In this document: positions 1 to 64,000 of the stretch, piece by piece
Layout of the letters: every line of letters starts with the position of its first letter
Numbering within the stretch: position 1 is the first letter of the stretch
Origin: an uncultured Pelagibacteraceae bacterium
Lineage (GTDB): Bacteria > Pseudomonadota > Alphaproteobacteria > Pelagibacterales > Pelagibacteraceae
Direction of reading: 5' to 3'
Length of the DNA stretch: 64,000 bases
NCBI GenBank assembly: GCA_902605865.1
Contig: CACLEJ010000004.1
Location: forward strand, 88,317 to 152,316
Made by a program: the position numbers and the translations under genes
The notes under the pieces: model-generated
Seen by the model: the letters and a program-made list of their open reading frames with translations, nothing else
The model's database searches: none
Told to the model about the DNA's origin: nothing

Positions 1-672
1 TCCCTTTAGATTTGCAGGGACTGCAATATCCATCATTTTTGGGTTAGCAAGATTAAGATTATCCATTATTTCAGCATATTCCTCTTTTGAACTGACTTGT
101 AATCGAGGGTTATTGTTCTTCTCACTACCAATTGTAGAATTTTTTTTCCCATTATAATCATGAGCAGGATAAACAAGTGTTTCATTAGGAAGTTTTAATA
201 GTTTACCAAACAAAGACTCATAAGCCTGATGAGCACTCCCATTTTGAAAATCTGTTCTACCTGTTCCATTAATTAAAAGTGTATCTCCTGTAAAAACTCT
301 ATCATTCATTAAGTAACTGTATGAACAATCTGTATGACCTGGCGTATAAATGGCTTTAAGTTCAATATTCTCGACATTTATATTCTCATCATCCTTTAAT
401 TTGATATCAATAACTTCAGATTTAGAGTTTTCACCCATTATACGAATACAATTTGTTCTTTGATTAAGCTCATTTAAGCCAGTTACATGATCTGCATGAA
501 TATGGGTATCAATTACCTTAACAAGTTTTAATTCTAAATTTTCTAAAACTTTTATGTATTCATCTGTGTGTTCTATTACAGGATCTATTATTAATGCCTC
601 ACGTCCTTTACCACTGGAAATAATATAAGTGTAAGTTGATGATTTAGTATCAAATAGTTGTTCAAAAATCAT
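1..672 (-). CDS. ETHE1-like persulfide dioxygenase (MBL fold), 3' end cut by window edge
   Basis: This gene is absent from the ORF track because its stop lies beyond the left edge; I translated about 224 residues from the ATG at 672. It shows the metallo-beta-lactamase iron site THIHADH (about residue 58), then PGHTDCSYSY and GDTLLINGTGRTDFQNG, the arrangement typical of ETHE1/persulfide dioxygenases rather than glyoxalase II. Family members oxidise glutathione persulfide to sulfite and glutathione with O2, using a mononuclear iron. It lies 35 bases downstream of the sulfide:quinone oxidoreductase on the same strand, so the pair probably forms a sulfide-to-sulfite operon. Only the C-terminal end is missing from view, so a rhodanese fusion there cannot be excluded. 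Confidence 0.85.
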   Translation of the reverse strand, partial: MIFEQLFDTKSSTYTYIISSGKGREALIIDPVIEHTDEYIKVLENLELKLVKVIDTHIHADHVTGLNELNQRTNCIRIMGENSKSEVIDIKLKDDENINVENIELKAIYTPGHTDCSYSYLMNDRVFTGDTLLINGTGRTDFQNGSAHQAYESLFGKLLKLPNETLVYPAHDYNGKKNSTIGSEKNNNPRLQVSSKEEYAEIMDNLNLANPKMMDIAVPANLKG

Positions 673-707
673 AATTATAAAATAATTAAAATTTTATAAA
701 ATTGAGA

Positions 708-1949
708 CTAATTTTCAATAGCTTTATGATTAGGCTTGCTCCATTCTTTTCCTTTAAACATCACATTCCATTGTAACCAAGGAAAAAGCTTTGATTTCAT
801 TTGCCAATATAAAGAACTAGGTTTTGTTGGGTCAAAAGGCAAACTTGGAGTTACTTTTCCACCATAACAAAATTCTGCTAACATAACTTTACCGTATGCA
901 ACTGTAAGAGGGCAGGCTCCATATCCATCATAAAGTCTATATGCTTCAGATGACTTATTGATATCTTTAATAATATTATGAGCCACTATTGGAGCTTGTT
1001 TTCTTACTGCTGCTCCTGTTTTAGCATTAGGCGCATTCATTACATCACCCAAACTGTAAATATTTTCATATTTAACATGTCTTAATGTTCCTTCTTTATG
1101 ATCTACATCAACCCATCCACCAGCATCAGCTAATGGGCTATTCTTAATAAAGTCAGGAGAAGTTTGAGGCGGTGTTACATGAATAAAATCAAATTTTTTT
1201 GTAACTTCTTTAGAATTTCCATCTTTATCTGACTGTTTGAATACAGCCTCTTTGGCCTCTCCGTTTACTGAAATTAAATTATGTTGAAAGCTTCTTTTAA
1301 TACCATACGAGTCACATATTTCATTTAAGGGGCCTTGAAAATGAGGCACACCAAAAATTACTGGTTTCGCACATAAAAATTCTAAATTACTATCTTTAAG
1401 AGCACCTTTTTTCTTTAAGTGATCAGCAGCTAAGTAAGCTATTTTTTGAGGAGCACCTGCACACTTAATTGGCATTGGGGGTTCGGTAAATAATAAATTT
1501 CCTCCCTGCAAATTCTTTAAACATTCCCAAGTATAAACAGCCATATCTGAACTATAATTAGTACAAACATTATTTTTTCCTAAAGTTTCCTTTAACCCTG
1601 CTACTCCATCAAAATTAATTTTTAAACCAGGACATACTACTAAGTAATCATATGAATATTCACCACTTGATGTCTTTACGGAGTTTGACTCTGGAGAAAA
1701 ACTTTCTGCATAATCTTTTATCCAATTTACATAACTAGGCATTACAGATGACATTGGTTTTATTGTGCTATTTACATCGTAAGCACCTGCTCCTACTAAA
1801 GTCCATGCTGCTTGATACAAAGACTTTTCCGAAGGTTCTATGATTGAAATTGATAAGTCAGACTTTAAACTTTTTAGTCTTGTTGCAACTGATATACCAG
1901 CGCATCCGCCACCGATAATCAAAATATTTGAGTGATTAGAGTTATTCAT
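708..1949 (-). CDS. sqr: Sulfide:quinone oxidoreductase, type II (SQOR-like)
   Basis: Membrane-associated flavoprotein that oxidises sulfide and passes electrons to ubiquinone. The N-terminal dinucleotide-binding motif GGGCAGISVATRL is followed by VVCPGLKINFDGV and KCAGAPQKIAYLA, the second carrying a candidate redox cysteine. The C-terminal stretch YDGYGACPLTVAYGKVMLAEF resembles the conserved end of mitochondrial SQOR (type II), including the second catalytic cysteine. The tracked ORF begins at 1988, but the MNNSNHSN start at 1949 sits just before the FAD motif and removes an unlikely leader. The downstream persulfide dioxygenase supports a role in detoxifying or using sulfide or thiol-derived persulfide. 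SQR is distinguished from flavocytochrome c by the cysteine pattern, so I am fairly sure. Confidence 0.85.
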   Translation of the reverse strand: MNNSNHSNILIIGGGCAGISVATRLKSLKSDLSISIIEPSEKSLYQAAWTLVGAGAYDVNSTIKPMSSVMPSYVNWIKDYAESFSPESNSVKTSSGEYSYDYLVVCPGLKINFDGVAGLKETLGKNNVCTNYSSDMAVYTWECLKNLQGGNLLFTEPPMPIKCAGAPQKIAYLAADHLKKKGALKDSNLEFLCAKPVIFGVPHFQGPLNEICDSYGIKRSFQHNLISVNGEAKEAVFKQSDKDGNSKEVTKKFDFIHVTPPQTSPDFIKNSPLADAGGWVDVDHKEGTLRHVKYENIYSLGDVMNAPNAKTGAAVRKQAPIVAHNIIKDINKSSEAYRLYDGYGACPLTVAYGKVMLAEFCYGGKVTPSLPFDPTKPSSLYWQMKSKLFPWLQWNVMFKGKEWSKPNHKAIEN

Positions 1950-2080
1950 ATTAAAAAATTTAGCACTTATAATCTGCTTAAGATACACGTCTTATAAGTT
2001 GTTTTTTCAAACTTAAATATCGTTGATAAACCTATTCAATAATTTATAATAGTTCTAATTAATTAAAAGGAGAGTAAAGA

Positions 2081-2740
2081 ATGTTAAAAATAAACAGTAT
2101 GTGTCCTGATTTTCAATGCAAAACTACAGAGGGAGATATCTCTTTTCATGAGTGGCTTGGAGATAGTTGGGGCGTATTATTTTCTCACCCAAAGGATTTT
2201 ACACCAGTTTGTACAACAGAATTAGGTTCATTAGGACAAATGAAAGCTGAGTTTGATGCAAGAAATGTAAAAGTAATCGGACTAAGTGTAGATGGAGTTG
2301 AGGATCACAAAAAATGGTTAGAGGATATCAAAGATGTATCTGGAACGATGCCTGATTATCCTATTATCGCTGACGAAGATTTAAAGGTTGCAAAACTTTT
2401 CAATATGTTAGAAGGCGATGCAGGAACAACTTCAATGGGAAGAACAGCAGTTGATAATGAGACTGTTAGAACTATTTTTGTTGTAAGACCAGATAAAAGA
2501 ATTGGTCTTTATTTAACTTACCCAATGGCTACAGGTAGAAATTTCCATGAAATTTTAAGAGCTATTGACTCAATGCAACTAACTGCAAAACATAGAGTTG
2601 CTACTCCAGCTAACTGGAAAAAAGGTGAAGATGTGGTTATTCTTCCTGCGGTAAAAGATGAAGAGGCCAAAAAAATATATCCAGATGGATGGGAAACAGT
2701 TAAGCCTTATTTAAGAAAAGTTCCAGATCCTACTAAGTAA
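2081..2740 (+). CDS. 1-Cys peroxiredoxin (Prx6 family)
   Basis: Thiol peroxidase reducing H2O2 and organic hydroperoxides. The active-site motif HPKDFTPVCTTELG places the peroxidatic cysteine at residue 44. The 219-residue length, with the long C-terminal domain containing ATPANWKKGEDVVILP, marks the Prx6/1-Cys class rather than the shorter AhpC class. A good ribosome binding site (aaggaga) precedes the ATG. It is transcribed divergently from the SQR gene, and the shared promoter region may tie peroxide defence to sulfur oxidation, though that is inference. A strong hairpin follows the stop. Confidence 0.9.
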   Translation: MLKINSMCPDFQCKTTEGDISFHEWLGDSWGVLFSHPKDFTPVCTTELGSLGQMKAEFDARNVKVIGLSVDGVEDHKKWLEDIKDVSGTMPDYPIIADEDLKVAKLFNMLEGDAGTTSMGRTAVDNETVRTIFVVRPDKRIGLYLTYPMATGRNFHEILRAIDSMQLTAKHRVATPANWKKGEDVVILPAVKDEEAKKIYPDGWETVKPYLRKVPDPTK

Positions 2741-2762
2741 CAAGGATTTTGGATTAATTTTA

Positions 2763-2796
2763 AATCTCAGTTCTGATAATAATTAGAACTGAGATT
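2763..2796. terminator. Bidirectional terminator between convergent genes
   Basis: A perfect 12-bp inverted repeat (aatctcagttct / agaactgagatt) with a 10-base loop lies between the convergent stops at 2740 and 2800. A-rich and T-rich flanks on both sides suit intrinsic termination in both directions. Confidence 0.85.
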
Positions 2797-2799
2797 AAA

Positions 2800-3498
2800 T
2801 TAAAACTTTTTATATTTTTTCATTGAAATATTTGCCAAAAGAAGATTTGGATCTATAAACACTTTAGATTGCTTTATTTTCTTAAAAGATTTGTAAGCAA
2901 ATATTGCAATTGGCAACTCAGTACATCCAAGAATTATTTTTTTACATTTAATTTTCATTAAGTAATTTACAGCTGGTCTAATTGCTTTTTCTGCTTCTTT
3001 AATTTTTCCCATTTTAACAAGCTTTATAGATTTATTTACTGAATTTTTTTGTAAATCTTTACTAGGACTTACTAAATTAAAATTTTTATCGAAATATTTA
3101 TTATAAACTTTAGTACTTAATGTAGCTTCAGTAGATAAAATACCAATTTTAGAATTTTTCTTACAATTTTTTGAAGTATCTAAGTAGACTTCTTTAGGCA
3201 TGCTAAGTATTGGTATTTTAACTTTTTTTCTTAAATCATCGTACCAATAATGAGCTGTGTTGCATGGCATTACTATGAATTTACAATTATTTTTTTGTAA
3301 CACTTTACAACCTTCAACAAGTGAATTTAAAACGTTGTAATATTTTTTTAAATTTTCTGGTCGTTTTGGAATGTTAGACTTATTATATAAAATAAACATT
3401 GGATATTGTTGATCAAGTTTGCCAGCGTTTATTTTCGCAAGTTTATTACAAAAATCTAACCCAGCCTGTGTCCCCATTCCCCCAAGAATACCAATCAT
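2800..3498 (-). CDS. Aspartate/glutamate racemase family protein
   Basis: Cytosolic, cofactor-independent amino-acid racemase fold. The N-terminus MIGILGGMGTQAG is the conserved start of the Asp/Glu racemase family. The two catalytic cysteines are visible in MPCNTAHYWYD (about residue 79) and ILGCTELPIAI (about residue 192), and the 232-residue length is normal. The GMGTQAG and CNTAHYW context resembles aspartate racemases more than MurI. Substrate is not certain; members also include hydantoin racemases. It is a single gene, convergent with the peroxiredoxin and divergent from the hydrolase at 3559. Confidence 0.8.
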   Translation of the reverse strand: MIGILGGMGTQAGLDFCNKLAKINAGKLDQQYPMFILYNKSNIPKRPENLKKYYNVLNSLVEGCKVLQKNNCKFIVMPCNTAHYWYDDLRKKVKIPILSMPKEVYLDTSKNCKKNSKIGILSTEATLSTKVYNKYFDKNFNLVSPSKDLQKNSVNKSIKLVKMGKIKEAEKAIRPAVNYLMKIKCKKIILGCTELPIAIFAYKSFKKIKQSKVFIDPNLLLANISMKKYKKF

Positions 3499-3558
3499 AA
3501 ATCTATTTTGAATTTTGTTTTAAAAGTTACAATATACAACTATATTTTATAAACAATT

Positions 3559-4311
3559 ATGCAAGATATTTATATTGATGATATTGGATCAGGATATCCA
3601 CTAGTTTTAGTTCATGGATATCTAGGATCATCAGAAATGTGGAAACTCCAAAAAGATTATCTGCATAAAAAATTTAGAATTATTGCACCAGCTTTACCAG
3701 GGTTTGGTGAAAGCTTTAATGCACAATCTTTAAATAGTATTAGTTTAATGGCTAAATTCATTATCCAACAAATTGATTTAAAAAATATAGATAAGTTTAA
3801 TTTAATGGGTCACTCGATGGGTGGAATGATAGTACAAGAAATTGCAAATCTATTTGGAGATAGAATTAATAAATTGATTTGTTTTGCTACTGGACCTATT
3901 GGTGACATTCCAGGAAGATTTGAACCTATAAATACATCCATCAAAAAATTAGGTGAGGAAGGAATTAAAGAACAAGTAAAAAGAATACCACCGAAGTGGT
4001 TTGTTGATGGAGATCAAGCTAAAAATTATTTTTTATGTGAAAATGCAGTTAAAAATACATCTGAAGAAACAGCACGTAACGCATTAATAGCTATGAGAGA
4101 TTGGAATGGATTAGAAAATTTAAAAAAAATAAAAAATAAAACTTTGATAATTTGGGGAGATAAAGACAAATCTTATAATTTTGAACAAGTCTCAACACTT
4201 AAAAACAATATTCCTAATTGTGATTTAAAAATATTTAAGAACTGCTGTCATAATGTACATCTTGAGCAGCCTCAGGAATTTAATCAAGTTGTAGAGGGTT
4301 TTCTAATTTAA
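3559..4311 (+). CDS. Alpha/beta-fold hydrolase
   Basis: Cytosolic serine hydrolase of 250 residues. It has the oxyanion-hole motif VLVHGYLGSSEMW, the nucleophile elbow GHSMGG (Ser about residue 86), the acid region TLIIWGDKD and a terminal catalytic His in CCHNVHLEQP. The layout matches small esterases or C-C bond hydrolases (MhpC/BioH-like), but the substrate cannot be told from sequence. It is followed by a 116-base gap before the betaine-type importer and is probably a separate unit. Confidence 0.8.
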   Translation: MQDIYIDDIGSGYPLVLVHGYLGSSEMWKLQKDYLHKKFRIIAPALPGFGESFNAQSLNSISLMAKFIIQQIDLKNIDKFNLMGHSMGGMIVQEIANLFGDRINKLICFATGPIGDIPGRFEPINTSIKKLGEEGIKEQVKRIPPKWFVDGDQAKNYFLCENAVKNTSEETARNALIAMRDWNGLENLKKIKNKTLIIWGDKDKSYNFEQVSTLKNNIPNCDLKIFKNCCHNVHLEQPQEFNQVVEGFLI

Positions 4312-4312
4312 T

Positions 4313-4331
4313 TGACCATTTTAGGCTTTTG
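4313..4331 (+). promoter_or_regulatory. Possible operator upstream of proX-like gene
   Basis: The run ccattttaggcttttg differs at one base from ccattttagtcttttg in front of the regulator gene at 23890. It lies about 100 bases upstream of the binding-protein start at 4428. It may be one of a set of sites shared with the regulator and tauA promoters. This is a match read by eye with no binding evidence. Confidence 0.35.
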
Positions 4332-4427
4332 CATAGCAGCATTTACTTTTTAGCTTATTAGAAATGTTGACTCTAAATTTAAAACAAAGTTAGATTTTAT
4401 TTTTAAAAATAACTAAATGGGGAAAAT

Positions 4428-5390
4428 ATGAACATAATCAAAAAAATTCTTTTAGCTGGAATAATCTCATTATTTGTACCAGTTTCAAGTTTTGCTGAAA
4501 AAGTAAAAATTGGTGATCCTGGTTGGACAGGAGCAACTGCAATTGCAAATTTACTTGCTGCTGTTGTTATTGATAAAATGGGTGGCGAGGCTGAGCTAGT
4601 CCCAGGAAACAATACTGCAATCTACGGAGCGATTGATAGAAGTAAAGGTGAAATCGAAGTTCACCCTGATATATGGCTACCAAATCAAGAAGCTTATACA
4701 AAAGATTTAGTACCAAAAGGAACTTTAAAATTAAGCAAAAATCCTTATGAAGGAAATCAAGGCTATTGTGTCTCCCAACAATTTGCAAAAAAAATGAATA
4801 TTACTGCAATAGAAGATTTGGGAAGACCAGAAGTTGTTAAAGCAATGGATAGTGATGGAAATGGAAAAGGTGAGTTTTGGATTGGTGCAGATGGTTGGGC
4901 TTCTGCAAATGTTAACCAGGTAAAACTTAGAGATTATAAACTTTACGATGCTGGTATAGAGCCAATAAGAGCTGCCGAGGCTGTAAAAAATGCTAGAGTA
5001 CTAGACTCAATAAAAAAAGGCGAGGGATATGCATTTTACTGTTACAAACCTCATGCTATTTGGGGAATGGCAGATGTAGTTATGCTTGAAGAGCCTAAAT
5101 TTGATCCTGCAAAATATAAAATGATACAACCAAAAGCTGATGCTGATTGGTATCAAAAATCATATGTAGCCTCTAAGGATGCTTTAAAACAAATTCAAAT
5201 TGGATGGGGAACTTCTTTAGAGAGCAAGTCTCCAGCAATTGTAGATTTTTTTAAAAACTTCCAAATTACTGCTGATGATGTTTCCTGGATGGCATATGAA
5301 GTTTCAGTCCAAAAAAGAGACCCAGGTGAAGTTGCAAGAGATTGGATGTCTAAAAATAAATCAACAGTTGACGGTTGGTTAGGTCTATAA
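4428..5390 (+). CDS. proX: Glycine betaine/quaternary amine ABC transporter, substrate-binding protein
   Basis: Periplasmic binding protein of an osmolyte importer. A signal peptide (MNIIKKILLAGIISLFVPVSSFAE) is followed by KVKIGDPGWTGATAIANLLAAVV, typical of the ProX/OpuAC family, and Trp residues (DPGWTG, ADGWAS, GMADVV region) could form the aromatic box for a quaternary ammonium or sulfonium group. It heads a binding protein-ATPase-permease order with a hairpin after the stop. In SAR11 such systems import glycine betaine and related compounds including DMSP; which ligand applies here is not shown by the sequence. Confidence 0.85.
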   Translation: MNIIKKILLAGIISLFVPVSSFAEKVKIGDPGWTGATAIANLLAAVVIDKMGGEAELVPGNNTAIYGAIDRSKGEIEVHPDIWLPNQEAYTKDLVPKGTLKLSKNPYEGNQGYCVSQQFAKKMNITAIEDLGRPEVVKAMDSDGNGKGEFWIGADGWASANVNQVKLRDYKLYDAGIEPIRAAEAVKNARVLDSIKKGEGYAFYCYKPHAIWGMADVVMLEEPKFDPAKYKMIQPKADADWYQKSYVASKDALKQIQIGWGTSLESKSPAIVDFFKNFQITADDVSWMAYEVSVQKRDPGEVARDWMSKNKSTVDGWLGL

Positions 5391-5411
5391 ATTAGACAAT
5401 TTAAATTTAAT

Positions 5412-5440
5412 TACCTGGCGACATATATAGTTGCCAGGTA
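5412..5440 (+). terminator. Attenuating hairpin between binding protein and ATPase genes
   Basis: Inverted repeat tacctggcgac / gttgccaggta (11 pairs, one G-U) with a 7-base loop, followed by a T-rich stretch. It lies 22 bases after the proX stop and 34 bases before the proV start, so it could protect the binding-protein transcript or terminate part of transcription. Confidence 0.7.
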
Positions 5441-5473
5441 TCATTTTCAATAATTTTAAGCTAAAATCTTTAT

Positions 5474-6526
5474 ATGGAAGCTGCCATACAAATCCAAAAT
5501 GTTTGGAAAATATTTGGAAACACATCTAAAGATGCGCTGGACGCTATTCAAAATAAAAAAATTACAAAACAACAGGCTCTAGAGGAATACAACTCAGTAA
5601 TTGGAGTTTCAGATGTTTCATTTGACGTAAAAAAAGGTGAAATATTTTGTGTAATGGGACTATCAGGTAGTGGGAAGTCTACATTGGTTAGACATATTAA
5701 TAGACTATTAGAACCAACATCAGGAAAAATATTAATAAACAATCAAGATGTCATGCAATTTGATCAAAAAAATCTTCAAGATCTCAGAAATCAAAAAATT
5801 GGTATGGTTTTTCAAAATTTTGCATTAATGCCCCATAGATCAGTTTTAGATAATATTGCTATGCCATTAGAAATTAGAGGAGTTAGTAAAAATGATAGAT
5901 TAGATGCAGCAAATAACATCTTAAATATCGTAGAATTACAAGGTTGGGGAAATAAATATGCTCACGAATTATCTGGAGGTATGCAACAAAGAGTAGGGTT
6001 GGCAAGAGCATTAGCTGCTGATCCTGAATTTTTGCTGATGGATGAACCCTTTAGTGCCTTAGATCCTCTTATTAGACGTCAACTTCAGACTGAATTTATT
6101 AAACTTTCAAAACAAATGAAAAAAACAACTGTATTTATAACTCATGATCTTGATGAAGCAGTAAGAGTTGGCCATAGAATAGCTATCATGAGAGATGGTA
6201 GTGTGGTTCAAATAGGCACTCCAGAGGAGATAGTTGTAAATCCTGCTGATGATTATGTTGCAGATTTTGTAAAAGGTATATCTAGACTAAAAGTCGTTCA
6301 GGCCAAAACTATTATGCAACCCTTAGATGATTATAAGAAAAATTTTGGAGAAAATGTTGACAATAACGAAAGAGTTAAGGAAAACGATATATTAAGTAAA
6401 CTTATTGAGACATCAGTATCAGAGAATAAACCAATTATAGTGCTTAACAATGACAACGAAGAAGTTGGAATTATTACACAGTCAGATTTGTTGAAAGCGG
6501 TTGTTGAAGGAAATGATAATGAATAA
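5474..6526 (+). CDS. proV: Glycine betaine/quaternary amine ABC transporter, ATP-binding protein
   Basis: Cytosolic ATPase of the osmolyte importer. Walker A is GLSGSGKST (about residue 62), the signature is LSGGMQQRVGLARAL, Walker B is FLLMDEPFSALD and the switch His is in FITHD. The N-terminal pre-domain (IQNVWKIFG, with QALEEYNSVIGVSDVSF) and a C-terminal CBS-like segment ending IIVLNNDNEEVGIITQSDLLKAV are hallmarks of ProV/OpuAA. CBS segments in this family sense ionic strength; only about one CBS repeat is visible. The gene overlaps the permease start by a few bases. Confidence 0.9.
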   Translation: MEAAIQIQNVWKIFGNTSKDALDAIQNKKITKQQALEEYNSVIGVSDVSFDVKKGEIFCVMGLSGSGKSTLVRHINRLLEPTSGKILINNQDVMQFDQKNLQDLRNQKIGMVFQNFALMPHRSVLDNIAMPLEIRGVSKNDRLDAANNILNIVELQGWGNKYAHELSGGMQQRVGLARALAADPEFLLMDEPFSALDPLIRRQLQTEFIKLSKQMKKTTVFITHDLDEAVRVGHRIAIMRDGSVVQIGTPEEIVVNPADDYVADFVKGISRLKVVQAKTIMQPLDDYKKNFGENVDNNERVKENDILSKLIETSVSENKPIIVLNNDNEEVGIITQSDLLKAVVEGNDNE

Positions 6527-8021
6527 GGAGATAAAAAATTTATCTAGGTCAGAATTAATCAAAAATTTTGTAATTACAAATCCAGATTATTATATTAAAG
6601 AATTTAAGAAAATTGGTAGCAAACCATCTTACTCTTTTTCTTTTAATTTATTTGCTGCATTATTCGGACCAATTTGGTTTGGGTTAAGAAATGTTTGGAA
6701 TTATGCCTTAACATTTTTAATTGTTGAAACATTTGCAGTTGTTCAGATCATAAGAGGATTATTTGGCAATATCACAAAAGATGCTTTAGAAAAAATTGAT
6801 AAAATTCAGTCCACGATTGATTTTAGAAATAAGCAACTGCAGTCAGCAATCGAAAATAATCCAGACAAGGTCGAAGTTTATGAAAGAGCAATAAAATCTC
6901 TTGAAAAGGCAATGAAAGAATATGTGGTAGACGTTCAAATAATTGAGGCTTCAGCAATATGGATTACAATATCAGGAATTACTTTATTAGTTTTTATTAA
7001 ACTTATTCAAGGTGTACTCGCCAATACAATTTTAGAGAAAAGATATTCAGAATGGCTATCCAATAAATTGATTAGCCCAGGAATGAAAACAAAAAACTAC
7101 TTGTTAAGCATTGGATTTACCATAGTCATAATGTTTTTTTCAGTTATTCATTACAGTTTCCCTGGTTTTTTTTCTATAATGAACGACTTTCCTACCCACC
7201 CAGAGATAAGACTTACATCCATAAAGTGGGTTGAAACAATTTTTGATTATGCTGTGATAAAGGGGGATGCAGTATTTACCGCAATAACTATTGGTATCAG
7301 ATCAGTTCTAGACTTTTTAGAACTTTTATTTGTTAAAACTCCGTGGATAGTAATTATAACCACTATTGTAGTTTTAACTGCTTTATCAGCAGGGATAAGA
7401 ACTGCAATTTACTCAGCTGGATTTTTAGCTTACATGGGTTTTTTAGGTTTTTGGGTTAAGGCAATGACAACACTTGCTTTGCTTGGAACAGCTGCAATTT
7501 TAAGTATTGCTATAGGAATACCTTTAGGAATTTATTGTGCGAGACGTCAAAGATTTTATTCAATGATAAGACCAATAATGGATTTTATGCAAACTATGCC
7601 TGCATTTGTATTTATGATTCCTGTTATTGCATTTTTTGGAACAGGGAAAGTTGCAGCTGTCATCATTACAATGATTTTTGGAGGAACACCTGTTGTAAGA
7701 CTTACAGTTTTAGGTTTAAGAGGAGTACCTGAGACTATAAGAGAAGCTGCAATAGCTTATGGAGCATCTAAATGGTATTTACTTAGAAAAGTTGATTTAC
7801 CTTTGGCAACCCCATCAATACTCGCAGGAGTAAACCAAACTGTGATGTTAAGCTTAGCGATGGTTGTAGTAGCATCATTAATAGGAGCTAAAGGCCTAGG
7901 ACAAGACGTGCTTGAGGCACTACAATATGCAAATGTAGGCCAAGGAATTTTAGCTGGTATTGCAATATTATTTGTTGCTTTAATATTGGACAGAGTCGTT
8001 CAAGGTAAGAAAAGAGTTTAA
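6519..8021 (+). CDS. proW: Glycine betaine/quaternary amine ABC transporter permease, N-terminally extended
   Basis: Inner-membrane permease. The C-terminal ~220 residues carry the BPD transport fold and the EAA loop (REAAIAYGASKWYLLRKVDLP), matching ProW. The first ~270 residues are an extension: a soluble start, two hydrophobic segments (FNLFAALFGPIWFGLRNVWNY), a charged helical stretch (about residues 90-150) and further membrane segments, making it much longer than enteric ProW (about 350). I chose ATG 6519 because gaagg lies at a better spacing than for ATG 6513; the tracked TTG at 6501 is unlikely. It overlaps the proV stop. Confidence 0.85.
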   Translation: MNKEIKNLSRSELIKNFVITNPDYYIKEFKKIGSKPSYSFSFNLFAALFGPIWFGLRNVWNYALTFLIVETFAVVQIIRGLFGNITKDALEKIDKIQSTIDFRNKQLQSAIENNPDKVEVYERAIKSLEKAMKEYVVDVQIIEASAIWITISGITLLVFIKLIQGVLANTILEKRYSEWLSNKLISPGMKTKNYLLSIGFTIVIMFFSVIHYSFPGFFSIMNDFPTHPEIRLTSIKWVETIFDYAVIKGDAVFTAITIGIRSVLDFLELLFVKTPWIVIITTIVVLTALSAGIRTAIYSAGFLAYMGFLGFWVKAMTTLALLGTAAILSIAIGIPLGIYCARRQRFYSMIRPIMDFMQTMPAFVFMIPVIAFFGTGKVAAVIITMIFGGTPVVRLTVLGLRGVPETIREAAIAYGASKWYLLRKVDLPLATPSILAGVNQTVMLSLAMVVVASLIGAKGLGQDVLEALQYANVGQGILAGIAILFVALILDRVVQGKKRV

Positions 8022-8028
8022 TACTCTA

Positions 8029-9195
8029 ATGAATAAAAATGTATGGTTGCTATTCGCTAGCAATGCATGTGCGTTTTCAGTTGCACCTGTAACAGTGTTT
8101 TTAAGTGGAATAATTGGATCTAGCATAAGCCCAATTAAATCCTTGTCGACTTTACCAATGTCGTTATCAATTGTAGGCACAGCTCTTTTTATAATAGCTG
8201 CTTCAAAAATAATGAGTATCACTGGTAGAAAAAAAGGCTTTATATTATCATCCATAACAAGCTCATTGTTTGCTTTACTGGCAGCCTATGCAGTGATGAA
8301 ACAAAATTTTATTCTTTACTCATTCTCATGCTTTTCACTTGGATTTGGGATGGCATTTGCTCATCAATATCGTTTTGCTGCTGCTGAAAGTGTAGATAAA
8401 AAACATGCTCCAAAGGCTATTTCCTTATTACTCTTTGCAGGAATTTTATCAGCTCTACTAGGTCCTAATCTAGCAAATCTTGGAAAGAGTATTATTTCAG
8501 AGGGTTTATATGTCGGCTCTTATCTATGTTTGTCATTATTAACTTTATCATCAATTATTTTTTTAGTTTTTTATAATGAAAAGAAAGTTACTGAGAAAAA
8601 AAAAATTTCAAGAGGAAGATCAATTTTAGAATTAATTTCCCAACCAAGGTTTCTTCAGGCATTAGTCTCCTCATCTTTTGCTTATGCAGTAATGTCTTTT
8701 TTAATGACCGCTACTCCAATAAGCATGCATATTAATGATAATATGTCTTTAAACAGCACCAGTTTTGTAATTCAATTACACATAATTAGCATGTTCCTGC
8801 CAGCATTAGTTACTGGAAATCTAATTAAAAAATTCGGACACAGCAAAATTATGTATTGTGGCGTATTATTTTTTATAATCACAATATTTCTGAGTTATCT
8901 TGATCAAACAGTTACAAACTATTTATTTTCATTAATATTTTTAGGTCTTGGATGGAATTTTCTATTTATATCAGGGACAAGCTTACTTGTAATAAATTAT
9001 AGAGAAGAAGAAAGGTTTAGAGCTCAAGGCTTTAATGATTTTATAGTTTTTTCAATTCAAGCTACTGCAAGTTTAACAGCAGGTGTTGTTTTAAGTTATA
9101 CTAGCTGGAAAACAATGAATATTCTTTGCATACCTTTTTTAATTATAATTATTTTTACAACACTAAGAGCAGATAGATTATCAAGAAAAGTTTAA
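8029..9195 (+). CDS. MFS transporter
   Basis: A 388-residue multi-pass inner-membrane protein. Hydrophobic segments run throughout, with a basic loop between helices 2 and 3 (MSITGRKKGFILS) as in the major facilitator superfamily, and a charged central loop (YNEKKVTEKKKISRGRS) splitting two halves of about six helices each. It starts 7 bases after the proW stop and is probably cotranscribed. Substrate is unknown; the operon context allows a role in osmolyte or metabolite export. Confidence 0.75.
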   Translation: MNKNVWLLFASNACAFSVAPVTVFLSGIIGSSISPIKSLSTLPMSLSIVGTALFIIAASKIMSITGRKKGFILSSITSSLFALLAAYAVMKQNFILYSFSCFSLGFGMAFAHQYRFAAAESVDKKHAPKAISLLLFAGILSALLGPNLANLGKSIISEGLYVGSYLCLSLLTLSSIIFLVFYNEKKVTEKKKISRGRSILELISQPRFLQALVSSSFAYAVMSFLMTATPISMHINDNMSLNSTSFVIQLHIISMFLPALVTGNLIKKFGHSKIMYCGVLFFIITIFLSYLDQTVTNYLFSLIFLGLGWNFLFISGTSLLVINYREEERFRAQGFNDFIVFSIQATASLTAGVVLSYTSWKTMNILCIPFLIIIIFTTLRADRLSRKV

Positions 9196-9259
9196 TTCTT
9201 ACAGGCCGTGTCAACTTGTAACAGATATTTCTTATTGTAAGATTATTTTAAAAGCATAT

Positions 9260-9712
9260 ATGCATCCCATGAAATCACACAATAAATTTTTAATTATCAC
9301 TACATTTTTATTATCAACACTTTTTGCTAATATCGGTTTAGCTGCAGATGTAACAGTAGAAATGTTAAATAGACTGGATAAACAGTCAAATGTTTTTGAG
9401 CCAAAGATAGTAAGAGTAAACGTTGGAGATACAGTTCTTTGGAAAGCTAAAGACAAAGGTCACAACGTTGAATTTATTAAAAAAGGAGTTCCAGAAGGCG
9501 TTGGTAAATTTAAGTCAAAATTCAATAAGGATGTTGAATACAAATTTGAAATTCCTGGAATTTACGCATACTGGTGCACACCCCATAAAAATATGGGCAT
9601 GATTGGTTTTGTAGTTGTTGGTGATGATAAATCAAACCTAGAAGCAATAAAAAAACTTAGATTTTCGTCAAAATCTAAGAAAATGGCACCAGATTTAATA
9701 AATTCACTCTAA
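9260..9712 (+). CDS. Pseudoazurin-like blue copper protein
   Basis: Small periplasmic electron carrier of 150 residues. A signal peptide ending around ANIGLAAD is followed by a cupredoxin domain with all four type-1 copper ligands visible: His in KGHNVEF, then Cys, His and Met in YWCTPHKNMGM. NVGDTVLW and KFEIPGIYAYWCTPH match the pseudoazurin/plastocyanin pattern. A lysine-rich tail (KKLRFSSKSKKMAP) follows the fold. Starts at 9260 or 9269 are both possible. No nitrite reductase or other classical partner is nearby, so its redox partner is unknown. Confidence 0.8.
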   Translation: MHPMKSHNKFLIITTFLLSTLFANIGLAADVTVEMLNRLDKQSNVFEPKIVRVNVGDTVLWKAKDKGHNVEFIKKGVPEGVGKFKSKFNKDVEYKFEIPGIYAYWCTPHKNMGMIGFVVVGDDKSNLEAIKKLRFSSKSKKMAPDLINSL

Positions 9713-10368
9713 TTAAATATTAAATCAGTTTTTAACTTTCTTACCCTAATCATTGAGTTTTTGAACTCACTATCGGTGTGAAAGTTTCCTGGAAAAGCAA
9801 TACAATTAATTTTTGCTTTAACAGCTGATTTTAGGCTAATTTCGGTATCTTCAATTGCAATACATTCATCATTTTTTAATTTAAGTTTCTTTAAACAGTG
9901 TTTGTAAACTTCTAATTTTGATTTTGTATTTTTATTTCCAGTGATATTACCAATATAATTAAAATCTTTCTTCTTAAGATATTTTACTGTGGAAAAAAAA
10001 ACTGAATCAATATTATTTTTTGTTGTAGATGTAGCAAATCCTATTTTTATTTTGTTTCTTTTACAGTAACTGATAATATCTAAGACTCCAGGTCTTGGTT
10101 TTATTTTATTTTTTTTTAAATAATTATTAAATATTAATGTTTTTAAATTTCTTATTTTTTTTGCATTAGTAGATGTATTATTTTCTAAACTATATTTCCT
10201 AACTCTTTTCTCTCCGCCTGGTTTTTTTAACATTGATTTATAAATTTTTTTACTCCAGTACCAATTTAATCCTACTTTTTGAAATGCTTGATTAAAACAA
10301 TTTCTTTGTATATCAGAGGTCTCAATAATTGTTCCAATTGAACCAAATAAGACTGCTTTGATTGTCAT
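9709..10368 (-). CDS. HAD-like protein with degenerate catalytic motif I
   Basis: A 219-residue haloacid dehalogenase-fold protein resembling CbbY/phosphoglycolate phosphatases. Motif I reads AVLFGSIGTIIET where active enzymes have FDxDGT, so the nucleophilic Asp and the acid/base Asp are both absent. Other motifs persist: FATSTT (motif II), a Lys in NTKSKLEVYKH (motif III) and IEDTEISLKSAVKA (motif IV). The start at 10368 (MTIKAVLF) overlaps the permease stop by one base (TAATG), so the longer tracked ORF from 10476 is rejected. It is probably translationally coupled to the importer. A phosphatase role is doubtful; it may bind a phosphorylated ligand. Confidence 0.75.
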   Translation of the reverse strand: MTIKAVLFGSIGTIIETSDIQRNCFNQAFQKVGLNWYWSKKIYKSMLKKPGGEKRVRKYSLENNTSTNAKKIRNLKTLIFNNYLKKNKIKPRPGVLDIISYCKRNKIKIGFATSTTKNNIDSVFFSTVKYLKKKDFNYIGNITGNKNTKSKLEVYKHCLKKLKLKNDECIAIEDTEISLKSAVKAKINCIAFPGNFHTDSEFKNSMIRVRKLKTDLIFN

Positions 10369-11249
10369 TAGCCTTTGATGGCACCAGCGGTTAATCCACT
10401 TATAACCTGTCTTTGAAAAAACATTACTAATAGAAATAATGGAGCGGTAGCAGACACAACTGCAGATACAGCCCACATTAAATTTCCTTCATGCTGGTTG
10501 GTTCCAAGATAACTTTGAATTTTAGGAACCATCGTGTGGTTCTCTTGATTTAACAATAAAGCTGTTACTGTAAAATCATTATAAGCTAACATGAGACTAA
10601 ACAATCCAGCTGTGATTACTCCAGGCCACATCACAGGCATTATAATATGTCTAAAGGCTTGGAAATATGAACAACCATCAATCAAGGCACTTTCATCCAA
10701 TTCTTTAGGCACAGTTTTAAAAAAAGAATAAAGCAGCCATAAGGTAAAAGGTTGATTAATTGCAACAAGCACTACAATTGTAGTTGGTAAAATTCCCCAG
10801 ATTTGTAATTGAAAAAAAGGAAATAGATAACCTGACACCAATGTTATATGCGGCATTGCTCTGAAAATTAAAGCAATAATTAAAATCCAAAATGCATAAT
10901 TCTTTGTAGATCTGGATAGTGCGTATGCTCCTAATGTGCCAAGAAATAATGAAATTGAAACAACACTTATTGTAACTATCACTGTGTTTCTTGAAGCTTT
11001 CCAAAATTCACCTTCAAACCACGCTCCACTATAAGCTTCCTTGGTAAATCTAGCGCCAGTTTCAATTAAAGTATTAAAAGCTGTTATTGCATACCACCAA
11101 TCAGCTCTTGAGAAAAAGTCAGCTCTGACTTTAAAGGATCCCCAAAACGTCCAAATAAATGGAAAACATGCAAGTAACAACCATATAACTATAAATATTG
11201 TGTTGAAGGTTTTTAAACTGTTTGATTTTTTATCTAATCCAAAATCCAT
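10368..11249 (-). CDS. Sugar-type ABC transporter permease (MalG/UgpE-like)
   Basis: Inner-membrane permease of 293 residues with about six hydrophobic segments, starting with a short cytoplasmic tail and IFIVIWLLLACFPFIWTFWGSF. The EAA loop is ESALIDGCSYFQAFRHIIMPVMWPG, and the ending QRQVISGLTAGAIKG is the usual C-terminus of CUT1-family second permeases. It lies 2 bases after the other permease gene. Substrate is undetermined; CUT1 systems carry sugars, polyols, glycerol-3-phosphate and related polar compounds. Confidence 0.88.
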   Translation of the reverse strand: MDFGLDKKSNSLKTFNTIFIVIWLLLACFPFIWTFWGSFKVRADFFSRADWWYAITAFNTLIETGARFTKEAYSGAWFEGEFWKASRNTVIVTISVVSISLFLGTLGAYALSRSTKNYAFWILIIALIFRAMPHITLVSGYLFPFFQLQIWGILPTTIVVLVAINQPFTLWLLYSFFKTVPKELDESALIDGCSYFQAFRHIIMPVMWPGVITAGLFSLMLAYNDFTVTALLLNQENHTMVPKIQSYLGTNQHEGNLMWAVSAVVSATAPLFLLVMFFQRQVISGLTAGAIKG

Positions 11250-11251
11250 AA

Positions 11252-12280
11252 TTATCTATTTGTTCTAAACTCTTTCCAAGTTCTCAGTAAAACTGGCGTT
11301 AAAATTATTGAAATTCCTACAATAGTCATAATCGATGTTGCTGCTGCTGATCCAAATAAAATTACTTCCTCATTAACTAAGTTATCATAAATCAACCAAG
11401 ATAAAGATTGGGCACTACCTTCAGCACTAAAACCTATGATAGGTTCAAATACTCTAAAATTATCCATTAATGAAATTAAAGCAACAAAGGTAACTACAGG
11501 ATATATATGTGGTAAAACTATATGTTTAACTCTTTGAAATCTTGAAGCACCATCTATAATTGAAGCTTCTAATGGTTCTTGTGGAACAGTTTGAAGTGCT
11601 GCATAAAAAACAACAAAAGCAAAAGGGGAGTGATGCCAAACTCCATAAATAATAATTGTAATCCAAGTTAAAGCTTTTGATGATTTAACAGATAAGTAAG
11701 GATCATCCATTAATATTTGAAGATTTGCACCTATAATTCCTTCTGCATCAATCATCCAGAATAATACTAGAGAACCTACCAAAGGAGTTACAATCATTGG
11801 TAAAATTGTACCAAAAATAAGGGGACCTCTAATTTTTCTAGAAATTGCGTTTAGACTTAGTGCAATAATAAATCCTAAAAGCAGAACACATGGTGTAACA
11901 ATTACACAATAGGTTAAGGTAAATACTAAAGCTTTGTAAAACGGAAGATTTCCTACCTTGCCAATAAATTCTCCAACTGATTTACTCTCACTCCAAAATT
12001 CTGACATTTGATCAGATGCCAAGTGATTTCTATCAATGTATGTACCAAAACCATTAAATTTTCCTAATGGTTTCTCTTCTTTAATTTTTGAAGTAGCTTC
12101 TTGATCTACAACTACTGATGTTTTGCATCCAAATGGATCACATTTTTTAACTTCAATAAGTATTTGATCATGTTGAGCGTAAAAAGATTGAATACCTGTT
12201 GAAATAATTGGCAGCCCAATGAATAAAATCATTGCTAATCCTGCTGGGAAAAAAAACCAGAAAAAACTTCTATTGGGCAT
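11252..12280 (-). CDS. Sugar-type ABC transporter permease (MalF/UgpA-like)
   Basis: First permease of the importer, 342 residues. An N-terminal helix (FWFFFPAGLAMILFIGLPII) is followed by a soluble periplasmic insert with two cysteines (KKCDPFGCKTSV) and then the core membrane domain with the EAA loop EASIIDGASRFQRVKHIVLPHIYP. The large periplasmic loop before the core is a MalF-like feature. It sits downstream of the binding-protein gene, separated by a hairpin. Confidence 0.88.
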   Translation of the reverse strand: MPNRSFFWFFFPAGLAMILFIGLPIISTGIQSFYAQHDQILIEVKKCDPFGCKTSVVVDQEATSKIKEEKPLGKFNGFGTYIDRNHLASDQMSEFWSESKSVGEFIGKVGNLPFYKALVFTLTYCVIVTPCVLLLGFIIALSLNAISRKIRGPLIFGTILPMIVTPLVGSLVLFWMIDAEGIIGANLQILMDDPYLSVKSSKALTWITIIIYGVWHHSPFAFVVFYAALQTVPQEPLEASIIDGASRFQRVKHIVLPHIYPVVTFVALISLMDNFRVFEPIIGFSAEGSAQSLSWLIYDNLVNEEVILFGSAAATSIMTIVGISIILTPVLLRTWKEFRTNR

Positions 12281-12289
12281 GATAAATAT

Positions 12290-12319
12290 TTAAGTGGGGA
12301 TAATCATACCCCCACTTAA
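12290..12319 (-). terminator. Attenuating hairpin between binding protein and permease genes
   Basis: Perfect 10-bp inverted repeat ttaagtgggg / ccccacttaa with a 10-base loop, 13 bases after the binding-protein stop and 10 bases before the permease start on the minus strand. There is no long T-run, so partial termination or 3' end protection is more likely than full termination. Confidence 0.65.
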
Positions 12320-12331
12320 TCAATTTATATT

Positions 12332-13552
12332 TTATAGAAAACCTTGTTCTTTTGCTTTAGTGATATAAGCGGCTTCAACATCTTTCAATGCTTGCTCAGC
12401 TGACTCATTTCCTTGCAAAAACTCAACAATTTCACTACCCAAAGCACCATGCATTAATCCCATTTGTGGTAACATTGGATAAGGTTTTGCTCCCATCTTA
12501 ACTGCTTCAATTACTCCAACAGATTTTGGACCAGGCACAAAACCTTCAACTAACCAAACAGCTTGATCAGCTGCTTTTGCAACCATATCTTTTGAAGATG
12601 CTGCATGAGCCATTGCTCTAAATGAAGCTTCTGCGTCTGCATCAGATCTATTTTTAGCAAGTGTAAATCCATCCCACCAAAGTGTTGCTGCTGGAATGTT
12701 ACCACCACCAACTGTTGCAGGAGCAACTAATTTAGTAGCAGCAGTTATTTTCGCATCACCTTCATCGTCAAGTAATGTTCCAGATCTAGATGCCCATAAT
12801 GTCATAATTGCAACATTTCCAGATTCCCACTCAACTTTGATAGCTTCACTATCATGCGTTAAATAATCAGGGTTACTTAAATCAGCCAGTTTTTTTAACA
12901 TATTCAAAGTTGCTACACCTTTAGCATTATTGATGTTTGGTTGTGCACCACCATCTTTAAAGAATTCACCACCATGACCAATGTACATGTTTACAAATTC
13001 TTCAGCTAAATTCCAACCTGCTTTGTAAGCTGCTGCATAAGGATATTTCATTTTCCCAGCTGCTCTGATTTTTTCAGCAGCCGCTACAACTTCCTCGTAA
13101 GTTTTTGGAATAGCAATTCCATTTTCTTTTAAAACATCTGTTCTTACATAAAGATGTTGAGTATTAGCCATAAATGCTACAGCCATTACTTTTCCATCAA
13201 TTGTAATGAGTTGTGACTCTTGAATTCCTTTACCATATTTTTTAACTAGATCATTCATTGGTCTAATTAAATCAGCATTCATTAATGGAACTATAGAACT
13301 ATTAGCAGCAACTCTAACTGAAAACTCTGAAGGATTTGCTGTTAAAGCTGGTACTGCAATTTTGTTGTGTTCAGCTGAGTGAGTGACTTTAAAGTCAGCA
13401 CTTCCTTTACATTCTTTTGCAGTTTCAACTAAAGTTCTTAGAGCAGGAAAATCATTTGCTAAAATATTTATTGATCCACTTTTAATGTTACAGTCAGCGT
13501 TAGCTACTGTTCCAAAAAGTAAAAACAATAAAGTAACTAGTATTTTTTTCAT
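12332..13552 (-). CDS. Sugar-type ABC transporter substrate-binding protein
   Basis: Periplasmic binding protein of 406 residues with signal peptide MKKILVTLLFLLFGTVANAD. The extracellular solute-binding family 1 fold is suggested by MKYPYAAAYKAGWNLAEEFVNMYIGHGGEFF, VEWESGNVAIMTLWASR and LWWDGFTLAKN. It heads the minus-strand importer genes, with a hairpin between it and the permeases; high expression is expected for the binding component. The ligand is unknown. The neighbouring MetE-like, cupin and SnoaL genes suggest a small organic compound that is not a plain sugar, which is inference. Confidence 0.85.
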   Translation of the reverse strand: MKKILVTLLFLLFGTVANADCNIKSGSINILANDFPALRTLVETAKECKGSADFKVTHSAEHNKIAVPALTANPSEFSVRVAANSSIVPLMNADLIRPMNDLVKKYGKGIQESQLITIDGKVMAVAFMANTQHLYVRTDVLKENGIAIPKTYEEVVAAAEKIRAAGKMKYPYAAAYKAGWNLAEEFVNMYIGHGGEFFKDGGAQPNINNAKGVATLNMLKKLADLSNPDYLTHDSEAIKVEWESGNVAIMTLWASRSGTLLDDEGDAKITAATKLVAPATVGGGNIPAATLWWDGFTLAKNRSDADAEASFRAMAHAASSKDMVAKAADQAVWLVEGFVPGPKSVGVIEAVKMGAKPYPMLPQMGLMHGALGSEIVEFLQGNESAEQALKDVEAAYITKAKEQGFL

Positions 13553-13632
13553 ATTATTCTCTCTTTTGTTAGTATTAATTAGTTTTACTTGTGAAAAATA
13601 TACATATACGGTTAAGTTTATAAAAGTAAAAA

Positions 13633-14760
13633 TTAGATTTGTTTTGACGCAATTTCAGCACCTGCGACAAGTGCTTCAAGTTTTTTGTAAACAATATCTT
13701 CATCTACATTTCCATAGCCTGCAAAGGTACTAAATCCACAATCTGTTCCTGCCATTAATTGATTTGGCTCTAGTACTCTAGAAAAGGCTAAAATTCTATG
13801 TTTTACAACATCTGGATGTTCAATAAAGTTAGAAGTAGACTCAATAACCCCTGGAATTATCATCTTATCTTTGGGTACTTTTATATTTTCAAAAACTTCC
13901 CATTCATGGGCATGTCTAGGGTTAGCAGACTCTATTAAATATTTACTCACATTTGCCTTAAAAGCTAATCCAATTATTTTATCTAAACCAATATCATGAG
14001 TATGAGGTCCTTCATAATTTCCCCAGCAAATATGCATTCTTACTCTAGTGGGGTCTATATTAGATAATGAATTATTTAAAACTTCCACATGTTTGTTTGC
14101 TCTTTCCAAAAAATCTTTTTCTGAAATTTCCTTGTAAATCATATGTCTTGATAGTGCGAGATCTGGACAATCAATTTGAATAGATAACCCACTCTCAGTT
14201 ATTTTCTCATATTCAAACTTCATTATATCTGACAGTTTCTCAAGATACTCATCGTCGTTTTTATAAAACTTGTTGGGTAAAAAATTACATATAACTCCTG
14301 GAGATGGACAATTCATAAATCCATCATTATGTGTATTTTGTTCTAAAGCATTTTTAAAATTAAGAATATCTTTGTTAATTGAAACTTCATCTTTTATTTT
14401 CAATTCACTTGTACAACATGGTCTTTTATATGTTGGAGTACCACCTGATAGAATAAGTTTTTTTTTAAAAGATGGAAAATCATCTAAGTCTTTTGGAGCT
14501 TTTCTTTCACTTTCTCCAGAGAAACCCTCAACTCTATCTTTAATGTAAGTTGCGTAACTTATTTTTGACATTTCTCCATCGCTAACAGAGTCTATTCCGG
14601 TATTAATTTGCTTTTTTACAACTTCAGATACATTTTTTTTAACCATTGCATCAAAGCTGCTAATATCTATTTTTTCTTGATTATCTTTAGAGGCAAGAAG
14701 ACTGGAGAGTTCGTTTGATCTTGGTAGACTTCCAACATGTGTAGTTTTTATTTTAACCAT
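13633..14760 (-). CDS. Cobalamin-independent methionine synthase-like (MetE C-terminal domain) protein
   Basis: A 375-residue UROD/MetE-like barrel equivalent to the catalytic C-terminal half of MetE. Zinc-binding residues are visible as MHICWGNYEGPH (His and Cys), a Glu in LIESANPRHAHE and GTDCGFSTFAGYG (final Cys). The opening KTTHVGSLPRS is standard for this family. These stand-alone core proteins transfer methyl or other one-carbon groups, often with unknown donors. It overlaps the SnoaL-like gene upstream by 8 bases, so it belongs to this cluster and may act on the methyl group of the imported substrate rather than in core methionine synthesis. Confidence 0.8.
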   Translation of the reverse strand: MVKIKTTHVGSLPRSNELSSLLASKDNQEKIDISSFDAMVKKNVSEVVKKQINTGIDSVSDGEMSKISYATYIKDRVEGFSGESERKAPKDLDDFPSFKKKLILSGGTPTYKRPCCTSELKIKDEVSINKDILNFKNALEQNTHNDGFMNCPSPGVICNFLPNKFYKNDDEYLEKLSDIMKFEYEKITESGLSIQIDCPDLALSRHMIYKEISEKDFLERANKHVEVLNNSLSNIDPTRVRMHICWGNYEGPHTHDIGLDKIIGLAFKANVSKYLIESANPRHAHEWEVFENIKVPKDKMIIPGVIESTSNFIEHPDVVKHRILAFSRVLEPNQLMAGTDCGFSTFAGYGNVDEDIVYKKLEALVAGAEIASKQI

Positions 14761-15721
14761 GGTTCAATAATATTTGTTTCCATATAGCAACTTCATCAAA
14801 TAAAACCCATTCTCTAATAATTGAGTTATTATTAAATTCAGCATGGTTAATACCCATTATAAATATTTTTTTATTTGATGCTTTACCATATTCATCACTT
14901 TCATTAGCATGCTCCCCTTCTAAAAACCATCTGGCTGATACTCTTGGATTTTTCTCTGGCTCTTCTAAAAATCCAACATGCTCAATACTGAATTTTATAT
15001 TTGTGAATATTTTCTTAATGGAATTCCATTTTTCAATAATATCTTCTCTTCCGTGACCAAGTTTATTTCCTGGCCAAAACAAATTTGCAGCTCTGTCATA
15101 ATCTTCATATTCGTAACTTTTATTAAAGATATTACTTAACACCTGCGTATATTTCTCAGCGATTGATCCATCTTTATAACTCTCTGCTTTATAATCTGAA
15201 TTTTTATCAGAATTAGCATCATACAATTTACTTGAATTTGATACGCCTCCTTCCTTTTCAATCATTTTTCTAGCAAACTCCTCTGGGGAATAACCAATCT
15301 GTCTGACCATTGCTCCTTGATCTCTAACGATCCATTCATCATAAACTTGATTATTCTTACAAGCACAATCAGCAATAACCCTATAATAAATATCTTTACC
15401 AGTGGGTTCACCATAAAAGCCTTTTCCAAGATGAGTTCCTTTGCTTAAAATTCTATGTGATGAGTGATATCCCATTTCATCATTGCCATTCCAAATAACA
15501 TCTTCACCTAGTAACTGCCTGTTTGGGAATTCTTTTAAAGTAGAATAGGTAGAGTTTATAACAGGTTTATTTCCATATGTTATACCAAATGGCGATCTAA
15601 CAGGAATATTCTTAGTATAAAACTCACCAATAGACTCAACATCTTTATTTTCCCAAATTTGTTCTGTAATTTTTAAAATAAAGTCTGGAAAGTCTTTATA
15701 TTTTTTATCAAAACCTTTCAT
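14753..15721 (-). CDS. Double SnoaL/NTF2-like domain protein
   Basis: A 322-residue cytosolic protein with two SnoaL-like halves: residues about 1-150 (WENKDVESIGEFYTKNIPVRSPFG...) and 190-322 (YTQVLSNIFNKSYEYEDYDRAANLFWPGNKLGHGREDIIEKW...). SnoaL/ester-cyclase folds act as small isomerases, cyclases or hydratases and often lack a conserved catalytic motif. I moved the start from 15739 to 15721, where ATG overlaps the cupin stop as TAATG. A paralogous double-domain protein is encoded divergently at 16718, so the two may work as partners in one pathway. The exact reaction is unknown. Confidence 0.7.
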   Translation of the reverse strand: MKGFDKKYKDFPDFILKITEQIWENKDVESIGEFYTKNIPVRSPFGITYGNKPVINSTYSTLKEFPNRQLLGEDVIWNGNDEMGYHSSHRILSKGTHLGKGFYGEPTGKDIYYRVIADCACKNNQVYDEWIVRDQGAMVRQIGYSPEEFARKMIEKEGGVSNSSKLYDANSDKNSDYKAESYKDGSIAEKYTQVLSNIFNKSYEYEDYDRAANLFWPGNKLGHGREDIIEKWNSIKKIFTNIKFSIEHVGFLEEPEKNPRVSARWFLEGEHANESDEYGKASNKKIFIMGINHAEFNNNSIIREWVLFDEVAIWKQILLNHG

Positions 15722-16665
15722 TAGATGCTTGATACACAATTAAGATACGAAACTTCGCTTTCATTAATCTCAATATTAATATTCACACCTAATGGAACTG
15801 AAAGAGTATCTTTAAAATTTATTTCTTTTGATAAATCTTCCATTTCAATTTTCCATTTTCCTTTTTGTGAGAAAAGTATTGTCGGTTTATTAAAAATTAA
15901 ATCTTCAACTCTGCCTTTTTTTGATTTTAAAGTACTTAAACTAAAACCTGTATCTTGTTTTATTATTGGATTAATAGACTTATCTTGAAATATGTTTCCT
16001 AGTATGTGTGAAATTTTAATATTATCTCCAATATCTATTTCATTTTGAATTCTATTGCTGAGACTAGATATATTGCTTTGTAATTGATCTAACTTGTAAT
16101 TATTAAATTTTTTTATTTCATCATTAGATATAGGTTCTAATAATCTCCTGCCATTTGGTATTGCTTTAATATTTAGATCGATTAATGAATTATCATCTAA
16201 AAGCGCCATACCTGTCTTTTTTGCTCTCTCTAATACCTCAGGTATCCAAGTGACAATTCCTGGATCATCACCTCCTAGTACAACAAAAATTAAACCTTCT
16301 TCATCACCAGCATTTTCAAATGCTCTAAACATATTTGTTGGCATTGAAATAATGTCTCCTGGACTTAAAATCGTTTCATCTTTGCCCTCAGACCCCCAAT
16401 AAAATCTCCATTTACCTGAATATATTATGAATACTTCTGCTGTTAAATGGCTATGTAAACCCGATCCATTAAAGGGTTTTGCTGATACTGCACCTAAATT
16501 AAAACCATGGGGCTCAGATATTTTTATTGATTGGTCAGCGTCTTCTGCAACACCTGGACCTAAAATAGAATAATTTTTTCTTTCTTTGTGTCCATCTAAT
16601 TTACCCTCAACAAATGGTAAAGTGCTTGGAATTAAATCTTTAAATTTTGCTAGTCTAATATTCAT
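15721..16665 (-). CDS. Cupin-domain protein
   Basis: A 314-residue protein with one clear cupin barrel in its N-terminal half: GLHSHLTAEVFIIYSGKWRFYWG (HxH and Glu metal ligands) and LSPGDIISMPTNMFRAFEN. The usual second-motif His is not obvious, being replaced around NMFRAF. The C-terminal 150 residues are less characteristic and may be a degenerate second cupin (WKIEMEDLSKEINFKDTLSVPLGVN). It is the first gene of a three-gene minus-strand run and is divergent from 16718 over a 52-base promoter region. Confidence 0.75.
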   Translation of the reverse strand: MNIRLAKFKDLIPSTLPFVEGKLDGHKERKNYSILGPGVAEDADQSIKISEPHGFNLGAVSAKPFNGSGLHSHLTAEVFIIYSGKWRFYWGSEGKDETILSPGDIISMPTNMFRAFENAGDEEGLIFVVLGGDDPGIVTWIPEVLERAKKTGMALLDDNSLIDLNIKAIPNGRRLLEPISNDEIKKFNNYKLDQLQSNISSLSNRIQNEIDIGDNIKISHILGNIFQDKSINPIIKQDTGFSLSTLKSKKGRVEDLIFNKPTILFSQKGKWKIEMEDLSKEINFKDTLSVPLGVNINIEINESEVSYLNCVSSI

Positions 16666-16717
16666 ATTTTTTTAATTATAATATTGTGATACACGAATAT
16701 TTCCAATAAATAAATAT

Positions 16718-17803
16718 ATGCAAATAGAACAATTTGATACAGGTCTAAAAACAAAAACAAATGTACAGAACATTGTTCTTTCACCTGAAGAAAATTTAGA
16801 AAATAAAAAATTAGTTAGAGGTTATTTAAATAAAATCGTCACTTCAGGAATAAATGAAATCGATAGTAATTTAGATGAAGCTTTTACAGCTGATGTTAAG
16901 ATAAATAGTTTTTATCCAATTAATGAATTTACAGGAGTTAAAAATTTAAAAGATAAAATTTGGTTACCATTATTTGAAGCATTTCCTGATCTTGAAAGAA
17001 GAGAAAATATTGTTGTTGGAGGAGCCTTCAGAGATAAAATTTTGATAGGATCATACTCTGTTTTATCAGGTTATTTTAGAAATTCATGGCTAGGAATAAA
17101 ACCAAATCATAAAATGATAAATCTTCGATGTTGTGAAATTCATGAGCTTAAAGAAAAAAAAATAATCGAGAGTCATATCTTAATTGATGTTATGGACTTT
17201 TTAAGACAATGTGGCATCTCCTCAATCAATCCATCAAGAGGTTCAGAGGGAGCTTGGCTTCCACCAATAAATACAGATGGGGTAAATTTTTTTGAAAAAA
17301 ATTTAGAGGTTTCAAATTCAAATTTAAAACAAGCCTTGGAAATGGGAAGAAGTTTGAATATAAAACCAGAGAAAGAAAATCTCTCAGATAATGAATTAAA
17401 AGAAAGATTATTAAATCATCCCCAAAAAGAATATTGGCATGAAAAAATGATTTGGTACGGTCCATGTGGAATAGGCACTTCAAGATCACTAGAGGGATTT
17501 ATTGATATGCATCAATTACCATTTAGAAGATCATTTACTGAAAGAGATTATTTTAAGCTAGGACATTATTGTGAAATAGGGGATGGTAAATTTTCACTAT
17601 GTGCAGGTTGGCATAGTTTAGAGGCGAACTATGGTTCAAACGATTGGTTGGGATATAAAGCAAATAATCAAAAATTAACTATGAGAGTTATGGATTTTTA
17701 TCATCATGATGAGGGAAAAATCCGTGAAAATTGGGTACCAATTGATATACTTCACATTCTAAAACAAATCGGTATTGATGTTTTAGATAATATTAAAGGC
17801 TAA
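16718..17803 (+). CDS. Double SnoaL/NTF2-like domain protein (ester cyclase type)
   Basis: A 361-residue cytosolic protein with two SnoaL-type halves: residues about 25-170 (AFTADVKINSFYPINEFTGVKNLKDKIWLPLFEAFPDLERRENIV) and 230-360 (EKMIWYGPCGIGTSRSLEGFIDMHQLPFRRSF... IRENWVPIDILHILKQIGID). The second half carries the PCGIGTSRSLEGF and KIRENWVPID patterns of ester-cyclase-like proteins. It is 1 base upstream of the importer ATPase gene, tying it to uptake of the same compound. The reaction is unknown. Confidence 0.72.
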   Translation: MQIEQFDTGLKTKTNVQNIVLSPEENLENKKLVRGYLNKIVTSGINEIDSNLDEAFTADVKINSFYPINEFTGVKNLKDKIWLPLFEAFPDLERRENIVVGGAFRDKILIGSYSVLSGYFRNSWLGIKPNHKMINLRCCEIHELKEKKIIESHILIDVMDFLRQCGISSINPSRGSEGAWLPPINTDGVNFFEKNLEVSNSNLKQALEMGRSLNIKPEKENLSDNELKERLLNHPQKEYWHEKMIWYGPCGIGTSRSLEGFIDMHQLPFRRSFTERDYFKLGHYCEIGDGKFSLCAGWHSLEANYGSNDWLGYKANNQKLTMRVMDFYHHDEGKIRENWVPIDILHILKQIGIDVLDNIKG

Positions 17804-17804
17804 A

Positions 17805-18854
17805 ATGGCAAATATAAAATTTACTGGAGTACATAAATCTTTTGGGACTAATAAGATTATTACAGATTTTAATTTATCAGGTAAGGATGATGAATTTCTT
17901 GTATTAGTTGGACCGTCTGGATGTGGAAAATCAACTTTGTTAAGAATGATTGCAGGTTTAGAAAAGATTGATGAAGGCGAAATATTTATTAATGATCAAA
18001 AAATAAATGATCTGCATCCTTCTAAACGACAAACAGCAATGGTATTTCAGTCATATGCTCTTTACCCTCACATGAATGTTTATGAAAATATGTCATTCGG
18101 GTTAAAAATTGAAAAAAGATCTAAAGAAGAAATCCAAACAAAAGTTATGCAGGCAGCAAAAATATTAAAGATAGAGGAATTGTTGGAAAGAAGACCCAAA
18201 CAATTGTCAGGAGGGCAGAGACAAAGGGTTGCAATTGGAAGAGCAATTACAAGAAATCCAAAAATATTTTTATTTGATGAACCTTTATCAAATTTAGATG
18301 CAGCACTAAGATCAGAAATGAGAGTTGAGATTTCCAAATTACATAATCAAATTAAAACAAATATGATTTATGTTACTCATGATCAGGTAGAAGCAATGAC
18401 CTTAGCAGATAGGATAGTAATATTAAATCTTGGTAATATTGAACAAGTTGGAACTCCAGACGAAATTTACAATAATCCAGCAAATATTTTTGTAGCCCAA
18501 TTTATTGGAACTCCAAAAATGAATATTTTACCTTTAAATAATGAAAATATAATTTCAGATAATAAAATTATTTTTTTAGGCAATGAAATAACTTTTGAAA
18601 AAACTAAATTTGATAAAAAGAAATATTTCTTAGGAATAAGACCTGAACATTTTAACCTATCTAATGAGTCACAATTTAAATTTAAGCCTAAAATTGATCT
18701 TGTTGAAAACTTAGGAAATGAAAAGATTGTATACATGAGTAACGACAACTTAGAACTTAGTGCAAAAATTTCTAGTCAGGAAGATTTTCAAAATCAGATT
18801 AATTTTGACTCTAAAGATATTTTTATTTTTGACGAAAACGGAAGAAGAATTTAA
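17805..18854 (+). CDS. Sugar-type ABC transporter ATP-binding protein (MalK/UgpC-like)
   Basis: Cytosolic ATPase of 349 residues. Walker A is GPSGCGKST, the Q-loop lies in MVFQSYALYPHMNVYENM, the signature is LSGGQRQRVAIGRAI, Walker B is IFLFDEPLSNLDAALR and the switch is YVTHDQVEAMTLADR. The C-terminal 110 residues form the regulatory TOBE region (FLGIRPEHFNL) seen in CUT1 ATPases. No other ATPase accompanies the permeases at 10368-12280, so this divergent gene is the likely partner. Confidence 0.9.
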   Translation: MANIKFTGVHKSFGTNKIITDFNLSGKDDEFLVLVGPSGCGKSTLLRMIAGLEKIDEGEIFINDQKINDLHPSKRQTAMVFQSYALYPHMNVYENMSFGLKIEKRSKEEIQTKVMQAAKILKIEELLERRPKQLSGGQRQRVAIGRAITRNPKIFLFDEPLSNLDAALRSEMRVEISKLHNQIKTNMIYVTHDQVEAMTLADRIVILNLGNIEQVGTPDEIYNNPANIFVAQFIGTPKMNILPLNNENIISDNKIIFLGNEITFEKTKFDKKKYFLGIRPEHFNLSNESQFKFKPKIDLVENLGNEKIVYMSNDNLELSAKISSQEDFQNQINFDSKDIFIFDENGRRI

Positions 18855-18891
18855 ATTTTTTTAAATATTATTGTTTCATTAATTATTTAAT

Positions 18892-19791
18892 ATGAATTGG
18901 ATAGTTGTTACAGTTATTGCGGCTTTTTTTCAGAATTTAAGGTCCTCATTTCAAAAAAAAATTAATAAGGATGTTTCAACTATAGCATCTACTTATGTTA
19001 GGTTTTCTTTTGCTTTACCTTTGGCATTAGTCTTTTTTTTTATATATTTCAGAGAAGTTTCTGTAATTCATGAAATACTTTATCAACCAGGCTTTTTAAT
19101 AAATGTAACTTTAGCATCAATTTTTCAAGTAATATTTACTTTTGTATTATTATACTTGTTTAGGTTCTCAAATTTTGTTGTTGGAACCTCACTAAGTAAA
19201 ACAGAAGTTATCCAAGTTGCTATATTTGAATATTTAATATTAAATGAAAAATTAAGTAAGCTGGGCATAAGTGGAATTATAATATCTACTCTAGGTGTAA
19301 TAATTTTATCAATAAAAGATTTAAAATATTTTCTTCAAAACATATTTTCAAAAACAACATTAATTGGACTAATATCTGGTTTATTCTTAGCTCTGAGTAT
19401 TGTTTATTTTAGATCTGCTGCATTATCTTTAGAAAATTTAAATTCAAATTTTGAAAAAGTAATATCAACTTTACTTTTTGGATTATTAATTCCAACGATT
19501 ATTTTAACGATATACCTTTTAATCTTTGAAAAAAAAGAGTTTAAAAAACTATATAACGATAAATACGACTGTATGTTAATTGGCATTGGAGGATTTTTTG
19601 CATCGCTCTCATGGTTTTATGCATTCACCTTAATCCAAGCATCCTTTGTCAGAGCAGTTGGTCAAATTGAATTATTATTTAGTTATTTTTCCTCAAAATA
19701 TTTATTCAAGGAAAAAGTAAAGTTAACAGAAATTTTAGGTATTGTTGTTTTTATAATTGGTGTTACAATTTTATTGCTTTCTAGAGTTTAA
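18892..19791 (+). CDS. DMT/EamA family transporter
   Basis: Ten-helix inner-membrane protein of 299 residues with two EamA halves. It begins MNWIVVTVIAAFFQNLRSSFQKK, has the end-of-half signature LSKLGISGIIISTLGVIILSIKDL and ends KLTEILGIVVFIIGVTILLLSRV. This family usually exports metabolites or drugs. It follows the ATPase by 37 bases on the same strand and converges with the dehydrogenase at 19794. Substrate is unknown. Confidence 0.78.
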   Translation: MNWIVVTVIAAFFQNLRSSFQKKINKDVSTIASTYVRFSFALPLALVFFFIYFREVSVIHEILYQPGFLINVTLASIFQVIFTFVLLYLFRFSNFVVGTSLSKTEVIQVAIFEYLILNEKLSKLGISGIIISTLGVIILSIKDLKYFLQNIFSKTTLIGLISGLFLALSIVYFRSAALSLENLNSNFEKVISTLLFGLLIPTIILTIYLLIFEKKEFKKLYNDKYDCMLIGIGGFFASLSWFYAFTLIQASFVRAVGQIELLFSYFSSKYLFKEKVKLTEILGIVVFIIGVTILLLSRV

Positions 19792-19793
19792 AG

Positions 19794-21080
19794 TTAATTA
19801 GAAAATCCGTATTTTCTAAGTCTTACATCTCCAGTTCGAGCATGTGCTTCCATACCTTCATATCTTGAAATCCTTGCACATGCTGCGCCCACTTCTTTAG
19901 TTGATTCCTTTGTCATTCTTTGGAAACTCAATGTTTTAATGAATTTTCCAACAAATAAACCACCTGTGTATTTCCCCGCACCTTTTGTTGGTAAAATATG
20001 GTTAGTTCCAGAACATTTATCTCCATAAGCAACTGTAGTTTCTTCACCAATAAATAATGATCCGTAGTTTTTTAATCTATCATGAAACCATTGTAGGTTT
20101 TTAGTTTGTATCTCTAAATGTTCGGGAGCATATTCATCACTGATTTTAGCCATTTCTTCATCTGTATCGCATAAAATAACTTCCCCATAATCTCTCCAAG
20201 CTGCACCAGAGTTTTCTCTCGGTAAGTCAGGTAAGTCTGCAATTAATTCTGGCACTCTTTTCATGACATATTCAGCTAATGATTTACTTGTAGTAAATAA
20301 CCATGCAGGAGAATTGTAACCATGCTCAGCTTGTCCAACTAAATCGAAAGCAACTAATTCTGGGTCTGCTGTTTCATCTGCTATAACTGCAATTTCTGTA
20401 GGACCAGCAAATAAATCTATACCTACTTTGCCAAATAAAATTCTTTTTGATTCTGCAACAAATTGATTTCCAGGACCAACAAGCATATCAGCAGGTGCAT
20501 TACCAAAAAGACCATAAGTCATTGCAGCAATAGCCTGAACTCCACCTAAATTCATTATTACATCTGCTCCACATAAGTCAGCGGTATAAACAATAGCAGG
20601 ATGAACTCCAACACCAGGTTTTGGTGAACTGCAAACAATAATATTTTTAACACCAGCAACTTTAGCTGTAGTTACACTCATTACTGCAGATGCTATATGA
20701 GCATATCTTCCTGCAGGTACATAACAACCTGCTGTATTAACAGGAATTAATTTTTGTCCAGCAAATAATCCATCTGAAAGTTCTACCTCAAAATCTTGGC
20801 CATAATTTTTTAATTGTGCTTCAGCAAACTTTCTTACTCTTTCATGAGAGAATTGAATGTCGTCTTTGGTTTTAGGATCTAAATTTTTTTTAATTTGTTC
20901 AATTTTTTCTCTTGTAACTACTACTTCTCCTTCATATTTATCAAATTTTTTTGATAACTCGATACATCCCTCTTCTTTTGTTTTCTCTATATCTTTTAGA
21001 ATATTTTCTACAATCTCTCTTGTTTTTGTATCATCAGTAGAAGATGTTTTGGGTGATTTTTTTAAATAATTTATTGCCAT
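19794..21080 (-). CDS. hpsN: HisD-like dehydrogenase, probable sulfopropanediol 3-dehydrogenase
   Basis: A 428-residue zinc- and NAD-dependent dehydrogenase of the histidinol dehydrogenase family. Family residues are visible: AGPTEIAVIAD, GQAEHGYNSP, EYAPEHLEIQ and EGMEAHARTGDVRLRKYGF. The segments AGCYVPAGRYAHIASAVMSVTTAKVAGV and GTNHILPT differ from typical HisD (YVPGG, GPNHVLPT) and fit the HpsN branch that oxidises 2,3-dihydroxypropane-1-sulfonate to sulfolactate. No other his gene is near, while suyAB (sulfolactate lyase) is in the window. Likely paired with the phosphate acyltransferase upstream. HisD itself is the main alternative. Confidence 0.65.
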   Translation of the reverse strand: MAINYLKKSPKTSSTDDTKTREIVENILKDIEKTKEEGCIELSKKFDKYEGEVVVTREKIEQIKKNLDPKTKDDIQFSHERVRKFAEAQLKNYGQDFEVELSDGLFAGQKLIPVNTAGCYVPAGRYAHIASAVMSVTTAKVAGVKNIIVCSSPKPGVGVHPAIVYTADLCGADVIMNLGGVQAIAAMTYGLFGNAPADMLVGPGNQFVAESKRILFGKVGIDLFAGPTEIAVIADETADPELVAFDLVGQAEHGYNSPAWLFTTSKSLAEYVMKRVPELIADLPDLPRENSGAAWRDYGEVILCDTDEEMAKISDEYAPEHLEIQTKNLQWFHDRLKNYGSLFIGEETTVAYGDKCSGTNHILPTKGAGKYTGGLFVGKFIKTLSFQRMTKESTKEVGAACARISRYEGMEAHARTGDVRLRKYGFSN

Positions 21081-21122
21081 GTCTAAATCCTAATTTAATT
21101 ATTATTTTTTTTCAATATTCAT

Positions 21123-22034
21123 TTAATCCAAAGCTACCACAGCTGCCGCAATAGACGCTAGCCTTGCTGTCGCATCATCTGATCTACTAGTAATTACTAC
21201 TGGAACTTTTCCTCCTATAACCACTCCTGCCGCACACGCACCCATAAAATAAATCATCATTTTAACTAGAGCGTTACCTGTTTCAACATTTGGAACTAAC
21301 AATACATCTGCATCTCCTGCAACTATATTGTTTATACCTTTTATCTCTGCGGATTTTTTTGACACACTATTATCAAATGCTAGAGGTCCAAATATATCTG
21401 CATTAAGACTCTCTTTTTCAGCTAATTCACATATTTCTTTAGCATCCAGTGAACTTTGCATGCTGTCTAAAACTTCTTCTGTTGCAGAAAGAATGGAGAC
21501 TTTTGGTCTTGCTATTTTTATTCTATGACAAAAATCAACTACATTTTTTAAAATATGCATTTTTGTTTTAACATTTGGATTAACATTTAGAGCACCATCA
21601 GTTATTATTAGTGGTTTATCCTCTTTATCTAAAGTCATATGCCAAATATGACTCAATCTTTTTTTACCAATCAAATTATATTTTCGTAACAGAACTTCTT
21701 TCATTAAAATGTCAGTGTGTATATGACCTTTAACAATTATTTTGACTTTTCCATCACCAGCAAGCTTTGCTGCAATTTTAGCAGTGTTATTTTCAACTGG
21801 TTCATTTATTATTTCATATTCAGAGATATCGAATTTTAAATCCTCAGCAGTTTTTTTAATTTCTATTTCATCACCTATAAAAACAGGGATGATCAATTTT
21901 TCTTTTACGCAATCCATTATAGATAGCATAGGAAGTCTTTTGCCTGCATTTACGATTGCTGCTTTGGCTCCTCTTTTTTGGTGAGCAATATCAAGTAAAT
22001 TGAATGGACAGACTGTTGATTTATCTGAAAGCAT
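21123..22034 (-). CDS. pta: Phosphate acetyl/butyryltransferase
   Basis: A 303-residue enzyme with the Pta/Ptb fold: KIIVKGHIHTDILMKEVL, ITDGALNVNPNVKTKMHILKNVV, NADIFGPLAFDNSVS, ADVLLVPNVETGNALVKMMIYF and VVITSRSDDATARLASIAAAV at the C-terminus. It swaps CoA and phosphate on acyl groups. With Xsc at 60070 producing acetyl phosphate, the likely role is to convert that to acetyl-CoA; phosphate butyryltransferase is the alternative. It is 42 bases upstream of the HpsN-like gene on the same strand, so the two are probably cotranscribed. Confidence 0.78.
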   Translation of the reverse strand: MLSDKSTVCPFNLLDIAHQKRGAKAAIVNAGKRLPMLSIMDCVKEKLIIPVFIGDEIEIKKTAEDLKFDISEYEIINEPVENNTAKIAAKLAGDGKVKIIVKGHIHTDILMKEVLLRKYNLIGKKRLSHIWHMTLDKEDKPLIITDGALNVNPNVKTKMHILKNVVDFCHRIKIARPKVSILSATEEVLDSMQSSLDAKEICELAEKESLNADIFGPLAFDNSVSKKSAEIKGINNIVAGDADVLLVPNVETGNALVKMMIYFMGACAAGVVIGGKVPVVITSRSDDATARLASIAAAVVALD

Positions 22035-22098
22035 TTGAATTTATATATACTAAATTAATAAAAAAACTAATATAGTATTATTGATATAAGGATAAAAA

Positions 22099-22947
22099 GT
22101 GGAAGTAGTTACCAAAATAGCTCCGATCGCTCTAGCTCTTATAATGTTAGGTCTTGGATTAGGATTAACTGGACGTGACTTTTTAAGAGTAATCAATAAT
22201 CCTAAAGATTTTTTAATTGGCTTTGTCAGTCAACTGATACTTTTACCAATAGTTGCATTTATAATTGTATTAATATTAGATTTGCCAATTGAAATTGCTG
22301 TAGGCGTTATGATTATAGCTGCAGCTCCTGGCGGAGTAACATCAAATGTAATGACAAAATTTGCAAATGGAGATGTTGCATTATCAATCTCTTTAACTGC
22401 TATAATAAGTCTGATTAGTATTATTTCTGTTCCTTTTATTATTTTTAAATCAGCAAACTTATTGGGAGTTACAGATATATCTTCTGATATCACCATGACT
22501 GGTATTGCATTAAAAATGGCTCTAGTTGTTACAGTGCCTGTTATTTTAGGAATGATTATAAGAAAATTTGCAGAAAATTTTGTTTCTTCAAATATTTCTA
22601 TAATCGAGAAAATCACAACTGTTTTATTTGTAATTGTTTTTGCAACAATATGGATTGAAGAAAGAGAGAATATATTCAACTACTTAAAACAAGCGGGTTT
22701 TGCTGTTCTTGTGCTTAATATTGTCATGATGGTGCTTGCATATTACATAGCCAAGTTATTAGCCACTGGCATAAAGCAAAGAAAATGCATTTCAATTGAA
22801 TGTGGACTTCAAAATGGCACATTAGCAATATTTGTAGCTACACAAATATTTAGTGACATTAGTTATATTATTCCAACAGCAGCATATGCTCTGATTATGT
22901 ATTTAACTGGCTTTATAATGATTTTTATACTTAGAAGATCTACTTAA
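22099..22947 (+). CDS. Bile acid:sodium symporter (BASS) family transporter
   Basis: A 282-residue inner-membrane protein. GTG start at 22099 with aagga six bases upstream. The family pattern is clear: LALIMLGLGLGLTGRDF, VGVMIIAAAPGGVTSNVMTKFANGDVALSISLTAI and CISIECGLQNGTLAIFVATQIF, which include the sodium-site regions of BASS carriers. Bacterial members carry organic anions. It diverges from the pta-hpsN pair by 64 bases, so import of an organic acid or sulfonate used by that pair is a reasonable inference. Confidence 0.85.
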   Translation: MEVVTKIAPIALALIMLGLGLGLTGRDFLRVINNPKDFLIGFVSQLILLPIVAFIIVLILDLPIEIAVGVMIIAAAPGGVTSNVMTKFANGDVALSISLTAIISLISIISVPFIIFKSANLLGVTDISSDITMTGIALKMALVVTVPVILGMIIRKFAENFVSSNISIIEKITTVLFVIVFATIWIEERENIFNYLKQAGFAVLVLNIVMMVLAYYIAKLLATGIKQRKCISIECGLQNGTLAIFVATQIFSDISYIIPTAAYALIMYLTGFIMIFILRRST

Positions 22948-23890
22948 TATTTATTTGCCCGAATATCTTAAAGATTAAATGAGAAAGTGAGAGTACATTT
23001 TTCTCCTGCAGTTTAATGGTATCAGTTAATGTTTTGTCTTGCATGTTAACATTAAACAGTTTTTTTTTATTAACACTTATATATTTATTTTTTAGCAAAT
23101 AATTTAATTTTCTAACAACAGTTGGTCTTGGAATATGAGTTATTTCTGAAATTGACATGGTATTCACACCAGTTTCAGGAACTAATATTTTGTTCTTTTT
23201 CCACTTTGAAAAGTTCCATCCATTAGCTTCATAAGATTTTGTAACAAGTGAATGCCACATTATAACCATTCCAACTGAAAATATTTCAAGATCTCCTACT
23301 TGTTTTTTCCATCTATTTGTAAAAATAAAAATAAACTCTAAAAAAAAATACCAACAATATGTGAAATTATTTTTAATTTCATTTGAGATTTCATCAAATT
23401 GCTTAGATTGATTAATTAAATTATTTTTTTCACATAACTCAGCAATCTTTGAAAGTAATGCACTTAAATTTTGAAGAGTATTTTTAGGTTTAACCAGTCT
23501 AAAAGCCGATCTATCGATATATATCTTTTTGCCAATTTTTTTTAGTACACCAAATTCTTCTAAGCGAAGAATTTTTCTTCTAGCACTCTCTTTGGGAATA
23601 ATTAAATTTTTTGATATTTCAATAATATTTATTCTGTCTAGTTCTAATGATTTATCATATAAGAAAAAAGTATCATAACTTTCTACAAGTTCATTTTGGA
23701 TATAATAATCAAAATCTTTATTTATAAGATAAAGAATTATTAAATACTTATCTATGTCTTGAAATGTTTCATAGGATGAATTAGTCCATTCAGACAATAA
23801 CTTGTAGTAAAAAGGAGCTATTTCATCAAAATTTTCTACAATAACTTTTTGAATTTTGTTTTCACTTAATAGTGACGAGTTTTTAATCAT
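22940..23890 (-). CDS. Transcriptional regulator with two winged-helix segments
   Basis: I do not recognise a named family for the whole 316-residue protein. Two helix-turn-helix-like stretches are visible: NIIEISKNLIIPKESARRKILRLEEFGVLKK (about residue 90) and TMSISEITHIPRPTVVRKLNYLLKNKYIS (about residue 245). Each looks like an IclR/Crp-type winged helix, joined by a middle domain with a hydrophobic aromatic run (FTYCWYFFLEFIFIF). I chose ATG 23890 over the tracked 23905 because one of the repeated cccatttt motifs would otherwise lie in the coding region. Three copies of that motif sit upstream and one lies in the tauA/tpa gap, suggesting autoregulation and control of taurine genes. Confidence 0.65.
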   Translation of the reverse strand: MIKNSSLLSENKIQKVIVENFDEIAPFYYKLLSEWTNSSYETFQDIDKYLIILYLINKDFDYYIQNELVESYDTFFLYDKSLELDRINIIEISKNLIIPKESARRKILRLEEFGVLKKIGKKIYIDRSAFRLVKPKNTLQNLSALLSKIAELCEKNNLINQSKQFDEISNEIKNNFTYCWYFFLEFIFIFTNRWKKQVGDLEIFSVGMVIMWHSLVTKSYEANGWNFSKWKKNKILVPETGVNTMSISEITHIPRPTVVRKLNYLLKNKYISVNKKKLFNVNMQDKTLTDTIKLQEKNVLSLSHLIFKIFGQINIK

Positions 23891-23897
23891 TTTCCAC

Positions 23898-23968
23898 AAA
23901 CCCATTTTAGTCTTTTGACCCCATTTTGGACATCAAAAAAAATTTTAATAACCCATTTCGGACACTTG
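23898..23968. promoter_or_regulatory. Three direct repeats of a candidate operator upstream of the two-HTH regulator
   Basis: Three copies read in the + direction: aacccattttagtc (core at 23901), ccccattttggacatc (core at 23920) and acccatttcggacact (core at 23952). The middle copy matches cccattttagacatc in the tauA/tpa region at all but one position. These bases are GC-richer than the surrounding sequence and lie between the regulator start and the small gene at 24011. Confidence 0.5.
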
Positions 23969-24010
23969 AGAAATAGCATCAAAATTTATATGTGTTTTAA
24001 TAGTTTTTAT

Positions 24011-24223
24011 ATGAGTTTGAATAGCCTAAAAAGAGCATCTGATATTGAAATTTCTTCTCAATTAACAAGTAACGTAAATATTGATACCCCTCAAAAAGTA
24101 AATATTGATGCTCTTAAACTCAAAATGATTAAACAAGAAAAAAAAGATAATTTTAAAAATAAAGCTATCGTCGTATCACTATTTTTTGGATTAGGAGTAC
24201 TTGGATATTTTGTTTCTATTTAA
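24011..24223 (+). CDS. Small tail-anchored membrane protein, unknown function
   Basis: A 70-residue protein starting MSLNSLKRASDIEISSQ; the longer tracked ORF from 23915 would run through the repeated operator motifs and is rejected. A polar N-terminal region (about 48 residues, NVNIDTPQKVNIDALKLKMIKQEKKD) is followed by a single hydrophobic segment AIVVSLFFGLGVLGYFVSI at the very end. No family recognised. It diverges from the regulator at 23890 and may share its control region. Confidence 0.55.
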   Translation: MSLNSLKRASDIEISSQLTSNVNIDTPQKVNIDALKLKMIKQEKKDNFKNKAIVVSLFFGLGVLGYFVSI

Positions 24224-24314
24224 CTTTAATAATTAAATAAATAATCTAAAAATTTAGGCATTCTCAACAATTATCAGTTATTGTAATAAATAATAATTAG
24301 TAAATAATAAAGAT

Positions 24315-24650
24315 ATGAAACCATTTGCAGGATATTTAATTTTAGCCTTAGGAATTACTACAGGCATAGCTGCAAACAGTTTTGCAAAGATTTCAGATGG
24401 TTTTACAAAACTGACACCAACTATTGCTTGTTTGCTTTTAATGAGTATTACAATGTTCTCTTTGGCAAAAGCAATGTCAGTGATACCTGTTGCATTTAGT
24501 TACTCAACTTACAGCGGATTAACAGTTGCGGGTGTAGTTTTGTTTGGGATACTAAAGTATAATCAAGTTCCTAATATTTATGGATTAATTGGTATTTGCT
24601 TAATTGTAACTGGGGTTATAATGGTGAATTATCTAGGACGAGCAGGTTAA
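24315..24650 (+). CDS. Small multidrug resistance (SMR) family protein lacking the conserved Glu
   Basis: A 111-residue four-helix protein aligning with EmrE: AKISDGFTKLTPTIACLL, VIPVAFSYSTYSGL and GLIGICLIVTGVIMVNYLGRAG. In EmrE the first helix carries the essential proton/substrate Glu eight residues before the conserved Lys; here that position is Gly17 (ITTGIAANSFAK). The fold assignment is good, but proton-coupled drug export is doubtful. It is followed by a convergent gene after 9 bases. Confidence 0.8.
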   Translation: MKPFAGYLILALGITTGIAANSFAKISDGFTKLTPTIACLLLMSITMFSLAKAMSVIPVAFSYSTYSGLTVAGVVLFGILKYNQVPNIYGLIGICLIVTGVIMVNYLGRAG

Positions 24651-24659
24651 CAATTTAAT

Positions 24660-25664
24660 CTATTTCAATAAAATATGAAGATCTTCCATTATATTATCCG
24701 GAATTTTAATTTCTGATTTATAATTCTTTTTATATCTTCTTAATTTGTTTTCTCCTGGATATAATATTTCTTTAAGTCCTTTTAATTTAGGAAGTTTTTT
24801 AATTCTTTTTATATTTTCTTTTATTCTTTTTTTATAATTTGATTGAAATAAGTTTGCTTTCATTACAATAAATAAATGACCAATATTTTGTGGCCCAGAA
24901 AAATCATCAAAAGGATCTTTCACTTTTCCACCGTGATTACCTCCTGTGTAAACACCACTTAATATATCTACCATCCAGGCAAGTCCTGATCCTCTAAACC
25001 CTGCTATAGGAAGTTGAACACCATCAAGTGCTTTTTTAGCATCTGTTGTTGGATTACCAAATTTATCCAAAGCAACACCCTCAGGTATTTTTGAATTAGA
25101 TCTTGATGCAACTCTTATTTTACCTCTATTAATCATTGAGACAGATGTATCCAATATAAATGGAATTTTAGAACCAGTTGGCGATCCAAAACAAATTGGG
25201 TTTGTACCAAATAAAGATTTTATAGCACCATGTGGGGCTATAGCAGGGGGTGCATTAGTAAATACTAAGGCGATCATATTTTTTTTTACAGCTTGCTCAG
25301 CGTAGTATCCCGACATTCCATAATGGCCACTGTTTTTAACTGCCACAAGTCCTATTCCTGTTTTTTTAGCATTTTTTATGGCTTTTTTAATAGCTGTATC
25401 TGCAGCAACAAATCCAATGCTATCATCAGCATTTATATGAGTAACAGATTGGGAAATATTTTTTAGCTTGATTTTAGGTCTTGGATTGATCAGCTTTTTT
25501 TTGATCCGATCACAATACATTTTTAATCTAGATAATCCATGAGTTGGAGCGCCTACTAATTCAGCATTAATTATTGCATCAGCACAAATACCTGCGTGTT
25601 TTTTGGAAAGTTTAAACTTATAAAATATTTTAATTATAGTCTTTTTAAGTTTATTTTTTTCCAT
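24660..25664 (-). CDS. Malate/L-lactate/sulfolactate dehydrogenase family (Ldh_2) oxidoreductase
   Basis: A 334-residue NAD(P)-dependent dehydrogenase with a non-Rossmann fold. Family signatures: SRLKMYCDRI, VKNSGHYGMSGYYAEQAVKKNMIALVFTNAPPAIAPHGA, FGTNPICFGSP, PFILDTSVSMINRGKI and GFRGSGLAWMVDILSGVYTGG. Members reduce 2-keto acids (malate, ureidoglycolate, 2,3-diketogulonate, and 3-sulfolactate in ComC). Given the sulfonate genes in the window, a ComC-like sulfolactate role is possible but unproven. The epoxide hydrolase gene ends one base away on the same strand, so the two form a likely operon. Confidence 0.75.
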   Translation of the reverse strand: MEKNKLKKTIIKIFYKFKLSKKHAGICADAIINAELVGAPTHGLSRLKMYCDRIKKKLINPRPKIKLKNISQSVTHINADDSIGFVAADTAIKKAIKNAKKTGIGLVAVKNSGHYGMSGYYAEQAVKKNMIALVFTNAPPAIAPHGAIKSLFGTNPICFGSPTGSKIPFILDTSVSMINRGKIRVASRSNSKIPEGVALDKFGNPTTDAKKALDGVQLPIAGFRGSGLAWMVDILSGVYTGGNHGGKVKDPFDDFSGPQNIGHLFIVMKANLFQSNYKKRIKENIKRIKKLPKLKGLKEILYPGENKLRRYKKNYKSEIKIPDNIMEDLHILLK

Positions 25665-25665
25665 C

Positions 25666-26814
25666 TTAAATATTTAAATCTTTATTAAAAAATGACCTTA
25701 TATCATTAACTAATAAATCTGGCTCCTCAAGAGCCGCAAAGTGTCCACCTTTTTTCATTTTTGTCCATCTTTTAACATTAAAAATTCTTTTTACATACGA
25801 TTTAGGTGGCCAGCTCAACATTTCTTTTGGAAATTCTGCAATTGCAGTAGGTATTCTAATTTTTTTAAAATTTTTTGGGAAAGGTCTACCACCTTCTTCT
25901 CTTCTCCCAAAATAAATCCAAGCTGCAGAATTAAAAGTTTTTGTTAATATATAAATCATAATATTAGATAGCAACAAATCCTTAGAGTAAACATTTTCAA
26001 TATTACCTTTTTTTAAGTCTGACCATGAGTAAAACTTTTCTAATATCCATGCAGCAGTACCCACAGGGCTATCTATCATTGCATAACTTAACGACTGAGG
26101 TTTGGTTGCCTGTTGTGTCCTATATCCCTCTTGCATAATTTGTTCTTTAGCAAATCTTTGTTCCCATTTTTTTTCTTTTATAGTTATTGCTCCTTTTGGA
26201 TGCCTCATATTTAAACAATTTACATGAATAGCTTTACAATTATTATAATAATCATGACCTAGCCAATTACAAACAGCAGAACCCCAGTCTCCTCCCTGAG
26301 CAAAGTAATTTTTATAACCTAGTTTTTTAGTCATTAATTTATTCATAATTTTCGCAATTTTTTTTGGACCAATTGGTTTTTTAGGCGTTCCAGAAAATCC
26401 AAATCCTGGGAGAGAAGGTATTATTACATCAAAACTCTCTTCTTTATTTCCTCCAAATTTTTCAGGATGAGTTAGTTTTTCCACGATATGTAAAAATTCT
26501 ACAAAACTTCCAGGCCATCCATGAAGAATAAGCAATGGATTTGGTTTTTTTCCACTACCATTTTGCTTAATAAAATGAATATTAATCCCATCTACATTAG
26601 CAATGTAATTGTTAAATTTATTGATTTTTTTTTCTTGTAACTTCCAATTAAAATTTGATGTCCAATACTTAGAAATCCTTTTTAAATAAACATGATTTGT
26701 TCCATGTAACCATCCATTCATCTGTTGAATGTCATTAAATGGAAATTCCCTAACTTTTCTGTAGATATTATTTAAGGTCTTTTTAGAAACATTTACCTTA
26801 AATTTTTTTATCAT
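25666..26814 (-). CDS. Epoxide hydrolase (EHN domain plus alpha/beta hydrolase)
   Basis: A 382-residue protein with the N-terminal epoxide hydrolase region (FPFNDIQQMNGWLHGTNHVYLKRISKYWTSNFNW) followed by an alpha/beta hydrolase: ILHGWPGSFVEF (oxyanion hole), GFGFSGTP and GGDWGSAVCNWLG, where the nucleophile is Asp as required for epoxide opening. The catalytic His is probably in MKKGGHFAALEEPD near the C-terminus, also conserved. Length and order match microsomal-type/juvenile hormone epoxide hydrolases found in bacteria. Cotranscribed with the Ldh_2 gene; the natural substrate is unknown. Confidence 0.82.
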   Translation of the reverse strand: MIKKFKVNVSKKTLNNIYRKVREFPFNDIQQMNGWLHGTNHVYLKRISKYWTSNFNWKLQEKKINKFNNYIANVDGINIHFIKQNGSGKKPNPLLILHGWPGSFVEFLHIVEKLTHPEKFGGNKEESFDVIIPSLPGFGFSGTPKKPIGPKKIAKIMNKLMTKKLGYKNYFAQGGDWGSAVCNWLGHDYYNNCKAIHVNCLNMRHPKGAITIKEKKWEQRFAKEQIMQEGYRTQQATKPQSLSYAMIDSPVGTAAWILEKFYSWSDLKKGNIENVYSKDLLLSNIMIYILTKTFNSAAWIYFGRREEGGRPFPKNFKKIRIPTAIAEFPKEMLSWPPKSYVKRIFNVKRWTKMKKGGHFAALEEPDLLVNDIRSFFNKDLNI

Positions 26815-26825
26815 TAATTATTGTA

Positions 26826-28751
26826 TTAACCCTTTCCTCGCCAAGGAATAGTCCTATCAATTATTTTTCTTAAAGTTATATCAAATAATAATCCCAACAT
26901 TCCCATAATAAAAATTGTTATCCAAATTACTTCATATTGAAAATATTTTTTTGCAACATTTTCAACAAATCCAATACCTGTAGTTCCAGCTAAAAATTCT
27001 GCTGCTACCAAAGTTCCCCAACACATTCCTACAGCGACTCTAATTCCAGTCAATATTTCAGGTAAAGAGTTTGGAAATATAACATGTCGAAGTATTTGTC
27101 TTTTAGAAGCACCTAACGAGTGTGCAGCATGAATTTTAGAAAGTTGAGTTCCAGATGCTCCAGCTCTGGCGGATATAATCATAATTGATAAAGAAACCAT
27201 GAATAATAAAAATACTTTTCCAGTATTATCAATTCCAAGTACTGAAATTATAAGTGGAGCCCAAGCTAATGGGGGTACTGGTCTATATAATTCAATCAAA
27301 GGATCAAAAAATCCTTTAGCAAATCTGTTTAGTCCCATAAATAAACCTAATGGAACCCCTATAATTATTCCAAAAACCAATCCTAAAAATACTCTTAAGA
27401 ATGAATCCCATATATGACCATAAGGAACAGGTATCTTGAATAGTTTAAAATCACCCGTAACTACTTTTAAAACTTTACCTTTAAAGTTTTCTTTAACTAT
27501 CCCTTCGCTTGTATGAACAGGGTATTCGCCTGGTAAAATATCAGCAATCCAATCTGGTAAAATAAATCCTACTATTGAACTAACATCAATCATTTCTATC
27601 CAGAGAAGAGGTATATTTTTGTATCCAACATTTGGATTAGACATTAGGATAAATTTATTTAATGTGTCTGACGGTTTGGGTAACCATCTCCCAGAACCTT
27701 GTTCTGAGCAACTTGGACCACTCGCAACAATTGTTCCAGCTGGAAATAAAACAATATCAATTAATCTAAGACCAGCTTGTTCTTTTTCCTGAAGGTCATC
27801 AAATTCAATAATCGCTTTTTGCATTTCATTTAGTGCATTTGGCGGATAAATGCTTGCAAATTCAATTCTTCTTGCAATTTTGACTATATTCTTGGCGTAA
27901 TCTGAGGAAATTTCCTCATTATCATCTAAACTTTTTCTATAAGTTTTAACTTCATCTTTCAGTTCTTTAATTGAACCTTTGAACTGTGGATTGTGATTTC
28001 TTAATTTAAAAAATTTATCATTAATTTTTTTCAGTTCCTCTGCAGCAGCTTGAAATTTTAAACCTTTTGAAGTTTCTGCAACAAACGGAACTTCAATAGT
28101 ATTTTCTATAGTACCAGTTCCTGATCTAACTGTTGTTATGCCCCAGTTACCTTGTTCAGATATTGCTTTTAACCGTTCACTTTTTTCAACTTCTGTTTCA
28201 AATGGATAATCTTCTTTTTTAAAATCTGAACTTAATTGTTTAATCTCATTTGTCATTTCACTTATTTTAATTTTAGTATCCATTTCAATTAAGTCCTCGT
28301 TAGTTAATAAAGGAATTAATTTTTTTGTTTTATTTATATATCCAACTAAAATTGTTTTTTGTTGACTGTTAAGATCATTTGAATTTTGTATTTCAGCTGT
28401 TATTTTTTGAAGATTTTTATTTTCAATTTTTATGATCGATGTACTTTTAAACTCTCTTTCCTCTATCGGAAATTGATATTTTAATCCTAAAAGTGATTCA
28501 TTTATTTTAGCAACTTGACATAATTCATTTGCTGATTTTGGATAAAAACCTTTTGCTATGTCCCAAGAATAATAAAGCCATACTAGTAATATTGCAGCAC
28601 TTCCAACAATAACCCAATGGGTTCCACCTTTAGCTCTTTCAGGATTTCCAAATACAGCATCAACTTTCTCAGTTTGTATTAATCTTCTGCCGTACATAAT
28701 GCATCCAATTATGGATACAAATATAAGTATGGTTATTATTTGAGTTAACAT
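26826..28751 (-). CDS. tauC: Taurine-type ABC transporter permease with large N-terminal insert
   Basis: A 641-residue inner-membrane protein. The last ~200 residues are a standard TauC/SsuC permease with the EAA loop AAHSLGASKRQILRHVIFPNSLPE. Ahead of it are two N-terminal helices (ITILIFVSIIGCIMYGRR and WVIVGSAAILLVWLYYSWDI) flanking a short loop, then about 330 mostly polar residues with helical, coiled-coil-like stretches (EAELKKINDKFFKLRNHN; SLDDNEEISSDYAKNIVKIARR). Ordinary TauC is about 270 residues. The insert probably lies in the periplasm. The gene directly follows tauB. Confidence 0.8.
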   Translation of the reverse strand: MLTQIITILIFVSIIGCIMYGRRLIQTEKVDAVFGNPERAKGGTHWVIVGSAAILLVWLYYSWDIAKGFYPKSANELCQVAKINESLLGLKYQFPIEEREFKSTSIIKIENKNLQKITAEIQNSNDLNSQQKTILVGYINKTKKLIPLLTNEDLIEMDTKIKISEMTNEIKQLSSDFKKEDYPFETEVEKSERLKAISEQGNWGITTVRSGTGTIENTIEVPFVAETSKGLKFQAAAEELKKINDKFFKLRNHNPQFKGSIKELKDEVKTYRKSLDDNEEISSDYAKNIVKIARRIEFASIYPPNALNEMQKAIIEFDDLQEKEQAGLRLIDIVLFPAGTIVASGPSCSEQGSGRWLPKPSDTLNKFILMSNPNVGYKNIPLLWIEMIDVSSIVGFILPDWIADILPGEYPVHTSEGIVKENFKGKVLKVVTGDFKLFKIPVPYGHIWDSFLRVFLGLVFGIIIGVPLGLFMGLNRFAKGFFDPLIELYRPVPPLAWAPLIISVLGIDNTGKVFLLFMVSLSIMIISARAGASGTQLSKIHAAHSLGASKRQILRHVIFPNSLPEILTGIRVAVGMCWGTLVAAEFLAGTTGIGFVENVAKKYFQYEVIWITIFIMGMLGLLFDITLRKIIDRTIPWRGKG

Positions 28752-29549
28752 TTAGTTTTCTTTTCCCATAATTTCTTCTTCCATGTTCCAAATCATGGAT
28801 AAAATTTCTTCACGTTTAGACGAAAATTCTTTATTTTTTTTTATTTCTCTCAAATCTTCCTTTAAGCCCATTTCTGCAAAAGGTAGATTATATTCTTTAT
28901 GTATCCTGCCTGGTCTGGGTGCCATTACATATAGTCTTTCACCAAGTAACAATGCTTCTTCAACTGAGTGAGTAATTAAGATAATAGTTTTTCCTGTCTC
29001 TTTCCAAATTTTAAGAACTAAAGATTGCATCTTTTCTCTAGTTAATGCATCTAACGCACCTAAAGGCTCATCCATCAATATTAAATCAGGGTCATTTATA
29101 AGACATCTAGCAAGAGCCACTCTTTGCTGCATTCCACCTGATAATTGGTAGGTAGGAGTATTACCAAACCCTTTTAAGCCAACAATTTCTAGCCATTCTT
29201 CAACTCTTTTAGAAGTTTTTATTGGATCTTCTTTTTTCATTCTAAGTCCAAAATCAACATTTTCAGCAACTGTTAACCACTCAAATAAAGCCCCTTGTTG
29301 GAAAACCATTCCTCTTTCAACTCCTGGACCATTAATTTCATTGCCAGCTAAAACAATAGAGCCTGAGGTAGGTCTCAAAAACCCTGCAGCAATATTTAAA
29401 AGAGTGGTTTTTCCACATCCTGAAGGACCAAGAACAGTAAGAAGTTCTCCTTTTTTTAAAGTAAAATTTACATCCTTTAATGCGTGAACAGTTTCTCCTT
29501 TAGGAGTTTTAAAAATCATATTTAAATCTTTGGAAACTAAGTCACTCAT
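28752..29549 (-). CDS. tauB: Taurine-type ABC transporter ATP-binding protein
   Basis: A 265-residue cytosolic ATPase. Walker A GPSGCGKTT, signature LSGGMQQRVALARCL, Walker B LILMDEPLGALDALTR and switch ILITHSVEEALLLGERLYVMAPRPGRI match the TauB/SsuB nitrate-sulfonate class. It lies between tauA, from which it is separated by a strong terminator-like hairpin, and tauC, which it abuts. Confidence 0.88.
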   Translation of the reverse strand: MSDLVSKDLNMIFKTPKGETVHALKDVNFTLKKGELLTVLGPSGCGKTTLLNIAAGFLRPTSGSIVLAGNEINGPGVERGMVFQQGALFEWLTVAENVDFGLRMKKEDPIKTSKRVEEWLEIVGLKGFGNTPTYQLSGGMQQRVALARCLINDPDLILMDEPLGALDALTREKMQSLVLKIWKETGKTIILITHSVEEALLLGERLYVMAPRPGRIHKEYNLPFAEMGLKEDLREIKKNKEFSSKREEILSMIWNMEEEIMGKEN

Positions 29550-29574
29550 AGAAACTTTATATAAAACTTATATT

Positions 29575-29608
29575 AAAAAAAATAGGCGCTAAATAATTAG
29601 CGCCTATT
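29575..29608 (-). terminator. Intrinsic terminator/attenuator between tauA and tauB
   Basis: Perfect 11-bp inverted repeat aataggcgcta / tagcgcctatt with a 6-base loop, directly followed on the minus strand by a run of six or more T. It lies 22 bases after the tauA stop. This is a textbook rho-independent structure, so most transcripts probably end here and only a fraction read into tauBC. Confidence 0.88.
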
Positions 29609-29630
29609 AAATTTGTTTTACTCTTTAATA

Positions 29631-30572
29631 TTATAAAGGTAAAAAACTAGTATCAACGGCACCACCTGGAGTTCCCATACCTTTTAGGAATCCATCAAGA
29701 TTACCGCTCTCCATCGATTGTTTAGTTTCTTCTGGAGTAAGAAATTTAAATCCATCTAATGTTTCTTTCATGTCAGCAACTTTCATTTCTGAAGCTTTAG
29801 ACATTGAATTCATATCGCTTTTACCAGCTCTATATCTGTCATTTGCTTCATGAGTTACTTCTATAAAAGTTCTAAGCATACCTGGATTTTCTTTCATGAA
29901 TTTGTCAGTTACAGATGTAATATCTATTCCTAAGATACCAGCATCTCTTGCTTCTTGAACTGTTAAAAGTCTTGAACCAACTGCAACTGCAGCTTTGATA
30001 GAATTTCCACCAAATAAACATGCCATCACAACATCACCACTTACTAATGCAGCAGCACCTTCTTCAGGATCCATTTGAATTATATCCATTTTACTTCTGT
30101 CAGCTCCAACAACTTTCATACTTTCGTCAAAGACGTACTCAGCCATAGTTCCAAGTGGAACTGCAACTTTTTTACCTTCTAATTCAGAACCGTTTGCTTT
30201 TGTAATTCCAGAAGCGTTAGATGTAACACAAGTTGTTCCACCCATTCCATATTCCATTGCAATATCAACTAATTTGATAGGTGCATTAGATTTTACAGCA
30301 TTAATAAAAGGTACTAAACCTTGAGAATAAGAAATATCAATATCCCCAGCTAGCATTGCATCAGTCATAGCTCCACCGTTAGTGAAGTTAGTCCATTTTA
30401 CTGGAACTCCTAGTGCTTTAGCAAAATTCTTTTTTTGCATGTCCTCTAAATTCGGACTTGGCCATTCTAGAAAGTAAGCAACTCTTACTTCATTTGCAGC
30501 AGCATTTGCAGCTGAAATTGACAAGTTAAGAGCGAATAAACTTCCTAAAATAAAGCTAATTAGTTTCTTCAT
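29631..30572 (-). CDS. tauA: Taurine ABC transporter substrate-binding protein
   Basis: A 313-residue periplasmic protein with signal peptide (MKKLISFILGSLFALNLSISAANAA). The mature part resembles TauA/SsuA: VRVAYFLEWPSPNLEDMQ, KWTNFTNGGAMTDAMLAGDIDISYSQG and EGKKVAVPLGTMAEYVFDESMK. A good ribosome binding site (aggag) precedes the ATG. Taurine is the likely ligand because Tpa and Ald genes diverge from the same promoter region and xsc lies further on. A candidate operator is found about 100 bases upstream. Confidence 0.85.
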   Translation of the reverse strand: MKKLISFILGSLFALNLSISAANAAANEVRVAYFLEWPSPNLEDMQKKNFAKALGVPVKWTNFTNGGAMTDAMLAGDIDISYSQGLVPFINAVKSNAPIKLVDIAMEYGMGGTTCVTSNASGITKANGSELEGKKVAVPLGTMAEYVFDESMKVVGADRSKMDIIQMDPEEGAAALVSGDVVMACLFGGNSIKAAVAVGSRLLTVQEARDAGILGIDITSVTDKFMKENPGMLRTFIEVTHEANDRYRAGKSDMNSMSKASEMKVADMKETLDGFKFLTPEETKQSMESGNLDGFLKGMGTPGGAVDTSFLPL

Positions 30573-30803
30573 TTTATCTCCTTAATTAAATTTAATTACC
30601 CTTATTTAAGTTCAATTTTGATTATAAGTAAATGTATTTTGTAAGCATATTAATCATAGGTGATTTGAAGATGTCTAAAATGGGTTCAACTTTTGGTTGT
30701 ATTTAGTATTACGTAATGGCATATTAATAATGCACAGAAATTATTTTCTATTTTTTTATTTTAGTCTATGAGAAAGTGATAATAACAATTTAAAAATTTT
30801 TTT
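30573..30803. promoter_or_regulatory. Divergent tauA/tpa control region with candidate operator
   Basis: This 231-base gap separates tauABC (minus) from the aminotransferase gene (plus). At 30670-30686 it holds gatgtctaaaatgggtt, whose reverse complement aacccattttagacatc matches the repeats in front of the regulator gene at 23890. A palindromic-looking tacgta lies near 30710. I see no small gene or terminator in the gap. Confidence 0.55.
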
Positions 30804-32147
30804 ATGAGTTCAGAAAAGCCACAAATACCTAATTCTTTAAATGAGCATTGGATGCCATTCTCTTCAAATAGAGACTTTAAAGCAAATCCAAGGTTAATAG
30901 TTGAGGCAAAAGGTGTTTACTTAAAAAACCACCACGGTAAAACACAAATCGATGCAAGTTCAGGATTATTTTGTAATCCATTAGGACATGGTAGAGAGGA
31001 AATTATTGAGGCGATAACTAAACAACTAAGAACAGTTGATTATGCACAACCTTTCCAACAAGGATTTGGTGGGTCATTTGAATTAGCAACTAGAATTTCA
31101 AAACACACACCAGGAAACTTAAATAGAATTTTTTATACTATTTGTGGATCAACTGCTGTTGAGACAGCAATAAAAATTTCAGTTGCTTATCACAAAGCAA
31201 GAGGAGAAGGACAGAGATTTAGATTTGTTGGTAGAGAAAGAGCTTACCACGGTATGAATATTGGAGCAACATCAGTTGGTGGAATGATCAACAACGTTAA
31301 AACATTTGCGAGCGTTTTAATGCCGGGTGTTGTTCATATGAGACATACTCATTTACCAGAACATAAATTTGTTTCAGGACAACCAGAAACAGGTGCAGAA
31401 ATTGCAGATGATTTAGAGAGAATTTGTACAAACTTTGGATCAGAAAATATTGCTGCATGCATAGTTGAGCCGATTGCAGGATCAACAGGAACGCTTGTTC
31501 CACCAAAAGGATATTTACAAAGATTAAGAGAAATTTGTGACAAACATGGAATCCTTTTAATTTTTGATGAAGTAATTACTGGATGGGGAAGAACAGGTTC
31601 TCCGTTTGCATCACAAGAATATGGTGTCACTCCAGATATTATTACAATGGCAAAAGCAACAACAAACGGAATTAGTCCTTTAGGTGCTGTTGCTTGTAAA
31701 GAAGAAATCTATGATGCAGTAATGGATGCATCACCTCATGGGTCAGTTGAATTATTTCATGGCTATACATATTCTGGAATTCCTGTCTCTGTAGCAGCTG
31801 GATTAGCAGTACAAGATATATTTGAAAAAGAAGATATATTTAATAGAGCTAAAAATTTAGCTCCATACTTCCAAGAAGGATTGATGTCATTAAAAGATAT
31901 TGATGTTGTAGACAACATTAGAGGATATGGAATGATGGGTGGAATAGATATTAAAATGGATAAAAAACCCGGAGCAGCTGGATTTACATGTTTTAAACAT
32001 TGTTATGATGCTGGTGTTAACTTCAAGGCAACAGGTGATTGTTTAATTATTGCTCCAATGTTTATTTGTGAGAAAAAACATATAGATGAAATAATTGATA
32101 AATTAAGAACTGGAATTACTAATTATTCTAAAAGTAAAAAAAATTAA
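30804..32147 (+). CDS. tpa: Taurine:pyruvate aminotransferase (class III PLP enzyme)
   Basis: A 447-residue omega-aminotransferase. NSLNEHWMPFSSNRDFK, SSGLFCNPLGHGREEIIEAI, FDEVITGWGRTGSPFASQEYGVTPDIITMAKATTNGISPLGAV (PLP lysine in MAKATT) and YTYSGIPVSVAAGLA identify the beta-alanine/taurine:pyruvate group. It would convert taurine plus pyruvate to sulfoacetaldehyde plus alanine. Assignment to taurine rests on context: it diverges from tauABC, is followed by alanine dehydrogenase 9 bases later, and the window also encodes Xsc. Beta-alanine or hypotaurine remain possible substrates. Confidence 0.82.
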   Translation: MSSEKPQIPNSLNEHWMPFSSNRDFKANPRLIVEAKGVYLKNHHGKTQIDASSGLFCNPLGHGREEIIEAITKQLRTVDYAQPFQQGFGGSFELATRISKHTPGNLNRIFYTICGSTAVETAIKISVAYHKARGEGQRFRFVGRERAYHGMNIGATSVGGMINNVKTFASVLMPGVVHMRHTHLPEHKFVSGQPETGAEIADDLERICTNFGSENIAACIVEPIAGSTGTLVPPKGYLQRLREICDKHGILLIFDEVITGWGRTGSPFASQEYGVTPDIITMAKATTNGISPLGAVACKEEIYDAVMDASPHGSVELFHGYTYSGIPVSVAAGLAVQDIFEKEDIFNRAKNLAPYFQEGLMSLKDIDVVDNIRGYGMMGGIDIKMDKKPGAAGFTCFKHCYDAGVNFKATGDCLIIAPMFICEKKHIDEIIDKLRTGITNYSKSKKN

Positions 32148-32156
32148 TTCACTTAT

Positions 32157-33272
32157 ATGAAAATAGGTGTTCCTAAAGAGATAAAACCTCAAGAAAATAG
32201 AATTGGATTAACACCTGATAGTGTTAAGACACTTACTTCAAATGGTCATGAAGTTTTAGTTGAAAATAACGGTGGTTTTGAAGCAGGCTTTGATAACAAT
32301 CAATATAAATCTGCAGGAGCTAAAATAATTGATAAGGCAGATGATATTTTTAATGATGCAGAGATAATTGTAAAAGTTAAAGAACCTCTTTCAAATGAAG
32401 TAAAAATGTTAAGAGAAAATCAAATTGTTTTTACTTATCTGCATTTAGCTGCAGCTAAAGAGTTAACAAAAGGTTTGGTAGACTCTAAAGCTGTTTGTAT
32501 CGCTTATGAGACAGTAACTGATAACAACGGCAGGTTACCATTATTAGCTCCTATGAGTGCCGTTGCTGGAAGAATGTCAGTTCAGGCAGGTGCACATTGT
32601 TTAGAAAAAAATCAAAAAGGCAGAGGTATTTTATTAGGAGGCGCTCCAGGTGGAGAGCCTGCGGAAGTGGTAATTCTTGGTGGAGGAGTTGTTGGAGAAA
32701 ATGCTGCAATTATTGCAACTGGAATGAGAGCAAAAGTTCATGTTGTAGATAAGTCAGAGGCAAGACTTAAACAATTATCAGAAATGTTTGGTGATAAAAT
32801 TATTCCCCAGCTAAGTGATAAAACTGATTTAGAAAAATTAATTTCAGAATGCGATTTATTAGTTGGAGGAGTTTTAATTCCAGGAGCAGAAGCACCAAAA
32901 TTAGTTACTAAAAATATGATTAAGAATATGAAACGAGGATCAGTAATAGTTGATGTTGCAATTGATCAAGGTGGATGTGTAGAGACTAGTAAACCTACAA
33001 CTCATGCTGAACCAACTTATATAGTTGATGATATTGTTCATTACTGTGTAGCAAATATGCCAGGTGGTGTCCCTAGAACATCAACTATCGCATTAAATAA
33101 TGCCACGCTTCCTTTTTTAAATAGATTAGCTAGAGATGGTTATTATAAAGCTTTAAAAGATGATCCAAATTTCTTAGCTGGCTTAAATGTCCACAAGGGC
33201 GAAGTAACGTACAAAGCAGTTGCAGATGTTTTTGGATATAATTATTTAAGTGCTGGTGAGGCTTTAAATTAA
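32157..33272 (+). CDS. ald: Alanine dehydrogenase
   Basis: A 371-residue NAD-dependent enzyme: MKIGVPKEIKPQENRIGLTPDSV at the N-terminus, TYLHLAAAKEL (catalytic His), the Rossmann motif VVILGGGVVGENAAIIATGM, and VDVAIDQGGCVETSKPTTHAEP. It deaminates alanine to pyruvate and ammonium. Following tpa by 9 bases, it would regenerate the pyruvate used as amino acceptor and release taurine nitrogen as ammonium, the classic tpa-ald pairing. It converges with the esterase gene, overlapping it by 4 bases. Confidence 0.92.
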   Translation: MKIGVPKEIKPQENRIGLTPDSVKTLTSNGHEVLVENNGGFEAGFDNNQYKSAGAKIIDKADDIFNDAEIIVKVKEPLSNEVKMLRENQIVFTYLHLAAAKELTKGLVDSKAVCIAYETVTDNNGRLPLLAPMSAVAGRMSVQAGAHCLEKNQKGRGILLGGAPGGEPAEVVILGGGVVGENAAIIATGMRAKVHVVDKSEARLKQLSEMFGDKIIPQLSDKTDLEKLISECDLLVGGVLIPGAEAPKLVTKNMIKNMKRGSVIVDVAIDQGGCVETSKPTTHAEPTYIVDDIVHYCVANMPGGVPRTSTIALNNATLPFLNRLARDGYYKALKDDPNFLAGLNVHKGEVTYKAVADVFGYNYLSAGEALN

Positions 33273-33880
33273 TTAATCAAACTAGTTATCTTTTTTTCAA
33301 TATTTTTACTGATAATTTGAACACCTTTAGGATTTGGATGCATTCCATCCTCTAGATTTAGCTCTGGCTTCAAGGCAACACCTTCCAGAAGAAAAGGTAT
33401 AAAAGTTAAGCTATATTTATCAGAAAGGTTAGAATAAATTATATTAAATTTATCCCTGTATTCTTTACCATGACTTTCAGGGGCAATCATACCTGCTAAT
33501 ATAATTTTAATATTTTTATCAATTATAATTTTAATTATTTTCTCTAAATTTTCTTTAGTCTCGTTTGGCTTGATACCTCTTAACATATCATTTGCACCTA
33601 AACCCAAAACCAAAATATCAATATTCTTTTCAGATAGAGTCCAATTTATTCTATTTAAACCTCCTGCAGTTGTATCACCTGAGACACTTGCATTTATAAT
33701 TCTGACATCTAATCCATTATTCGTTAAATTTTTTTTAAGTACTGTAGACAAATGATCTTCTTTATTAAGTCCATATCCAGCCATCAAACTATCTCCAAAT
33801 AAAACAACTTTATTCTCAGCATTTACCCCAAATGCAACTAGACATAATATAATTATTTTAATAATACATTTTTTAAACAT
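33269..33880 (-). CDS. tesA: SGNH/GDSL hydrolase, TesA-like arylesterase/lysophospholipase
   Basis: A 203-residue periplasmic hydrolase with signal peptide (MFKKCIIKIIILCLVAFGVNAE). The SGNH blocks are complete: VVLFGDSLMAGYGL (Ser), SGDTTAGG (Gly), LGLGANDMLRG (Asn) and DGMHPNPKG (Asp/His). In many proteobacteria tesA lies beside ybbA-ybbP as here, where the ABC genes diverge with start codons overlapping by 2 bases. Confidence 0.88.
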   Translation of the reverse strand: MFKKCIIKIIILCLVAFGVNAENKVVLFGDSLMAGYGLNKEDHLSTVLKKNLTNNGLDVRIINASVSGDTTAGGLNRINWTLSEKNIDILVLGLGANDMLRGIKPNETKENLEKIIKIIIDKNIKIILAGMIAPESHGKEYRDKFNIIYSNLSDKYSLTFIPFLLEGVALKPELNLEDGMHPNPKGVQIISKNIEKKITSLIN

Positions 33881-34544
33881 GACTAAACTTCTTAAACTAT
33901 CAAATGTGAACTTAAACTATAATACTGATAACAATCTTATAAATGTTTTACAAGATGTAAGCTTTGAAGTTGATTATAAGGAAACAATATCTGTAGTAGG
34001 GGAAAGCGGGTCAGGAAAGACAAGCTTAATAATGTTGATAGGTGGTTTGGAAAAAGCATCTTCAGGAAAAATTGAATTTAAAGACTTTGAGATTTCGAGT
34101 TTAAAAGAGGATGAGATTTCAGAGATTAGACGAAAGGATATTGGCATTGTTTTTCAATCATTTTATTTAATACCCAATTATACAGCTTTAGAAAATGTGA
34201 GTTTAGCATTAGAAATTAATAAAATTAAAGATCCGATTAATAAAGCAAAAGAAATACTAGATAAGTTTGGCCTTGGAAAGAGGCTAAATAATTTACCCAG
34301 TCAATTATCTGGAGGAGAACAGCAAAGAGTAGCAATTGCACGTTCAATTGTTATGAAGCCTGAATTAATTTTAGCAGATGAGCCTACTGGAAATTTAGAT
34401 AGTGAAAATTCTGAGCTAATCTCAAATATTCTTTTTGATTATGTGAAAGAAGAAAATGCAAGTTTAATTATGGTTACGCACGATAATAAATTGGCAAATC
34501 TTTCTAAGAGAATTATTAAAATAAAGGATGGTAAAATTGAGTAA
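33879..34544 (+). CDS. ybbA: ABC transporter ATP-binding protein (YbbA/LolD-like)
   Basis: A 221-residue ATPase: Walker A GESGSGKTS, Q-loop VFQSFYLIPNYTALENV, signature LSGGEQQRVAIARSI, Walker B LILADEPTGNLDSENS and switch MVTHD. This class (MacB/LolD) works with FtsX-type permeases in extracting or moving lipophilic compounds or proteins. The partner permease follows with a short overlap. Confidence 0.88.
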   Translation: MTKLLKLSNVNLNYNTDNNLINVLQDVSFEVDYKETISVVGESGSGKTSLIMLIGGLEKASSGKIEFKDFEISSLKEDEISEIRRKDIGIVFQSFYLIPNYTALENVSLALEINKIKDPINKAKEILDKFGLGKRLNNLPSQLSGGEQQRVAIARSIVMKPELILADEPTGNLDSENSELISNILFDYVKEENASLIMVTHDNKLANLSKRIIKIKDGKIE

Positions 34545-37062
34545 AAATCAAAATTTTGGTCTTTATTTTAAATATGCTCTTAGAGATTTAACAAGAAGTT
34601 ATAATAAGATCTCAAGTATAATTATTACTCTTTTTATAAGTCTCTTTATTTTAAGTTCTATAATGACAATTGAAGATAGCCTAGAAAATGAACTTAATGA
34701 AAATGCAAAATTATTATTAGGGGGTGATATAGAAATTGACTACAACAATAGAGAAGGTGATCAAACTAAAATAGATAAAATTACTAAATTTGCTACAGTC
34801 TCTCAAATGGTTGAATTTAGTACAATGATTTCAACTGTTAATAAAAAAATCAATAAAACTTCATTTACTAGAGTAAAATCAGTTGATCAATTTTATCCAT
34901 TGTATGGCAATGTACTCTATGAACCTAATGACGCTTTAGAAAAATTAAATCAGATAGAAAGTTCAATATTAGTAAATGAAAATATTTTTAAAAATTTAAA
35001 CTTAAAAATAAATGACATTGTAAAAGTTCAAGACAAAGAGTTTAAAGTTATTGGTATAGTTAAAGTTTTACCAGATATTGGCGGCGCATTTGTATTTGGA
35101 GATTTTGCCTTAACAGGTAAAAAAACTTTAGATAAGTTAGACTTAAATACCCTTGGTAGTTTTTTAAATTATGAATATAAAGTTAAATTTAACAAATCTA
35201 CTAACAGTAAAGAGGGCATTAAAAGAGTAGAGAGCTTATTTAAAGATCAAAATAGAGTTAGATTAAGATACCCTGAAAACTCAGCGGGAGGCATTAGACG
35301 GATTGTTGATAATTTCTCACAATTTCTATCACTTGTATCAATAAGTGCTATGTTAATTGCTGGCATTGGTATAGCGAATACTCTTCTATCGTTTATAAAT
35401 CAAAAAAATTCATCAATTGCAGTTCAAAAAGCAATAGGTGTATTTTCTGGAAATATAAAGACAATCTATTATTTGCAATTAGCTATTTTATTAGTTTTAA
35501 TTACTGTATTTTCATATGGGTTAAGTTTTTTTTTAATCCCAATAGTCGATAAATATATTTCAGATGGTTTGGGTTTAAATATAGAAGCAAGTTTTTCTTT
35601 TCTAAATTTAATTATAGTTTTTTTGGTTGGAATGTTGGTAATGATAATATTTTCTATACCAACTGTTAATTCAATAGATCAAGTTAAAGCATCAAATTTA
35701 TTTAGAAATGTTTTTCAAAGTCTTCAATTTAATTATTCAGTGAAATCAGTAATAATTAGCATAGTATTATTGCTAGTATTAATTAGTCTTTTTGCAATTA
35801 GGTCTTCAATACCATTTTATAGTGTTGCATATTTCGTATCATTTTTTATTTGTTTATTAATTTTTTATTGTCTTTCTGTAACAATTATTCATTTATTAAA
35901 AAAATATAAAAATTCTAAGATTTCAGTAAAAATAGCTGTTAAAAATATTACTCAATCAAAAAGTATCACGCCCATTACAATAATGTCTTTAGGTCTTGGA
36001 ATGACACTTTTGTTAACACTGGCATTTGTTGGCTCAAATTTTAAAAGGGAAATTTCCAAATCTATTCCAGAAATAGCACCAGATTATTTTTTCTTAGGAA
36101 TTCAAAATGATCAACGAGAAAAATTCGAAAAAATCATATTTAATTCTGACAATAAGTCAAAATTAGAGGTAGTCCCTATGGTTTCAGCAGGTATTGTAAA
36201 AATTAATGGGATAGATCCTAATTCTTACATCAAAAATACTAATGACAGTTATTGGGTTATAATGAATGATAGAAGAATATCTTGGACAGATGAGATACCG
36301 AAAGATAATCCTTTAACACAAGGTAACTGGTGGGATTTATCAAGTCCAGATAAATTACAAATTTCTTTGGATAGCAAAGTGGCACAAGATTTTGGAGTAA
36401 AAATTGGAGATATATTCACCCTCAACATTTATGGAAGAGAAATAGATGGTGAGGTAGTGAATTTTAGATTAGTTGATTATAGAGATCTGAGCATTAATTT
36501 TGCGATGTTACTAAACCCCCAATTTGCAAATAAAATTCCACATGAGTACCTTTCGACAGTGAAGTTTAATAATATTGATAAATTCGATGATATTAATTTT
36601 CTAGATGAATTCCCAAGTGTTTCTATTGTAAAAATCTCTGATTATTTAAAAAAAGTTACTGATGTTCTTAATAAAGTATTTATAGCGGTCATTATAATTT
36701 CAACTGTTACAGTGATAATAGGATTGGTTGTTATATCCAGTGCAATTATAGTGCAAGGAAAAATAAAAACTTTCCAAAATTTAGTTTTTAAGATTTTGGG
36801 ATTTTCAAAAAAAGAAATAATTTACTCATCCTTAATTGAATTCATAATTACATTTTTTTCTATAATTCTATTTTCTACAATTTTTTCTATAATTTCATCA
36901 AAATTTATTATTGAAAATATTTTTCAACTTAAATGGCTATTTGAATTTGATATATTCTTAAATGTAACAATTACAGTTGGATTAGTAACAATGATATTGA
37001 TAGTCTTTACAAACCTTAAGTATCTGAGTCCAAAAGTCTATCCGCTAGTCAGAAATGAATAA
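34528..37062 (+). CDS. ybbP: FtsX/YbbP-type ABC permease
   Basis: An 844-residue inner-membrane protein with two FtsX-like halves. An N-terminal helix (ISSIIITLFISLFILSSIMTI), a large periplasmic domain, helices around residues 265-400, a middle helix cluster, a second periplasmic domain and final helices match YbbP (about 800 residues). ATG 34528 overlaps the ATPase end; a TTG at 34537 is better spaced from aaagg and cannot be excluded. Function in the family is poorly defined, probably linked to the TesA esterase and envelope lipids. Confidence 0.83.
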   Translation: MVKLSKNQNFGLYFKYALRDLTRSYNKISSIIITLFISLFILSSIMTIEDSLENELNENAKLLLGGDIEIDYNNREGDQTKIDKITKFATVSQMVEFSTMISTVNKKINKTSFTRVKSVDQFYPLYGNVLYEPNDALEKLNQIESSILVNENIFKNLNLKINDIVKVQDKEFKVIGIVKVLPDIGGAFVFGDFALTGKKTLDKLDLNTLGSFLNYEYKVKFNKSTNSKEGIKRVESLFKDQNRVRLRYPENSAGGIRRIVDNFSQFLSLVSISAMLIAGIGIANTLLSFINQKNSSIAVQKAIGVFSGNIKTIYYLQLAILLVLITVFSYGLSFFLIPIVDKYISDGLGLNIEASFSFLNLIIVFLVGMLVMIIFSIPTVNSIDQVKASNLFRNVFQSLQFNYSVKSVIISIVLLLVLISLFAIRSSIPFYSVAYFVSFFICLLIFYCLSVTIIHLLKKYKNSKISVKIAVKNITQSKSITPITIMSLGLGMTLLLTLAFVGSNFKREISKSIPEIAPDYFFLGIQNDQREKFEKIIFNSDNKSKLEVVPMVSAGIVKINGIDPNSYIKNTNDSYWVIMNDRRISWTDEIPKDNPLTQGNWWDLSSPDKLQISLDSKVAQDFGVKIGDIFTLNIYGREIDGEVVNFRLVDYRDLSINFAMLLNPQFANKIPHEYLSTVKFNNIDKFDDINFLDEFPSVSIVKISDYLKKVTDVLNKVFIAVIIISTVTVIIGLVVISSAIIVQGKIKTFQNLVFKILGFSKKEIIYSSLIEFIITFFSIILFSTIFSIISSKFIIENIFQLKWLFEFDIFLNVTITVGLVTMILIVFTNLKYLSPKVYPLVRNE

Positions 37063-37088
37063 ATTTTAATATTTTGTATATTTTGGTT

Positions 37089-37478
37089 TTAAATAGAAGC
37101 TTTTAAAGCCTGATAAATTAAATCTTCAGTAACTTCACCAATACTTCTGTAAACTTCTGTATCACCCTTAAAAATTAATAGAGTAGTTTGATAAAGCACA
37201 TCAAACGAATTTGCTATATCTCTGTTTGTTACATCAAATGCAAAATATTCAATGTTATCGAATTTAATATCTAATAATTCACCCTCTTTTTTTGCTTTTT
37301 GCAAAACTTTCATTTGATTTGCACAAGATCCACAATATTCGATCCAAGAACTGATAACTATAATTTTGCCCTCAGATTGGGCTTTGTTAAACAAATCTTT
37401 ATCAAATGTTGTTTTCTTTTCCATTGAATTTGCAGCAAATGCAAAAAAACAGAAAATTAAAATAAAAAATTTTTTCAT
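37089..37478 (-). CDS. Thioredoxin-fold protein (DsbD C-terminal/SoxW-like)
   Basis: A 129-residue secreted protein: signal peptide MKKFFILIFCFFAFAANS, then ISSWIEYCGSCANQMKVLQKAKKE with a CGSC redox motif, and YQTTLLIFKGDTEVYRSIGEVTED with a Thr in place of the usual cis-Pro neighbourhood. It is probably a periplasmic thiol-disulfide protein. No membrane electron donor (DsbD/CcdA) is adjacent. Confidence 0.7.
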   Translation of the reverse strand: MKKFFILIFCFFAFAANSMEKKTTFDKDLFNKAQSEGKIIVISSWIEYCGSCANQMKVLQKAKKEGELLDIKFDNIEYFAFDVTNRDIANSFDVLYQTTLLIFKGDTEVYRSIGEVTEDLIYQALKASI

Positions 37479-37499
37479 TGAGAATAAAAATACATATTT

Positions 37500-37745
37500 A
37501 GACGATTAAAGAAAATAATTTATAATGACACATGTGTTTTGAATTAAGGCTGAAATTCAACAAAAATTTCTTCTCTAGGCTTCAATCTACGAAGCCTAGT
37601 ATTATAATTAACTTATAATAAGAGAGAGAAATTTGTTAATACAGCATCAGTCATGTTTTAGGAGCGCTAATATTGAATAATAGCTATGTATAATTCATAT
37701 AGTTGCTTAACATCTCTCTTTACTTATATATCATTTAATATAAAA
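37500..37745 (+). ncRNA. Long untranslated stretch with tandem hairpins; candidate leader or small RNA
   Basis: The only gap over 300 bases (37479-37813) ends with the TPP riboswitch; this part holds no gene. After a TATAAT-like box near 37520 come two hairpins: ttgaatt-N8-aattcaa (about 37539-37560) and the perfect ctaggcttc-N7-gaagcctag (37575-37599). Further on, agagagaga (37621-37629) could pair with tctctct (about 37713). It may be a small RNA or an extended 5' leader of thiV. No known family is recognised. Confidence 0.35.
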
Positions 37746-37816
37746 ATTATTTTGGGGTGCTATATGGCTGAGAAATACCCAAGGAACCTGTCCGGTAATT
37801 CAGAAAGGGAAAAATG
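37746..37816 (+). promoter_or_regulatory. TPP riboswitch (THI element) of thiV
   Basis: The conserved THI core is present: ggggtgc, ggctgagaaataccc, gaacctg, ccggtaat and agaaaggga. The whole aptamer is under 70 bases, with a minimal P3 arm. The 3' strand aaaggga also serves as ribosome binding site and the ATG at 37814 follows directly; attatttt at 37746-37753 could pair through this site into the start codon. This indicates translational repression by thiamine pyrophosphate. Confidence 0.92.
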
Positions 37817-39244
37817 GATCAAATAAACATCTTAAATCAATCATCTGCAATTTTATTAACCTTAATTATTAGTATCATTTTTGTAATAGTTGGCCTTGTA
37901 TATTCAAAAAAATATCAAGGGTTAAACAATTATTTAGTTGCAAGTAGATCTATAGGGACTTTTTCACTAACAACTAGTTTAGTTGCATCTGCTCTAGGTG
38001 CATGGATTTTATTCGGTCCGGCATCAGCAGCAACCTGGGGAGGAGTAGGGGCTGTTATTGGATATTCTTTAGGGACAGCGTTTCCTCTTTTTGCATTAAT
38101 TTATTTAGGAAAAAAATTTAGAGATAAATATCCAACAGGAAAATCATTAATTGAGGTGATTAGATCTAGATTTGGCTCACAATTATTTAAGTTAATTTTG
38201 TTTTTATCTATTTTCTATATGACTATTTTTTTAATAGCAGAAGTTACCGCCGTTTCAATTTTAATTAATTACATTTCAGGAACTGATCTATGGATCACGG
38301 CAATTATTGTAATTGTCAGCTCACTCGTCTACACTTTGTATGGTGGTCTTAGAGCTTCAATATTTACAGATAATATTCAATTTATAGTTTTTGGTTTGCT
38401 CTTAATAATTGCATTTTCTTATTTAATTTCTTTTAATTCTAATGATTTTAGTTTTGAGTTTGTAAAACAGAACAAACCCTATTTGTTAAGCTCAGGTTAT
38501 TTGCCTAACTTTACAGCAGGACTAACTTTTTTTATAGCTGTTGCAGCAACTAATCTTTTTCATCAAGGTAACTGGCAAAGAGTTTATGCTGCTAAAAATA
38601 ATAAAGTTTTAAAAAATAGCTTAATAGTTTCCTTTATAATTATTATACCAATAGTATTCATGATGGGCTTTTCAGGTTTAGTTGCAACCTCCCAAAATCC
38701 AAGCGTAGTTCCTGACCTTGCATTCTTTTCTTTATTGTTAAAAGACCAAGCCATCTTTTTATCAATAATAATAACTATTTTAGCAATTTCACTTACAGTG
38801 AGCAGTATAGACACACTAGTAAATGCTATATCTAGTTTGATTATTGTTGATGGAAATAAAGTTATAAAATTTAAAGGTAATTATTTAAAATTATCTAAAC
38901 AAATTATAATATTTTTATCCTTGATTTCATTTTTTGTTGCATCAAAAGGATTAAGTATTTTATATCTATTTTTGTTAGCTGATTTATTTTGTTGTGCAGC
39001 AGTATTAAGTGTATTTTATGGTTTTTATTCAAAATCATTTAATGAAAAAAATGCATATGTTTCAATAATAGTTGGTTTAATTGGTGGTATTCTATTATTT
39101 CCTAGTCCCGATTTCTCAAAATCAATACTTGTAGGAATAATATTACCTGCTGATTTTTTTCCAATATTTGTCTCACAATCTTTGTTGTTTTGCTCATTTA
39201 TTGTTGCAACACTCTTACCTATGGTTACGTGGAAATTGAGGTAA
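37814..39244 (+). CDS. thiV: Sodium:solute symporter under TPP riboswitch control (ThiV-type)
   Basis: A 476-residue SSS-family carrier with about 13 membrane segments: YLVASRSIGTFSLTTSLVASALGAWILFGPASAATWGG near the start and ILAISLTVSSIDTLVNAISSLI (a Na+-site region) later. The riboswitch directly in front shows its expression answers to thiamine pyrophosphate. In SAR11 the gene in this position has been proposed to import a thiamine precursor such as HMP; I rely on that knowledge for the name. Its stop converges with the helicase stop 2 bases away. Confidence 0.88.
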   Translation: MDQINILNQSSAILLTLIISIIFVIVGLVYSKKYQGLNNYLVASRSIGTFSLTTSLVASALGAWILFGPASAATWGGVGAVIGYSLGTAFPLFALIYLGKKFRDKYPTGKSLIEVIRSRFGSQLFKLILFLSIFYMTIFLIAEVTAVSILINYISGTDLWITAIIVIVSSLVYTLYGGLRASIFTDNIQFIVFGLLLIIAFSYLISFNSNDFSFEFVKQNKPYLLSSGYLPNFTAGLTFFIAVAATNLFHQGNWQRVYAAKNNKVLKNSLIVSFIIIIPIVFMMGFSGLVATSQNPSVVPDLAFFSLLLKDQAIFLSIIITILAISLTVSSIDTLVNAISSLIIVDGNKVIKFKGNYLKLSKQIIIFLSLISFFVASKGLSILYLFLLADLFCCAAVLSVFYGFYSKSFNEKNAYVSIIVGLIGGILLFPSPDFSKSILVGIILPADFFPIFVSQSLLFCSFIVATLLPMVTWKLR

Positions 39245-39245
39245 T

Positions 39246-40691
39246 TTAATTTTTTTTAAATTTTTTAAAGGAGAAGTTTCTTGGTCTTTTTCTATTCTTA
39301 AATTTTTTCTTAAATTTAAATTTTTTTCTACTATCAGGATTATCACTTTGCTCTTTAAAGTTATCAGTATGAAATTTTTTAAATTTTTTATTTTTAAACT
39401 TAAAATTCTTTTTTTTGTTAAATTCACTACCACTGTTGTTTGGCTTATCTGAATTAGACTTTTTAAATTTATTACTTTTAAACTTAAATTTTCTTTTGTT
39501 ATCCCGCCTATCTTTTCTATTTTCGCTATCTTTGAATGATTTACCTCTTTTTTTAAATTTTTTATTTTTTTTGTTAGATTTTCTATTAAAACTTTCTTCT
39601 AATTTAAAATTTGGATTTATTAATTTCTGAATTTCTCTCCACATACTACGATCATTATTTGTTAAGAAGGTAAGTGCCGATCCTTCTTTACCTGCTCTAC
39701 CTGTTCTACCAACTCTATGAATATAATCCTCAGGTACTTGTGGCAGATCATAATTTATTACATGTTGAATTAATGGAATATCCAATCCTCTAGCAGCAAC
39801 ATCAGTTGCAACTAAAATTCTATTTTTACCAGATCTGAATCCTCTAATAACTCTGTCTCTTTTACTTTGTCTTAGATTTCCATGAATTGCCTCTGCTGAA
39901 TGAGCATCATATTTTAATCTTTTTACAATTTTATCTGCACCATGTTTTGTTTTAACAAAAACTAATATTGAACCTTGTCTCTCAACTAATTGATTGATTA
40001 ATTCATGATATTTTTTATCTGGAGTTATTTGAAAGGTTTCTTGTTTAATTTTTTCTATTGGAGTTGAAACTGATCCAACTGAAATTCTTTCTGGTTTTCT
40101 CAAATATTTTTCAGAAATTTTTAATATATTATTCGGCAAAGTGGCTGAAAATAATAATGTTTGATGTTCCTTTGGGATAAATTTTAAAATTATTTCAATT
40201 TGAGGCGTAAAACCCATATCAAGCATTCTATCAGTTTCATCTAAAACTAAGTAATTAACTCTTGATAAATTTAAGCTTTTTCTTTTTAAATGATCGTTAA
40301 TTCTGCCTGGTGTTCCAACAATTATTCTGGCTCTTTTATTTAACTGTCTTAGTTGTTTTTGCATACTTTCTCCACCAATCAAAAGAGCATTGCCAATTCT
40401 TATATCTCCCAAAGTAAGTTTAGATATCGTACCCATTACCTGACTAGCTAATTCTCTCGTTGGGCATATGATTAAAGCCATTGCATTTTTATTGATGATC
40501 AATTTATTTATCAGTGGAATTGTAAAAGCTAAGGTTTTGCCAGTACCAGTTTGTGCAGTTCCAAGAACATCTTTTCCCTCAAGTGCAATCGGTATTGCTT
40601 GAGATTGAATTGGTGTGGGTGTGATAAAATTTGAATACTTAATTGAATTCTTTAGTTTGTTTTCTATGTCTAATTCATTAAAGTTTTTCAT
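39246..40691 (-). CDS. DEAD-box RNA helicase (RhlE/DeaD-like) with Lys/Phe-rich tail
   Basis: A 481-residue ATP-dependent RNA helicase. Motifs in order: TPIQSQAIP (Q), AQTGTGKT (I), PTRELA (Ia), TPGR (Ib), DETD (II), SAT (III), VATDVAARGLDIP (V) and HRVGRTGRAG (VI). The last ~110 residues are a low-complexity basic tail with repeats such as KFKFKSNKFKKSNSD, NFKFKNKKFKKFHTD and KKFKFKKKFKNRKR, replacing the Arg/Gly tail of other RhlE proteins. I chose ATG 40691 (MKNFNELDIENKLK) because the upstream 17 residues of the tracked ORF are not part of the family. Confidence 0.9.
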   Translation of the reverse strand: MKNFNELDIENKLKNSIKYSNFITPTPIQSQAIPIALEGKDVLGTAQTGTGKTLAFTIPLINKLIINKNAMALIICPTRELASQVMGTISKLTLGDIRIGNALLIGGESMQKQLRQLNKRARIIVGTPGRINDHLKRKSLNLSRVNYLVLDETDRMLDMGFTPQIEIILKFIPKEHQTLLFSATLPNNILKISEKYLRKPERISVGSVSTPIEKIKQETFQITPDKKYHELINQLVERQGSILVFVKTKHGADKIVKRLKYDAHSAEAIHGNLRQSKRDRVIRGFRSGKNRILVATDVAARGLDIPLIQHVINYDLPQVPEDYIHRVGRTGRAGKEGSALTFLTNNDRSMWREIQKLINPNFKLEESFNRKSNKKNKKFKKRGKSFKDSENRKDRRDNKRKFKFKSNKFKKSNSDKPNNSGSEFNKKKNFKFKNKKFKKFHTDNFKEQSDNPDSRKKFKFKKKFKNRKRPRNFSFKKFKKN

Positions 40692-40846
40692 GCTTGATTC
40701 TTTTAAAGATATATAGAAAATGCTTATATGTTCTAATGCCAATTACAATAAATCATTTATTTAGGACTTTAGAATGCTTATAATTGACATAAACTGGACA
40801 CTTTGAAACTTGTAGGAAACCAATATAATTTATATAAATAATTATA

Positions 40847-41956
40847 ATGCTCTCTTTTATATTGCCATTTATTGTACTGATTTTGGTAGTTGTTTTCATA
40901 CATGAATATGGTCATTATTATTTTGCAAAAAGATATGGAGTTGGTGTAACTGACTTTTCAATAGGTTTTGGAAAAGAGTTGATTGGTTGGAATGATAAAT
41001 CGGGAACTAGATGGAAAATTTGTTGGATACCTCTTGGAGGCTATGTCAAATTTTTTGGTGACAGAAATGTATTTTCTCAAGCTGATCAAGAAGAATTGTT
41101 AAAAAAATATAACAAAGAGGACCAAGAAAAACTCTTTGTAACAAAACCTTTATATCAAAGGTCTTTAATTGTAGCAGGTGGGCCAATAGCAAATTTCGTT
41201 TTAGCAATATTTATTTTTTTATTCATATATATGTTTGCTGGAAAAGACTTTACTCCAGCAGTTATTGATGAAGTTCAAAAAGATAGTCCAGCAGAAGTAG
41301 CAGGAATGCAAAAAAATGATGTGATACTTGAAATAGATAACAATAAAGTTGAGAGTATTCTTGATGTTTCTAAACTGATATTAATGTCAACATCTGAGAT
41401 AGTTGATTTCAAAATTTCTAGATATGATCAAGAGATATTATTAAAGGTTAAACCAAAAATTGTTGCAGGCGTTGATAATTTAGGAAATAAAATTAATAAA
41501 AGAATAGTTGGTATTAAACTAAGTCCATATAATAATGAAATAAATCATAAACGATTAGGGCCAGCAAATGCATTAATAGAGTCTGTTAAAGAAGTATATT
41601 TTGTAACTACTTCATCTCTTAAATATATGGGTTCAATGCTTACTGGATCTGGAGATAGTTCACAGTTAGGTGGGCCAATTAGAATAGCAAAAATTTCAGG
41701 ACAAGTAGCAGAATTTGGAATATTACCATTTATTAGTATGATGGCCTATATATCGATAAGTTTAGGCTTAATTAACCTATTTCCAATCCCACTTTTAGAT
41801 GGGGGCCATTTAATGTTTTATGCATTTGAAAAGGTTTTAGGAAAGCCATTAAGTCAAAAAACACAGGAAGGCTTTTTTCGAATCGGAATGTTTTTATTGT
41901 TAACTTTAATGTTTTTTGCAACATTCAATGACCTTAAAGATTTAGGCTTATTTTAA
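40847..41956 (+). CDS. rseP: Site-2 intramembrane zinc metalloprotease RseP
   Basis: A 369-residue inner-membrane protease. The zinc motif HEYGH is at residues 19-23, a PDZ domain lies at about 120-200 (VQKDSPAEVAGMQKNDVILEIDN), and the third ligand region LINLFPIPLLDGGHLMFY is near the C-terminus. It cleaves anti-sigma factors or remnant signal peptides. A single PDZ domain rather than the two of E. coli RseP makes it shorter than usual. Neighbours are unrelated here (a helicase and HU), without the bamA or uppS genes often found beside it. Confidence 0.92.
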   Translation: MLSFILPFIVLILVVVFIHEYGHYYFAKRYGVGVTDFSIGFGKELIGWNDKSGTRWKICWIPLGGYVKFFGDRNVFSQADQEELLKKYNKEDQEKLFVTKPLYQRSLIVAGGPIANFVLAIFIFLFIYMFAGKDFTPAVIDEVQKDSPAEVAGMQKNDVILEIDNNKVESILDVSKLILMSTSEIVDFKISRYDQEILLKVKPKIVAGVDNLGNKINKRIVGIKLSPYNNEINHKRLGPANALIESVKEVYFVTTSSLKYMGSMLTGSGDSSQLGGPIRIAKISGQVAEFGILPFISMMAYISISLGLINLFPIPLLDGGHLMFYAFEKVLGKPLSQKTQEGFFRIGMFLLLTLMFFATFNDLKDLGLF

Positions 41957-42107
41957 AGGGATTTTCGAACGTTAAAAAAGCTATATAAATCAATACTTAT
42001 TTACAACTACATGTTGTGGTAAATCTAACTAGAGACACAAAAAAAAAGCTTGAATTATCAACGATTTTGTTAAGTATATAAATATAACCTTTAAAACCGG
42101 AGCTAAA

Positions 42108-42383
42108 ATGAACAAAAAACAACTTATAGCAAAATTAGCAGGGTCATTAAATCAAAGTAAAGCTGATGCTGAGCGTACATTTGATACGATTACCAACACT
42201 ATTTTGGACGCTTTAAAAGGCGACGATAATGTTAAAATTGCTGGTTTTGGAACGTATAAAGTGGCTAAAAGAAAAGCTCGAATTGGTCGAAATCCAAGAA
42301 CTGGAGAGCAAATCCAAATCGCTGCTTCTCAAAAGGTAAAGTTTTTACCTGCAAAAGCACTTAAAGAAGTTTTCAATAAATAA
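42108..42383 (+). CDS. hup: DNA-binding protein HU
   Basis: A 91-residue histone-like protein: MNKKQLIAKLAGSLNQSKADAERTFDTIT, NVKIAGFGTYKVAKRKARIGRNPRTGEQIQIAASQKVKFLPAKALKE. The GRNPRTGE arm tip contains the intercalating proline. It acts as a dimer in nucleoid compaction. A ribosome site (cggag) precedes it and a very strong terminator follows, so it is a single-gene unit with a 150-base upstream region. Confidence 0.95.
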   Translation: MNKKQLIAKLAGSLNQSKADAERTFDTITNTILDALKGDDNVKIAGFGTYKVAKRKARIGRNPRTGEQIQIAASQKVKFLPAKALKEVFNK

Positions 42384-42390
42384 ACTTTTT

Positions 42391-42434
42391 AAAACAGCCT
42401 TTATTAAAAATTAGAATTTAATAAAGGCTGTTTT
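42391..42434 (+). terminator. Intrinsic terminator of hup
   Basis: Perfect 18-bp inverted repeat aaaacagcctttattaaa / tttaataaaggctgtttt with an 8-base loop, continuing into further T residues, 8 bases after the hup stop. Confidence 0.93.
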
Positions 42435-42550
42435 TTTATACAAGCATACGGTGTACTACATGCAAATACTGCATATCTCTTTTAAATAACAATCAATAGT
42501 TTTTAGTTTTATTAAATTTATAACAACCTCTTTAATTAAACGGAGGTGAA

Positions 42551-43852
42551 ATGGTTAAACTTTTAAAAAAACTGGCTGGTCCATTAGTAAGTTTATTTTT
42601 CTTACTAAATATGACTAGTGCAGGTTATGCTGAAACTACAGTTTCAGCTGAAGTTGGTTTCATATTCAATACATTTCTTTTCTTGGTTTGTGGTTTCTTA
42701 GTAATGTTTATGGCAGCAGGTTTTGCCATGCTCGAATCAGGGATGGTAACATCAAAAAGTGTATCAGTAATATGTGCCAAAAATATCGGATTATTTTCAA
42801 TAGCTGGAATTATGTTCTGGATGGTTGGATATAATTTAGCATACGGAATTCCAGAAGGTGGATACATTGGAAGCTTTACGCCATGGTCTGATGCAAGTTC
42901 AGTGGATACTGGATATGCAGATGGATCTGATTGGTATTTCCAAATGGTTTTCTGTGCAACGACAGTTTCAATTGTATCTGGAACATTAGCTGAAAGAATT
43001 AAATTATGGCCGTTCTTTTTATTTGCGGCTATTCTATCAGGAATTATCTATCCAATCGTTATGGGTTGGCAGTGGGGAGGTGGCTGGTTAGCAGCTGCTG
43101 GTTTCTCCGACTTTGCTGGTTCAACACTTGTTCACTCAACTGGAGGTGCAGCAGCATTAGCTGGAGCAATTCTTTTAGGAGCTAGAACTGGTAGATTTGA
43201 TAAATCTGGAGCAGCTAAACCTATGAAGCCATTTGCAGCGTCTTCTGTACCATTAGTTACAGTTGGTGTATTTATTTTATGGCTAGGTTGGTTCGGATTT
43301 AATGGTGGATCACAATTAGCAATGGGAACATTTGATGATGCAGTAGCAGTTTCAAATATTTTCATTAATACAAACTTAGCAGCCTGTGGTGGTGTATTAG
43401 CAGCTGGTGCAATAACAAGATTAATGTCGGGTAAAACTGATGTTATTCAAATGCTTAACGGAGCAATTGGTGGTCTTGTTGCAATTACAGCTGAACCATT
43501 AATGCCTTCACCGCTAGCAGCAATTCTTATAGGTGCGATCGGTGGAATAATAGTTGTCTTCGGAACTAAATTATTATTCTCACTAAAAATCGATGATGTA
43601 GTAGGTGCAGTACCTGCTCACTTGTTCGCTGGAATTTGGGGAACTTTAGCAGTTCCACTAACTAACGGTGATGCATCATTCGGAGCGCAGCTTCTCGGAG
43701 TAATTTCAATCAATGCATTTGTATTCGTAGTTTCTCTAATAGTATGGGGAATTATGAAAGGAACAATGGGTATAAGATTGAGTAAAGAAGCAGAAAGACT
43801 TGGTACAGATGTTACAGAGTCTGGAGTAATCGCATACGCAATAAGAGACTAA
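42551..43852 (+). CDS. amtB: Ammonium transporter (AmtB family)
   Basis: A 433-residue inner-membrane channel with a cleavable signal (MVKLLKKLAGPLVSLFFLLNMTSAGYAET). Family signatures: CGFLVMFMAAGFAMLESGMV, WFQMVFCATTVSIVSGTLAERIKLW, DFAGSTLVHSTGGAAALAGA (first pore His) and VGAVPAHLFAGIWGTLAVPL (second pore His). It has a very strong ribosome site (ggaggtg). No glnK gene is adjacent. An ATGCA-N5-TGCAT inverted repeat lies about 80 bases upstream. Confidence 0.95.
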   Translation: MVKLLKKLAGPLVSLFFLLNMTSAGYAETTVSAEVGFIFNTFLFLVCGFLVMFMAAGFAMLESGMVTSKSVSVICAKNIGLFSIAGIMFWMVGYNLAYGIPEGGYIGSFTPWSDASSVDTGYADGSDWYFQMVFCATTVSIVSGTLAERIKLWPFFLFAAILSGIIYPIVMGWQWGGGWLAAAGFSDFAGSTLVHSTGGAAALAGAILLGARTGRFDKSGAAKPMKPFAASSVPLVTVGVFILWLGWFGFNGGSQLAMGTFDDAVAVSNIFINTNLAACGGVLAAGAITRLMSGKTDVIQMLNGAIGGLVAITAEPLMPSPLAAILIGAIGGIIVVFGTKLLFSLKIDDVVGAVPAHLFAGIWGTLAVPLTNGDASFGAQLLGVISINAFVFVVSLIVWGIMKGTMGIRLSKEAERLGTDVTESGVIAYAIRD

Positions 43853-43882
43853 AGAATAACTATCTCTCTCTCTATAGTTGAT

Positions 43883-43908
43883 AAAAGGCCCCTTAACTGG
43901 GGCCTTTT
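43883..43908. terminator. Terminator between amtB and convergent peroxiredoxin gene
   Basis: Perfect 10-bp inverted repeat aaaaggcccc / ggggcctttt with a 6-base loop and long T-tract on the + side; the A-run on the other side gives a T-tract for the minus-strand gene as well. Confidence 0.93.
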
Positions 43909-43910
43909 TT

Positions 43911-44354
43911 TTAGTAATTTTTTATGAAATCTAAAACTTCTGCAGCATGACCCGCTGCCTTAACGTTTCGCCATTCCTTAATAATTTTATTTTTCTCAAT
44001 AATAAAAGTGCTTCTTACTGTGCCCATAAATTCTCGACCCATAAATTTCTTTTTGGCCCAAGCTTTGTAAGCTTTTAAAGAAGTTTTGTCCTCGTCTGCT
44101 AATAGTTCAAATTTCAAGTTAAGTTTTTTACTCCATTTTTCATGACTTTCTAAACTATCTTTTGATATTCCAAAAATTGTGCATCCAAGTTTCTCAAATT
44201 TACTTAAAAGTTTATTAAAATCATTTGTTTCAATTGTACATCCACTTGTATTATCTTTCGGATAGAAATAGATGATGATAAATTTGGATTTTACTTTACT
44301 TAATTCAACAGTTTTACCTGAGGTAGATGATAATTTAAAATTTGGAGCTTTCAT
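43911..44354 (-). CDS. bcp: Thioredoxin-dependent peroxiredoxin (BCP/PrxQ)
   Basis: A 147-residue thiol peroxidase. The active-site stretch YFYPKDNTSGCTIETNDF has the peroxidatic Cys at residue 39. There is no Cys five residues later, where atypical 2-Cys members have the resolving residue, so it may depend on another cysteine (LGCTIFGIS) or an external thiol. AYKAWAKKKFMGREFMGTVRSTFII is characteristic of BCP. Confidence 0.9.
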   Translation of the reverse strand: MKAPNFKLSSTSGKTVELSKVKSKFIIIYFYPKDNTSGCTIETNDFNKLLSKFEKLGCTIFGISKDSLESHEKWSKKLNLKFELLADEDKTSLKAYKAWAKKKFMGREFMGTVRSTFIIEKNKIIKEWRNVKAAGHAAEVLDFIKNY

Positions 44355-44412
44355 TTAATAACCTTTGTTTAATTTATATAGTAATATTTTTAATTTAGTG
44401 TAATAAACATTT

Positions 44413-44799
44413 ATGACAATTAAATCAGCATCAACTTTAGTCGCAGAAGCTTTAAAGGAAATTAAAACAATATCACCTGAGGAAGCTCTAGAAAAATTAA
44501 ATAATGATACATGTAACCTTATCGATATCAGGGATGTAAGAGAATTAGAAAGATTAGGAAGAATAGAAAAGTCTTCTCACATACCAAGAGGAATGTTGGA
44601 ATTTTGGATGGATCCAGATAGTCAATATTTTAAAGATGGTAAAATCGATATGAATAAGGAAATGGTTCTTTTTTGTGCTGGCGGTCTAAGATCAGCATTA
44701 GCAACAAAAACTTTACAAAGTATGGGTTTTAAAAATATTTGCCATGTAGATGGCGGTTTTGGATCAATGCAAAATTCAGGTTTTAAAGTAGTAAAGTAA
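44413..44799 (+). CDS. Rhodanese-like domain protein
   Basis: A 128-residue single-domain sulfurtransferase-like protein. CNLIDIRDVRELERLGRIEKSSHIPRGMLEFW is the rhodanese entry region and VLFCAGGLRSALATKTLQSMGF carries the active-site Cys loop, so it can hold a persulfide. It may transfer sulfane sulfur; it is not adjacent to the SQR genes. Confidence 0.85.
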   Translation: MTIKSASTLVAEALKEIKTISPEEALEKLNNDTCNLIDIRDVRELERLGRIEKSSHIPRGMLEFWMDPDSQYFKDGKIDMNKEMVLFCAGGLRSALATKTLQSMGFKNICHVDGGFGSMQNSGFKVVK

Positions 44800-44807
44800 T
44801 TTAGCTC

Positions 44808-45281
44808 TTAATCTAACAAATTAATTCTTTTAGCGTAGAACATTCTTATTATCCAATAAATAACTAAACCTAAGGGACCGATAAAATAAGTTATTATTAT
44901 TGGAATGAAGACTATATATCTAGACATATATAATTTGTGACTATCTTTCATGATCCAAGCTCCACAAAATAAATTAATTGCTAAAAAATGTGTCCAAAAC
45001 ATAATCAGAAAAGCTTCAGTTTCAAAAAGATTTCTCAAGTCATACAGACCAAGGTACAACGTAAAATTATAATCAAAATCATATCCAGAAATGTAGAAAT
45101 AATAACCTAGATAAACATAGACAGCTGTTAAAATTAAAAAAGGAAACACAGAAGTAACCAATAATCCACAAATTTTTGACTGTGGAAAAATAATCAGTAT
45201 TAACCAGAAAGGTATTACACCTATATTTAACCACAAATAAATCATCTCTATAGTGAAAAAAGCTGCTATTTGTTCAATCAT
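44808..45281 (-). CDS. ABA4-like (DUF4281) membrane protein
   Basis: A 157-residue protein with about four membrane helices: LWLNIGVIPFWLILIIFP, a second helix, FLIMFWTHFLAINLFCGAWIMKDS and the ending ITYFIGPLGLVIYWIIRM. The W(I/L)xKD(S/A) and YFxGPLGLxxY patterns are those of the ABA4/DUF4281 family, first known from plant neoxanthin synthesis. Function in bacteria is not established. It is a single gene between the rhodanese and recX genes. Confidence 0.6.
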   Translation of the reverse strand: MIEQIAAFFTIEMIYLWLNIGVIPFWLILIIFPQSKICGLLVTSVFPFLILTAVYVYLGYYFYISGYDFDYNFTLYLGLYDLRNLFETEAFLIMFWTHFLAINLFCGAWIMKDSHKLYMSRYIVFIPIIITYFIGPLGLVIYWIIRMFYAKRINLLD

Positions 45282-45310
45282 AATATTTTTATATTATATT
45301 AAATAAAATA

Positions 45311-45874
45311 ATGATTCCCATAAAAAATAAAAAAAAGACATTAGAAGTAACCGTGGATGAGATGACGAATTTTGCACTTAATTATGTAGAAAAATTTGCA
45401 CCTTCTAAACAACAGTTAAGAACATATCTACTAAAAAAATATTTAACATCAAGAACACCGAATATAAAAAAAAATGATGTTTCTAATCTCATAGATATTG
45501 TTCTTGAGGATTTAGAGAAATCAAAGTTTATAAACGATAAATTTTATTCAGAGTCAAAAGCAAAAAGTTTAATTCAAAGAGGATCATCCATAAATAAAAT
45601 AAGAAATTACTTAATGAATAAAGGTGTAGGTGAAAAATATATTAAAAATACAATTGAACAAATAAAAGATAAGAATGAAGATCAGGATTTTTTTTCAGCC
45701 ATAAAAATTTGTAAAAAGAAAAGAATTGGACCATCAAGGCAAGAGGATAATCGACCTTTGTTTTATAAAAAGGATATAGGAGTATTAGCGCGTTCAGGTT
45801 TTGATTTTGAAGTTTCAAGAAGAGTTATGGATCTTGAAAAAGATGAATATTTGAAAATAATTAATCTTCTTTAG
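45311..45874 (+). CDS. recX: Regulatory protein RecX
   Basis: A 187-residue protein of three-helix repeats: ALNYVEKFAPSKQQLRTYLLKKY, FINDKFYSESKAKSLIQRGSSINKIRNYLMNKGV and VLARSGFDFEVSRRVMDLEKDEY. This is the RecX pattern; the protein modulates RecA filaments. recA is not adjacent. It diverges from the ABA4-like gene with a 29-base gap. Confidence 0.8.
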   Translation: MIPIKNKKKTLEVTVDEMTNFALNYVEKFAPSKQQLRTYLLKKYLTSRTPNIKKNDVSNLIDIVLEDLEKSKFINDKFYSESKAKSLIQRGSSINKIRNYLMNKGVGEKYIKNTIEQIKDKNEDQDFFSAIKICKKKRIGPSRQEDNRPLFYKKDIGVLARSGFDFEVSRRVMDLEKDEYLKIINLL

Positions 45875-46007
45875 TTTTTTTATTTTTTTCTTCCAAATAA
45901 TATTGAATTTTATTTCTTATATAGTTTTTAACCATCACAAATACAATTAAACCAAATATTGATACAGATACGATTATAATTAAAATTATTCTTAATTGTT
46001 CGCTCAT
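45861..46007 (-). CDS. Small single-helix membrane protein (48 aa)
   Basis: Too short for the ORF track. It reads MSEQLRIILIIVSVSIFGLIVF followed by a charged tail (EEKNKKTKED): one transmembrane helix and a helical cytosolic tail. Its ATG overlaps the cysQ stop (TAATG), which suggests translational coupling, and its end overlaps the recX 3' end by 14 bases on the opposite strand. Family unknown. Confidence 0.5.
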   Translation of the reverse strand: MSEQLRIILIIIVSVSIFGLIVFVMVKNYIRNKIQYYLEEKNKKTKED

Positions 46008-46783
46008 TATAAATTTTTACTTCTCTTTAAAATTATACTTGGGTTTTTAAAATCTTTTTTACCATACGTAATTTCATTACCATTAAAATCTGTTACTATT
46101 CCGCCTGCGTTTTCAAGTATAGCATGTCCTGCAGCAATATCCCATTCGCAAGCCCTTGGCTCAGCAACATAGCCATCAAATTCCCCTGTAGCTATTACAC
46201 AAAATTTAAGAGAGCTCTTCATTCGAACGTGTTGCGTAACTCCTAAATCTTTATGTATTTTTTCAATTTCTGGTTTAAGTTTATTTGAATATGAAACTAC
46301 TTTTATTGAACCTTTAGGAGTAGTTTTCTTACAGTCTAACTTTATAGTTTTGTTTGAAGTAAATTCATATGATTGATCTTTTCCAAAACTATAAAACATC
46401 CTTTTTTTTGCAGGTACATTAATTAAACCGGCAATAGCTTTTCCATTTAATATTAATCCAGCATTAATTGTAAATTCTTCACCATCATTTATATAGTCGT
46501 ATGTTCCGTCAATCGGATCAACTAGCCAGAAGTTTTTTAAATTAGTCTTAGATTTATTGTGTGAAGTTTCCTCGGAAACAACAGGGATATCTGGTGTCAA
46601 CTCAAGTAATTTTTTTGTGATAATTTTATTTACCTCAAGATCTCCATTGCTGACAGGTGTATTGTCCGATTTGATTTCCTTATTTAAACCTTCATTTCTT
46701 AGTTTTATTGAAACTTCTCCAGCTTCTAAAAAAGTATCGATTAGACTCTGCACAACGTTTGTTATTTTAGCATCATCAATCAT
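46007..46783 (-). CDS. cysQ: 3'(2'),5'-bisphosphate nucleotidase CysQ / inositol monophosphatase family
   Basis: A 258-residue magnesium-dependent phosphatase. Metal-site motifs: SEET (about residue 65), WLVDPIDGTYDYI and CEWDIAAGHAILENAGG. The pattern fits CysQ, which hydrolyses 3'-phosphoadenosine 5'-phosphate from sulfate activation, though other inositol-monophosphatase members are similar. I prefer the start at 46783 (MIDDAKI), overlapping the DUF3553 gene by 8 bases, over 46804. Confidence 0.8.
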   Translation of the reverse strand: MIDDAKITNVVQSLIDTFLEAGEVSIKLRNEGLNKEIKSDNTPVSNGDLEVNKIITKKLLELTPDIPVVSEETSHNKSKTNLKNFWLVDPIDGTYDYINDGEEFTINAGLILNGKAIAGLINVPAKKRMFYSFGKDQSYEFTSNKTIKLDCKKTTPKGSIKVVSYSNKLKPEIEKIHKDLGVTQHVRMKSSLKFCVIATGEFDGYVAEPRACEWDIAAGHAILENAGGIVTDFNGNEITYGKKDFKNPSIILKRSKNL

Positions 46784-46949
46784 TACTAATTCTTTCAAGT
46801 TCAATATTATTTGCGTTTATTACTTTTTTTCCGACATTTTGGAAATTAACAGTTACTTTGTCATTAATTATTGACTGGACTTGACCAATTCCCCAACCCT
46901 TATTTGCTGGATTAATAACTTTGTCACCTGGCTCAAAATCTAAAATCAT
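46776..46949 (-). CDS. DUF3553 family protein (57 aa)
   Basis: Just below the ORF track limit. Translation begins [24 protein letters not shown] and continues with [21 protein letters not shown]. The GDxVxNPxxxxWGxGQVQS and VTVNFxxxGKK pattern is the DUF3553 family of small alphaproteobacterial proteins of unknown function, resembling a CarD/KOW-like beta-barrel. Its stop overlaps the cysQ start by 8 bases. Confidence 0.75.
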
Positions 46950-46990
46950 TTAATTTAACTTATAATAGAAATAAGTATAAATACCATCAA

Positions 46991-48109
46991 ATGAATTTAC
47001 AAACTAACTCATTAGGATTTTATAAAAAACCATCAGAAACAACTGTTGTAGTTGCCATGTCAGGGGGCGTTGACTCATCTACAGTGGCAGGAATGATGAA
47101 ACAAGAAGGCTATAAAGTTATTGGAATTACTTTGAAATTATATAACGATGGCAAAGAAGTTGCTGCTTCAAAACAATGCTGTTCTGGTCAAGATATTATG
47201 GATGCAAAAAGAGTTGCACATAAGTTAGATATTGAACATAAGATTTTATATTACCAAGATAAGTTTAAACAAGGTGTTATCGATAACTTCGTTGAAAGTT
47301 ATTTAAAGGGCGAAACACCAATACCATGTGTACAATGTAATCAGACAGTTAAATTCAAAGATTTGTTTGAATTTTCAAAAGATTTAAATGCTGATGCGCT
47401 AATTACAGGTCACTATGTAAAAAGTTTAACAGAGAATAATTTAACTAATATGTATAGAGCTATTGATGAGAATCGAGATCAAAGTTATTTTTTATTTAAT
47501 ACAACAAGAGAGCAATTAAATTATATTAGATTTCCACTAGGTGGACTTCTTAAAGGCAAAACGAGAGAAATTGCAAAAAATCTGAATTTGAATGTTGCTG
47601 ATAAACCAGATAGTCAAGATATATGCTTTGTACCCAATGGAGATTATGCCTCAGTAATAAAAAAATTTAAACCAGAGTCGTACAAAAAAGGAAATATAAA
47701 AAATTTGGATGGTAAAGTTGTGGGAGTACATGATGGAATAGTTAATTTTACTATTGGACAAAGAAAAGGTATTAAAGTTTCAAACGAAGAACCATTTTAT
47801 GTAATAAAAATCGATGCCAACAAAAATGAAATATTTATTGGTCCGAAAGAAGAATTATCAAAAACAAGTATTAATTTAAGAGATTTAAATTTATTAGTTG
47901 AAAGAGAAGAGTTTAGTGAGAATATTTTAGTAAAAGTTAGATCGACTGGAAAACTTTTAGATGCAAAAATACATATTCAAAATGAAAATTCTGCAAATGT
48001 TGATTTATTAAATCCCGAATATGGTATTTCACCTGGTCAAGCTTGTGTATTTTACAAGAAAGACCAATTTGGTCATAAAGTTTTAGGTGGTGGTTGGATT
48101 AAAGATTAA
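46991..48109 (+). CDS. mnmA: tRNA-specific 2-thiouridylase MnmA
   Basis: A 372-residue tRNA modification enzyme making 2-thiouridine at position 34. It has the PP-loop [13 protein letters not shown], catalytic Cys in [15 protein letters not shown], the second Cys in [16 protein letters not shown], and [10 protein letters not shown] with a C-terminal barrel ending SPGQACVFY. Sulfur is delivered as persulfide. Monocistronic, divergent from the DUF3553 gene by 41 bases. Confidence 0.95.
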
Positions 48110-48115
48110 AAATTT

Positions 48116-48199
48116 CTATTTCTTTTTATTTTTTTTTCTAGCTCTTCTCTTTTTTGAGCCCATTTTTCTTCGGCCTCTATGCTTTTTTGGGTATCCCAT
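48116..48199 (-). CDS. Very small, highly basic protein (27 aa), candidate
   Basis: Reads MGYPKKHRGRRKMGSKKRRARKKNKKK: 17 of 27 residues are Lys, Arg or His and there is no acidic residue. A perfect aaggag lies 3 bases before the ATG. The composition suggests a nucleic-acid or ribosome-associated peptide. It sits between mnmA (convergent) and the start of the gene at 48275. No family recognised; a chance ORF is possible. Confidence 0.4.
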   Translation of the reverse strand: MGYPKKHRGRRKMGSKKRRARKKNKKK

Positions 48200-48274
48200 A
48201 ATCTCCTTAATTTTACTATTTTATTGACTTATTTGGTGGATATAGCATTGTCCTAACTACATATCAAATTTTTT

Positions 48275-49450
48275 ATGGACTATTCCTTTAAAACTTTTTT
48301 AAAGCATACTGCTAAAGATTTTCATAACCAATCAGTAAATCCACCAGTTGTGAGAGCATCTACTATAATTTTTAAATCTATGCAAGATTTAAGAAGAACT
48401 CAAAGAATGGCTTTAAAGAAACCATTAGGAGGACATCATGACTATGGCAGAAAAGGTACATCAACAACTTTCATATTACAAAAAATACTCACAAAACTAG
48501 AAGAGTCTTACAATGTATTCTTAACACCAACTGGATTTGGTTCTGTTTTTCTTTCTATCTTCAGCGTGACTAGACCAGGAGATGAGATATTAATTTCAGA
48601 TCCTTTATACAATCCAACCAGAAATTTAAGCAAAAACTATCTTAAAGAGTTTGGTATCAAAACAAAATTTTATAACCCACATGACTTAAAGTCACTAGAA
48701 AAAAGTGTAACAAAAAAAACAAAATTAATTTATGTTGAGTGCCCAGGTAGTAATACCTTTGAGTTTCAGGATCTTTCTAAGATTATTTCTATTGCAAAAA
48801 AAAATAATATATTTACAGCAATTGATAACACATGGGCCACTCCTTACTTTTTAAAACCTATTAAATTAGGATTTGACATGTCTATTGTATCAGCAACAAA
48901 ATATTATTCAGGCCATTCTGATGTAATGGGTGGTAGCTTAGCAGTTAATAAAAAAGTTTATAAACATGTAAAAAAAGCAGATGATATTTTAGGATTGAGA
49001 CTTGGACCAGACGATGCTTACTTAATTACAAGAGGTTTGAGAACTTTGGATATAAGATTAGATAAACACGAGTCTAATGCTAAAAAAGTTTGCGAGTTCC
49101 TTTCAAAAAGTAAAAAAGTAAAACTTTTATACCCTTATAAAAAGAGTTCATTTAATTTTAAAATGTGGAAAAAATATTATTCAGGGTCTTCAGGTCTTAT
49201 GGGTTTAATCATAAAATCAAAAAGTAGAAAATCAGTTTTAAAGTTTGTAAATTCATTAAAATTGTTTGGTCATGGATATAGTTGGGGAGGCTTTGAAAGT
49301 TTAGCATTGCTGCAAAGTGATATTGAGATGGGAGATAGAAAATTCCTTAATTTAAACAAAAACGAACACTTAGTAAGATTACATATAGGACTAGAAGACC
49401 CAAAAGATTTAATTGCAGATATCAGAAAAAGCCTTATGCTCATTAAATGA
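48275..49450 (+). CDS. metC: Cystathionine beta-lyase / Cys-Met metabolism PLP enzyme
   Basis: A 391-residue PLP enzyme. HDYGRKGTSTTFILQKILTKLE, FLTPTGFGSVFLSIFSVTRPGDEILISDPLY, DNTWATPYFLKPIKLGFDMSIVSATKYYSGHSDVMGGSLAV (PLP Lys in SATKY) and WGGFESLALL match MetC of proteobacteria. It cleaves cystathionine to homocysteine, pyruvate and ammonium; cysteine desulfhydration releasing sulfide is a common side activity. It overlaps the MFS gene by 4 bases (ATGA). Confidence 0.87.
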   Translation: MDYSFKTFLKHTAKDFHNQSVNPPVVRASTIIFKSMQDLRRTQRMALKKPLGGHHDYGRKGTSTTFILQKILTKLEESYNVFLTPTGFGSVFLSIFSVTRPGDEILISDPLYNPTRNLSKNYLKEFGIKTKFYNPHDLKSLEKSVTKKTKLIYVECPGSNTFEFQDLSKIISIAKKNNIFTAIDNTWATPYFLKPIKLGFDMSIVSATKYYSGHSDVMGGSLAVNKKVYKHVKKADDILGLRLGPDDAYLITRGLRTLDIRLDKHESNAKKVCEFLSKSKKVKLLYPYKKSSFNFKMWKKYYSGSSGLMGLIIKSKSRKSVLKFVNSLKLFGHGYSWGGFESLALLQSDIEMGDRKFLNLNKNEHLVRLHIGLEDPKDLIADIRKSLMLIK

Positions 49451-50670
49451 GCGCAGAAAAATTTTTTACTAGTAAAAAAGCCCTAATCACACTTGTGGCA
49501 GCATCATTAACAGTTATTTTTGCAATGGGTATTAGGCAAACATTTGGTCTTTTTTTTTTTGATTTCAATGCAGATCTAAATATTTCTATTTCACATTTTG
49601 GTTTTGTAATTGGGTTGCAGCTTTTAATGTGGGGGGTTTTTAGCCCAGTTTTTGGTTTCATCACTGATAAATACGGAGGAGCAACAGCTATTTTTGTTGG
49701 TTTTTTATTTTTTTTAGCGGGGCTATTACTTTTTTACTCAGGTCTTAACACGGGGCACTATTTTACACTTACAATTGGGGTGTTAATAGGTATTGGACTA
49801 GGTGGTACCGCTATTAGTATTCCTGTATCTGTTGTAGCTAAACATTTTCCAGCTTCCAATAGAACAATCGCTACAGGCATTGTTACTTGCGCAGGATCTT
49901 TTGGTTTTTTTGTTTCACCTTTATTGGTTAGATATTCTCTAATTGAAATGGGTTGGGAAATTACCATCTTATACTTTTGCTTTCTTTTAGGAATTGGATT
50001 AATTGTTGCTTTATTTGTCAATACACCCAAAGTTCCTGTAGGTAGTAGTAATCTAGATAATAATCAAACAGCAACGGAAGCTCTTAAAGAAGCTTTTGGA
50101 AATAAAAGCTTTATTTTTTTAACTCTTGGATTTTTTGTTTGTGGTTGGCACATTGCTTTAGTTGCAACACATATCCCAACTTATATGATGGATAGAGGTT
50201 TGCCTGATTGGACGGCAGCAATGATTTTGGCATTAGTAGGTGTTTTTAATATGATAGGAACAATTGGGGCAGGATTTTTGGCCACTAGGTATAGTAAAAA
50301 AAAAGTACTAAGTGCGATCTATTTTTTAAGAGGTGTATCATTAATTTATTTTATATTTTTACCGCCTAGCGTATTTAATTGTGTTGTCTTTGGAGTTACT
50401 TTTGGCCTTCTATGGCTTTCTACAGTACCTCCAACAAATGGAATAGTTGGGCATATATTTGGAACAAAACATCTAGGCCTTTTATATGGTATAGTTTTTG
50501 TTAGTCATCAAGTTGGATCTTTTCTTGGAGCATATCTAGGGGGAGTTTTTTATGAGATGCATGGTAATTTTGATTATGCCTGGTACGCATCTATCGCATT
50601 ATCAATTTTTGCAGGTGTGATACACTTACCTATTATAGAGAAAACAATTGAAAGAGTTCAGCCAGCATAA
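49447..50670 (+). CDS. MFS transporter
   Basis: A 407-residue 12-helix carrier: GIRQTFGLFFFDFNADLNISISHFGFVIGLQLLMWGVFSPVFGFITDKYGG contains helix 1 to the basic 2-3 loop. It resembles monocarboxylate/oxalate-formate type MFS proteins (GVFGLLWLSTVPPTNGIVGHIFGTKHLGLLYGIVFVSHQVGSFLGAYLGG). Being coupled to metC, it may move a product or substrate of amino-acid breakdown such as a keto acid; this is inference. Confidence 0.8.
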   Translation: MSAEKFFTSKKALITLVAASLTVIFAMGIRQTFGLFFFDFNADLNISISHFGFVIGLQLLMWGVFSPVFGFITDKYGGATAIFVGFLFFLAGLLLFYSGLNTGHYFTLTIGVLIGIGLGGTAISIPVSVVAKHFPASNRTIATGIVTCAGSFGFFVSPLLVRYSLIEMGWEITILYFCFLLGIGLIVALFVNTPKVPVGSSNLDNNQTATEALKEAFGNKSFIFLTLGFFVCGWHIALVATHIPTYMMDRGLPDWTAAMILALVGVFNMIGTIGAGFLATRYSKKKVLSAIYFLRGVSLIYFIFLPPSVFNCVVFGVTFGLLWLSTVPPTNGIVGHIFGTKHLGLLYGIVFVSHQVGSFLGAYLGGVFYEMHGNFDYAWYASIALSIFAGVIHLPIIEKTIERVQPA

Positions 50671-51862
50671 ATTTCATCATAATAAATATTTAGAAAAACT
50701 TTATCAGTCTAATAAGCCCCTTATTATCTATAAAGTTGATGGGGGGTATAATATTTATACGGATTTTTCAAAGAAGATAACCCTTAACAAAAATAATATT
50801 GCAAAATTTTTAGATAGCTTTTCTAAAAAAAAATACAGAAAAGAAACCGACTTATATGTGGGATTTTTTGGTTATGAGATTTTATGTAGTCTTTTAAATT
50901 TATCTCTAAAAAATCAAAAAAAAATGAATTTCTACAAAGGTATTTTTTATAAGCCTGAAACTTTAATCAAAATAAGAAACAAAATTATAATACATTCAAA
51001 TTTAAAAAAAGATGAATTCAAAGAAGTTTTTCAAAAAACTAAAATTCTTAGCCCTTTCAAACTAAATATAGAATTTAATAAATACCAAAAAATATTTAAT
51101 GAATTTTCTAGAAAAATTAGAGAAGGAGAAACTTATCAAATAAAAATATGTACAAAATATAAGAATAAATCGACTATAAATTCAGTAAATTTCTTTTGGA
51201 AACTAATGAAGATTAACTCATCGCCTGAGTCGTTTATGATCAGAGATAAAGATTACTCGATAGTTAGTTGTTCTCCCGAGACTTTAATCAATAGAGTTGG
51301 CAATTTTATTAATACTAAACCCATTGCTGGAACCTTAAAAAAAAATAAATATACAACAAAATCTAAAGCTCTCAAATTCTTTAGAAATAACAACAAAGAA
51401 ACTAAAGAGCATAATATGATTGTAGATCTTGAGAGAAATGATCTATCCAGAATATGCAAACCAGGTACAGTAAAAATTAAAAAACAAAAATATGTAGAAG
51501 AATATAAACACCTATATCACTACGTGACTAGTATTATTGGAAAATTAAATAGTAATATTTCAATTAAAGAAATAATCAAATCAATGATGCCAGGTGGATC
51601 TGTTATTGGTTGTCCTAAAATAAGAACATTAGAATTACTTAATTCGCAAGAAAAGGAAGATAGAAATATTTTTACTGGGAGTTTTGGGTATATAAAATTT
51701 AATGAAGATATGAGGTTTAATATAATTATTAGATCAATTTTAAATTTTAAAAATAGATCTGAAATATCTGCAGCCTCTGGAGTTGTGTTGGATAGTAATT
51801 CAAAGAAAGAATTCAATGAAAACTTTATTAAAGCAAAATCACTTTTAGAATTATTTAAATGA
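50648..51862 (+). CDS. pabB: Aminodeoxychorismate synthase component I (PabB)
   Basis: A 404-residue chorismate-utilising enzyme. REGETYQIKICTKYK, FMIRDKDYSIVSCSPETLI, KPIAGTLKKNKYT, EHNMIVDLERNDLSRICKPGTV and SVIGCPKIRTLELL are in family order. It forms 4-amino-4-deoxychorismate for folate with PabA. PIAGT is also seen in TrpE, but the following PabA and PabC genes decide. The only plausible start is TTG 50648, inside the MFS 3' end. It overlaps pabA as ATGA. Confidence 0.85.
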   Translation: MKEFSQHKFHHNKYLEKLYQSNKPLIIYKVDGGYNIYTDFSKKITLNKNNIAKFLDSFSKKKYRKETDLYVGFFGYEILCSLLNLSLKNQKKMNFYKGIFYKPETLIKIRNKIIIHSNLKKDEFKEVFQKTKILSPFKLNIEFNKYQKIFNEFSRKIREGETYQIKICTKYKNKSTINSVNFFWKLMKINSSPESFMIRDKDYSIVSCSPETLINRVGNFINTKPIAGTLKKNKYTTKSKALKFFRNNNKETKEHNMIVDLERNDLSRICKPGTVKIKKQKYVEEYKHLYHYVTSIIGKLNSNISIKEIIKSMMPGGSVIGCPKIRTLELLNSQEKEDRNIFTGSFGYIKFNEDMRFNIIIRSILNFKNRSEISAASGVVLDSNSKKEFNENFIKAKSLLELFK

Positions 51863-52416
51863 TTTATATTATTGATCATCAAGATTCATTTACTTGGAAT
51901 GTAGTTCATCAATTTTCTGAATTTGACGAAGTATATTGCTCAAATTACTATGATATAAATAAAAAATTATTGGATAAATCTAAAACAATAGTATTTTCTC
52001 CTGGACCAGGATCACCCAAAGATTACCCAACATCTATAAAGATTTATAATAAATACAAAGGAACAAAAAAAATTATTGGTATTTGTCTTGGTTATCAATT
52101 GATCTTACACAGCGAAAATGGAAAAATTATTCAACAAAAAAATATTTATCATGGTTTTCAATCGACTGTAAAAGTTACAAGCAATCATTCTATTTTTAAA
52201 AAAAATTCAATTTTTAAAGTTGGCAGGTATCACTCACTTAAGCTAAAAGAACCTTTTATAAATGAAAACTTTAATATCACTATGAGATGTACTAAATCTG
52301 ATGTAGCAATGGGTTTCGAGAATACTCAAGATGATGTATATGGATTTCAGTTTCACCCAGAATCTTTTTTGACAAATAATGGTAAAATACTTATTAAAAA
52401 AATCTTATCAGCGTAA
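51859..52416 (+). CDS. pabA: Aminodeoxychorismate synthase glutamine amidotransferase (PabA)
   Basis: A 185-residue class I amidotransferase. YIIDHQDSFTWNVVHQF, FSPGPGSPKDYP, the nucleophile Cys in GICLGYQLIL, and the His-Glu pair in YGFQFHPESFLT are all present. It supplies ammonia to PabB. Located between pabB and pabC, overlapping both. Confidence 0.88.
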   Translation: MIYIIDHQDSFTWNVVHQFSEFDEVYCSNYYDINKKLLDKSKTIVFSPGPGSPKDYPTSIKIYNKYKGTKKIIGICLGYQLILHSENGKIIQQKNIYHGFQSTVKVTSNHSIFKKNSIFKVGRYHSLKLKEPFINENFNITMRCTKSDVAMGFENTQDDVYGFQFHPESFLTNNGKILIKKILSA

Positions 52417-53149
52417 AAACTTTAAAGAAGTTGAGTTTGATGATCTATGGAACAAGGACGGAGTTTTTACAACAATGTGGATCTATAATAAGCCACCTAA
52501 AATTCTTTTTTTCAAAACACATATTGACAATTTAATAAAATCATTAAAGGCCTATAAGATCTATGAAAAAGGAATAAAAAGTATAATTTTAAAATTAATA
52601 AATGAAAATATAGATAAAACAAAATCTTACAATCATTTACTTAGAGTTGCTTTAAATAAAAAAACTATTTCAATATCACTTAGAGACAGGGTTAAACCTA
52701 AGCAAAAATTTGGTATTAAATTAGTCCACTATGAAAGAGTGAAACCTGAATATAAAAATTTAAAATACAAAAAAATACTAGGTTACTTATCGAAAATGAA
52801 TACCTCAAAAGAAGACATTGCATTATGTGTAAATGACAAAATATTTGAAACTGGAACTTCAAATTTATTATTTGTTAAAAAGAATAAAATTTATTCAGCA
52901 AAAAATAAATATTATAGAGGTACAAACCTTAAATTTTATGAAAAAAAATTTAATATTATTAAAAAAAATATTTATCTAAAAGAATTAAATCAATTTGATG
53001 AAATCTTGCTTGTTGGTTCTGGCAAAGGAGTAGTTTCCACAAGTTATATTGTAGATAACAATTGGAAGAGAAGGAAAAACAAAATATTTAATTCAATGTA
53101 CAAAACTTTTGAAAAAGAATTTAAAAAAGAAAAATATATTTTTAATTAA
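52379..53149 (+). CDS. pabC: Aminodeoxychorismate lyase (PabC), class IV PLP enzyme
   Basis: A 256-residue fold-type IV PLP enzyme. GVFTTMWIYNKPPKILFFKTHIDNLIKSLKAY (substrate entry), LKYKKILGYLSKMN (PLP lysine), and CVNDKIFETGTSNLLFVKKNKIYSAKNKYYRGTNLKFYEKKF follow the PabC pattern. It gives 4-aminobenzoate and pyruvate. ATG 52379 overlaps pabA by 38 bases; a shorter start cannot be excluded. The operon makes a complete pabB-pabA-pabC unit. Confidence 0.83.
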   Translation: MVKYLLKKSYQRKNFKEVEFDDLWNKDGVFTTMWIYNKPPKILFFKTHIDNLIKSLKAYKIYEKGIKSIILKLINENIDKTKSYNHLLRVALNKKTISISLRDRVKPKQKFGIKLVHYERVKPEYKNLKYKKILGYLSKMNTSKEDIALCVNDKIFETGTSNLLFVKKNKIYSAKNKYYRGTNLKFYEKKFNIIKKNIYLKELNQFDEILLVGSGKGVVSTSYIVDNNWKRRKNKIFNSMYKTFEKEFKKEKYIFN

Positions 53150-53152
53150 AAA

Positions 53153-53554
53153 ATGAGAGATCCCAATAACCCATGTTTATTTTGTAATATATCCAATAAT
53201 GATTTCGAACTAGAAAATGAATTGGCTTACGCTAGTTATGATACTTACCCAGTTTCAAAGTATCATGCTTTAATTGTTCCAAAGAGACATGTAGAAAATT
53301 ATTTTGAACTAAATAACGAGGAAGTTCTAGCTTGCGATGCTCTTCTAAAAGAACTTAAAAAAAAACTTGAATATAAAGATAATACAATCGAAGGATTTAA
53401 TGTTGGATCAAACTCTGGTAAAACTGCAGGACAATCAATTAATCATTGTCATATTCATCTGATTCCAAGAAGATCGGGAGACGTTGATAATCCTCAAGGT
53501 GGTGTTAGAAGCGTAATTGCCTCTAAACAACATTATGTGCGTAAAACCAAATAA
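53153..53554 (+). CDS. HIT family nucleotide hydrolase
   Basis: A 133-residue histidine-triad protein: NPCLFCNIS at the start, AYASYDTYPVSKYHALIVPKRHVENYFEL, and the triad INHCHIHLIPRRSGDVDNPQGGVR. Family members hydrolyse nucleoside phosphoramidates or AppppA-type compounds. It follows pabC by 3 bases. Confidence 0.9.
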   Translation: MRDPNNPCLFCNISNNDFELENELAYASYDTYPVSKYHALIVPKRHVENYFELNNEEVLACDALLKELKKKLEYKDNTIEGFNVGSNSGKTAGQSINHCHIHLIPRRSGDVDNPQGGVRSVIASKQHYVRKTK

Positions 53555-53650
53555 TAATTAACTTTATAGGCTGTTGAAATGTCATTATATCGCGGTTGAT
53601 CTATTTAAATAAGTGTACTAAAAATCTTAAGCGGAAGGAACAAATTCACA

Positions 53651-54451
53651 ATGATATCAACAAATCCATTTTTAATACTAGCAGAGACTGTACCACCATT
53701 TTTAATGCAATCTTTTGTAATTTTAATGGGTTTATTAATTCTAGTTGGAACACTTATGGATACTATTCATAAAAAAAATGTGAAGTATTTCTTTAATAAT
53801 GCGAAAAAAGCAAAATTATCAGCAACGAAAACCTTATCAACAGGAGAGAGAATATCCGTAATTTCAAAAACTATAGCAAGCGACATTGCTACTACATCAG
53901 AACTTGGAGCTGGTAAAAGAAGAGTAGCGCATGTAATGGGCATGTATGGAACTATACTTTTTTGGGCAGGTTCAGTTGTAATGATATTCTTTTATACATC
54001 TCCAGGATCCACTACTCCAACTGTGTGGCCAATGATATGGCATATTGGAGCAGCACTAACTGTATTAGGAGGATCTTGGTTTTGGTTCTTTTTGAGAGTC
54101 GATGTTTTTTCCGAAGCACAACCTTGGTTTAGAATGATTAAAGCTGACTTATTTGTTTTATCATTAATAGCATCATCATTATTTGGTTTGATTTGGTCTT
54201 ATCTACAATCTCTAAATCTTGTTGGGAGATATGATGATATGGTCTTTTTAGCATTATTTATTGTTGCAAATTTAGTTTTATTTGGTGGAGTATACTGGTC
54301 TAAATTTGCACATATGTTTTATAAACCTGGTGCAGCAATACAAAAAAATTTAGCAGAAGCTGATGGTTCTAGAGATAATTTACCACCAGAGGCAGATGCT
54401 CCTGAGCAATTTGGTTTAGGTATAAAAAGAGAAGAGCCAAAACACTATTAA
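53651..54451 (+). CDS. aprM: APS reductase membrane anchor AprM
   Basis: A 266-residue inner-membrane protein with about five to six helices (FLMQSFVILMGLLILVGTLM; VMGMYGTILFWAGSVVMIFFY; IWHIGAALTVLGGSWFWFFL; LFVLSLIASSLFGLIWSY; ALFIVANLVLFGGVYW). It starts the aprM-aprB-aprA run and is preceded by a strong ribosome site (ggaagga). AprM-type proteins are proposed to link the soluble AprBA dimer to the quinone pool in sulfur-oxidising bacteria that lack the Qmo complex. The gene name relies on this context. Confidence 0.8.
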   Translation: MISTNPFLILAETVPPFLMQSFVILMGLLILVGTLMDTIHKKNVKYFFNNAKKAKLSATKTLSTGERISVISKTIASDIATTSELGAGKRRVAHVMGMYGTILFWAGSVVMIFFYTSPGSTTPTVWPMIWHIGAALTVLGGSWFWFFLRVDVFSEAQPWFRMIKADLFVLSLIASSLFGLIWSYLQSLNLVGRYDDMVFLALFIVANLVLFGGVYWSKFAHMFYKPGAAIQKNLAEADGSRDNLPPEADAPEQFGLGIKREEPKHY

Positions 54452-54485
54452 TATGATAAAAATTAAAAAGGAGAAAAATTAAAAT

Positions 54486-54956
54486 ATGTCAACTTTTGTA
54501 TACATGACTCGATGCGATGGCTGTGGTCACTGCGTAGACATTTGCCCATCTGATATAATGCATATCGATGAAACAATAAGAAGAGCAAAGAATATTGAAC
54601 CAAACTTTTGTTGGGAGTGCTATTCATGCGTTAAGGCATGCCCTAATCATGCAATCGATGTAAGAGGCTATGCAGATTTTGCACCAATGGGACACAGCGT
54701 AAGAGTTAGACGTGAAGAAGAAAAAGGAACTATCTCATGGAAAATAAAATTTAGAAATGGAACTACAAAAGATTTTGTATCTCCAATCACAACTAAACCT
54801 TGGGGAAAGTTTATTCCAAAACTTGCGGAAGGAGACAAACCAAATCAAGGAGAGATAAATTCTCAAAGATTATACACTGAGCCAGAAGGTTTAAATATTG
54901 ATGGAGAACTACCATCAGTACCAAAAGAAACCTTCAAAAAGGGAGTTTATTATTAA
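54486..54956 (+). CDS. aprB: Adenylylsulfate reductase beta subunit AprB
   Basis: A 156-residue iron-sulfur protein. Two 4Fe-4S clusters: Cys10, 13, 16, 20 (CDGCGHCVDIC) and Cys42, 45, 48, 52 (CWECYSCVKAC). The C-terminal region (EKGTISWKIKFRNGTTKDFVSPITTKPWGKF) is the AprB-specific extension that wraps AprA. It carries electrons between AprA FAD and the membrane partner. Start follows aggag; the stop is adjacent to the aprA start. Confidence 0.95.
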   Translation: MSTFVYMTRCDGCGHCVDICPSDIMHIDETIRRAKNIEPNFCWECYSCVKACPNHAIDVRGYADFAPMGHSVRVRREEEKGTISWKIKFRNGTTKDFVSPITTKPWGKFIPKLAEGDKPNQGEINSQRLYTEPEGLNIDGELPSVPKETFKKGVYY

Positions 54957-56818
54957 TGGCCAAACATAAAACACATTACGAGGATTGTGACGTTCTAGTA
55001 GTTGGAGGCGGAATGGCTGGAACAGGTGCAGCATTTGAAGCAAGGCACTGGGGTAGAGATTTGAAAATTGTTTGTGTTGAAAAAGCAAATATAGATAGAA
55101 GCGGAGCTGTAGCCCAAGGATTATACGCAATTAATTGTTACATGGGTATGCAATGGGGTGAAAACCAACCTGAGGATCACGTTAGATATGCACGTAATGA
55201 TTTAATGGGAATGGTAAGAGAAGATTTAGGTTATGACATGGCGCGTCATGTAGACTCAACTGTCCACATGTTTGATGAGTGGGGCCTGCCTATGATGAAA
55301 AATGAAAAAACTGGTCGTTACTTAAGAGAGGGTAAATGGCAAATCATGATTCATGGTGAAAGTTACAAACCAATAGTAGCCGAAGCTGCCAAAAAATCAG
55401 CTGACAAAATTTATAACAGAATAATGATTACTCACCTTTTAATGGATGAGGAAAAAGAAAATAGAGTTGGTGGAGCTGTAGGGTTTAATATGAGAACTGG
55501 AGATTTCCATGTTTTCAGAGCAAAGACAGTTATAGTCGCTGCAGGTGGAGCGTCTCACATATTTAAGCCAAGAGCTGTTGGAGAAGGTATGGGAAGAACT
55601 TGGTACGCTCCTTGGAGTAATGGTTCAGCATATGCACTTCCAATTGCAGCTGGAGCGAAAATGACTCAAATGGAAAATAGAATTGTATTATGTAGATTTA
55701 AAGACGGATATGGTCCAGTTGGTGCATATTTTCTTCACCTTAAAACTTATACTCAAAATGCTAATGGAGAAAACTACGAGAAGAAATGGTATGAACAAAC
55801 TAAAGAATTAGTTGGCGAATATATCGACCATCACCCAACTCCAACATGTTTAAGAAATCATGCATTTATTCAAGAAACCATGGCAGGTGGAGGCCCAATT
55901 CATATGGTTACTACAGAAGCCTTCCAAGATCCACATCTAGAAACTGTTGGCTGGGAAAATTTCTTAGGGATGACGGTTGGCCAGGCAGTTGTTTGGGCCT
56001 CACAGAATATTGACCCTAAGTACACAAATCCGGAGTTAACAACATCTGAGCCTTATGTTATGGGCTCTCACGCTACATGTTCAGGCGCATGGGTAAGCGG
56101 ACCAGAAGATCTATCACCGCCAGAATATTTCTGGGGTTACAATAGAATGTTAACAATTGAGGGACTTTTTGGAGCTGGAGATACTGTTGGTGGAAGTGCA
56201 CATAAATTTTCATCAGGATCATTTACTGAAGGTCGGTTAGCTGCAAAAGCTGCAGTAAAATATATTGAGGATCAAAAGGCTAATAATATTAAAGTAAGTG
56301 ATAAGCAATGTGAGGATTTTAAAACAGCTGTTTACAAACCACTTGAAAATTATACTGTTGGAAGAAATGAGATAACTGGAGGAACTGTTTCACCTAGTTA
56401 TATATCACCAATTCAAGGCCTTCAAAGATTGCAAAGAATTATGGATGAGTATGTTGGTGGAATTGCAACAAACTACATGACTAACGCAAATATGCTTAAA
56501 AAAGGTCTAGAATTGCTTAAATGGCTTGAAGAAGATTTAGAAAATGTTGGAGCAGAAGACTACCATCAATTAATGAGAGCTTGGGAGCTTAAGCATAGAG
56601 CTTTAACATCTCAGTGTGTAACAGAACATACAATGTTTAGAGAAGAAACTAGATGGCCGGGCTATTATTATAGAGGTGATCATATGAAGCTTGACGATGA
56701 TAATTGGCATTGTCTGACAGTTTCTAGAAGAGATCCTAAAACTGGTAAGTTTACTTTAGAAAAAGTGCCCGTTTACCATATTGTAGATGAGAACGAGAAG
56801 AAAAAAGAAGCTTCTTAA
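54956..56818 (+). CDS. aprA: Adenylylsulfate reductase alpha subunit AprA
   Basis: A 620-residue FAD enzyme. DVLVVGGGMAGTGAAFEARHW binds FAD; VEKANIDRSGAVAQGLYAINCYMG, GGASHIFKPRAVGEGMGRTWYAPWSNGSAYALPIAAGAKMTQMENRIVLCRFKDGYGPVGAYFL and GLFGAGDTVGGSAHKFSSGSFTEGRLAAKA are AprA hallmarks. In aerobic bacteria it runs in the oxidative direction, joining sulfite and AMP into APS. In this window sulfite would come from Xsc, SuyAB and persulfide dioxygenase. ATP sulfurylase, needed to release sulfate and ATP, is not present here. Confidence 0.95.
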   Translation: MAKHKTHYEDCDVLVVGGGMAGTGAAFEARHWGRDLKIVCVEKANIDRSGAVAQGLYAINCYMGMQWGENQPEDHVRYARNDLMGMVREDLGYDMARHVDSTVHMFDEWGLPMMKNEKTGRYLREGKWQIMIHGESYKPIVAEAAKKSADKIYNRIMITHLLMDEEKENRVGGAVGFNMRTGDFHVFRAKTVIVAAGGASHIFKPRAVGEGMGRTWYAPWSNGSAYALPIAAGAKMTQMENRIVLCRFKDGYGPVGAYFLHLKTYTQNANGENYEKKWYEQTKELVGEYIDHHPTPTCLRNHAFIQETMAGGGPIHMVTTEAFQDPHLETVGWENFLGMTVGQAVVWASQNIDPKYTNPELTTSEPYVMGSHATCSGAWVSGPEDLSPPEYFWGYNRMLTIEGLFGAGDTVGGSAHKFSSGSFTEGRLAAKAAVKYIEDQKANNIKVSDKQCEDFKTAVYKPLENYTVGRNEITGGTVSPSYISPIQGLQRLQRIMDEYVGGIATNYMTNANMLKKGLELLKWLEEDLENVGAEDYHQLMRAWELKHRALTSQCVTEHTMFREETRWPGYYYRGDHMKLDDDNWHCLTVSRRDPKTGKFTLEKVPVYHIVDENEKKKEAS

Positions 56819-56834
56819 TTGAAACAAATCAGAA

Positions 56835-57185
56835 ATGGCTCTTTTAGATAAATCCGACGAGGAAATTATTAAAATTGCAGATCCAATGTGGGCTAACTTG
56901 GTTAAGTCATCGAACATCAAAGATTATGGAGGCTTTACTCGAGATTTGTCTTCTCAAATGATGTATGGAGCTAATGAAGTGGAACTTGGCAAGCAATGGG
57001 CAAATAATGAGTTGATTTCAAGTTTATCTGAAGGATGCAAAGCTATTGGATGTCTGAGAAGAGGTCTTTACATTACAGTCTTGTATAAACAGACTAGCAC
57101 AAAGATTCCCGGAGACTTTTTGGGAAGACTAGTGCTTGGAGAAGAGGGAGATGAAGTCAAAGTCTTCGGTGCTACAATTTTCTAA
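56835..57185 (+). CDS. Small unknown protein following aprA
   Basis: A 116-residue soluble protein, 16 bases after aprA. I do not recognise its family. It starts MALLDKSDEEIIKIADPMWANLVKSSNIKDYGGFTRDLSSQM, has two close cysteines (EGCKAIGCLRRG) and ends in strands (YITVLYKQTSTKIPGDFLGRLVLGEEGDEVKVFGATIF). The helix-then-sheet order resembles the NTF2-like fold weakly. Position suggests a role with APS reductase: assembly, stability or regulation. Confidence 0.7.
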   Translation: MALLDKSDEEIIKIADPMWANLVKSSNIKDYGGFTRDLSSQMMYGANEVELGKQWANNELISSLSEGCKAIGCLRRGLYITVLYKQTSTKIPGDFLGRLVLGEEGDEVKVFGATIF

Positions 57186-57236
57186 ATATTTTTAAATAAT
57201 ATTTGCATTTATTACAACTTGTGGTAATTCGCGAGT

Positions 57237-57383
57237 ATGTTTCAAATAATAAATAATAATTTAAAAAAACTTCCTTTATTCTTTGAAAATCAACTAAGTA
57301 AAATAATTAAATCATTTTTATATCTATTTATATTCTTTGCTTGGGGCATAATTCTTCTTAGTACTGCTCAGAATTTTATCTAA
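57237..57383 (+). CDS. Candidate small membrane protein (48 aa)
   Basis: Below the ORF track limit. MFQIINNNLKKLPLFFENQ is followed by a hydrophobic helix (FLYLFIFFAWGIILLSTAQ). No clear ribosome site precedes it, and the high AT content makes such ORFs common, so it is only a candidate. It lies in the 249-base gap between the AprA-linked gene and the TauE/SafE gene. Confidence 0.35.
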   Translation: MFQIINNNLKKLPLFFENQLSKIIKSFLYLFIFFAWGIILLSTAQNFI

Positions 57384-57434
57384 AAAACATTCATATTTAT
57401 TGACTTTATATTCTTAGAGGAATAATTACTTTAA

Positions 57435-58520
57435 ATGGAGTATTTTCTTCCAATTGCACAAGTCGAAATAAATTTACTTATTATATTTGGTCTAAGTTTA
57501 GTTGTAGGAATTTTATCTGGCTTGTTTGGAGTAGGTGGAGGATTTTTGATGACACCTTTTTTAATTTTTTTAGGAGTACCTCCTATTTATGCAGTTCCCA
57601 ATGAAGCCAGTAATATTTTAGGAACCTCAGTCTCTGGATCTACAACTCATTATCTTAAAGGAACACTCGATTACAAAATGGGTTTCATGATTGTCATTGG
57701 AGGAGCTGTCGGAACAATACTTGGAATTATAACTTTTTCATATTTTAAAGATATTGGAAAAATCAATGTAGTTATCTCATTAGCTTATATGTATATCCTT
57801 GCAATTTTAGGAACCTTTATGCTTATTCAAGGTGTATCAGAAATTGATAAAGCAAGAAAAAAAATAACTGAAAAAAAGAAGCTACATAAACATTATTGGA
57901 TACATGGTCTTCCTTTAAGAATGCGTTTTAAAAAGTCGCAACTTTATGAAAGTGCATTTACACCAATAATAATAGGTCTGATAGTTGGTTTTATTGCTGC
58001 AATTATGGGAATAGGTGGTGCTTTTATTTTAGTTCCAGCAATGATTTATATTATTGGGATGCCAACAAGATTAATTCCAGGAACTTCCCTTTTTGTAACT
58101 ATATTTATTAGTGCGATAGTTACAATTTTGCATGCGTTGAATTATGGAACCATAGATTTAATATTAGTTACTGTTTTAATTTTAGGTTCAATAATAGGTG
58201 TACAGTTTGGACAAAAAATTGGAGAAAAAATTGATAGCTCAGAATTTAAAACTATTTTAGCAATATTATTATTATTAGTTGGTATAGCAATTGCTTATGA
58301 TACTTTTATCAAAGATGAAAAAACAACAAGTGTTATTTTTAATGCTAAAGATAATTTAGGACCATTAAGTGAATTTATATTAAATTTTTCAAGAGATTTA
58401 CCAGTATTTTATGGTCTAACCTCAGTTTTACTTGCTGTAGTACTTGGAGTTGGAGCTGCAATAATTAGAAGAGTTTATTCTAATTGGGATGATAAAAGAT
58501 TAGCAAAATTAAAAAAATAA
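57435..58520 (+). CDS. TauE/SafE family sulfite/organosulfonate exporter
   Basis: A 361-residue inner-membrane protein with two repeats of the family signature: SLVVGILSGLFGVGGGFLMTPFLIFLGVPP and GLIVGFIAAIMGIGGAFILVPAMIYIIGMPTRLIPGTSL, separated by a basic loop (RKKITEKKKLHKHYW). Family members export sulfite, sulfoacetate or related anions during sulfonate use. It lies between the apr genes and the suyAB/xsc region, so sulfite export as overflow is likely. It converges with suyB, abutting at 58520/58521. Confidence 0.85.
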   Translation: MEYFLPIAQVEINLLIIFGLSLVVGILSGLFGVGGGFLMTPFLIFLGVPPIYAVPNEASNILGTSVSGSTTHYLKGTLDYKMGFMIVIGGAVGTILGIITFSYFKDIGKINVVISLAYMYILAILGTFMLIQGVSEIDKARKKITEKKKLHKHYWIHGLPLRMRFKKSQLYESAFTPIIIGLIVGFIAAIMGIGGAFILVPAMIYIIGMPTRLIPGTSLFVTIFISAIVTILHALNYGTIDLILVTVLILGSIIGVQFGQKIGEKIDSSEFKTILAILLLLVGIAIAYDTFIKDEKTTSVIFNAKDNLGPLSEFILNFSRDLPVFYGLTSVLLAVVLGVGAAIIRRVYSNWDDKRLAKLKK

Positions 58521-59687
58521 TTAGGCGCTTCTATATAATTTAGTCATAACAAACTCTTTATGACCAAGAGCTTCAGCACAAGTTAATCTTCCATTAGCAA
58601 CCCTTAAAGTTGATTTGATTAACTCATCTCCTGCTTGACTTAAATTCATTTCCCTAGATAAAATTTTAGAAACGTCTACATCAATATGTTCACTCATAGT
58701 TTTTGCTGTAAGAGGATTTGCTGTCAATTTAATCACAGGTTCTATAGGATTTCCTATAATATTCCCTTGTCCAGTTGGGAATAAGTGAATATTAAAACCA
58801 CCCGCAGCTTGTAAAGTAACACATTCTGCAGCAGCAGAAGAAGTATCCATGAAGTACAATCCTGCACCTTTTGTCGGTTCCTCGGCTGGCTCTAGAACAT
58901 CAATAAACTGACATCCTCCAATTTTCTGAAAATTACCAAATGCTTTTTCTTCAATAGTAGTTAATCCACCAGCAATGTTACCTGCAGTTGGTTGACTTTC
59001 TGATAAATCATCTGTTGCTTCTTTAAGAATAAAATCATTATAATCATTCCATGTTTTTTTAAACTTTGCTTGTGCCTCTGGTGTTTTACCTCTTTTTTCG
59101 CAAACTGCCTCAGCTCCTGTAAGTTCAGAAGTCTCACCAAAACATAAATGAACACCAAGTGGTTCTAACTTATCCATAAGATTTCCAACAGTAGGATTAG
59201 ATGCTAATCCTGATGTTGTATCAGACTCTCCACATTTTACTGAAATCCATAAATCACTCATTGGACATTCTTCTCTTTGTTTTTCAGAAGCCCACATTGA
59301 AAACTCTTGTGCTTTTTTTGAAACTTTAGCAATAGTATCTATATCTCCAACTCCTTCTATACTAAATCCTTCAACTGGTTTGCCAGTTGTTGCAATTGCA
59401 TCAACAATCCTTTTTGTCCATTTAGGTTCAATACCTACAACTATAACAGCTGCAACATTAGGATTTTTTCCCGTACCAATCATTGTTCTAAAATGAAGTT
59501 CTAAGTCTGCACCAAATTGTAGTCTTCCATAAGAATGAGGAAGAGCTATTGTACCTTTAATATTATTTGCTACTGCCTCTGCACATGCATTTGAAATATC
59601 ATCTACAGGAAGTATAATAACGTGATTACGTGTTCCAGCACGACCATTTTCTCTTTTGTATCCTAAAAAACTCTTTGGAATTTCCAT
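58521..59687 (-). CDS. suyB: (2R)-sulfolactate sulfo-lyase beta subunit SuyB
   Basis: A 388-residue protein of the altronate dehydratase/UxaA large-subunit family. [37 protein letters not shown] and [48 protein letters not shown] are typical of SuyB; conserved Cys residues ([25 protein letters not shown]) suit an iron or Fe-S centre. With SuyA it splits sulfolactate into pyruvate and sulfite. It follows suyA by 3 bases. Confidence 0.88.
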
Positions 59688-59690
59688 TAA

Positions 59691-59978
59691 TTACCACTTT
59701 TTTGTTTTTACGTTGTGAACATGAACATGTTCACCTTTTTTAATATTTTTAACTACTTTCCCAATATCATGTCCATATTTCAAAATAGTGTCACCTTCAT
59801 TTAGATCTGCCATTGCAATCTTATGACCCAATGGTATTTCGTCTTTTGATTTTATTGAAATAGACTTATCATTTTCCATTATCCAACAATTACAATCTTG
59901 TTTTGGGGTTATTTTTTCTATAACAACTACTCCAACGTTGTCTTTTTCATCATGTATTATTATATCAGTATTTGACAT
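59691..59978 (-). CDS. suyA: (2R)-sulfolactate sulfo-lyase alpha subunit SuyA
   Basis: A 95-residue SAF-domain subunit: IIHDEKDNVGVVVIEKITPKQDCNCWIMENDKSISIKSKDEIPLGHKIAMADLNEGDTILKYGHDIGKVVKNIKKGEHVHVHNVKTKKW. IPLGHKIA, YGxxIG and GEHVHVHN are the conserved UxaA/SuyA small-subunit motifs. It diverges from xsc over a 91-base control region, suggesting joint regulation. Confidence 0.88.
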   Translation of the reverse strand: MSNTDIIIHDEKDNVGVVVIEKITPKQDCNCWIMENDKSISIKSKDEIPLGHKIAMADLNEGDTILKYGHDIGKVVKNIKKGEHVHVHNVKTKKW

Positions 59979-60069
59979 TGTGACGATTTCTTTATTTGAA
60001 ATTCGCTCAATCTTATATATTAATCGGATACTTTGACAATTAAAAAAAAAGAATTAGAAAGGCTGAACT

Positions 60070-61854
60070 ATGACTAAGATGACAACTGAAGAAGCATTTA
60101 TAAAAGTTCTTCAAATGCACGGTATTGAACATTCGTTTGGTATAATTGGATCAGCTTTCATGGCAATATCTGATTTATTTCCTAAAGCAGGAATTACTTT
60201 TTGGGATGTTGCTCATGAAACTAACGGTGGATTAATTGCAGATGGATATACAAGAGCTACTGGAAAAATGTCAATGGTTATTGCTCAAAATGGGCCAGGA
60301 ATAACTGGATTAGTTACACCAATTAAAACAGCTTATTGGAACCATACACCATTATTATTAGTTACTCCTCAAGCAGCAAATAAAACTATGGGTCAAGGTG
60401 GCTTTCAAGAAGTAGAGCAGATGAATTTATTTAAAGATATGGTTTGTTATCAAGAAGAGGTTAGAGATCCTTCAAGAATGGCAGAAGTACTAAATAGAGT
60501 AATAGAGAAAGCATTTAGAGGTTCTGCACCAGCACAAATTAATGTACCAAGAGATTATTGGACACAAGTAATAGATATTGATTTACCACCAATTGTAAGA
60601 TTTGAAAGACAAGGTGGAGGAAAAGAGGCAATTGAAAAAGCTGCAAAGCTTTTATCAGATGCAAAATTTCCAGTTATATTATCTGGAGCAGGTGTTGTAA
60701 TTGGTAATGCAATTGATGAATGTAAAAAGCTAGCTGAGAAGTTAGATGCTCCAGTATGCAATGGATACCAACACAATGATAGTTTTCCAGGAAGTCATCC
60801 TTTAGCAGTGGGACCATTAGGATATAATGGATCTAAAGCTGGTATGGAATTAATTTCAAAAGCAGATGTAGTTTTAGCTTTAGGAACAAGATTAAATCCT
60901 TTTTCAACTTTACCTGGATATGGAATTGATTATTGGCCAAAAGATGCAACTATTATTCAAGTAGACATGAATCCAGATAGAATTGGACTAACAAAAAAAG
61001 TAACAGTTGGTATATGTGGAGATGCTAAGATGGTTTCACAACAGATTTTAGAAAAACTTTCACCAACAGCTGGCGATAATGGTAGAGATGAGAGAAAAAA
61101 TTTAATTCATCAAACAAAATCAGCTTGGTTACAAACTCTTACAAGTTTAGATCATGAAGATGATGACCCAGGGACAGTTTGGAATAAAGAAGCTAGAGAA
61201 AGAGACGCTGATAGAATGTCCCCAAGACAAGCTTGGAGAGCAATACAGGCCGGAATGCCAGATGATGTCATTATTTCAAGTGATATAGGAAATAATTGTG
61301 CAATAGGTAATGCATACCCAACTTTTGAAAAGCCAAGAAAATATTTAGCACCAGGTTTGTTTGGTCCATGTGGTTATGGTTTTCCATCAATACTTGGAGC
61401 AAAAATAGGTTGTCCAGATACACCAGTAATTGGTTTTGCAGGTGATGGTGCTTTTGGAATAAGTATGAATGAAATGAGTTCTTGTGCTAGAGAGGAATGG
61501 CCTGCAATTACAATGGTAATATTTAGAAATTACCAATGGGGAGCAGAAAAGAGAAACTCTATTTTATGGTTTGATGATAATTTTATTGGAACAGAGTTAG
61601 ATCCTGAACTAAGCTATGCCAAAGTTGCTAATGCTTGTGGTTTAAAAGGTGTTGCTGTTAAAACAATGGAAGAAACAACTAAAGCAATTAAGCAATCCTG
61701 CGAAGATCAAAAAAAAGGAATTACAACATTTATAGAGGTAATTTTAAACCAAGAATTAGGTGAGCCATTTAGAAGAGATGCTATGAAGAAGCCAGTAGAA
61801 GTAGCAGGAATTGAAAAAGGTGACATGAAGCCTCAAAAATCATTGGTAGGTTAA
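60070..61854 (+). CDS. xsc: Sulfoacetaldehyde acetyltransferase Xsc
   Basis: A 594-residue thiamine-diphosphate enzyme. The opening MTTEEAFIKVLQMHGIEHSFGIIGSAFMAISDLFPKAGI is nearly diagnostic of Xsc, and the ThDP motif appears as GFAGDGAFGISMNEMSSCAREEWPAITMVIFRNYQWGAEKRN. It converts sulfoacetaldehyde and phosphate to acetyl phosphate and sulfite. Sulfoacetaldehyde comes from taurine via Tpa; acetyl phosphate would go to the Pta-like enzyme at 21123. Because it needs ThDP, its activity also depends on the thiamine supply (see thiV). Confidence 0.94.
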   Translation: MTKMTTEEAFIKVLQMHGIEHSFGIIGSAFMAISDLFPKAGITFWDVAHETNGGLIADGYTRATGKMSMVIAQNGPGITGLVTPIKTAYWNHTPLLLVTPQAANKTMGQGGFQEVEQMNLFKDMVCYQEEVRDPSRMAEVLNRVIEKAFRGSAPAQINVPRDYWTQVIDIDLPPIVRFERQGGGKEAIEKAAKLLSDAKFPVILSGAGVVIGNAIDECKKLAEKLDAPVCNGYQHNDSFPGSHPLAVGPLGYNGSKAGMELISKADVVLALGTRLNPFSTLPGYGIDYWPKDATIIQVDMNPDRIGLTKKVTVGICGDAKMVSQQILEKLSPTAGDNGRDERKNLIHQTKSAWLQTLTSLDHEDDDPGTVWNKEARERDADRMSPRQAWRAIQAGMPDDVIISSDIGNNCAIGNAYPTFEKPRKYLAPGLFGPCGYGFPSILGAKIGCPDTPVIGFAGDGAFGISMNEMSSCAREEWPAITMVIFRNYQWGAEKRNSILWFDDNFIGTELDPELSYAKVANACGLKGVAVKTMEETTKAIKQSCEDQKKGITTFIEVILNQELGEPFRRDAMKKPVEVAGIEKGDMKPQKSLVG

Positions 61855-61864
61855 ATAAATATAT

Positions 61865-61883
61865 GTATGATGTTTATTCATAC
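61865..61883 (+). repeat. Short inverted repeat after xsc
   Basis: gtatga-N7-tcatac lies in the 37-base gap between xsc and the desaturase gene. It could be a weak hairpin or operator; no T-tract follows, so I do not call it a terminator. Confidence 0.3.
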
Positions 61884-61891
61884 TTTAACTT

Positions 61892-62893
61892 ATGGACGTT
61901 AAATTAGAAAAATGGTTCAGACCTTATATTGACAAAGAAGTCTTAAGAGAGCTAACAAAAAAATCTGACATCAAAGGATTAATTCATGTTAGTGTTTATT
62001 TTAGCCTACTAAGTATTGTTGGATATTTAGCATATTTAACTTGGGGTACCTGGTGGTCATTATTTTGGTTTTATATTTATGGAAATATATTTTGTTTTTG
62101 TAATCCAATTTGGCATGAAACAGGTCATAAAACAGCATTTAAGACTAAATTTTTAAATGAAATATTTTACCATATTTCATGTTTCATGGCTTACTTTGAG
62201 CCTACGAGATGGAGATATACCCACTTCGTTCACCATGGAAATACTTATTCAACAAAAAATCCTTATGACCATGAAATTGAGTACGACAATAATTTAAAAG
62301 ATACTCCTAAAAAATTAATAATGAATTTAATTCCTTTTGGTGAATTATTGTTTTTTAAAAAAAGTATTGCTTTTGAAGTTATTAAACATGCTTTTGGCAT
62401 ACAAACCAAAGTTATGATTGATAGTATTCCAGAAAATGCAAGACCAAGAGCTATTTTGATCTCAAGAATTTACGTTGGTATCTGGTTATCTATAATTATC
62501 TTTTCTCTATTAATATCTTCATGGTTGCCTGTGTTGTATCTTTTGTTACCTCATTATTATGGAAAAGGTTTGCATAAATTTGTTGCATTTACACAACATG
62601 CTGGTTTAGCTAGAGATGTAAAAGATCACAGATTGTCAGCAAGGGATATGAAATTAAATCCAATACTAAGCTTTCTTTATTGGAAGATGGAGTATCATTG
62701 TGTGCATCATATGTTTCCAACTGTTCCAGCTTATAATTTAGAAAAATTACATTACCATTTAAAAGATCAGTTACCCGAAATTAAAAACGGATTATTTGAA
62801 ACTTATAAAGAAATAATTCCAGCTCTTAAAAAACAAAGAGATGAACCAAACTATCATTTAGATATCTCATTACCAGAGCAACAAGCTTCTTAA
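61892..62893 (+). CDS. Membrane fatty-acid desaturase
   Basis: A 333-residue di-iron membrane enzyme. The three His boxes are NPIWHETGHKTAF, YTHFVHHGNTYST and WKMEYHCVHHMFPTVPAYNLEKLHYHL, with membrane helices between. The spacing matches the fatty acid desaturase/hydroxylase superfamily. The first box HETGH is the short form. It may desaturate membrane lipids or act on another alkyl group; substrate is uncertain. It overlaps the next gene by one base. Confidence 0.83.
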   Translation: MDVKLEKWFRPYIDKEVLRELTKKSDIKGLIHVSVYFSLLSIVGYLAYLTWGTWWSLFWFYIYGNIFCFCNPIWHETGHKTAFKTKFLNEIFYHISCFMAYFEPTRWRYTHFVHHGNTYSTKNPYDHEIEYDNNLKDTPKKLIMNLIPFGELLFFKKSIAFEVIKHAFGIQTKVMIDSIPENARPRAILISRIYVGIWLSIIIFSLLISSWLPVLYLLLPHYYGKGLHKFVAFTQHAGLARDVKDHRLSARDMKLNPILSFLYWKMEYHCVHHMFPTVPAYNLEKLHYHLKDQLPEIKNGLFETYKEIIPALKKQRDEPNYHLDISLPEQQAS

Positions 62894-63090
62894 TGTATAA
62901 AAATTATAAATTGTTGTTATTTTTAGGGGCAGCAATTATCTTTCTTTATTTAAGTGTAGGAAAATATGAGGAATTTAGTCTTCAAAAATCTATATCTGCA
63001 TGCACAATTGCAAAGAGCAAATTACAAAAAAAGTTAAAACCTGAAGAAGCCAGATTAATATGTGAAAAGGAGATAAAAAATCAAAAATGA
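62893..63090 (+). CDS. Small membrane-anchored protein (65 aa)
   Basis: Begins MYKNYKLLLFLGAAIIFLYLSVGKYEE, one transmembrane or signal-anchor helix, followed by a short polar domain with two cysteines (SACTIAKSKLQKKLKPEEARLICEKEIKNQK). Its ATG overlaps the desaturase TAA, indicating translational coupling. Family not recognised. Confidence 0.6.
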   Translation: MYKNYKLLLFLGAAIIFLYLSVGKYEEFSLQKSISACTIAKSKLQKKLKPEEARLICEKEIKNQK

Positions 63091-63093
63091 ATT

Positions 63094-64000
63094 TTAGAGT
63101 AAACTTGGCAACCAAGTCGAAAATTTAGGAAATAAAATCATTAATATTCCATAAATAATCCCAACAATTGTAAATAATGGAACCTCTTTAAAAGCATTTG
63201 CAGGGTTTTCTTTTATTACACTGGCAGCAGTATATATTCCCACGCAAACAGGTGGGGTGATCATTCCTATTCCAGCAAAAGCAACAAATACCACATAAAG
63301 GTGTAACAAACTTTGATCAAAAGATAATGTTAATGCAGCGAAAATTGGAACAGTTAAATAAAATACTGGAACTATTTCTATGAATGTTCCCAAAATTAAA
63401 CATATCGCTCCCAACATTATCCAGAATAAATTCACGCTTACTCCCATATCTGTAAAATAAGTTATAATTTTCTGAGGGGCTTGAGTATAAGTAAGAACAA
63501 CACTTAAAAAAGTTGCTGTGGCTATAATTGAAAATATAACAGCAGTAATGATTGCAGTATCTTTCAAGCAACTTAAAAGAGATGAAAAAGTTAATTCTCT
63601 ATAAATTAAAAATCCTATAGCTACTGCATAAACTCCAGCAATTGCTGCAGACTCTGATGGGGTTAAAAAACCTGCATATATTCCACCTAAAATTATAATA
63701 GGAGTTATCAATGCTGGTAAAGCGGCAATAAATGAATTTACTCTCTCTTTAAATGTCGCTTTTTTATCTGCTCTTATATGTCTACATTTAAATAGAACTA
63801 ACAGAACCATTAAAATTAAAAGTATAATACCTGGTATGACACCAGCCGCGAAAGTTTTTGAAACAGGAACATAAGTTAGTGCACTAAATAAAATTGCAGC
63901 ATTTGATGGAGGTATTAAAGCCTCAAGGAGTGCAGCTGATGCAGCTAAAACAACAACAAACGGAGTAGGGTAGCCCTGCTCAATCATTTTGGGCATCATG
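63094..64000 (-). CDS. dctM: TRAP transporter large permease (DctM type), 5' end beyond window
   Basis: About 301 residues of the C-terminal part are visible; the apparent start at the right edge is an internal Met. LEALIPPSNAAILFSALTYVPVSKTFAAGVIPG, ALITPIIILGGIYAGFLTPSESAAIAGVYAV (the DctM hallmark) and GMITPPVCVGIYTAASVIKENPANAFKEVPLF are clear. It works with a DctP binding protein and DctQ small permease that would lie outside. Adjacent xsc and suyAB make a sulfonate substrate possible. Confidence 0.9.
   Translation of the reverse strand, partial: MMPKMIEQGYPTPFVVVLAASAALLEALIPPSNAAILFSALTYVPVSKTFAAGVIPGIILLILMVLLVLFKCRHIRADKKATFKERVNSFIAALPALITPIIILGGIYAGFLTPSESAAIAGVYAVAIGFLIYRELTFSSLLSCLKDTAIITAVIFSIIATATFLSVVLTYTQAPQKIITYFTDMGVSVNLFWIMLGAICLILGTFIEIVPVFYLTVPIFAALTLSFDQSLLHLYVVFVAFAGIGMITPPVCVGIYTAASVIKENPANAFKEVPLFTIVGIIYGILMILFPKFSTWLPSLL

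Follow-up and report, generated by a model that had tools for sequence, protein, structure and literature searches.

The gene at positions 9709-10368 (reverse strand) of the window, that is, of the whole 64,000-nucleotide stretch of Pelagibacter (SAR11) DNA analysed here, encodes a HAD-fold protein in which both motif I aspartates have been replaced, and it belongs to a conserved alphaproteobacterial branch in which this loss is shared. Judging from sequence, we favour, with moderate confidence, the reading that this protein is a non-hydrolytic pocket protein (a pseudophosphatase), a putative binder of a phosphorylated or other anionic small molecule.

A conserved branch with a GSIG motif

The gene and the positions that correspond to the HAD active site are as follows:

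9709..10368, reverse strand: pseudo-HAD gene, 219 aa, CbbY-like fold, GSIG branch
10327..10347, reverse strand: motif I, residues 8-14, FGSIGTI (Asp9 to Gly, Asp11 to Ile)
10024..10026, reverse strand: motif II, Thr115, retained in 15 of 15 diverse members
9922..9924, reverse strand: motif III, Lys149, retained here, Asn in a sister group
9847..9852, reverse strand: motif IV, Glu173-Asp174, retained

The translated protein starts at its N-terminus with MTIKAVLFGSIGTIIETSDIQR. Two Pfam profiles match it above their curated cut-offs (HAD_2, E=3.5e-18; Hydrolase, E=6.5e-10), and profile and fold together place it in the HAD fold, with a Rossmannoid core and a C1 cap. The NCBIfam matches are at subfamily level only, near beta-phosphoglucomutase, and none of the matching models passes its equivalog cut-off. 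Among solved proteins, Rhodobacter sphaeroides CbbY comes closest (E 7e-26). An AlphaFold2 model based on 23 Pelagibacter sequences has a mean pLDDT of 92.5; its best PDB matches (TM 0.77-0.79) are again R. sphaeroides CbbY, in the apo form and in a D10N mutant in which xylulose-1,5-bisphosphate was trapped. An additional profile search agrees with CbbY as well, although it is not independent, since its alignment held three DxD relatives. A plastocyanin-like gene (9260-9712, forward strand) runs towards the HAD gene and overlaps it by 4 bases; the two are neighbours only in the window's own Pelagibacter subgroup.

Motif I departs from the FDxDGT of active HAD phosphatases just as the original prediction had it: FDVDGT of CbbY aligns with FGSIGT, and the DxD with its nucleophilic aspartate, the mark of a catalytic HAD protein, is gone. 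The Ser/Thr of motif II, the Lys/Arg of motif III and the acidic pair of motif IV are all there (T115, K149, E173-D174). To describe motifs II to IV as intact is accurate for II and IV, but slightly generous for III, where Lys149 stands in an eroded version of its usual K-P-x-P context (KNTKSKLEVY). This lysine is kept in nearly all GSIG members and is Asn in the group of L003 and L052-L057.

When 15 diverse GSIG proteins are compared with 24 DxD relatives, five positions change state: D9G, V10S, D11I, E18S and H21Q. The exceptions among the DxD rows are a Q at position 21 in one, and an F or C at position 10 in two. The same state is found in both sets at G12, N26, F29, W38, G52, R55, K76, R92, E173 and D174, while E16, R22, W36, Y43, T115 and K149 are almost always kept. 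The fixed cap positions are W36, W38, Y43 (W36 and Y43 almost always), GG51-52, R55, K76 and R92; their roles we take to be those of their counterparts in CbbY and beta-phosphoglucomutase.

Of 397 genomes in the same family, 41 carry the gene, all of them from one genus, and a scan of GTDB genomes returned 72 loci, all assigned to Pelagibacteraceae, Pelagibacterales or Candidatus Pelagibacter. Every fetched Pelagibacter homologue with a readable N-terminus, down to 47% identity, has FGSIG, a constancy that excludes chance and sequencing error. Class-wide and plasmid searches yield two kinds of relative, GSIG and DVDGT. The DVDGT kind is CbbY proper, and includes a Mesorhizobium gene within a Rubisco operon. 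GSIG itself occurs at eight alphaproteobacterial loci beyond Pelagibacter, one on a Roseobacter litoralis plasmid (40% identity) and seven in other alphaproteobacterial genomes, in agreement with the original statement that similar forms exist in other marine alphaproteobacteria.

In a tree computed without the five trait columns, 17 GSIG rows stand apart from 22 DxD rows with a support of 100/99, which places the protein outside the CbbY branch, in a sister branch to the DxD CbbY-type proteins. An earlier tree that used the genome's other HAD proteins as an outgroup was distorted by long branches, and the final tree omits them. Homologues with an intact DxD had been named in advance as evidence against a non-canonical branch; they do exist, but they form that separate sister branch. 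Alignment of the homologues, the check originally proposed, finds GSIG conserved, with two GAIG members as the variants. Together, the invariance of FGSIG, the five changed positions and the tree strongly support a conserved branch and not an error.

The dN/dS of the HAD gene against near relatives is about 0.12-0.25, similar to the values for the SnoaL and cupin genes in its cassette (see below), indicating that the gene is under purifying selection and is maintained. Catalytic residues have thus been lost clade-wide under purifying selection, which is a mark of HAD pseudoenzymes in general. A different fate is seen in the protein of L188 (the gene at 6492-7076, reverse strand, of L202), which has GGMG in motif I, a very long branch and the substitutions T115A, K149A, E173A, R55L and K76H. 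Here a CbbY relative has probably lost catalysis separately, independently of the GSIG branch; when it is added to the tree, the rows without DxD no longer form one clade. The GSIG branch is free of such decay, which suggests that it keeps its pocket for a reason.

The importer cassette and its surroundings

In the window, the HAD gene is the last of a run of reverse-strand genes, with a divergent arm on the other side:

10368..11249, reverse strand: CUT1-type ABC permease (MalG/GlcU-like), stop shares one base with the HAD start
11252..12280, reverse strand: CUT1-type ABC permease (UgpA/GlcT-like)
12332..13552, reverse strand: sugar-type solute-binding protein (SBP_bac_1)
13633..14760, reverse strand: MetE C-terminal-domain-like protein (Meth_synt_2), same cassette as the HAD gene
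14753..15739, reverse strand: SnoaL-like protein, same cassette, start codon uncertain
15721..16665, reverse strand: cupin protein, same cassette
16718..17803, forward strand: double SnoaL-like protein, divergent cassette arm
17805..18854, forward strand: UgpC/MalK-type ABC ATPase
19794..21080, reverse strand: HpsN-type DHPS 3-dehydrogenase (hisD in profile libraries), cassette neighbour

The one-base coupling to the permease is exact (CTAATG). Across Pelagibacter, the overlap of permease stop codon with HAD start codon reads TAATG at 70 loci (some counted twice) and TTGA at 51; three loci were scored with other junctions, apparently through mis-picked starts. The genomes with the adjoining permease and those with the HAD gene are the same 41 of the 397. 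Wherever the contig is long enough, the Pelagibacter order of cupin, SnoaL-like, MetE-like, binding protein, two permeases and HAD is constant. The ATPase of the divergent arm probably powers the importer. Sequence change is quicker in the HAD protein than in the proteins encoded around it: its identity is down to about 50% in comparisons in which the permeases still show about 91%. This sets a limit to the specificity of its partner surface. A search for a close solved relative of the binding protein found none, and the substrate could not be named in that way. In some Pelagibacter genomes (L206, L207 and L210), the stretch from the UgpC-type ATPase to hpsN contains another CUT1-like permease pair, which is distantly related (29-36% identity). 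L102, a single-cell contig with pieces of the permease and HAD genes in both orientations, is probably an amplification chimera.

A hint of the pathway comes from the dehydrogenase gene, whose product scores 540 bits to sulfopropanediol 3-dehydrogenase (HpsN) versus 243 to true HisD; in each of the eight Pelagibacter genomes inspected, hpsN lies close to the cassette. For SAR11 HpsN, activity on R-DHPS has been demonstrated (PMC11131964). It is therefore possible that the cassette substrate is sulfonate-related, although synteny alone is insufficient to establish this. A Pta-like gene (21123-22034) adjoins the HpsN-type gene, and a sulfolactate-dehydrogenase-like gene that scores below the NCBIfam cut-off (24660-25664) is not far from it.

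The expectation that the HAD gene always lies beside CUT1 importers is borne out within Pelagibacter (41 of 41 genomes), but fails at several loci outside this genus. No importer was found beside the HAD gene at L142, L144, L145, L146, L107, L200 and L201. At L140, the order is MetE, RraA-like, SnoaL, cupin, SnoaL, an HpsN-type dehydrogenase (373 bits to HpsN versus 245 to histidinol dehydrogenase), SDR and then HAD. At L141, a permease adjoins the HAD gene, followed by SDR and SnoaL genes, and at L143 importer genes are near it without being adjacent. Since the gene often has no adjoining transporter outside Pelagibacter, the link to the importer is secondary, and does not define the branch. 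The set of MetE-like, two SnoaL-like and cupin genes with a CUT1 importer (13633-17803 in the window) recurs in L140, and in part in L141 and L143. The idea that the neighbouring SDR is homologous across lineages was rejected: the L140 and L141 proteins look orthologous (73%), the L144 protein does not (25%).

Possible functions of the GSIG protein

A non-hydrolytic binder is favoured because both aspartates are gone while the binding residues are kept, and because engineered loss of one of these aspartates spares ligand binding in related enzymes. In such a protein, the CbbY-type fold (core and C1 cap) would have lost its phosphoryl-transfer chemistry, with the nucleophile Asp9 replaced by Gly and the acid/base Asp11 by Ile throughout one alphaproteobacterial branch, and would have kept its pocket. 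Bound in this pocket, a phosphorylated or otherwise anionic, sugar-like metabolite would stay unhydrolysed; the output might be a ligand-driven closure of the cap, sensed by a protein partner. In Pelagibacter, a cassette near hpsN that serves CUT1 import and catabolism would have recruited the gene. The position of the gene in this cassette and its overlap with the permease gene suggest the importer or a pathway enzyme as the likeliest partner there, which is a guess.

The main competitor, which we regard as clearly less probable yet worth serious attention, is a neofunctionalised enzyme that contributes a step to the cassette pathway by a reaction that dispenses with the Asp nucleophile, for example by isomerising or epimerising a phosphorylated or sulfonated sugar, or through elimination or aldol chemistry on it. 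The acids of motif IV and the lysine of motif III could equally serve a new chemistry, and the protein may have residual divalent-metal chemistry. The strict retention of T115, K149, E173, D174, R55, K76 and R92 is what an active site would show, but a binding protein would show it as well. In two lineages the gene lies in a catabolic run beside an SDR gene, in one of them with an HpsN-type dehydrogenase, yet the deep members have no common pathway context. In addition, we know of no HAD enzyme that functions without the motif I aspartate.

That the protein is purely structural, a protein-protein adaptor with a vestigial pocket as proposed for PcrP/PA2803, seems unlikely. The overlap with the permease gene in Pelagibacter would suit an adaptor, and PcrP offers a precedent (PMC12632274), but PcrP is without the residues of motifs 2, 3 and 4 and parts of the cap, while the GSIG branch keeps its pocket.

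It is tempting to speculate further along the lines of the favoured non-hydrolytic binder: the GSIG loop would be a nucleophile-free anion site, and the protein a SAR11 metabolite sensor, coupled to the permease by the start/stop overlap, that directly gates the CUT1 importer and the pathway, possibly in response to an intermediate that is a sulfonated C3 compound or a sugar phosphate. Such a specific role is unlikely.

A hydrolase with a substitute nucleophile, for example Ser10 of GSIG, is very improbable. Ser10 is invariant in Pelagibacter and in most other members, but two members, from genomes of family f23, have GAIG and keep G, I, S, Q and all other branch-specific states. Ser10 is therefore inessential and serine chemistry is not needed, and this candidate was rejected; a serine nucleophile would also leave the loss of the acid/base aspartate, E18 and H21 unexplained. 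Sequencing error, a pseudogene or chance can be dismissed in view of the 41 of 397 genomes, the 72 GTDB loci, the invariant FGSIG, the class-wide relatives and the dN/dS values.

Few cells in the ocean are as abundant as those of SAR11, which possess only a small number of regulators. In so streamlined a genome, a pseudoenzyme that is maintained and linked to an importer would be an unusual component, whether regulatory or catalytic. The GSIG branch also represents a clean natural experiment, in which both catalytic aspartates were lost and the remaining pocket stayed constant. The database name "HAD hydrolase" for GSIG proteins (e.g., WP_187432052.1) is probably misleading.

Comparison with known systems

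HAD pseudoenzymes are a kind already known. No description of the GSIG branch was found in the open-access full-text papers searched, and a paper search for the SAR11 cassette of CUT1 importer, MetE, SnoaL and cupin genes found nothing. The best match in sequence and fold is CbbY, a xylulose-1,5-bisphosphate phosphatase of HAD subclass IA (R. sphaeroides 4UAR/4UAT, Arabidopsis 4UAV). The two proteins have in common W-x-W, GG-x-x-R, Lys76, Arg92, T115, K149 and the E173-D174 positions. The GSIG protein differs in having neither DxD nor the equivalents of E18 and H21 that go with it in CbbY, these being Ser and Gln, and its gene lies outside any Calvin operon.

PcrP/PA2803 is a HAD protein without catalytic residues that is inactive and binds partner proteins (PMC12632274). 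Like the GSIG branch, it represents a conserved HAD subfamily without the nucleophile, and for PcrP the inactivity has been shown (PMC12632274). Unlike the GSIG branch, it belongs to a phosphonatase-like clade found only in pseudomonads, with a shortened cap and with motifs II-IV lost; the GSIG protein retains these motifs and the cap, and its nearest relative is CbbY.

The alphaproteobacterial CUT1 cassettes resemble that of the window in their solute-binding protein, two permeases and UgpC-type ATPase, while the window has in addition the overlapping pseudo-HAD gene and the MetE/SnoaL/cupin set.

Parallels for the motif itself are found among laboratory mutants. In the engineered D10N forms of CbbY (4UAT, with XuBP) and beta-phosphoglucomutase (8Q1D/8Q1E, with fructose 1,6-bisphosphate), a motif I aspartate (in CbbY, the acid/base) has been removed and, according to the entry titles, the ligand is still bound. 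However, these mutants keep the nucleophile D8, whereas the GSIG proteins are naturally without both aspartates.

Follow-up and report, generated by a model that had tools for sequence, protein, structure and literature searches.

The window that we analyzed, a 64,000-nucleotide stretch of the genome of an ocean bacterium of the Pelagibacteraceae (SAR11), encodes enzymes predicted to release sulfite from organosulfonates together with an APS reductase (Apr), and it raises the question of how such a cell disposes of the sulfite and of the APS made from it. An earlier note had described tauABC, tpa-ald, xsc, a Pta-like gene, a probable hpsN, suyAB, a TauE/SafE exporter, and aprMBA within about 42 kb. 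Profile scores and the open reading frames (ORFs) of the window recovered every gene that it named, at the same positions (Table 1), but these genes form two islands rather than one locus, hpsN-pta-...-tauCBA-tpa-ald at 19.8 to 33.3 kb and HIT-aprMBA-orf116-tauE-suyBA-xsc at 53.2 to 61.9 kb, separated by a gap of ~20 kb with mostly unrelated or housekeeping genes (lolD, an RNA helicase gene, rseP, amt, cysQ, mnmA, and pabBAC). The order aprM-aprB-aprA-orf116-tauE-suyB-suyA-xsc is conserved in SAR11, and 21-kb SAR11 loci keep aprA (63/65), orf116 (71/73), tauE (73/74), and suyB (75/75), which indicates that the clustering of the sulfonate and apr genes is more than chance. A promoter and terminator scan of 52.3 to 62 kb gave no excess over shuffled sequence. 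Judged from sequence, the identities of HpsN, Xsc, AprA, and AprB are firm and that of SuyAB is good, while "Tpa" and "Pta" are assigned at the family level with support from context.

Table 1. Sulfonate, Apr, and associated genes in the window, with the evidence for each assignment.
Feature	Position	Strand	Evidence
hpsN, (R)-DHPS/sulfopropanediol 3-dehydrogenase (HisD superfamily)	19794..21080	-	540 bits to 8v35
PTA_PTB-family phosphotransacylase, candidate for acetyl-P to acetyl-CoA	21123..22034	-	PF01515, 113 bits
LDH2/MDH2-family oxidoreductase, possible sulfolactate dehydrogenase (weak)	24660..25664	-	L-sulfolactate dehydrogenase is best model, 254.5 (cut-off 500)
tauC	26826..28751	-	ABC permease, long N-terminal extension; TauC model covers residues 444-640
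tauB	28752..29549	-	ABC ATPase; taurine ABC ATPase model, 271 bits (cut-off 357)
tauA	29631..30572	-	Substrate-binding protein; SsuA/TauA families; sole solved relative is taurine-binding protein 6ssy
tpa, putative taurine:pyruvate aminotransferase (omega-aminotransferase)	30804..32147	+	Divergent from tauABC, adjoins ald
ald, alanine dehydrogenase	32157..33272	+	499.5 bits (cut-off 392)
HIT-family protein (HCHIH motif), candidate APS hydrolase/phosphorylase	53153..53554	+	PF01230, 64 bits; DcpS_C, 41 bits
aprM, membrane anchor of lineage-I APS reductase	53651..54451	+	Conserved position before aprBA; PMC2211403
aprB, APS reductase beta subunit	54486..54956	+	187 bits (cut-off 136)
aprA, APS reductase alpha subunit	54956..56818	+	997.5 (cut-off 642)
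orf116, uncharacterized small protein, predicted NTF2-like fold	56835..57185	+	Directly downstream of aprA
tauE, TauE/SafE-family anion (sulfite) exporter	57435..58520	+	PF01925, 154 bits
suyB, (R)-sulfolactate sulfo-lyase large subunit	58521..59687	-	GD_AH domains
suyA, small subunit	59691..59978	-	Short UxaA-type partner immediately before suyB
xsc, sulfoacetaldehyde acetyltransferase	60070..61854	+	TIGR03457, 970 bits (cut-off 676)

The taurine branch would begin with import by TauABC, whose three components match taurine/sulfonate ABC families at scores below the equivalog cut-offs. An omega-aminotransferase acting with Ald would convert taurine to sulfoacetaldehyde and ammonium, with pyruvate recycled. 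The aminotransferase passes only one cut-off, that of AptA, an omega-aminotransferase model (score, 573.5; cut-off, 500). Its closest solved relatives are beta-alanine/omega-amino-acid:pyruvate aminotransferases; the designation Tpa holds at the level of this family, with taurine suggested as the substrate by the neighboring tauABC and ald. From sulfoacetaldehyde, Xsc would form sulfite and acetyl phosphate, the latter probably passing to acetyl-CoA through the PTA_PTB-family enzyme, which scores 299 against the subfamily model NF006045 (cut-off, 282) and 62 bits against the canonical pta model TIGR00651 (cut-off, 311). The Pta-like gene is accordingly a member of the family and not a canonical pta, and its acyl specificity is putative.

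In the second branch, HpsN would convert (R)-DHPS to sulfolactate, from which SuyAB would yield pyruvate and sulfite. The "probable" attached to hpsN can be dropped, since its product scores 540 bits against the solved sulfopropanediol 3-dehydrogenase and 243 against the best histidinol dehydrogenase (HisD). DHPS activity has been measured for a SAR11 HpsN (PMC11131964), and PMC11131964 describes hpsO and hpsP as dispersed in SAR11. No NCBIfam model is passed by SuyAB; the assignment is supported by the two-subunit layout, with the same suyA-suyB order as in Cupriavidus and Paracoccus, and by the relatives of SuyB. SuyB shares 63 to 70% identity with proteins of the UxaA family whose genes adjoin hpsN-hpsO in Cupriavidus or a sulfate-exporter gene in Paracoccus, the value being 63.5% for the hpsN-hpsO neighbor in Cupriavidus pinatubonensis. 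The branch resembles the HpsN/SuyAB pathway of C. pinatubonensis and roseobacters in its SuyB and in an HpsN homologous to the solved enzyme, but the SAR11 genes do not lie in a single operon.

Sulfite could be removed by export through TauE or by oxidation through AprMBA, which would join sulfite to AMP to form APS and pass electrons via AprM, presumably to the quinone pool. AprA is identical at the positions aligned to the catalytic residues N74, W234, R265, and H398 of the A. fulgidus enzyme, and aprM, which had no family match in the profile search and was identified from its position and from PMC2211403, directly precedes aprBA. This is the arrangement of the AprM-type (lineage I) APS reductase of sulfur-oxidizing bacteria (PMC2211403), from which SAR11 differs in being without Sat and in having sulfonate genes in place of a dissimilatory sulfur-oxidation locus. 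The proposal that Apr serves instead of a SorAB-type sulfite dehydrogenase is supported in this genome, where the profile search found no SorA-type (PF00174) protein and a single PF00384 protein of 678 amino acids, which we take most simply to be NuoG and not SoeA; Apr is the only recognizable sulfite-oxidizing enzyme. The taurine and DHPS/sulfolactate branches do meet at sulfite as the earlier note had it, but for its third, persulfide branch no persulfide dioxygenase was recognized among the scanned ORFs. A rhodanese gene at 44413-44799 is the sole gene within 19794-61854 that could fit such a branch.

We infer that Apr runs from sulfite to APS; reductive use is unlikely, because sat was not found here and APS kinase scores over its cut-off only as CysNC in genomes lacking aprA. 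A module leading from sulfonates to sulfite to APS is very probably the best explanation of this gene set. The gene network and the scheme in which sulfonates yield sulfite that is removed by Apr are already known for SAR11: growth on taurine, activities of HpsN, HpsO, and HpsP, and Apr as sulfite detoxification have been published (jointly, PMC5864207, PMC11131964, PMC5069961, and PMC12636525), and suyAB, xsc, and aprAB have been reported as core or near-core genes. Published SAR11 organosulfonate catabolism (PMC12636525, PMC5069961, and PMC11131964) shares with our reading the lineage, the genes aprAB, suyAB, xsc, and hpsN, and the proposed role of Apr, but the consulted portions of those papers make no mention of the HIT gene or orf116.

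The earlier note went further and had APS passed to Sat with conservation of energy as ATP. Such a route would fit the 17 of 19 other aprA-bearing Alphaproteobacteria that have Sat over the cut-off, often encoded close to aprA. The profile search, however, found no sat over the cut-off in this genome (~6% of which is missing) or in 40 Pelagibacterales relatives, and earlier work likewise reports that "Ca. P. ubique" lacks sat (PMC5069961), so that energy conservation through Apr and Sat is unsupported and, in its full form, extremely improbable; as a route through a recognizable Sat it is already refuted. The search for sat had been set beforehand as a check on the proposal, and it came out against the energy claim while leaving Apr as a sulfite sink standing. 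With Sat missing, APS needs another disposal route.

Two genes overlooked by the earlier note, orf116 and the HIT gene, are the most Apr-linked unexplained genes of the cluster. Located immediately 3' of aprA, orf116 occurs in every one of the 120 genomes (of 148) that carry aprA and in none of the rest. It has no Pfam or PDB sequence match, and a fold search with its predicted model (pLDDT, 88.7) returned weak NTF2-like matches, none at an E value of 0.001 or better. Because orf116 also follows aprA in several other Pseudomonadota, it is a candidate accessory factor of the AprM-type APS reductase beyond SAR11 as well, a role that its position suggests. As a substitute for Sat it was ruled out, since it follows aprA in a sat-bearing genome (G437) too.

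The HIT gene occurs in 100 of the 120 genomes with aprA and in none of the 28 without it (Fisher P = 1e-17 overall and 5e-7 within genus, uncorrected for kinship), and all 50 loci carrying the gene retain the HxHxH motif of an intact domain. In the genus of the window it starts 3 bases after pabC and so may share a transcript with the folate genes. On rearrangement, however, it remains beside the other cluster genes, lying without pab genes between tauE and suyB on the opposite strand in genus g8, and without them between aprBA and xsc in an unrelated genome (G390). Proximity of HIT to xsc or aprA as a general rule outside SAR11 was rejected, G390 being the only case among the class and phylum sample loci examined (most with flanks of 1.5 kb). 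Hydrolysis or phosphorolysis of APS by HIT proteins is reported in a title cited in PMC7072326, which also states that Fhit acts on APS. The SAR11 protein shares the HIT domain, the HxHxH triad, and a weak DcpS_C match with the APS-acting Arabidopsis Hint4 and Caenorhabditis elegans DcpS (Guranowski 2010, cited in PMC7072326), but is a candidate by sequence from a bacterial subfamily with only a distant solved relative (best, 63 bits), and this subfamily is widespread, with ~50% identical proteins on unrelated plasmids. That G390 carries sat as well as the apr-adjacent HIT gene counts against HIT as a Sat replacement, and its absence from 20 of the 120 aprA-bearing genomes, including all 11 such genomes of family f2, means that it cannot be the sole APS sink. 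We tentatively put HIT forward as the likeliest candidate for APS disposal; it would cleave APS to AMP and sulfate or, with phosphate, to ADP and sulfate.

Sulfite might instead leave the cell mainly through TauE, with Apr as a small safety valve and APS lost to general hydrolases or spontaneously. The exporter gene lies in the cluster and is conserved as much as apr, and the analysis turned up no universal enzyme dedicated to consuming APS, yet aprAB belong to the core genes on which purifying selection is strongest (PMC12636525) and aprMBA-orf116 is retained in 120 of 148 genomes; we consider this account possible, if doubtful. Unlikely, in our view, is the use of APS as a product, converted to PAPS for sulfation with PAP recycled by CysQ. 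The window does contain cysQ (46007-46804), "cysC" follows the strain pattern of aprA in a published SAR11 listing (PMC5069961, Table 3), and one genome (L091) has an APS-kinase-like gene beside genes judged by eye to be sulfotransferase-like. However, cysQ is also listed in strains without aprA (PMC5069961), and the genus-wide APS-kinase-like gene encodes a short (135 to 150 amino acids) P-loop kinase below the apsK cut-off, which adjoins a Rieske oxygenase and a nucleotidyltransferase at another locus and occurs in genomes without aprA too. CysC and PAPS were rejected as the main sink, true apsK being found only as CysNC, in 6 genomes that all lack aprA.

A small HIGH-motif nucleotidyltransferase could, with a kinase partner, form an unrecognized mini ATP sulfurylase. 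It adjoins aprMBA-orf116 in family f2 (11/11 genomes with aprA, 0/7 without) and directly precedes aprM in genus g8, but in the genus of the window it sits elsewhere and occurs in genomes lacking aprA, this genome and at least 12 others with aprA gave no match to it, and its nearest curated models, all far below cut-off, are NMN adenylyltransferases. We rejected it as a mini-Sat on its presence in aprA-less genomes and its absence from several with aprA, and judge the idea quite unlikely. A route without Sat, in which AprMBA with a dedicated NTF2-like orf116 would make APS and the clustered HIT protein would convert it to sulfate and AMP or ADP, is itself speculative and somewhat doubtful.

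SAR11 cells are extremely abundant in the ocean, and taurine and DHPS are major plankton-made sulfonates, so marine sulfur cycling is affected by the way in which SAR11 disposes of the sulfite that they release. Two small proteins, HIT and orf116, now offer a direct test of what becomes of APS in cells without Sat. If the proposal is true, one of the ocean's most abundant bacteria would convert sulfonate sulfur to sulfate by a short, previously unrecognized route that includes AprMBA, orf116, and HIT.

The window is SAR11 DNA, with a GC content of 31% and an Xsc sharing 99% identity with the Xsc encoded in single-cell genomes of Pelagibacteraceae; its source genome (1.24 Mb, 30 contigs) is 94% complete. 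The sulfonate and Apr genes are split into two islands, separated by ∼20 kb, of which the second is strongly conserved among loci long enough to show the gene in question (aprA in 63/65, orf116 in 71/73, tauE in 73/74, suyB in 75/75, and suyA in 79/79), and in some relatives (loci L040 and L067) hpsN lies just past xsc.

Testing each named gene against NCBIfam and Pfam models confirmed the gene calls of an earlier note, which had proposed a network oxidizing organosulfonates to APS. These models firmly identify Xsc, AprA, AprB, alanine dehydrogenase, and TauE/SafE. HpsN scores well apart as HpsN (540 bits) and as histidinol dehydrogenase (243 bits), and SuyB is 63.5% identical to a UxaA-family protein whose gene adjoins hpsN-hpsO on a plasmid of Cupriavidus pinatubonensis. 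Its identity to Paracoccus proteins is 70%; these share the small-large subunit order and are encoded beside a sulfate-exporter gene. The aminotransferase groups with omega-amino acid:pyruvate enzymes, with taurine as a putative substrate because its gene sits between tauABC and ald, and "Pta" is a PTA_PTB protein scoring under the canonical Pta model cut-off. We also note an LDH2-family oxidoreductase that may interconvert sulfolactate isomers, and an extended TauC permease.

Coordinates of features in the window and in comparison loci
Feature	Sequence	Coordinates	Strand	Remark
Island one	window	19.8-33.3 kb
LDH2-family oxidoreductase	window	24660-25664		best curated model L-sulfolactate dehydrogenase, below cut-off
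TauC permease	window	26826-28751		∼440-residue N-terminal extension ahead of transporter domain
Island two	window	53.2-61.9 kb
HIT gene	window	53153-53554	+	triad HCHIH
orf116	window	56835-57185	+	small ORF after aprA
HIGH-motif nucleotidyltransferase	L153	9262-10141		enzyme of 123-131 aa, often with an APS-kinase-like kinase, across the three loci
HIGH-motif nucleotidyltransferase	L159	3710-4090
HIGH-motif nucleotidyltransferase	L112	2281-3059
sat-to-xsc stretch	L199 (G390)	3145-11190		sat, ankyrin-like gene, aprBA, cysteine-rich 315-aa protein, HIT, xsc
APS-kinase-like gene	L091 (G113)	200-3012		stretch in which sulfotransferase-like genes flank it

The network is correct but not new, since its components are already published for SAR11. 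Taurine-supported growth (PMC5864207) and a 2008 model of the Pelagibacter AprM-type Apr (PMC2211403) are in the literature; PMC5069961 presents Apr as a sulfite detoxifier, and PMC11131964 reports that SAR11 HpsN, HpsO, and HpsP were active on DHPS and that their genes do not share one operon. In a 2025 survey (PMC12636525), suyAB, xsc, and a sulfur dioxygenase count as core or near-core genes, aprAB belong to the genes that purifying selection constrains most strongly, and the same scheme is reached. The flow from sulfonates through sulfite to Apr is thus known.

The proposed use of Apr instead of a SorAB-type enzyme is supported for this genome, which encodes no PF00174 (SorA-type) protein and a single PF00384 protein of 678 aa that we infer to be NuoG. 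A 405-aa PF00174 molybdoprotein does occur in some SAR11 relatives (G550 and G166), next to a MoaA-like molybdenum cofactor gene. Sat-coupled energy conservation is not supported, as no sat scored over the cut-off in this genome or 40 relatives; in contrast, Sat does so in 17/19 other Alphaproteobacteria with aprA. AprA keeps the equivalents of Archaeoglobus fulgidus N74, W234, R265, and H398. Across a 148-genome sample of the order, bona fide APS kinase occurs in 6 genomes, all without aprA, as the 3' part of a 600- to 630-aa frame that starts with a CysN-type GTPase. In these genomes, Apr and an enzyme that makes APS thus appear to exclude one another, an argument for Apr working in the sulfite-to-APS direction.

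A HIGH-motif nucleotidyltransferase, often paired with an APS-kinase-like P-loop kinase (probably the gene annotated "cysC" in SAR11), adjoins apr in another family (f2) and, alone, in another genus (g8); in the window's genus it adjoins a Rieske oxygenase. No over-cut-off APS kinase was found in G113, a SAR11 genome with an APS-kinase-like gene. The unrelated alphaproteobacterium G390 carries aprBA of a distant type.

The HIT gene is present in 100 of 120 genomes with aprA and 0 of 28 without (Fisher P = 1e-17 overall and 5e-7 in the genus, ignoring kinship and linkage). It lies 77 to 116 bases upstream of aprM in the window's genus, on the opposite strand between tauE and suyB in g8, with no folate (pab) genes nearby, and between aprBA and xsc in G390; these last two placements indicate that HIT goes with the sulfite cluster and not the folate genes. 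A review cites work in which the HIT proteins Hint4 and DcpS hydrolyze or phosphorolyze APS, and itself says that Fhit releases AMP from it (PMC7072326), making the HIT protein a reasonable candidate for the missing APS-removal step. Against this, the gene is missing from 20 genomes with aprA, sat is present as well in G390, and proteins of the subfamily are widespread among bacteria.

The small gene orf116 matches nothing in Pfam, NCBIfam, or PDB sequences, and it lies directly downstream of aprA in 120/148 Pelagibacterales genomes, exactly the aprA-bearing set (119 over the cut-off plus a contig-edge fragment in G115), and in none of the 28 others. Beyond the order it follows aprA in two alphaproteobacterial genomes of a class sample and six genomes of a phylum sample, always with the aprM-linked type of Apr (in G349 aprM itself is cut off at the contig end), and is missing from most other AprM-type Alphaproteobacteria. 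A role as Sat substitute is ruled out because one bearer, G437, has sat. Its structure model (pLDDT 88.7) weakly resembles NTF2-like proteins, and we predict that this conserved, unannotated small protein has that fold. For the fate of APS, HIT and orf116 are concrete, testable leads.
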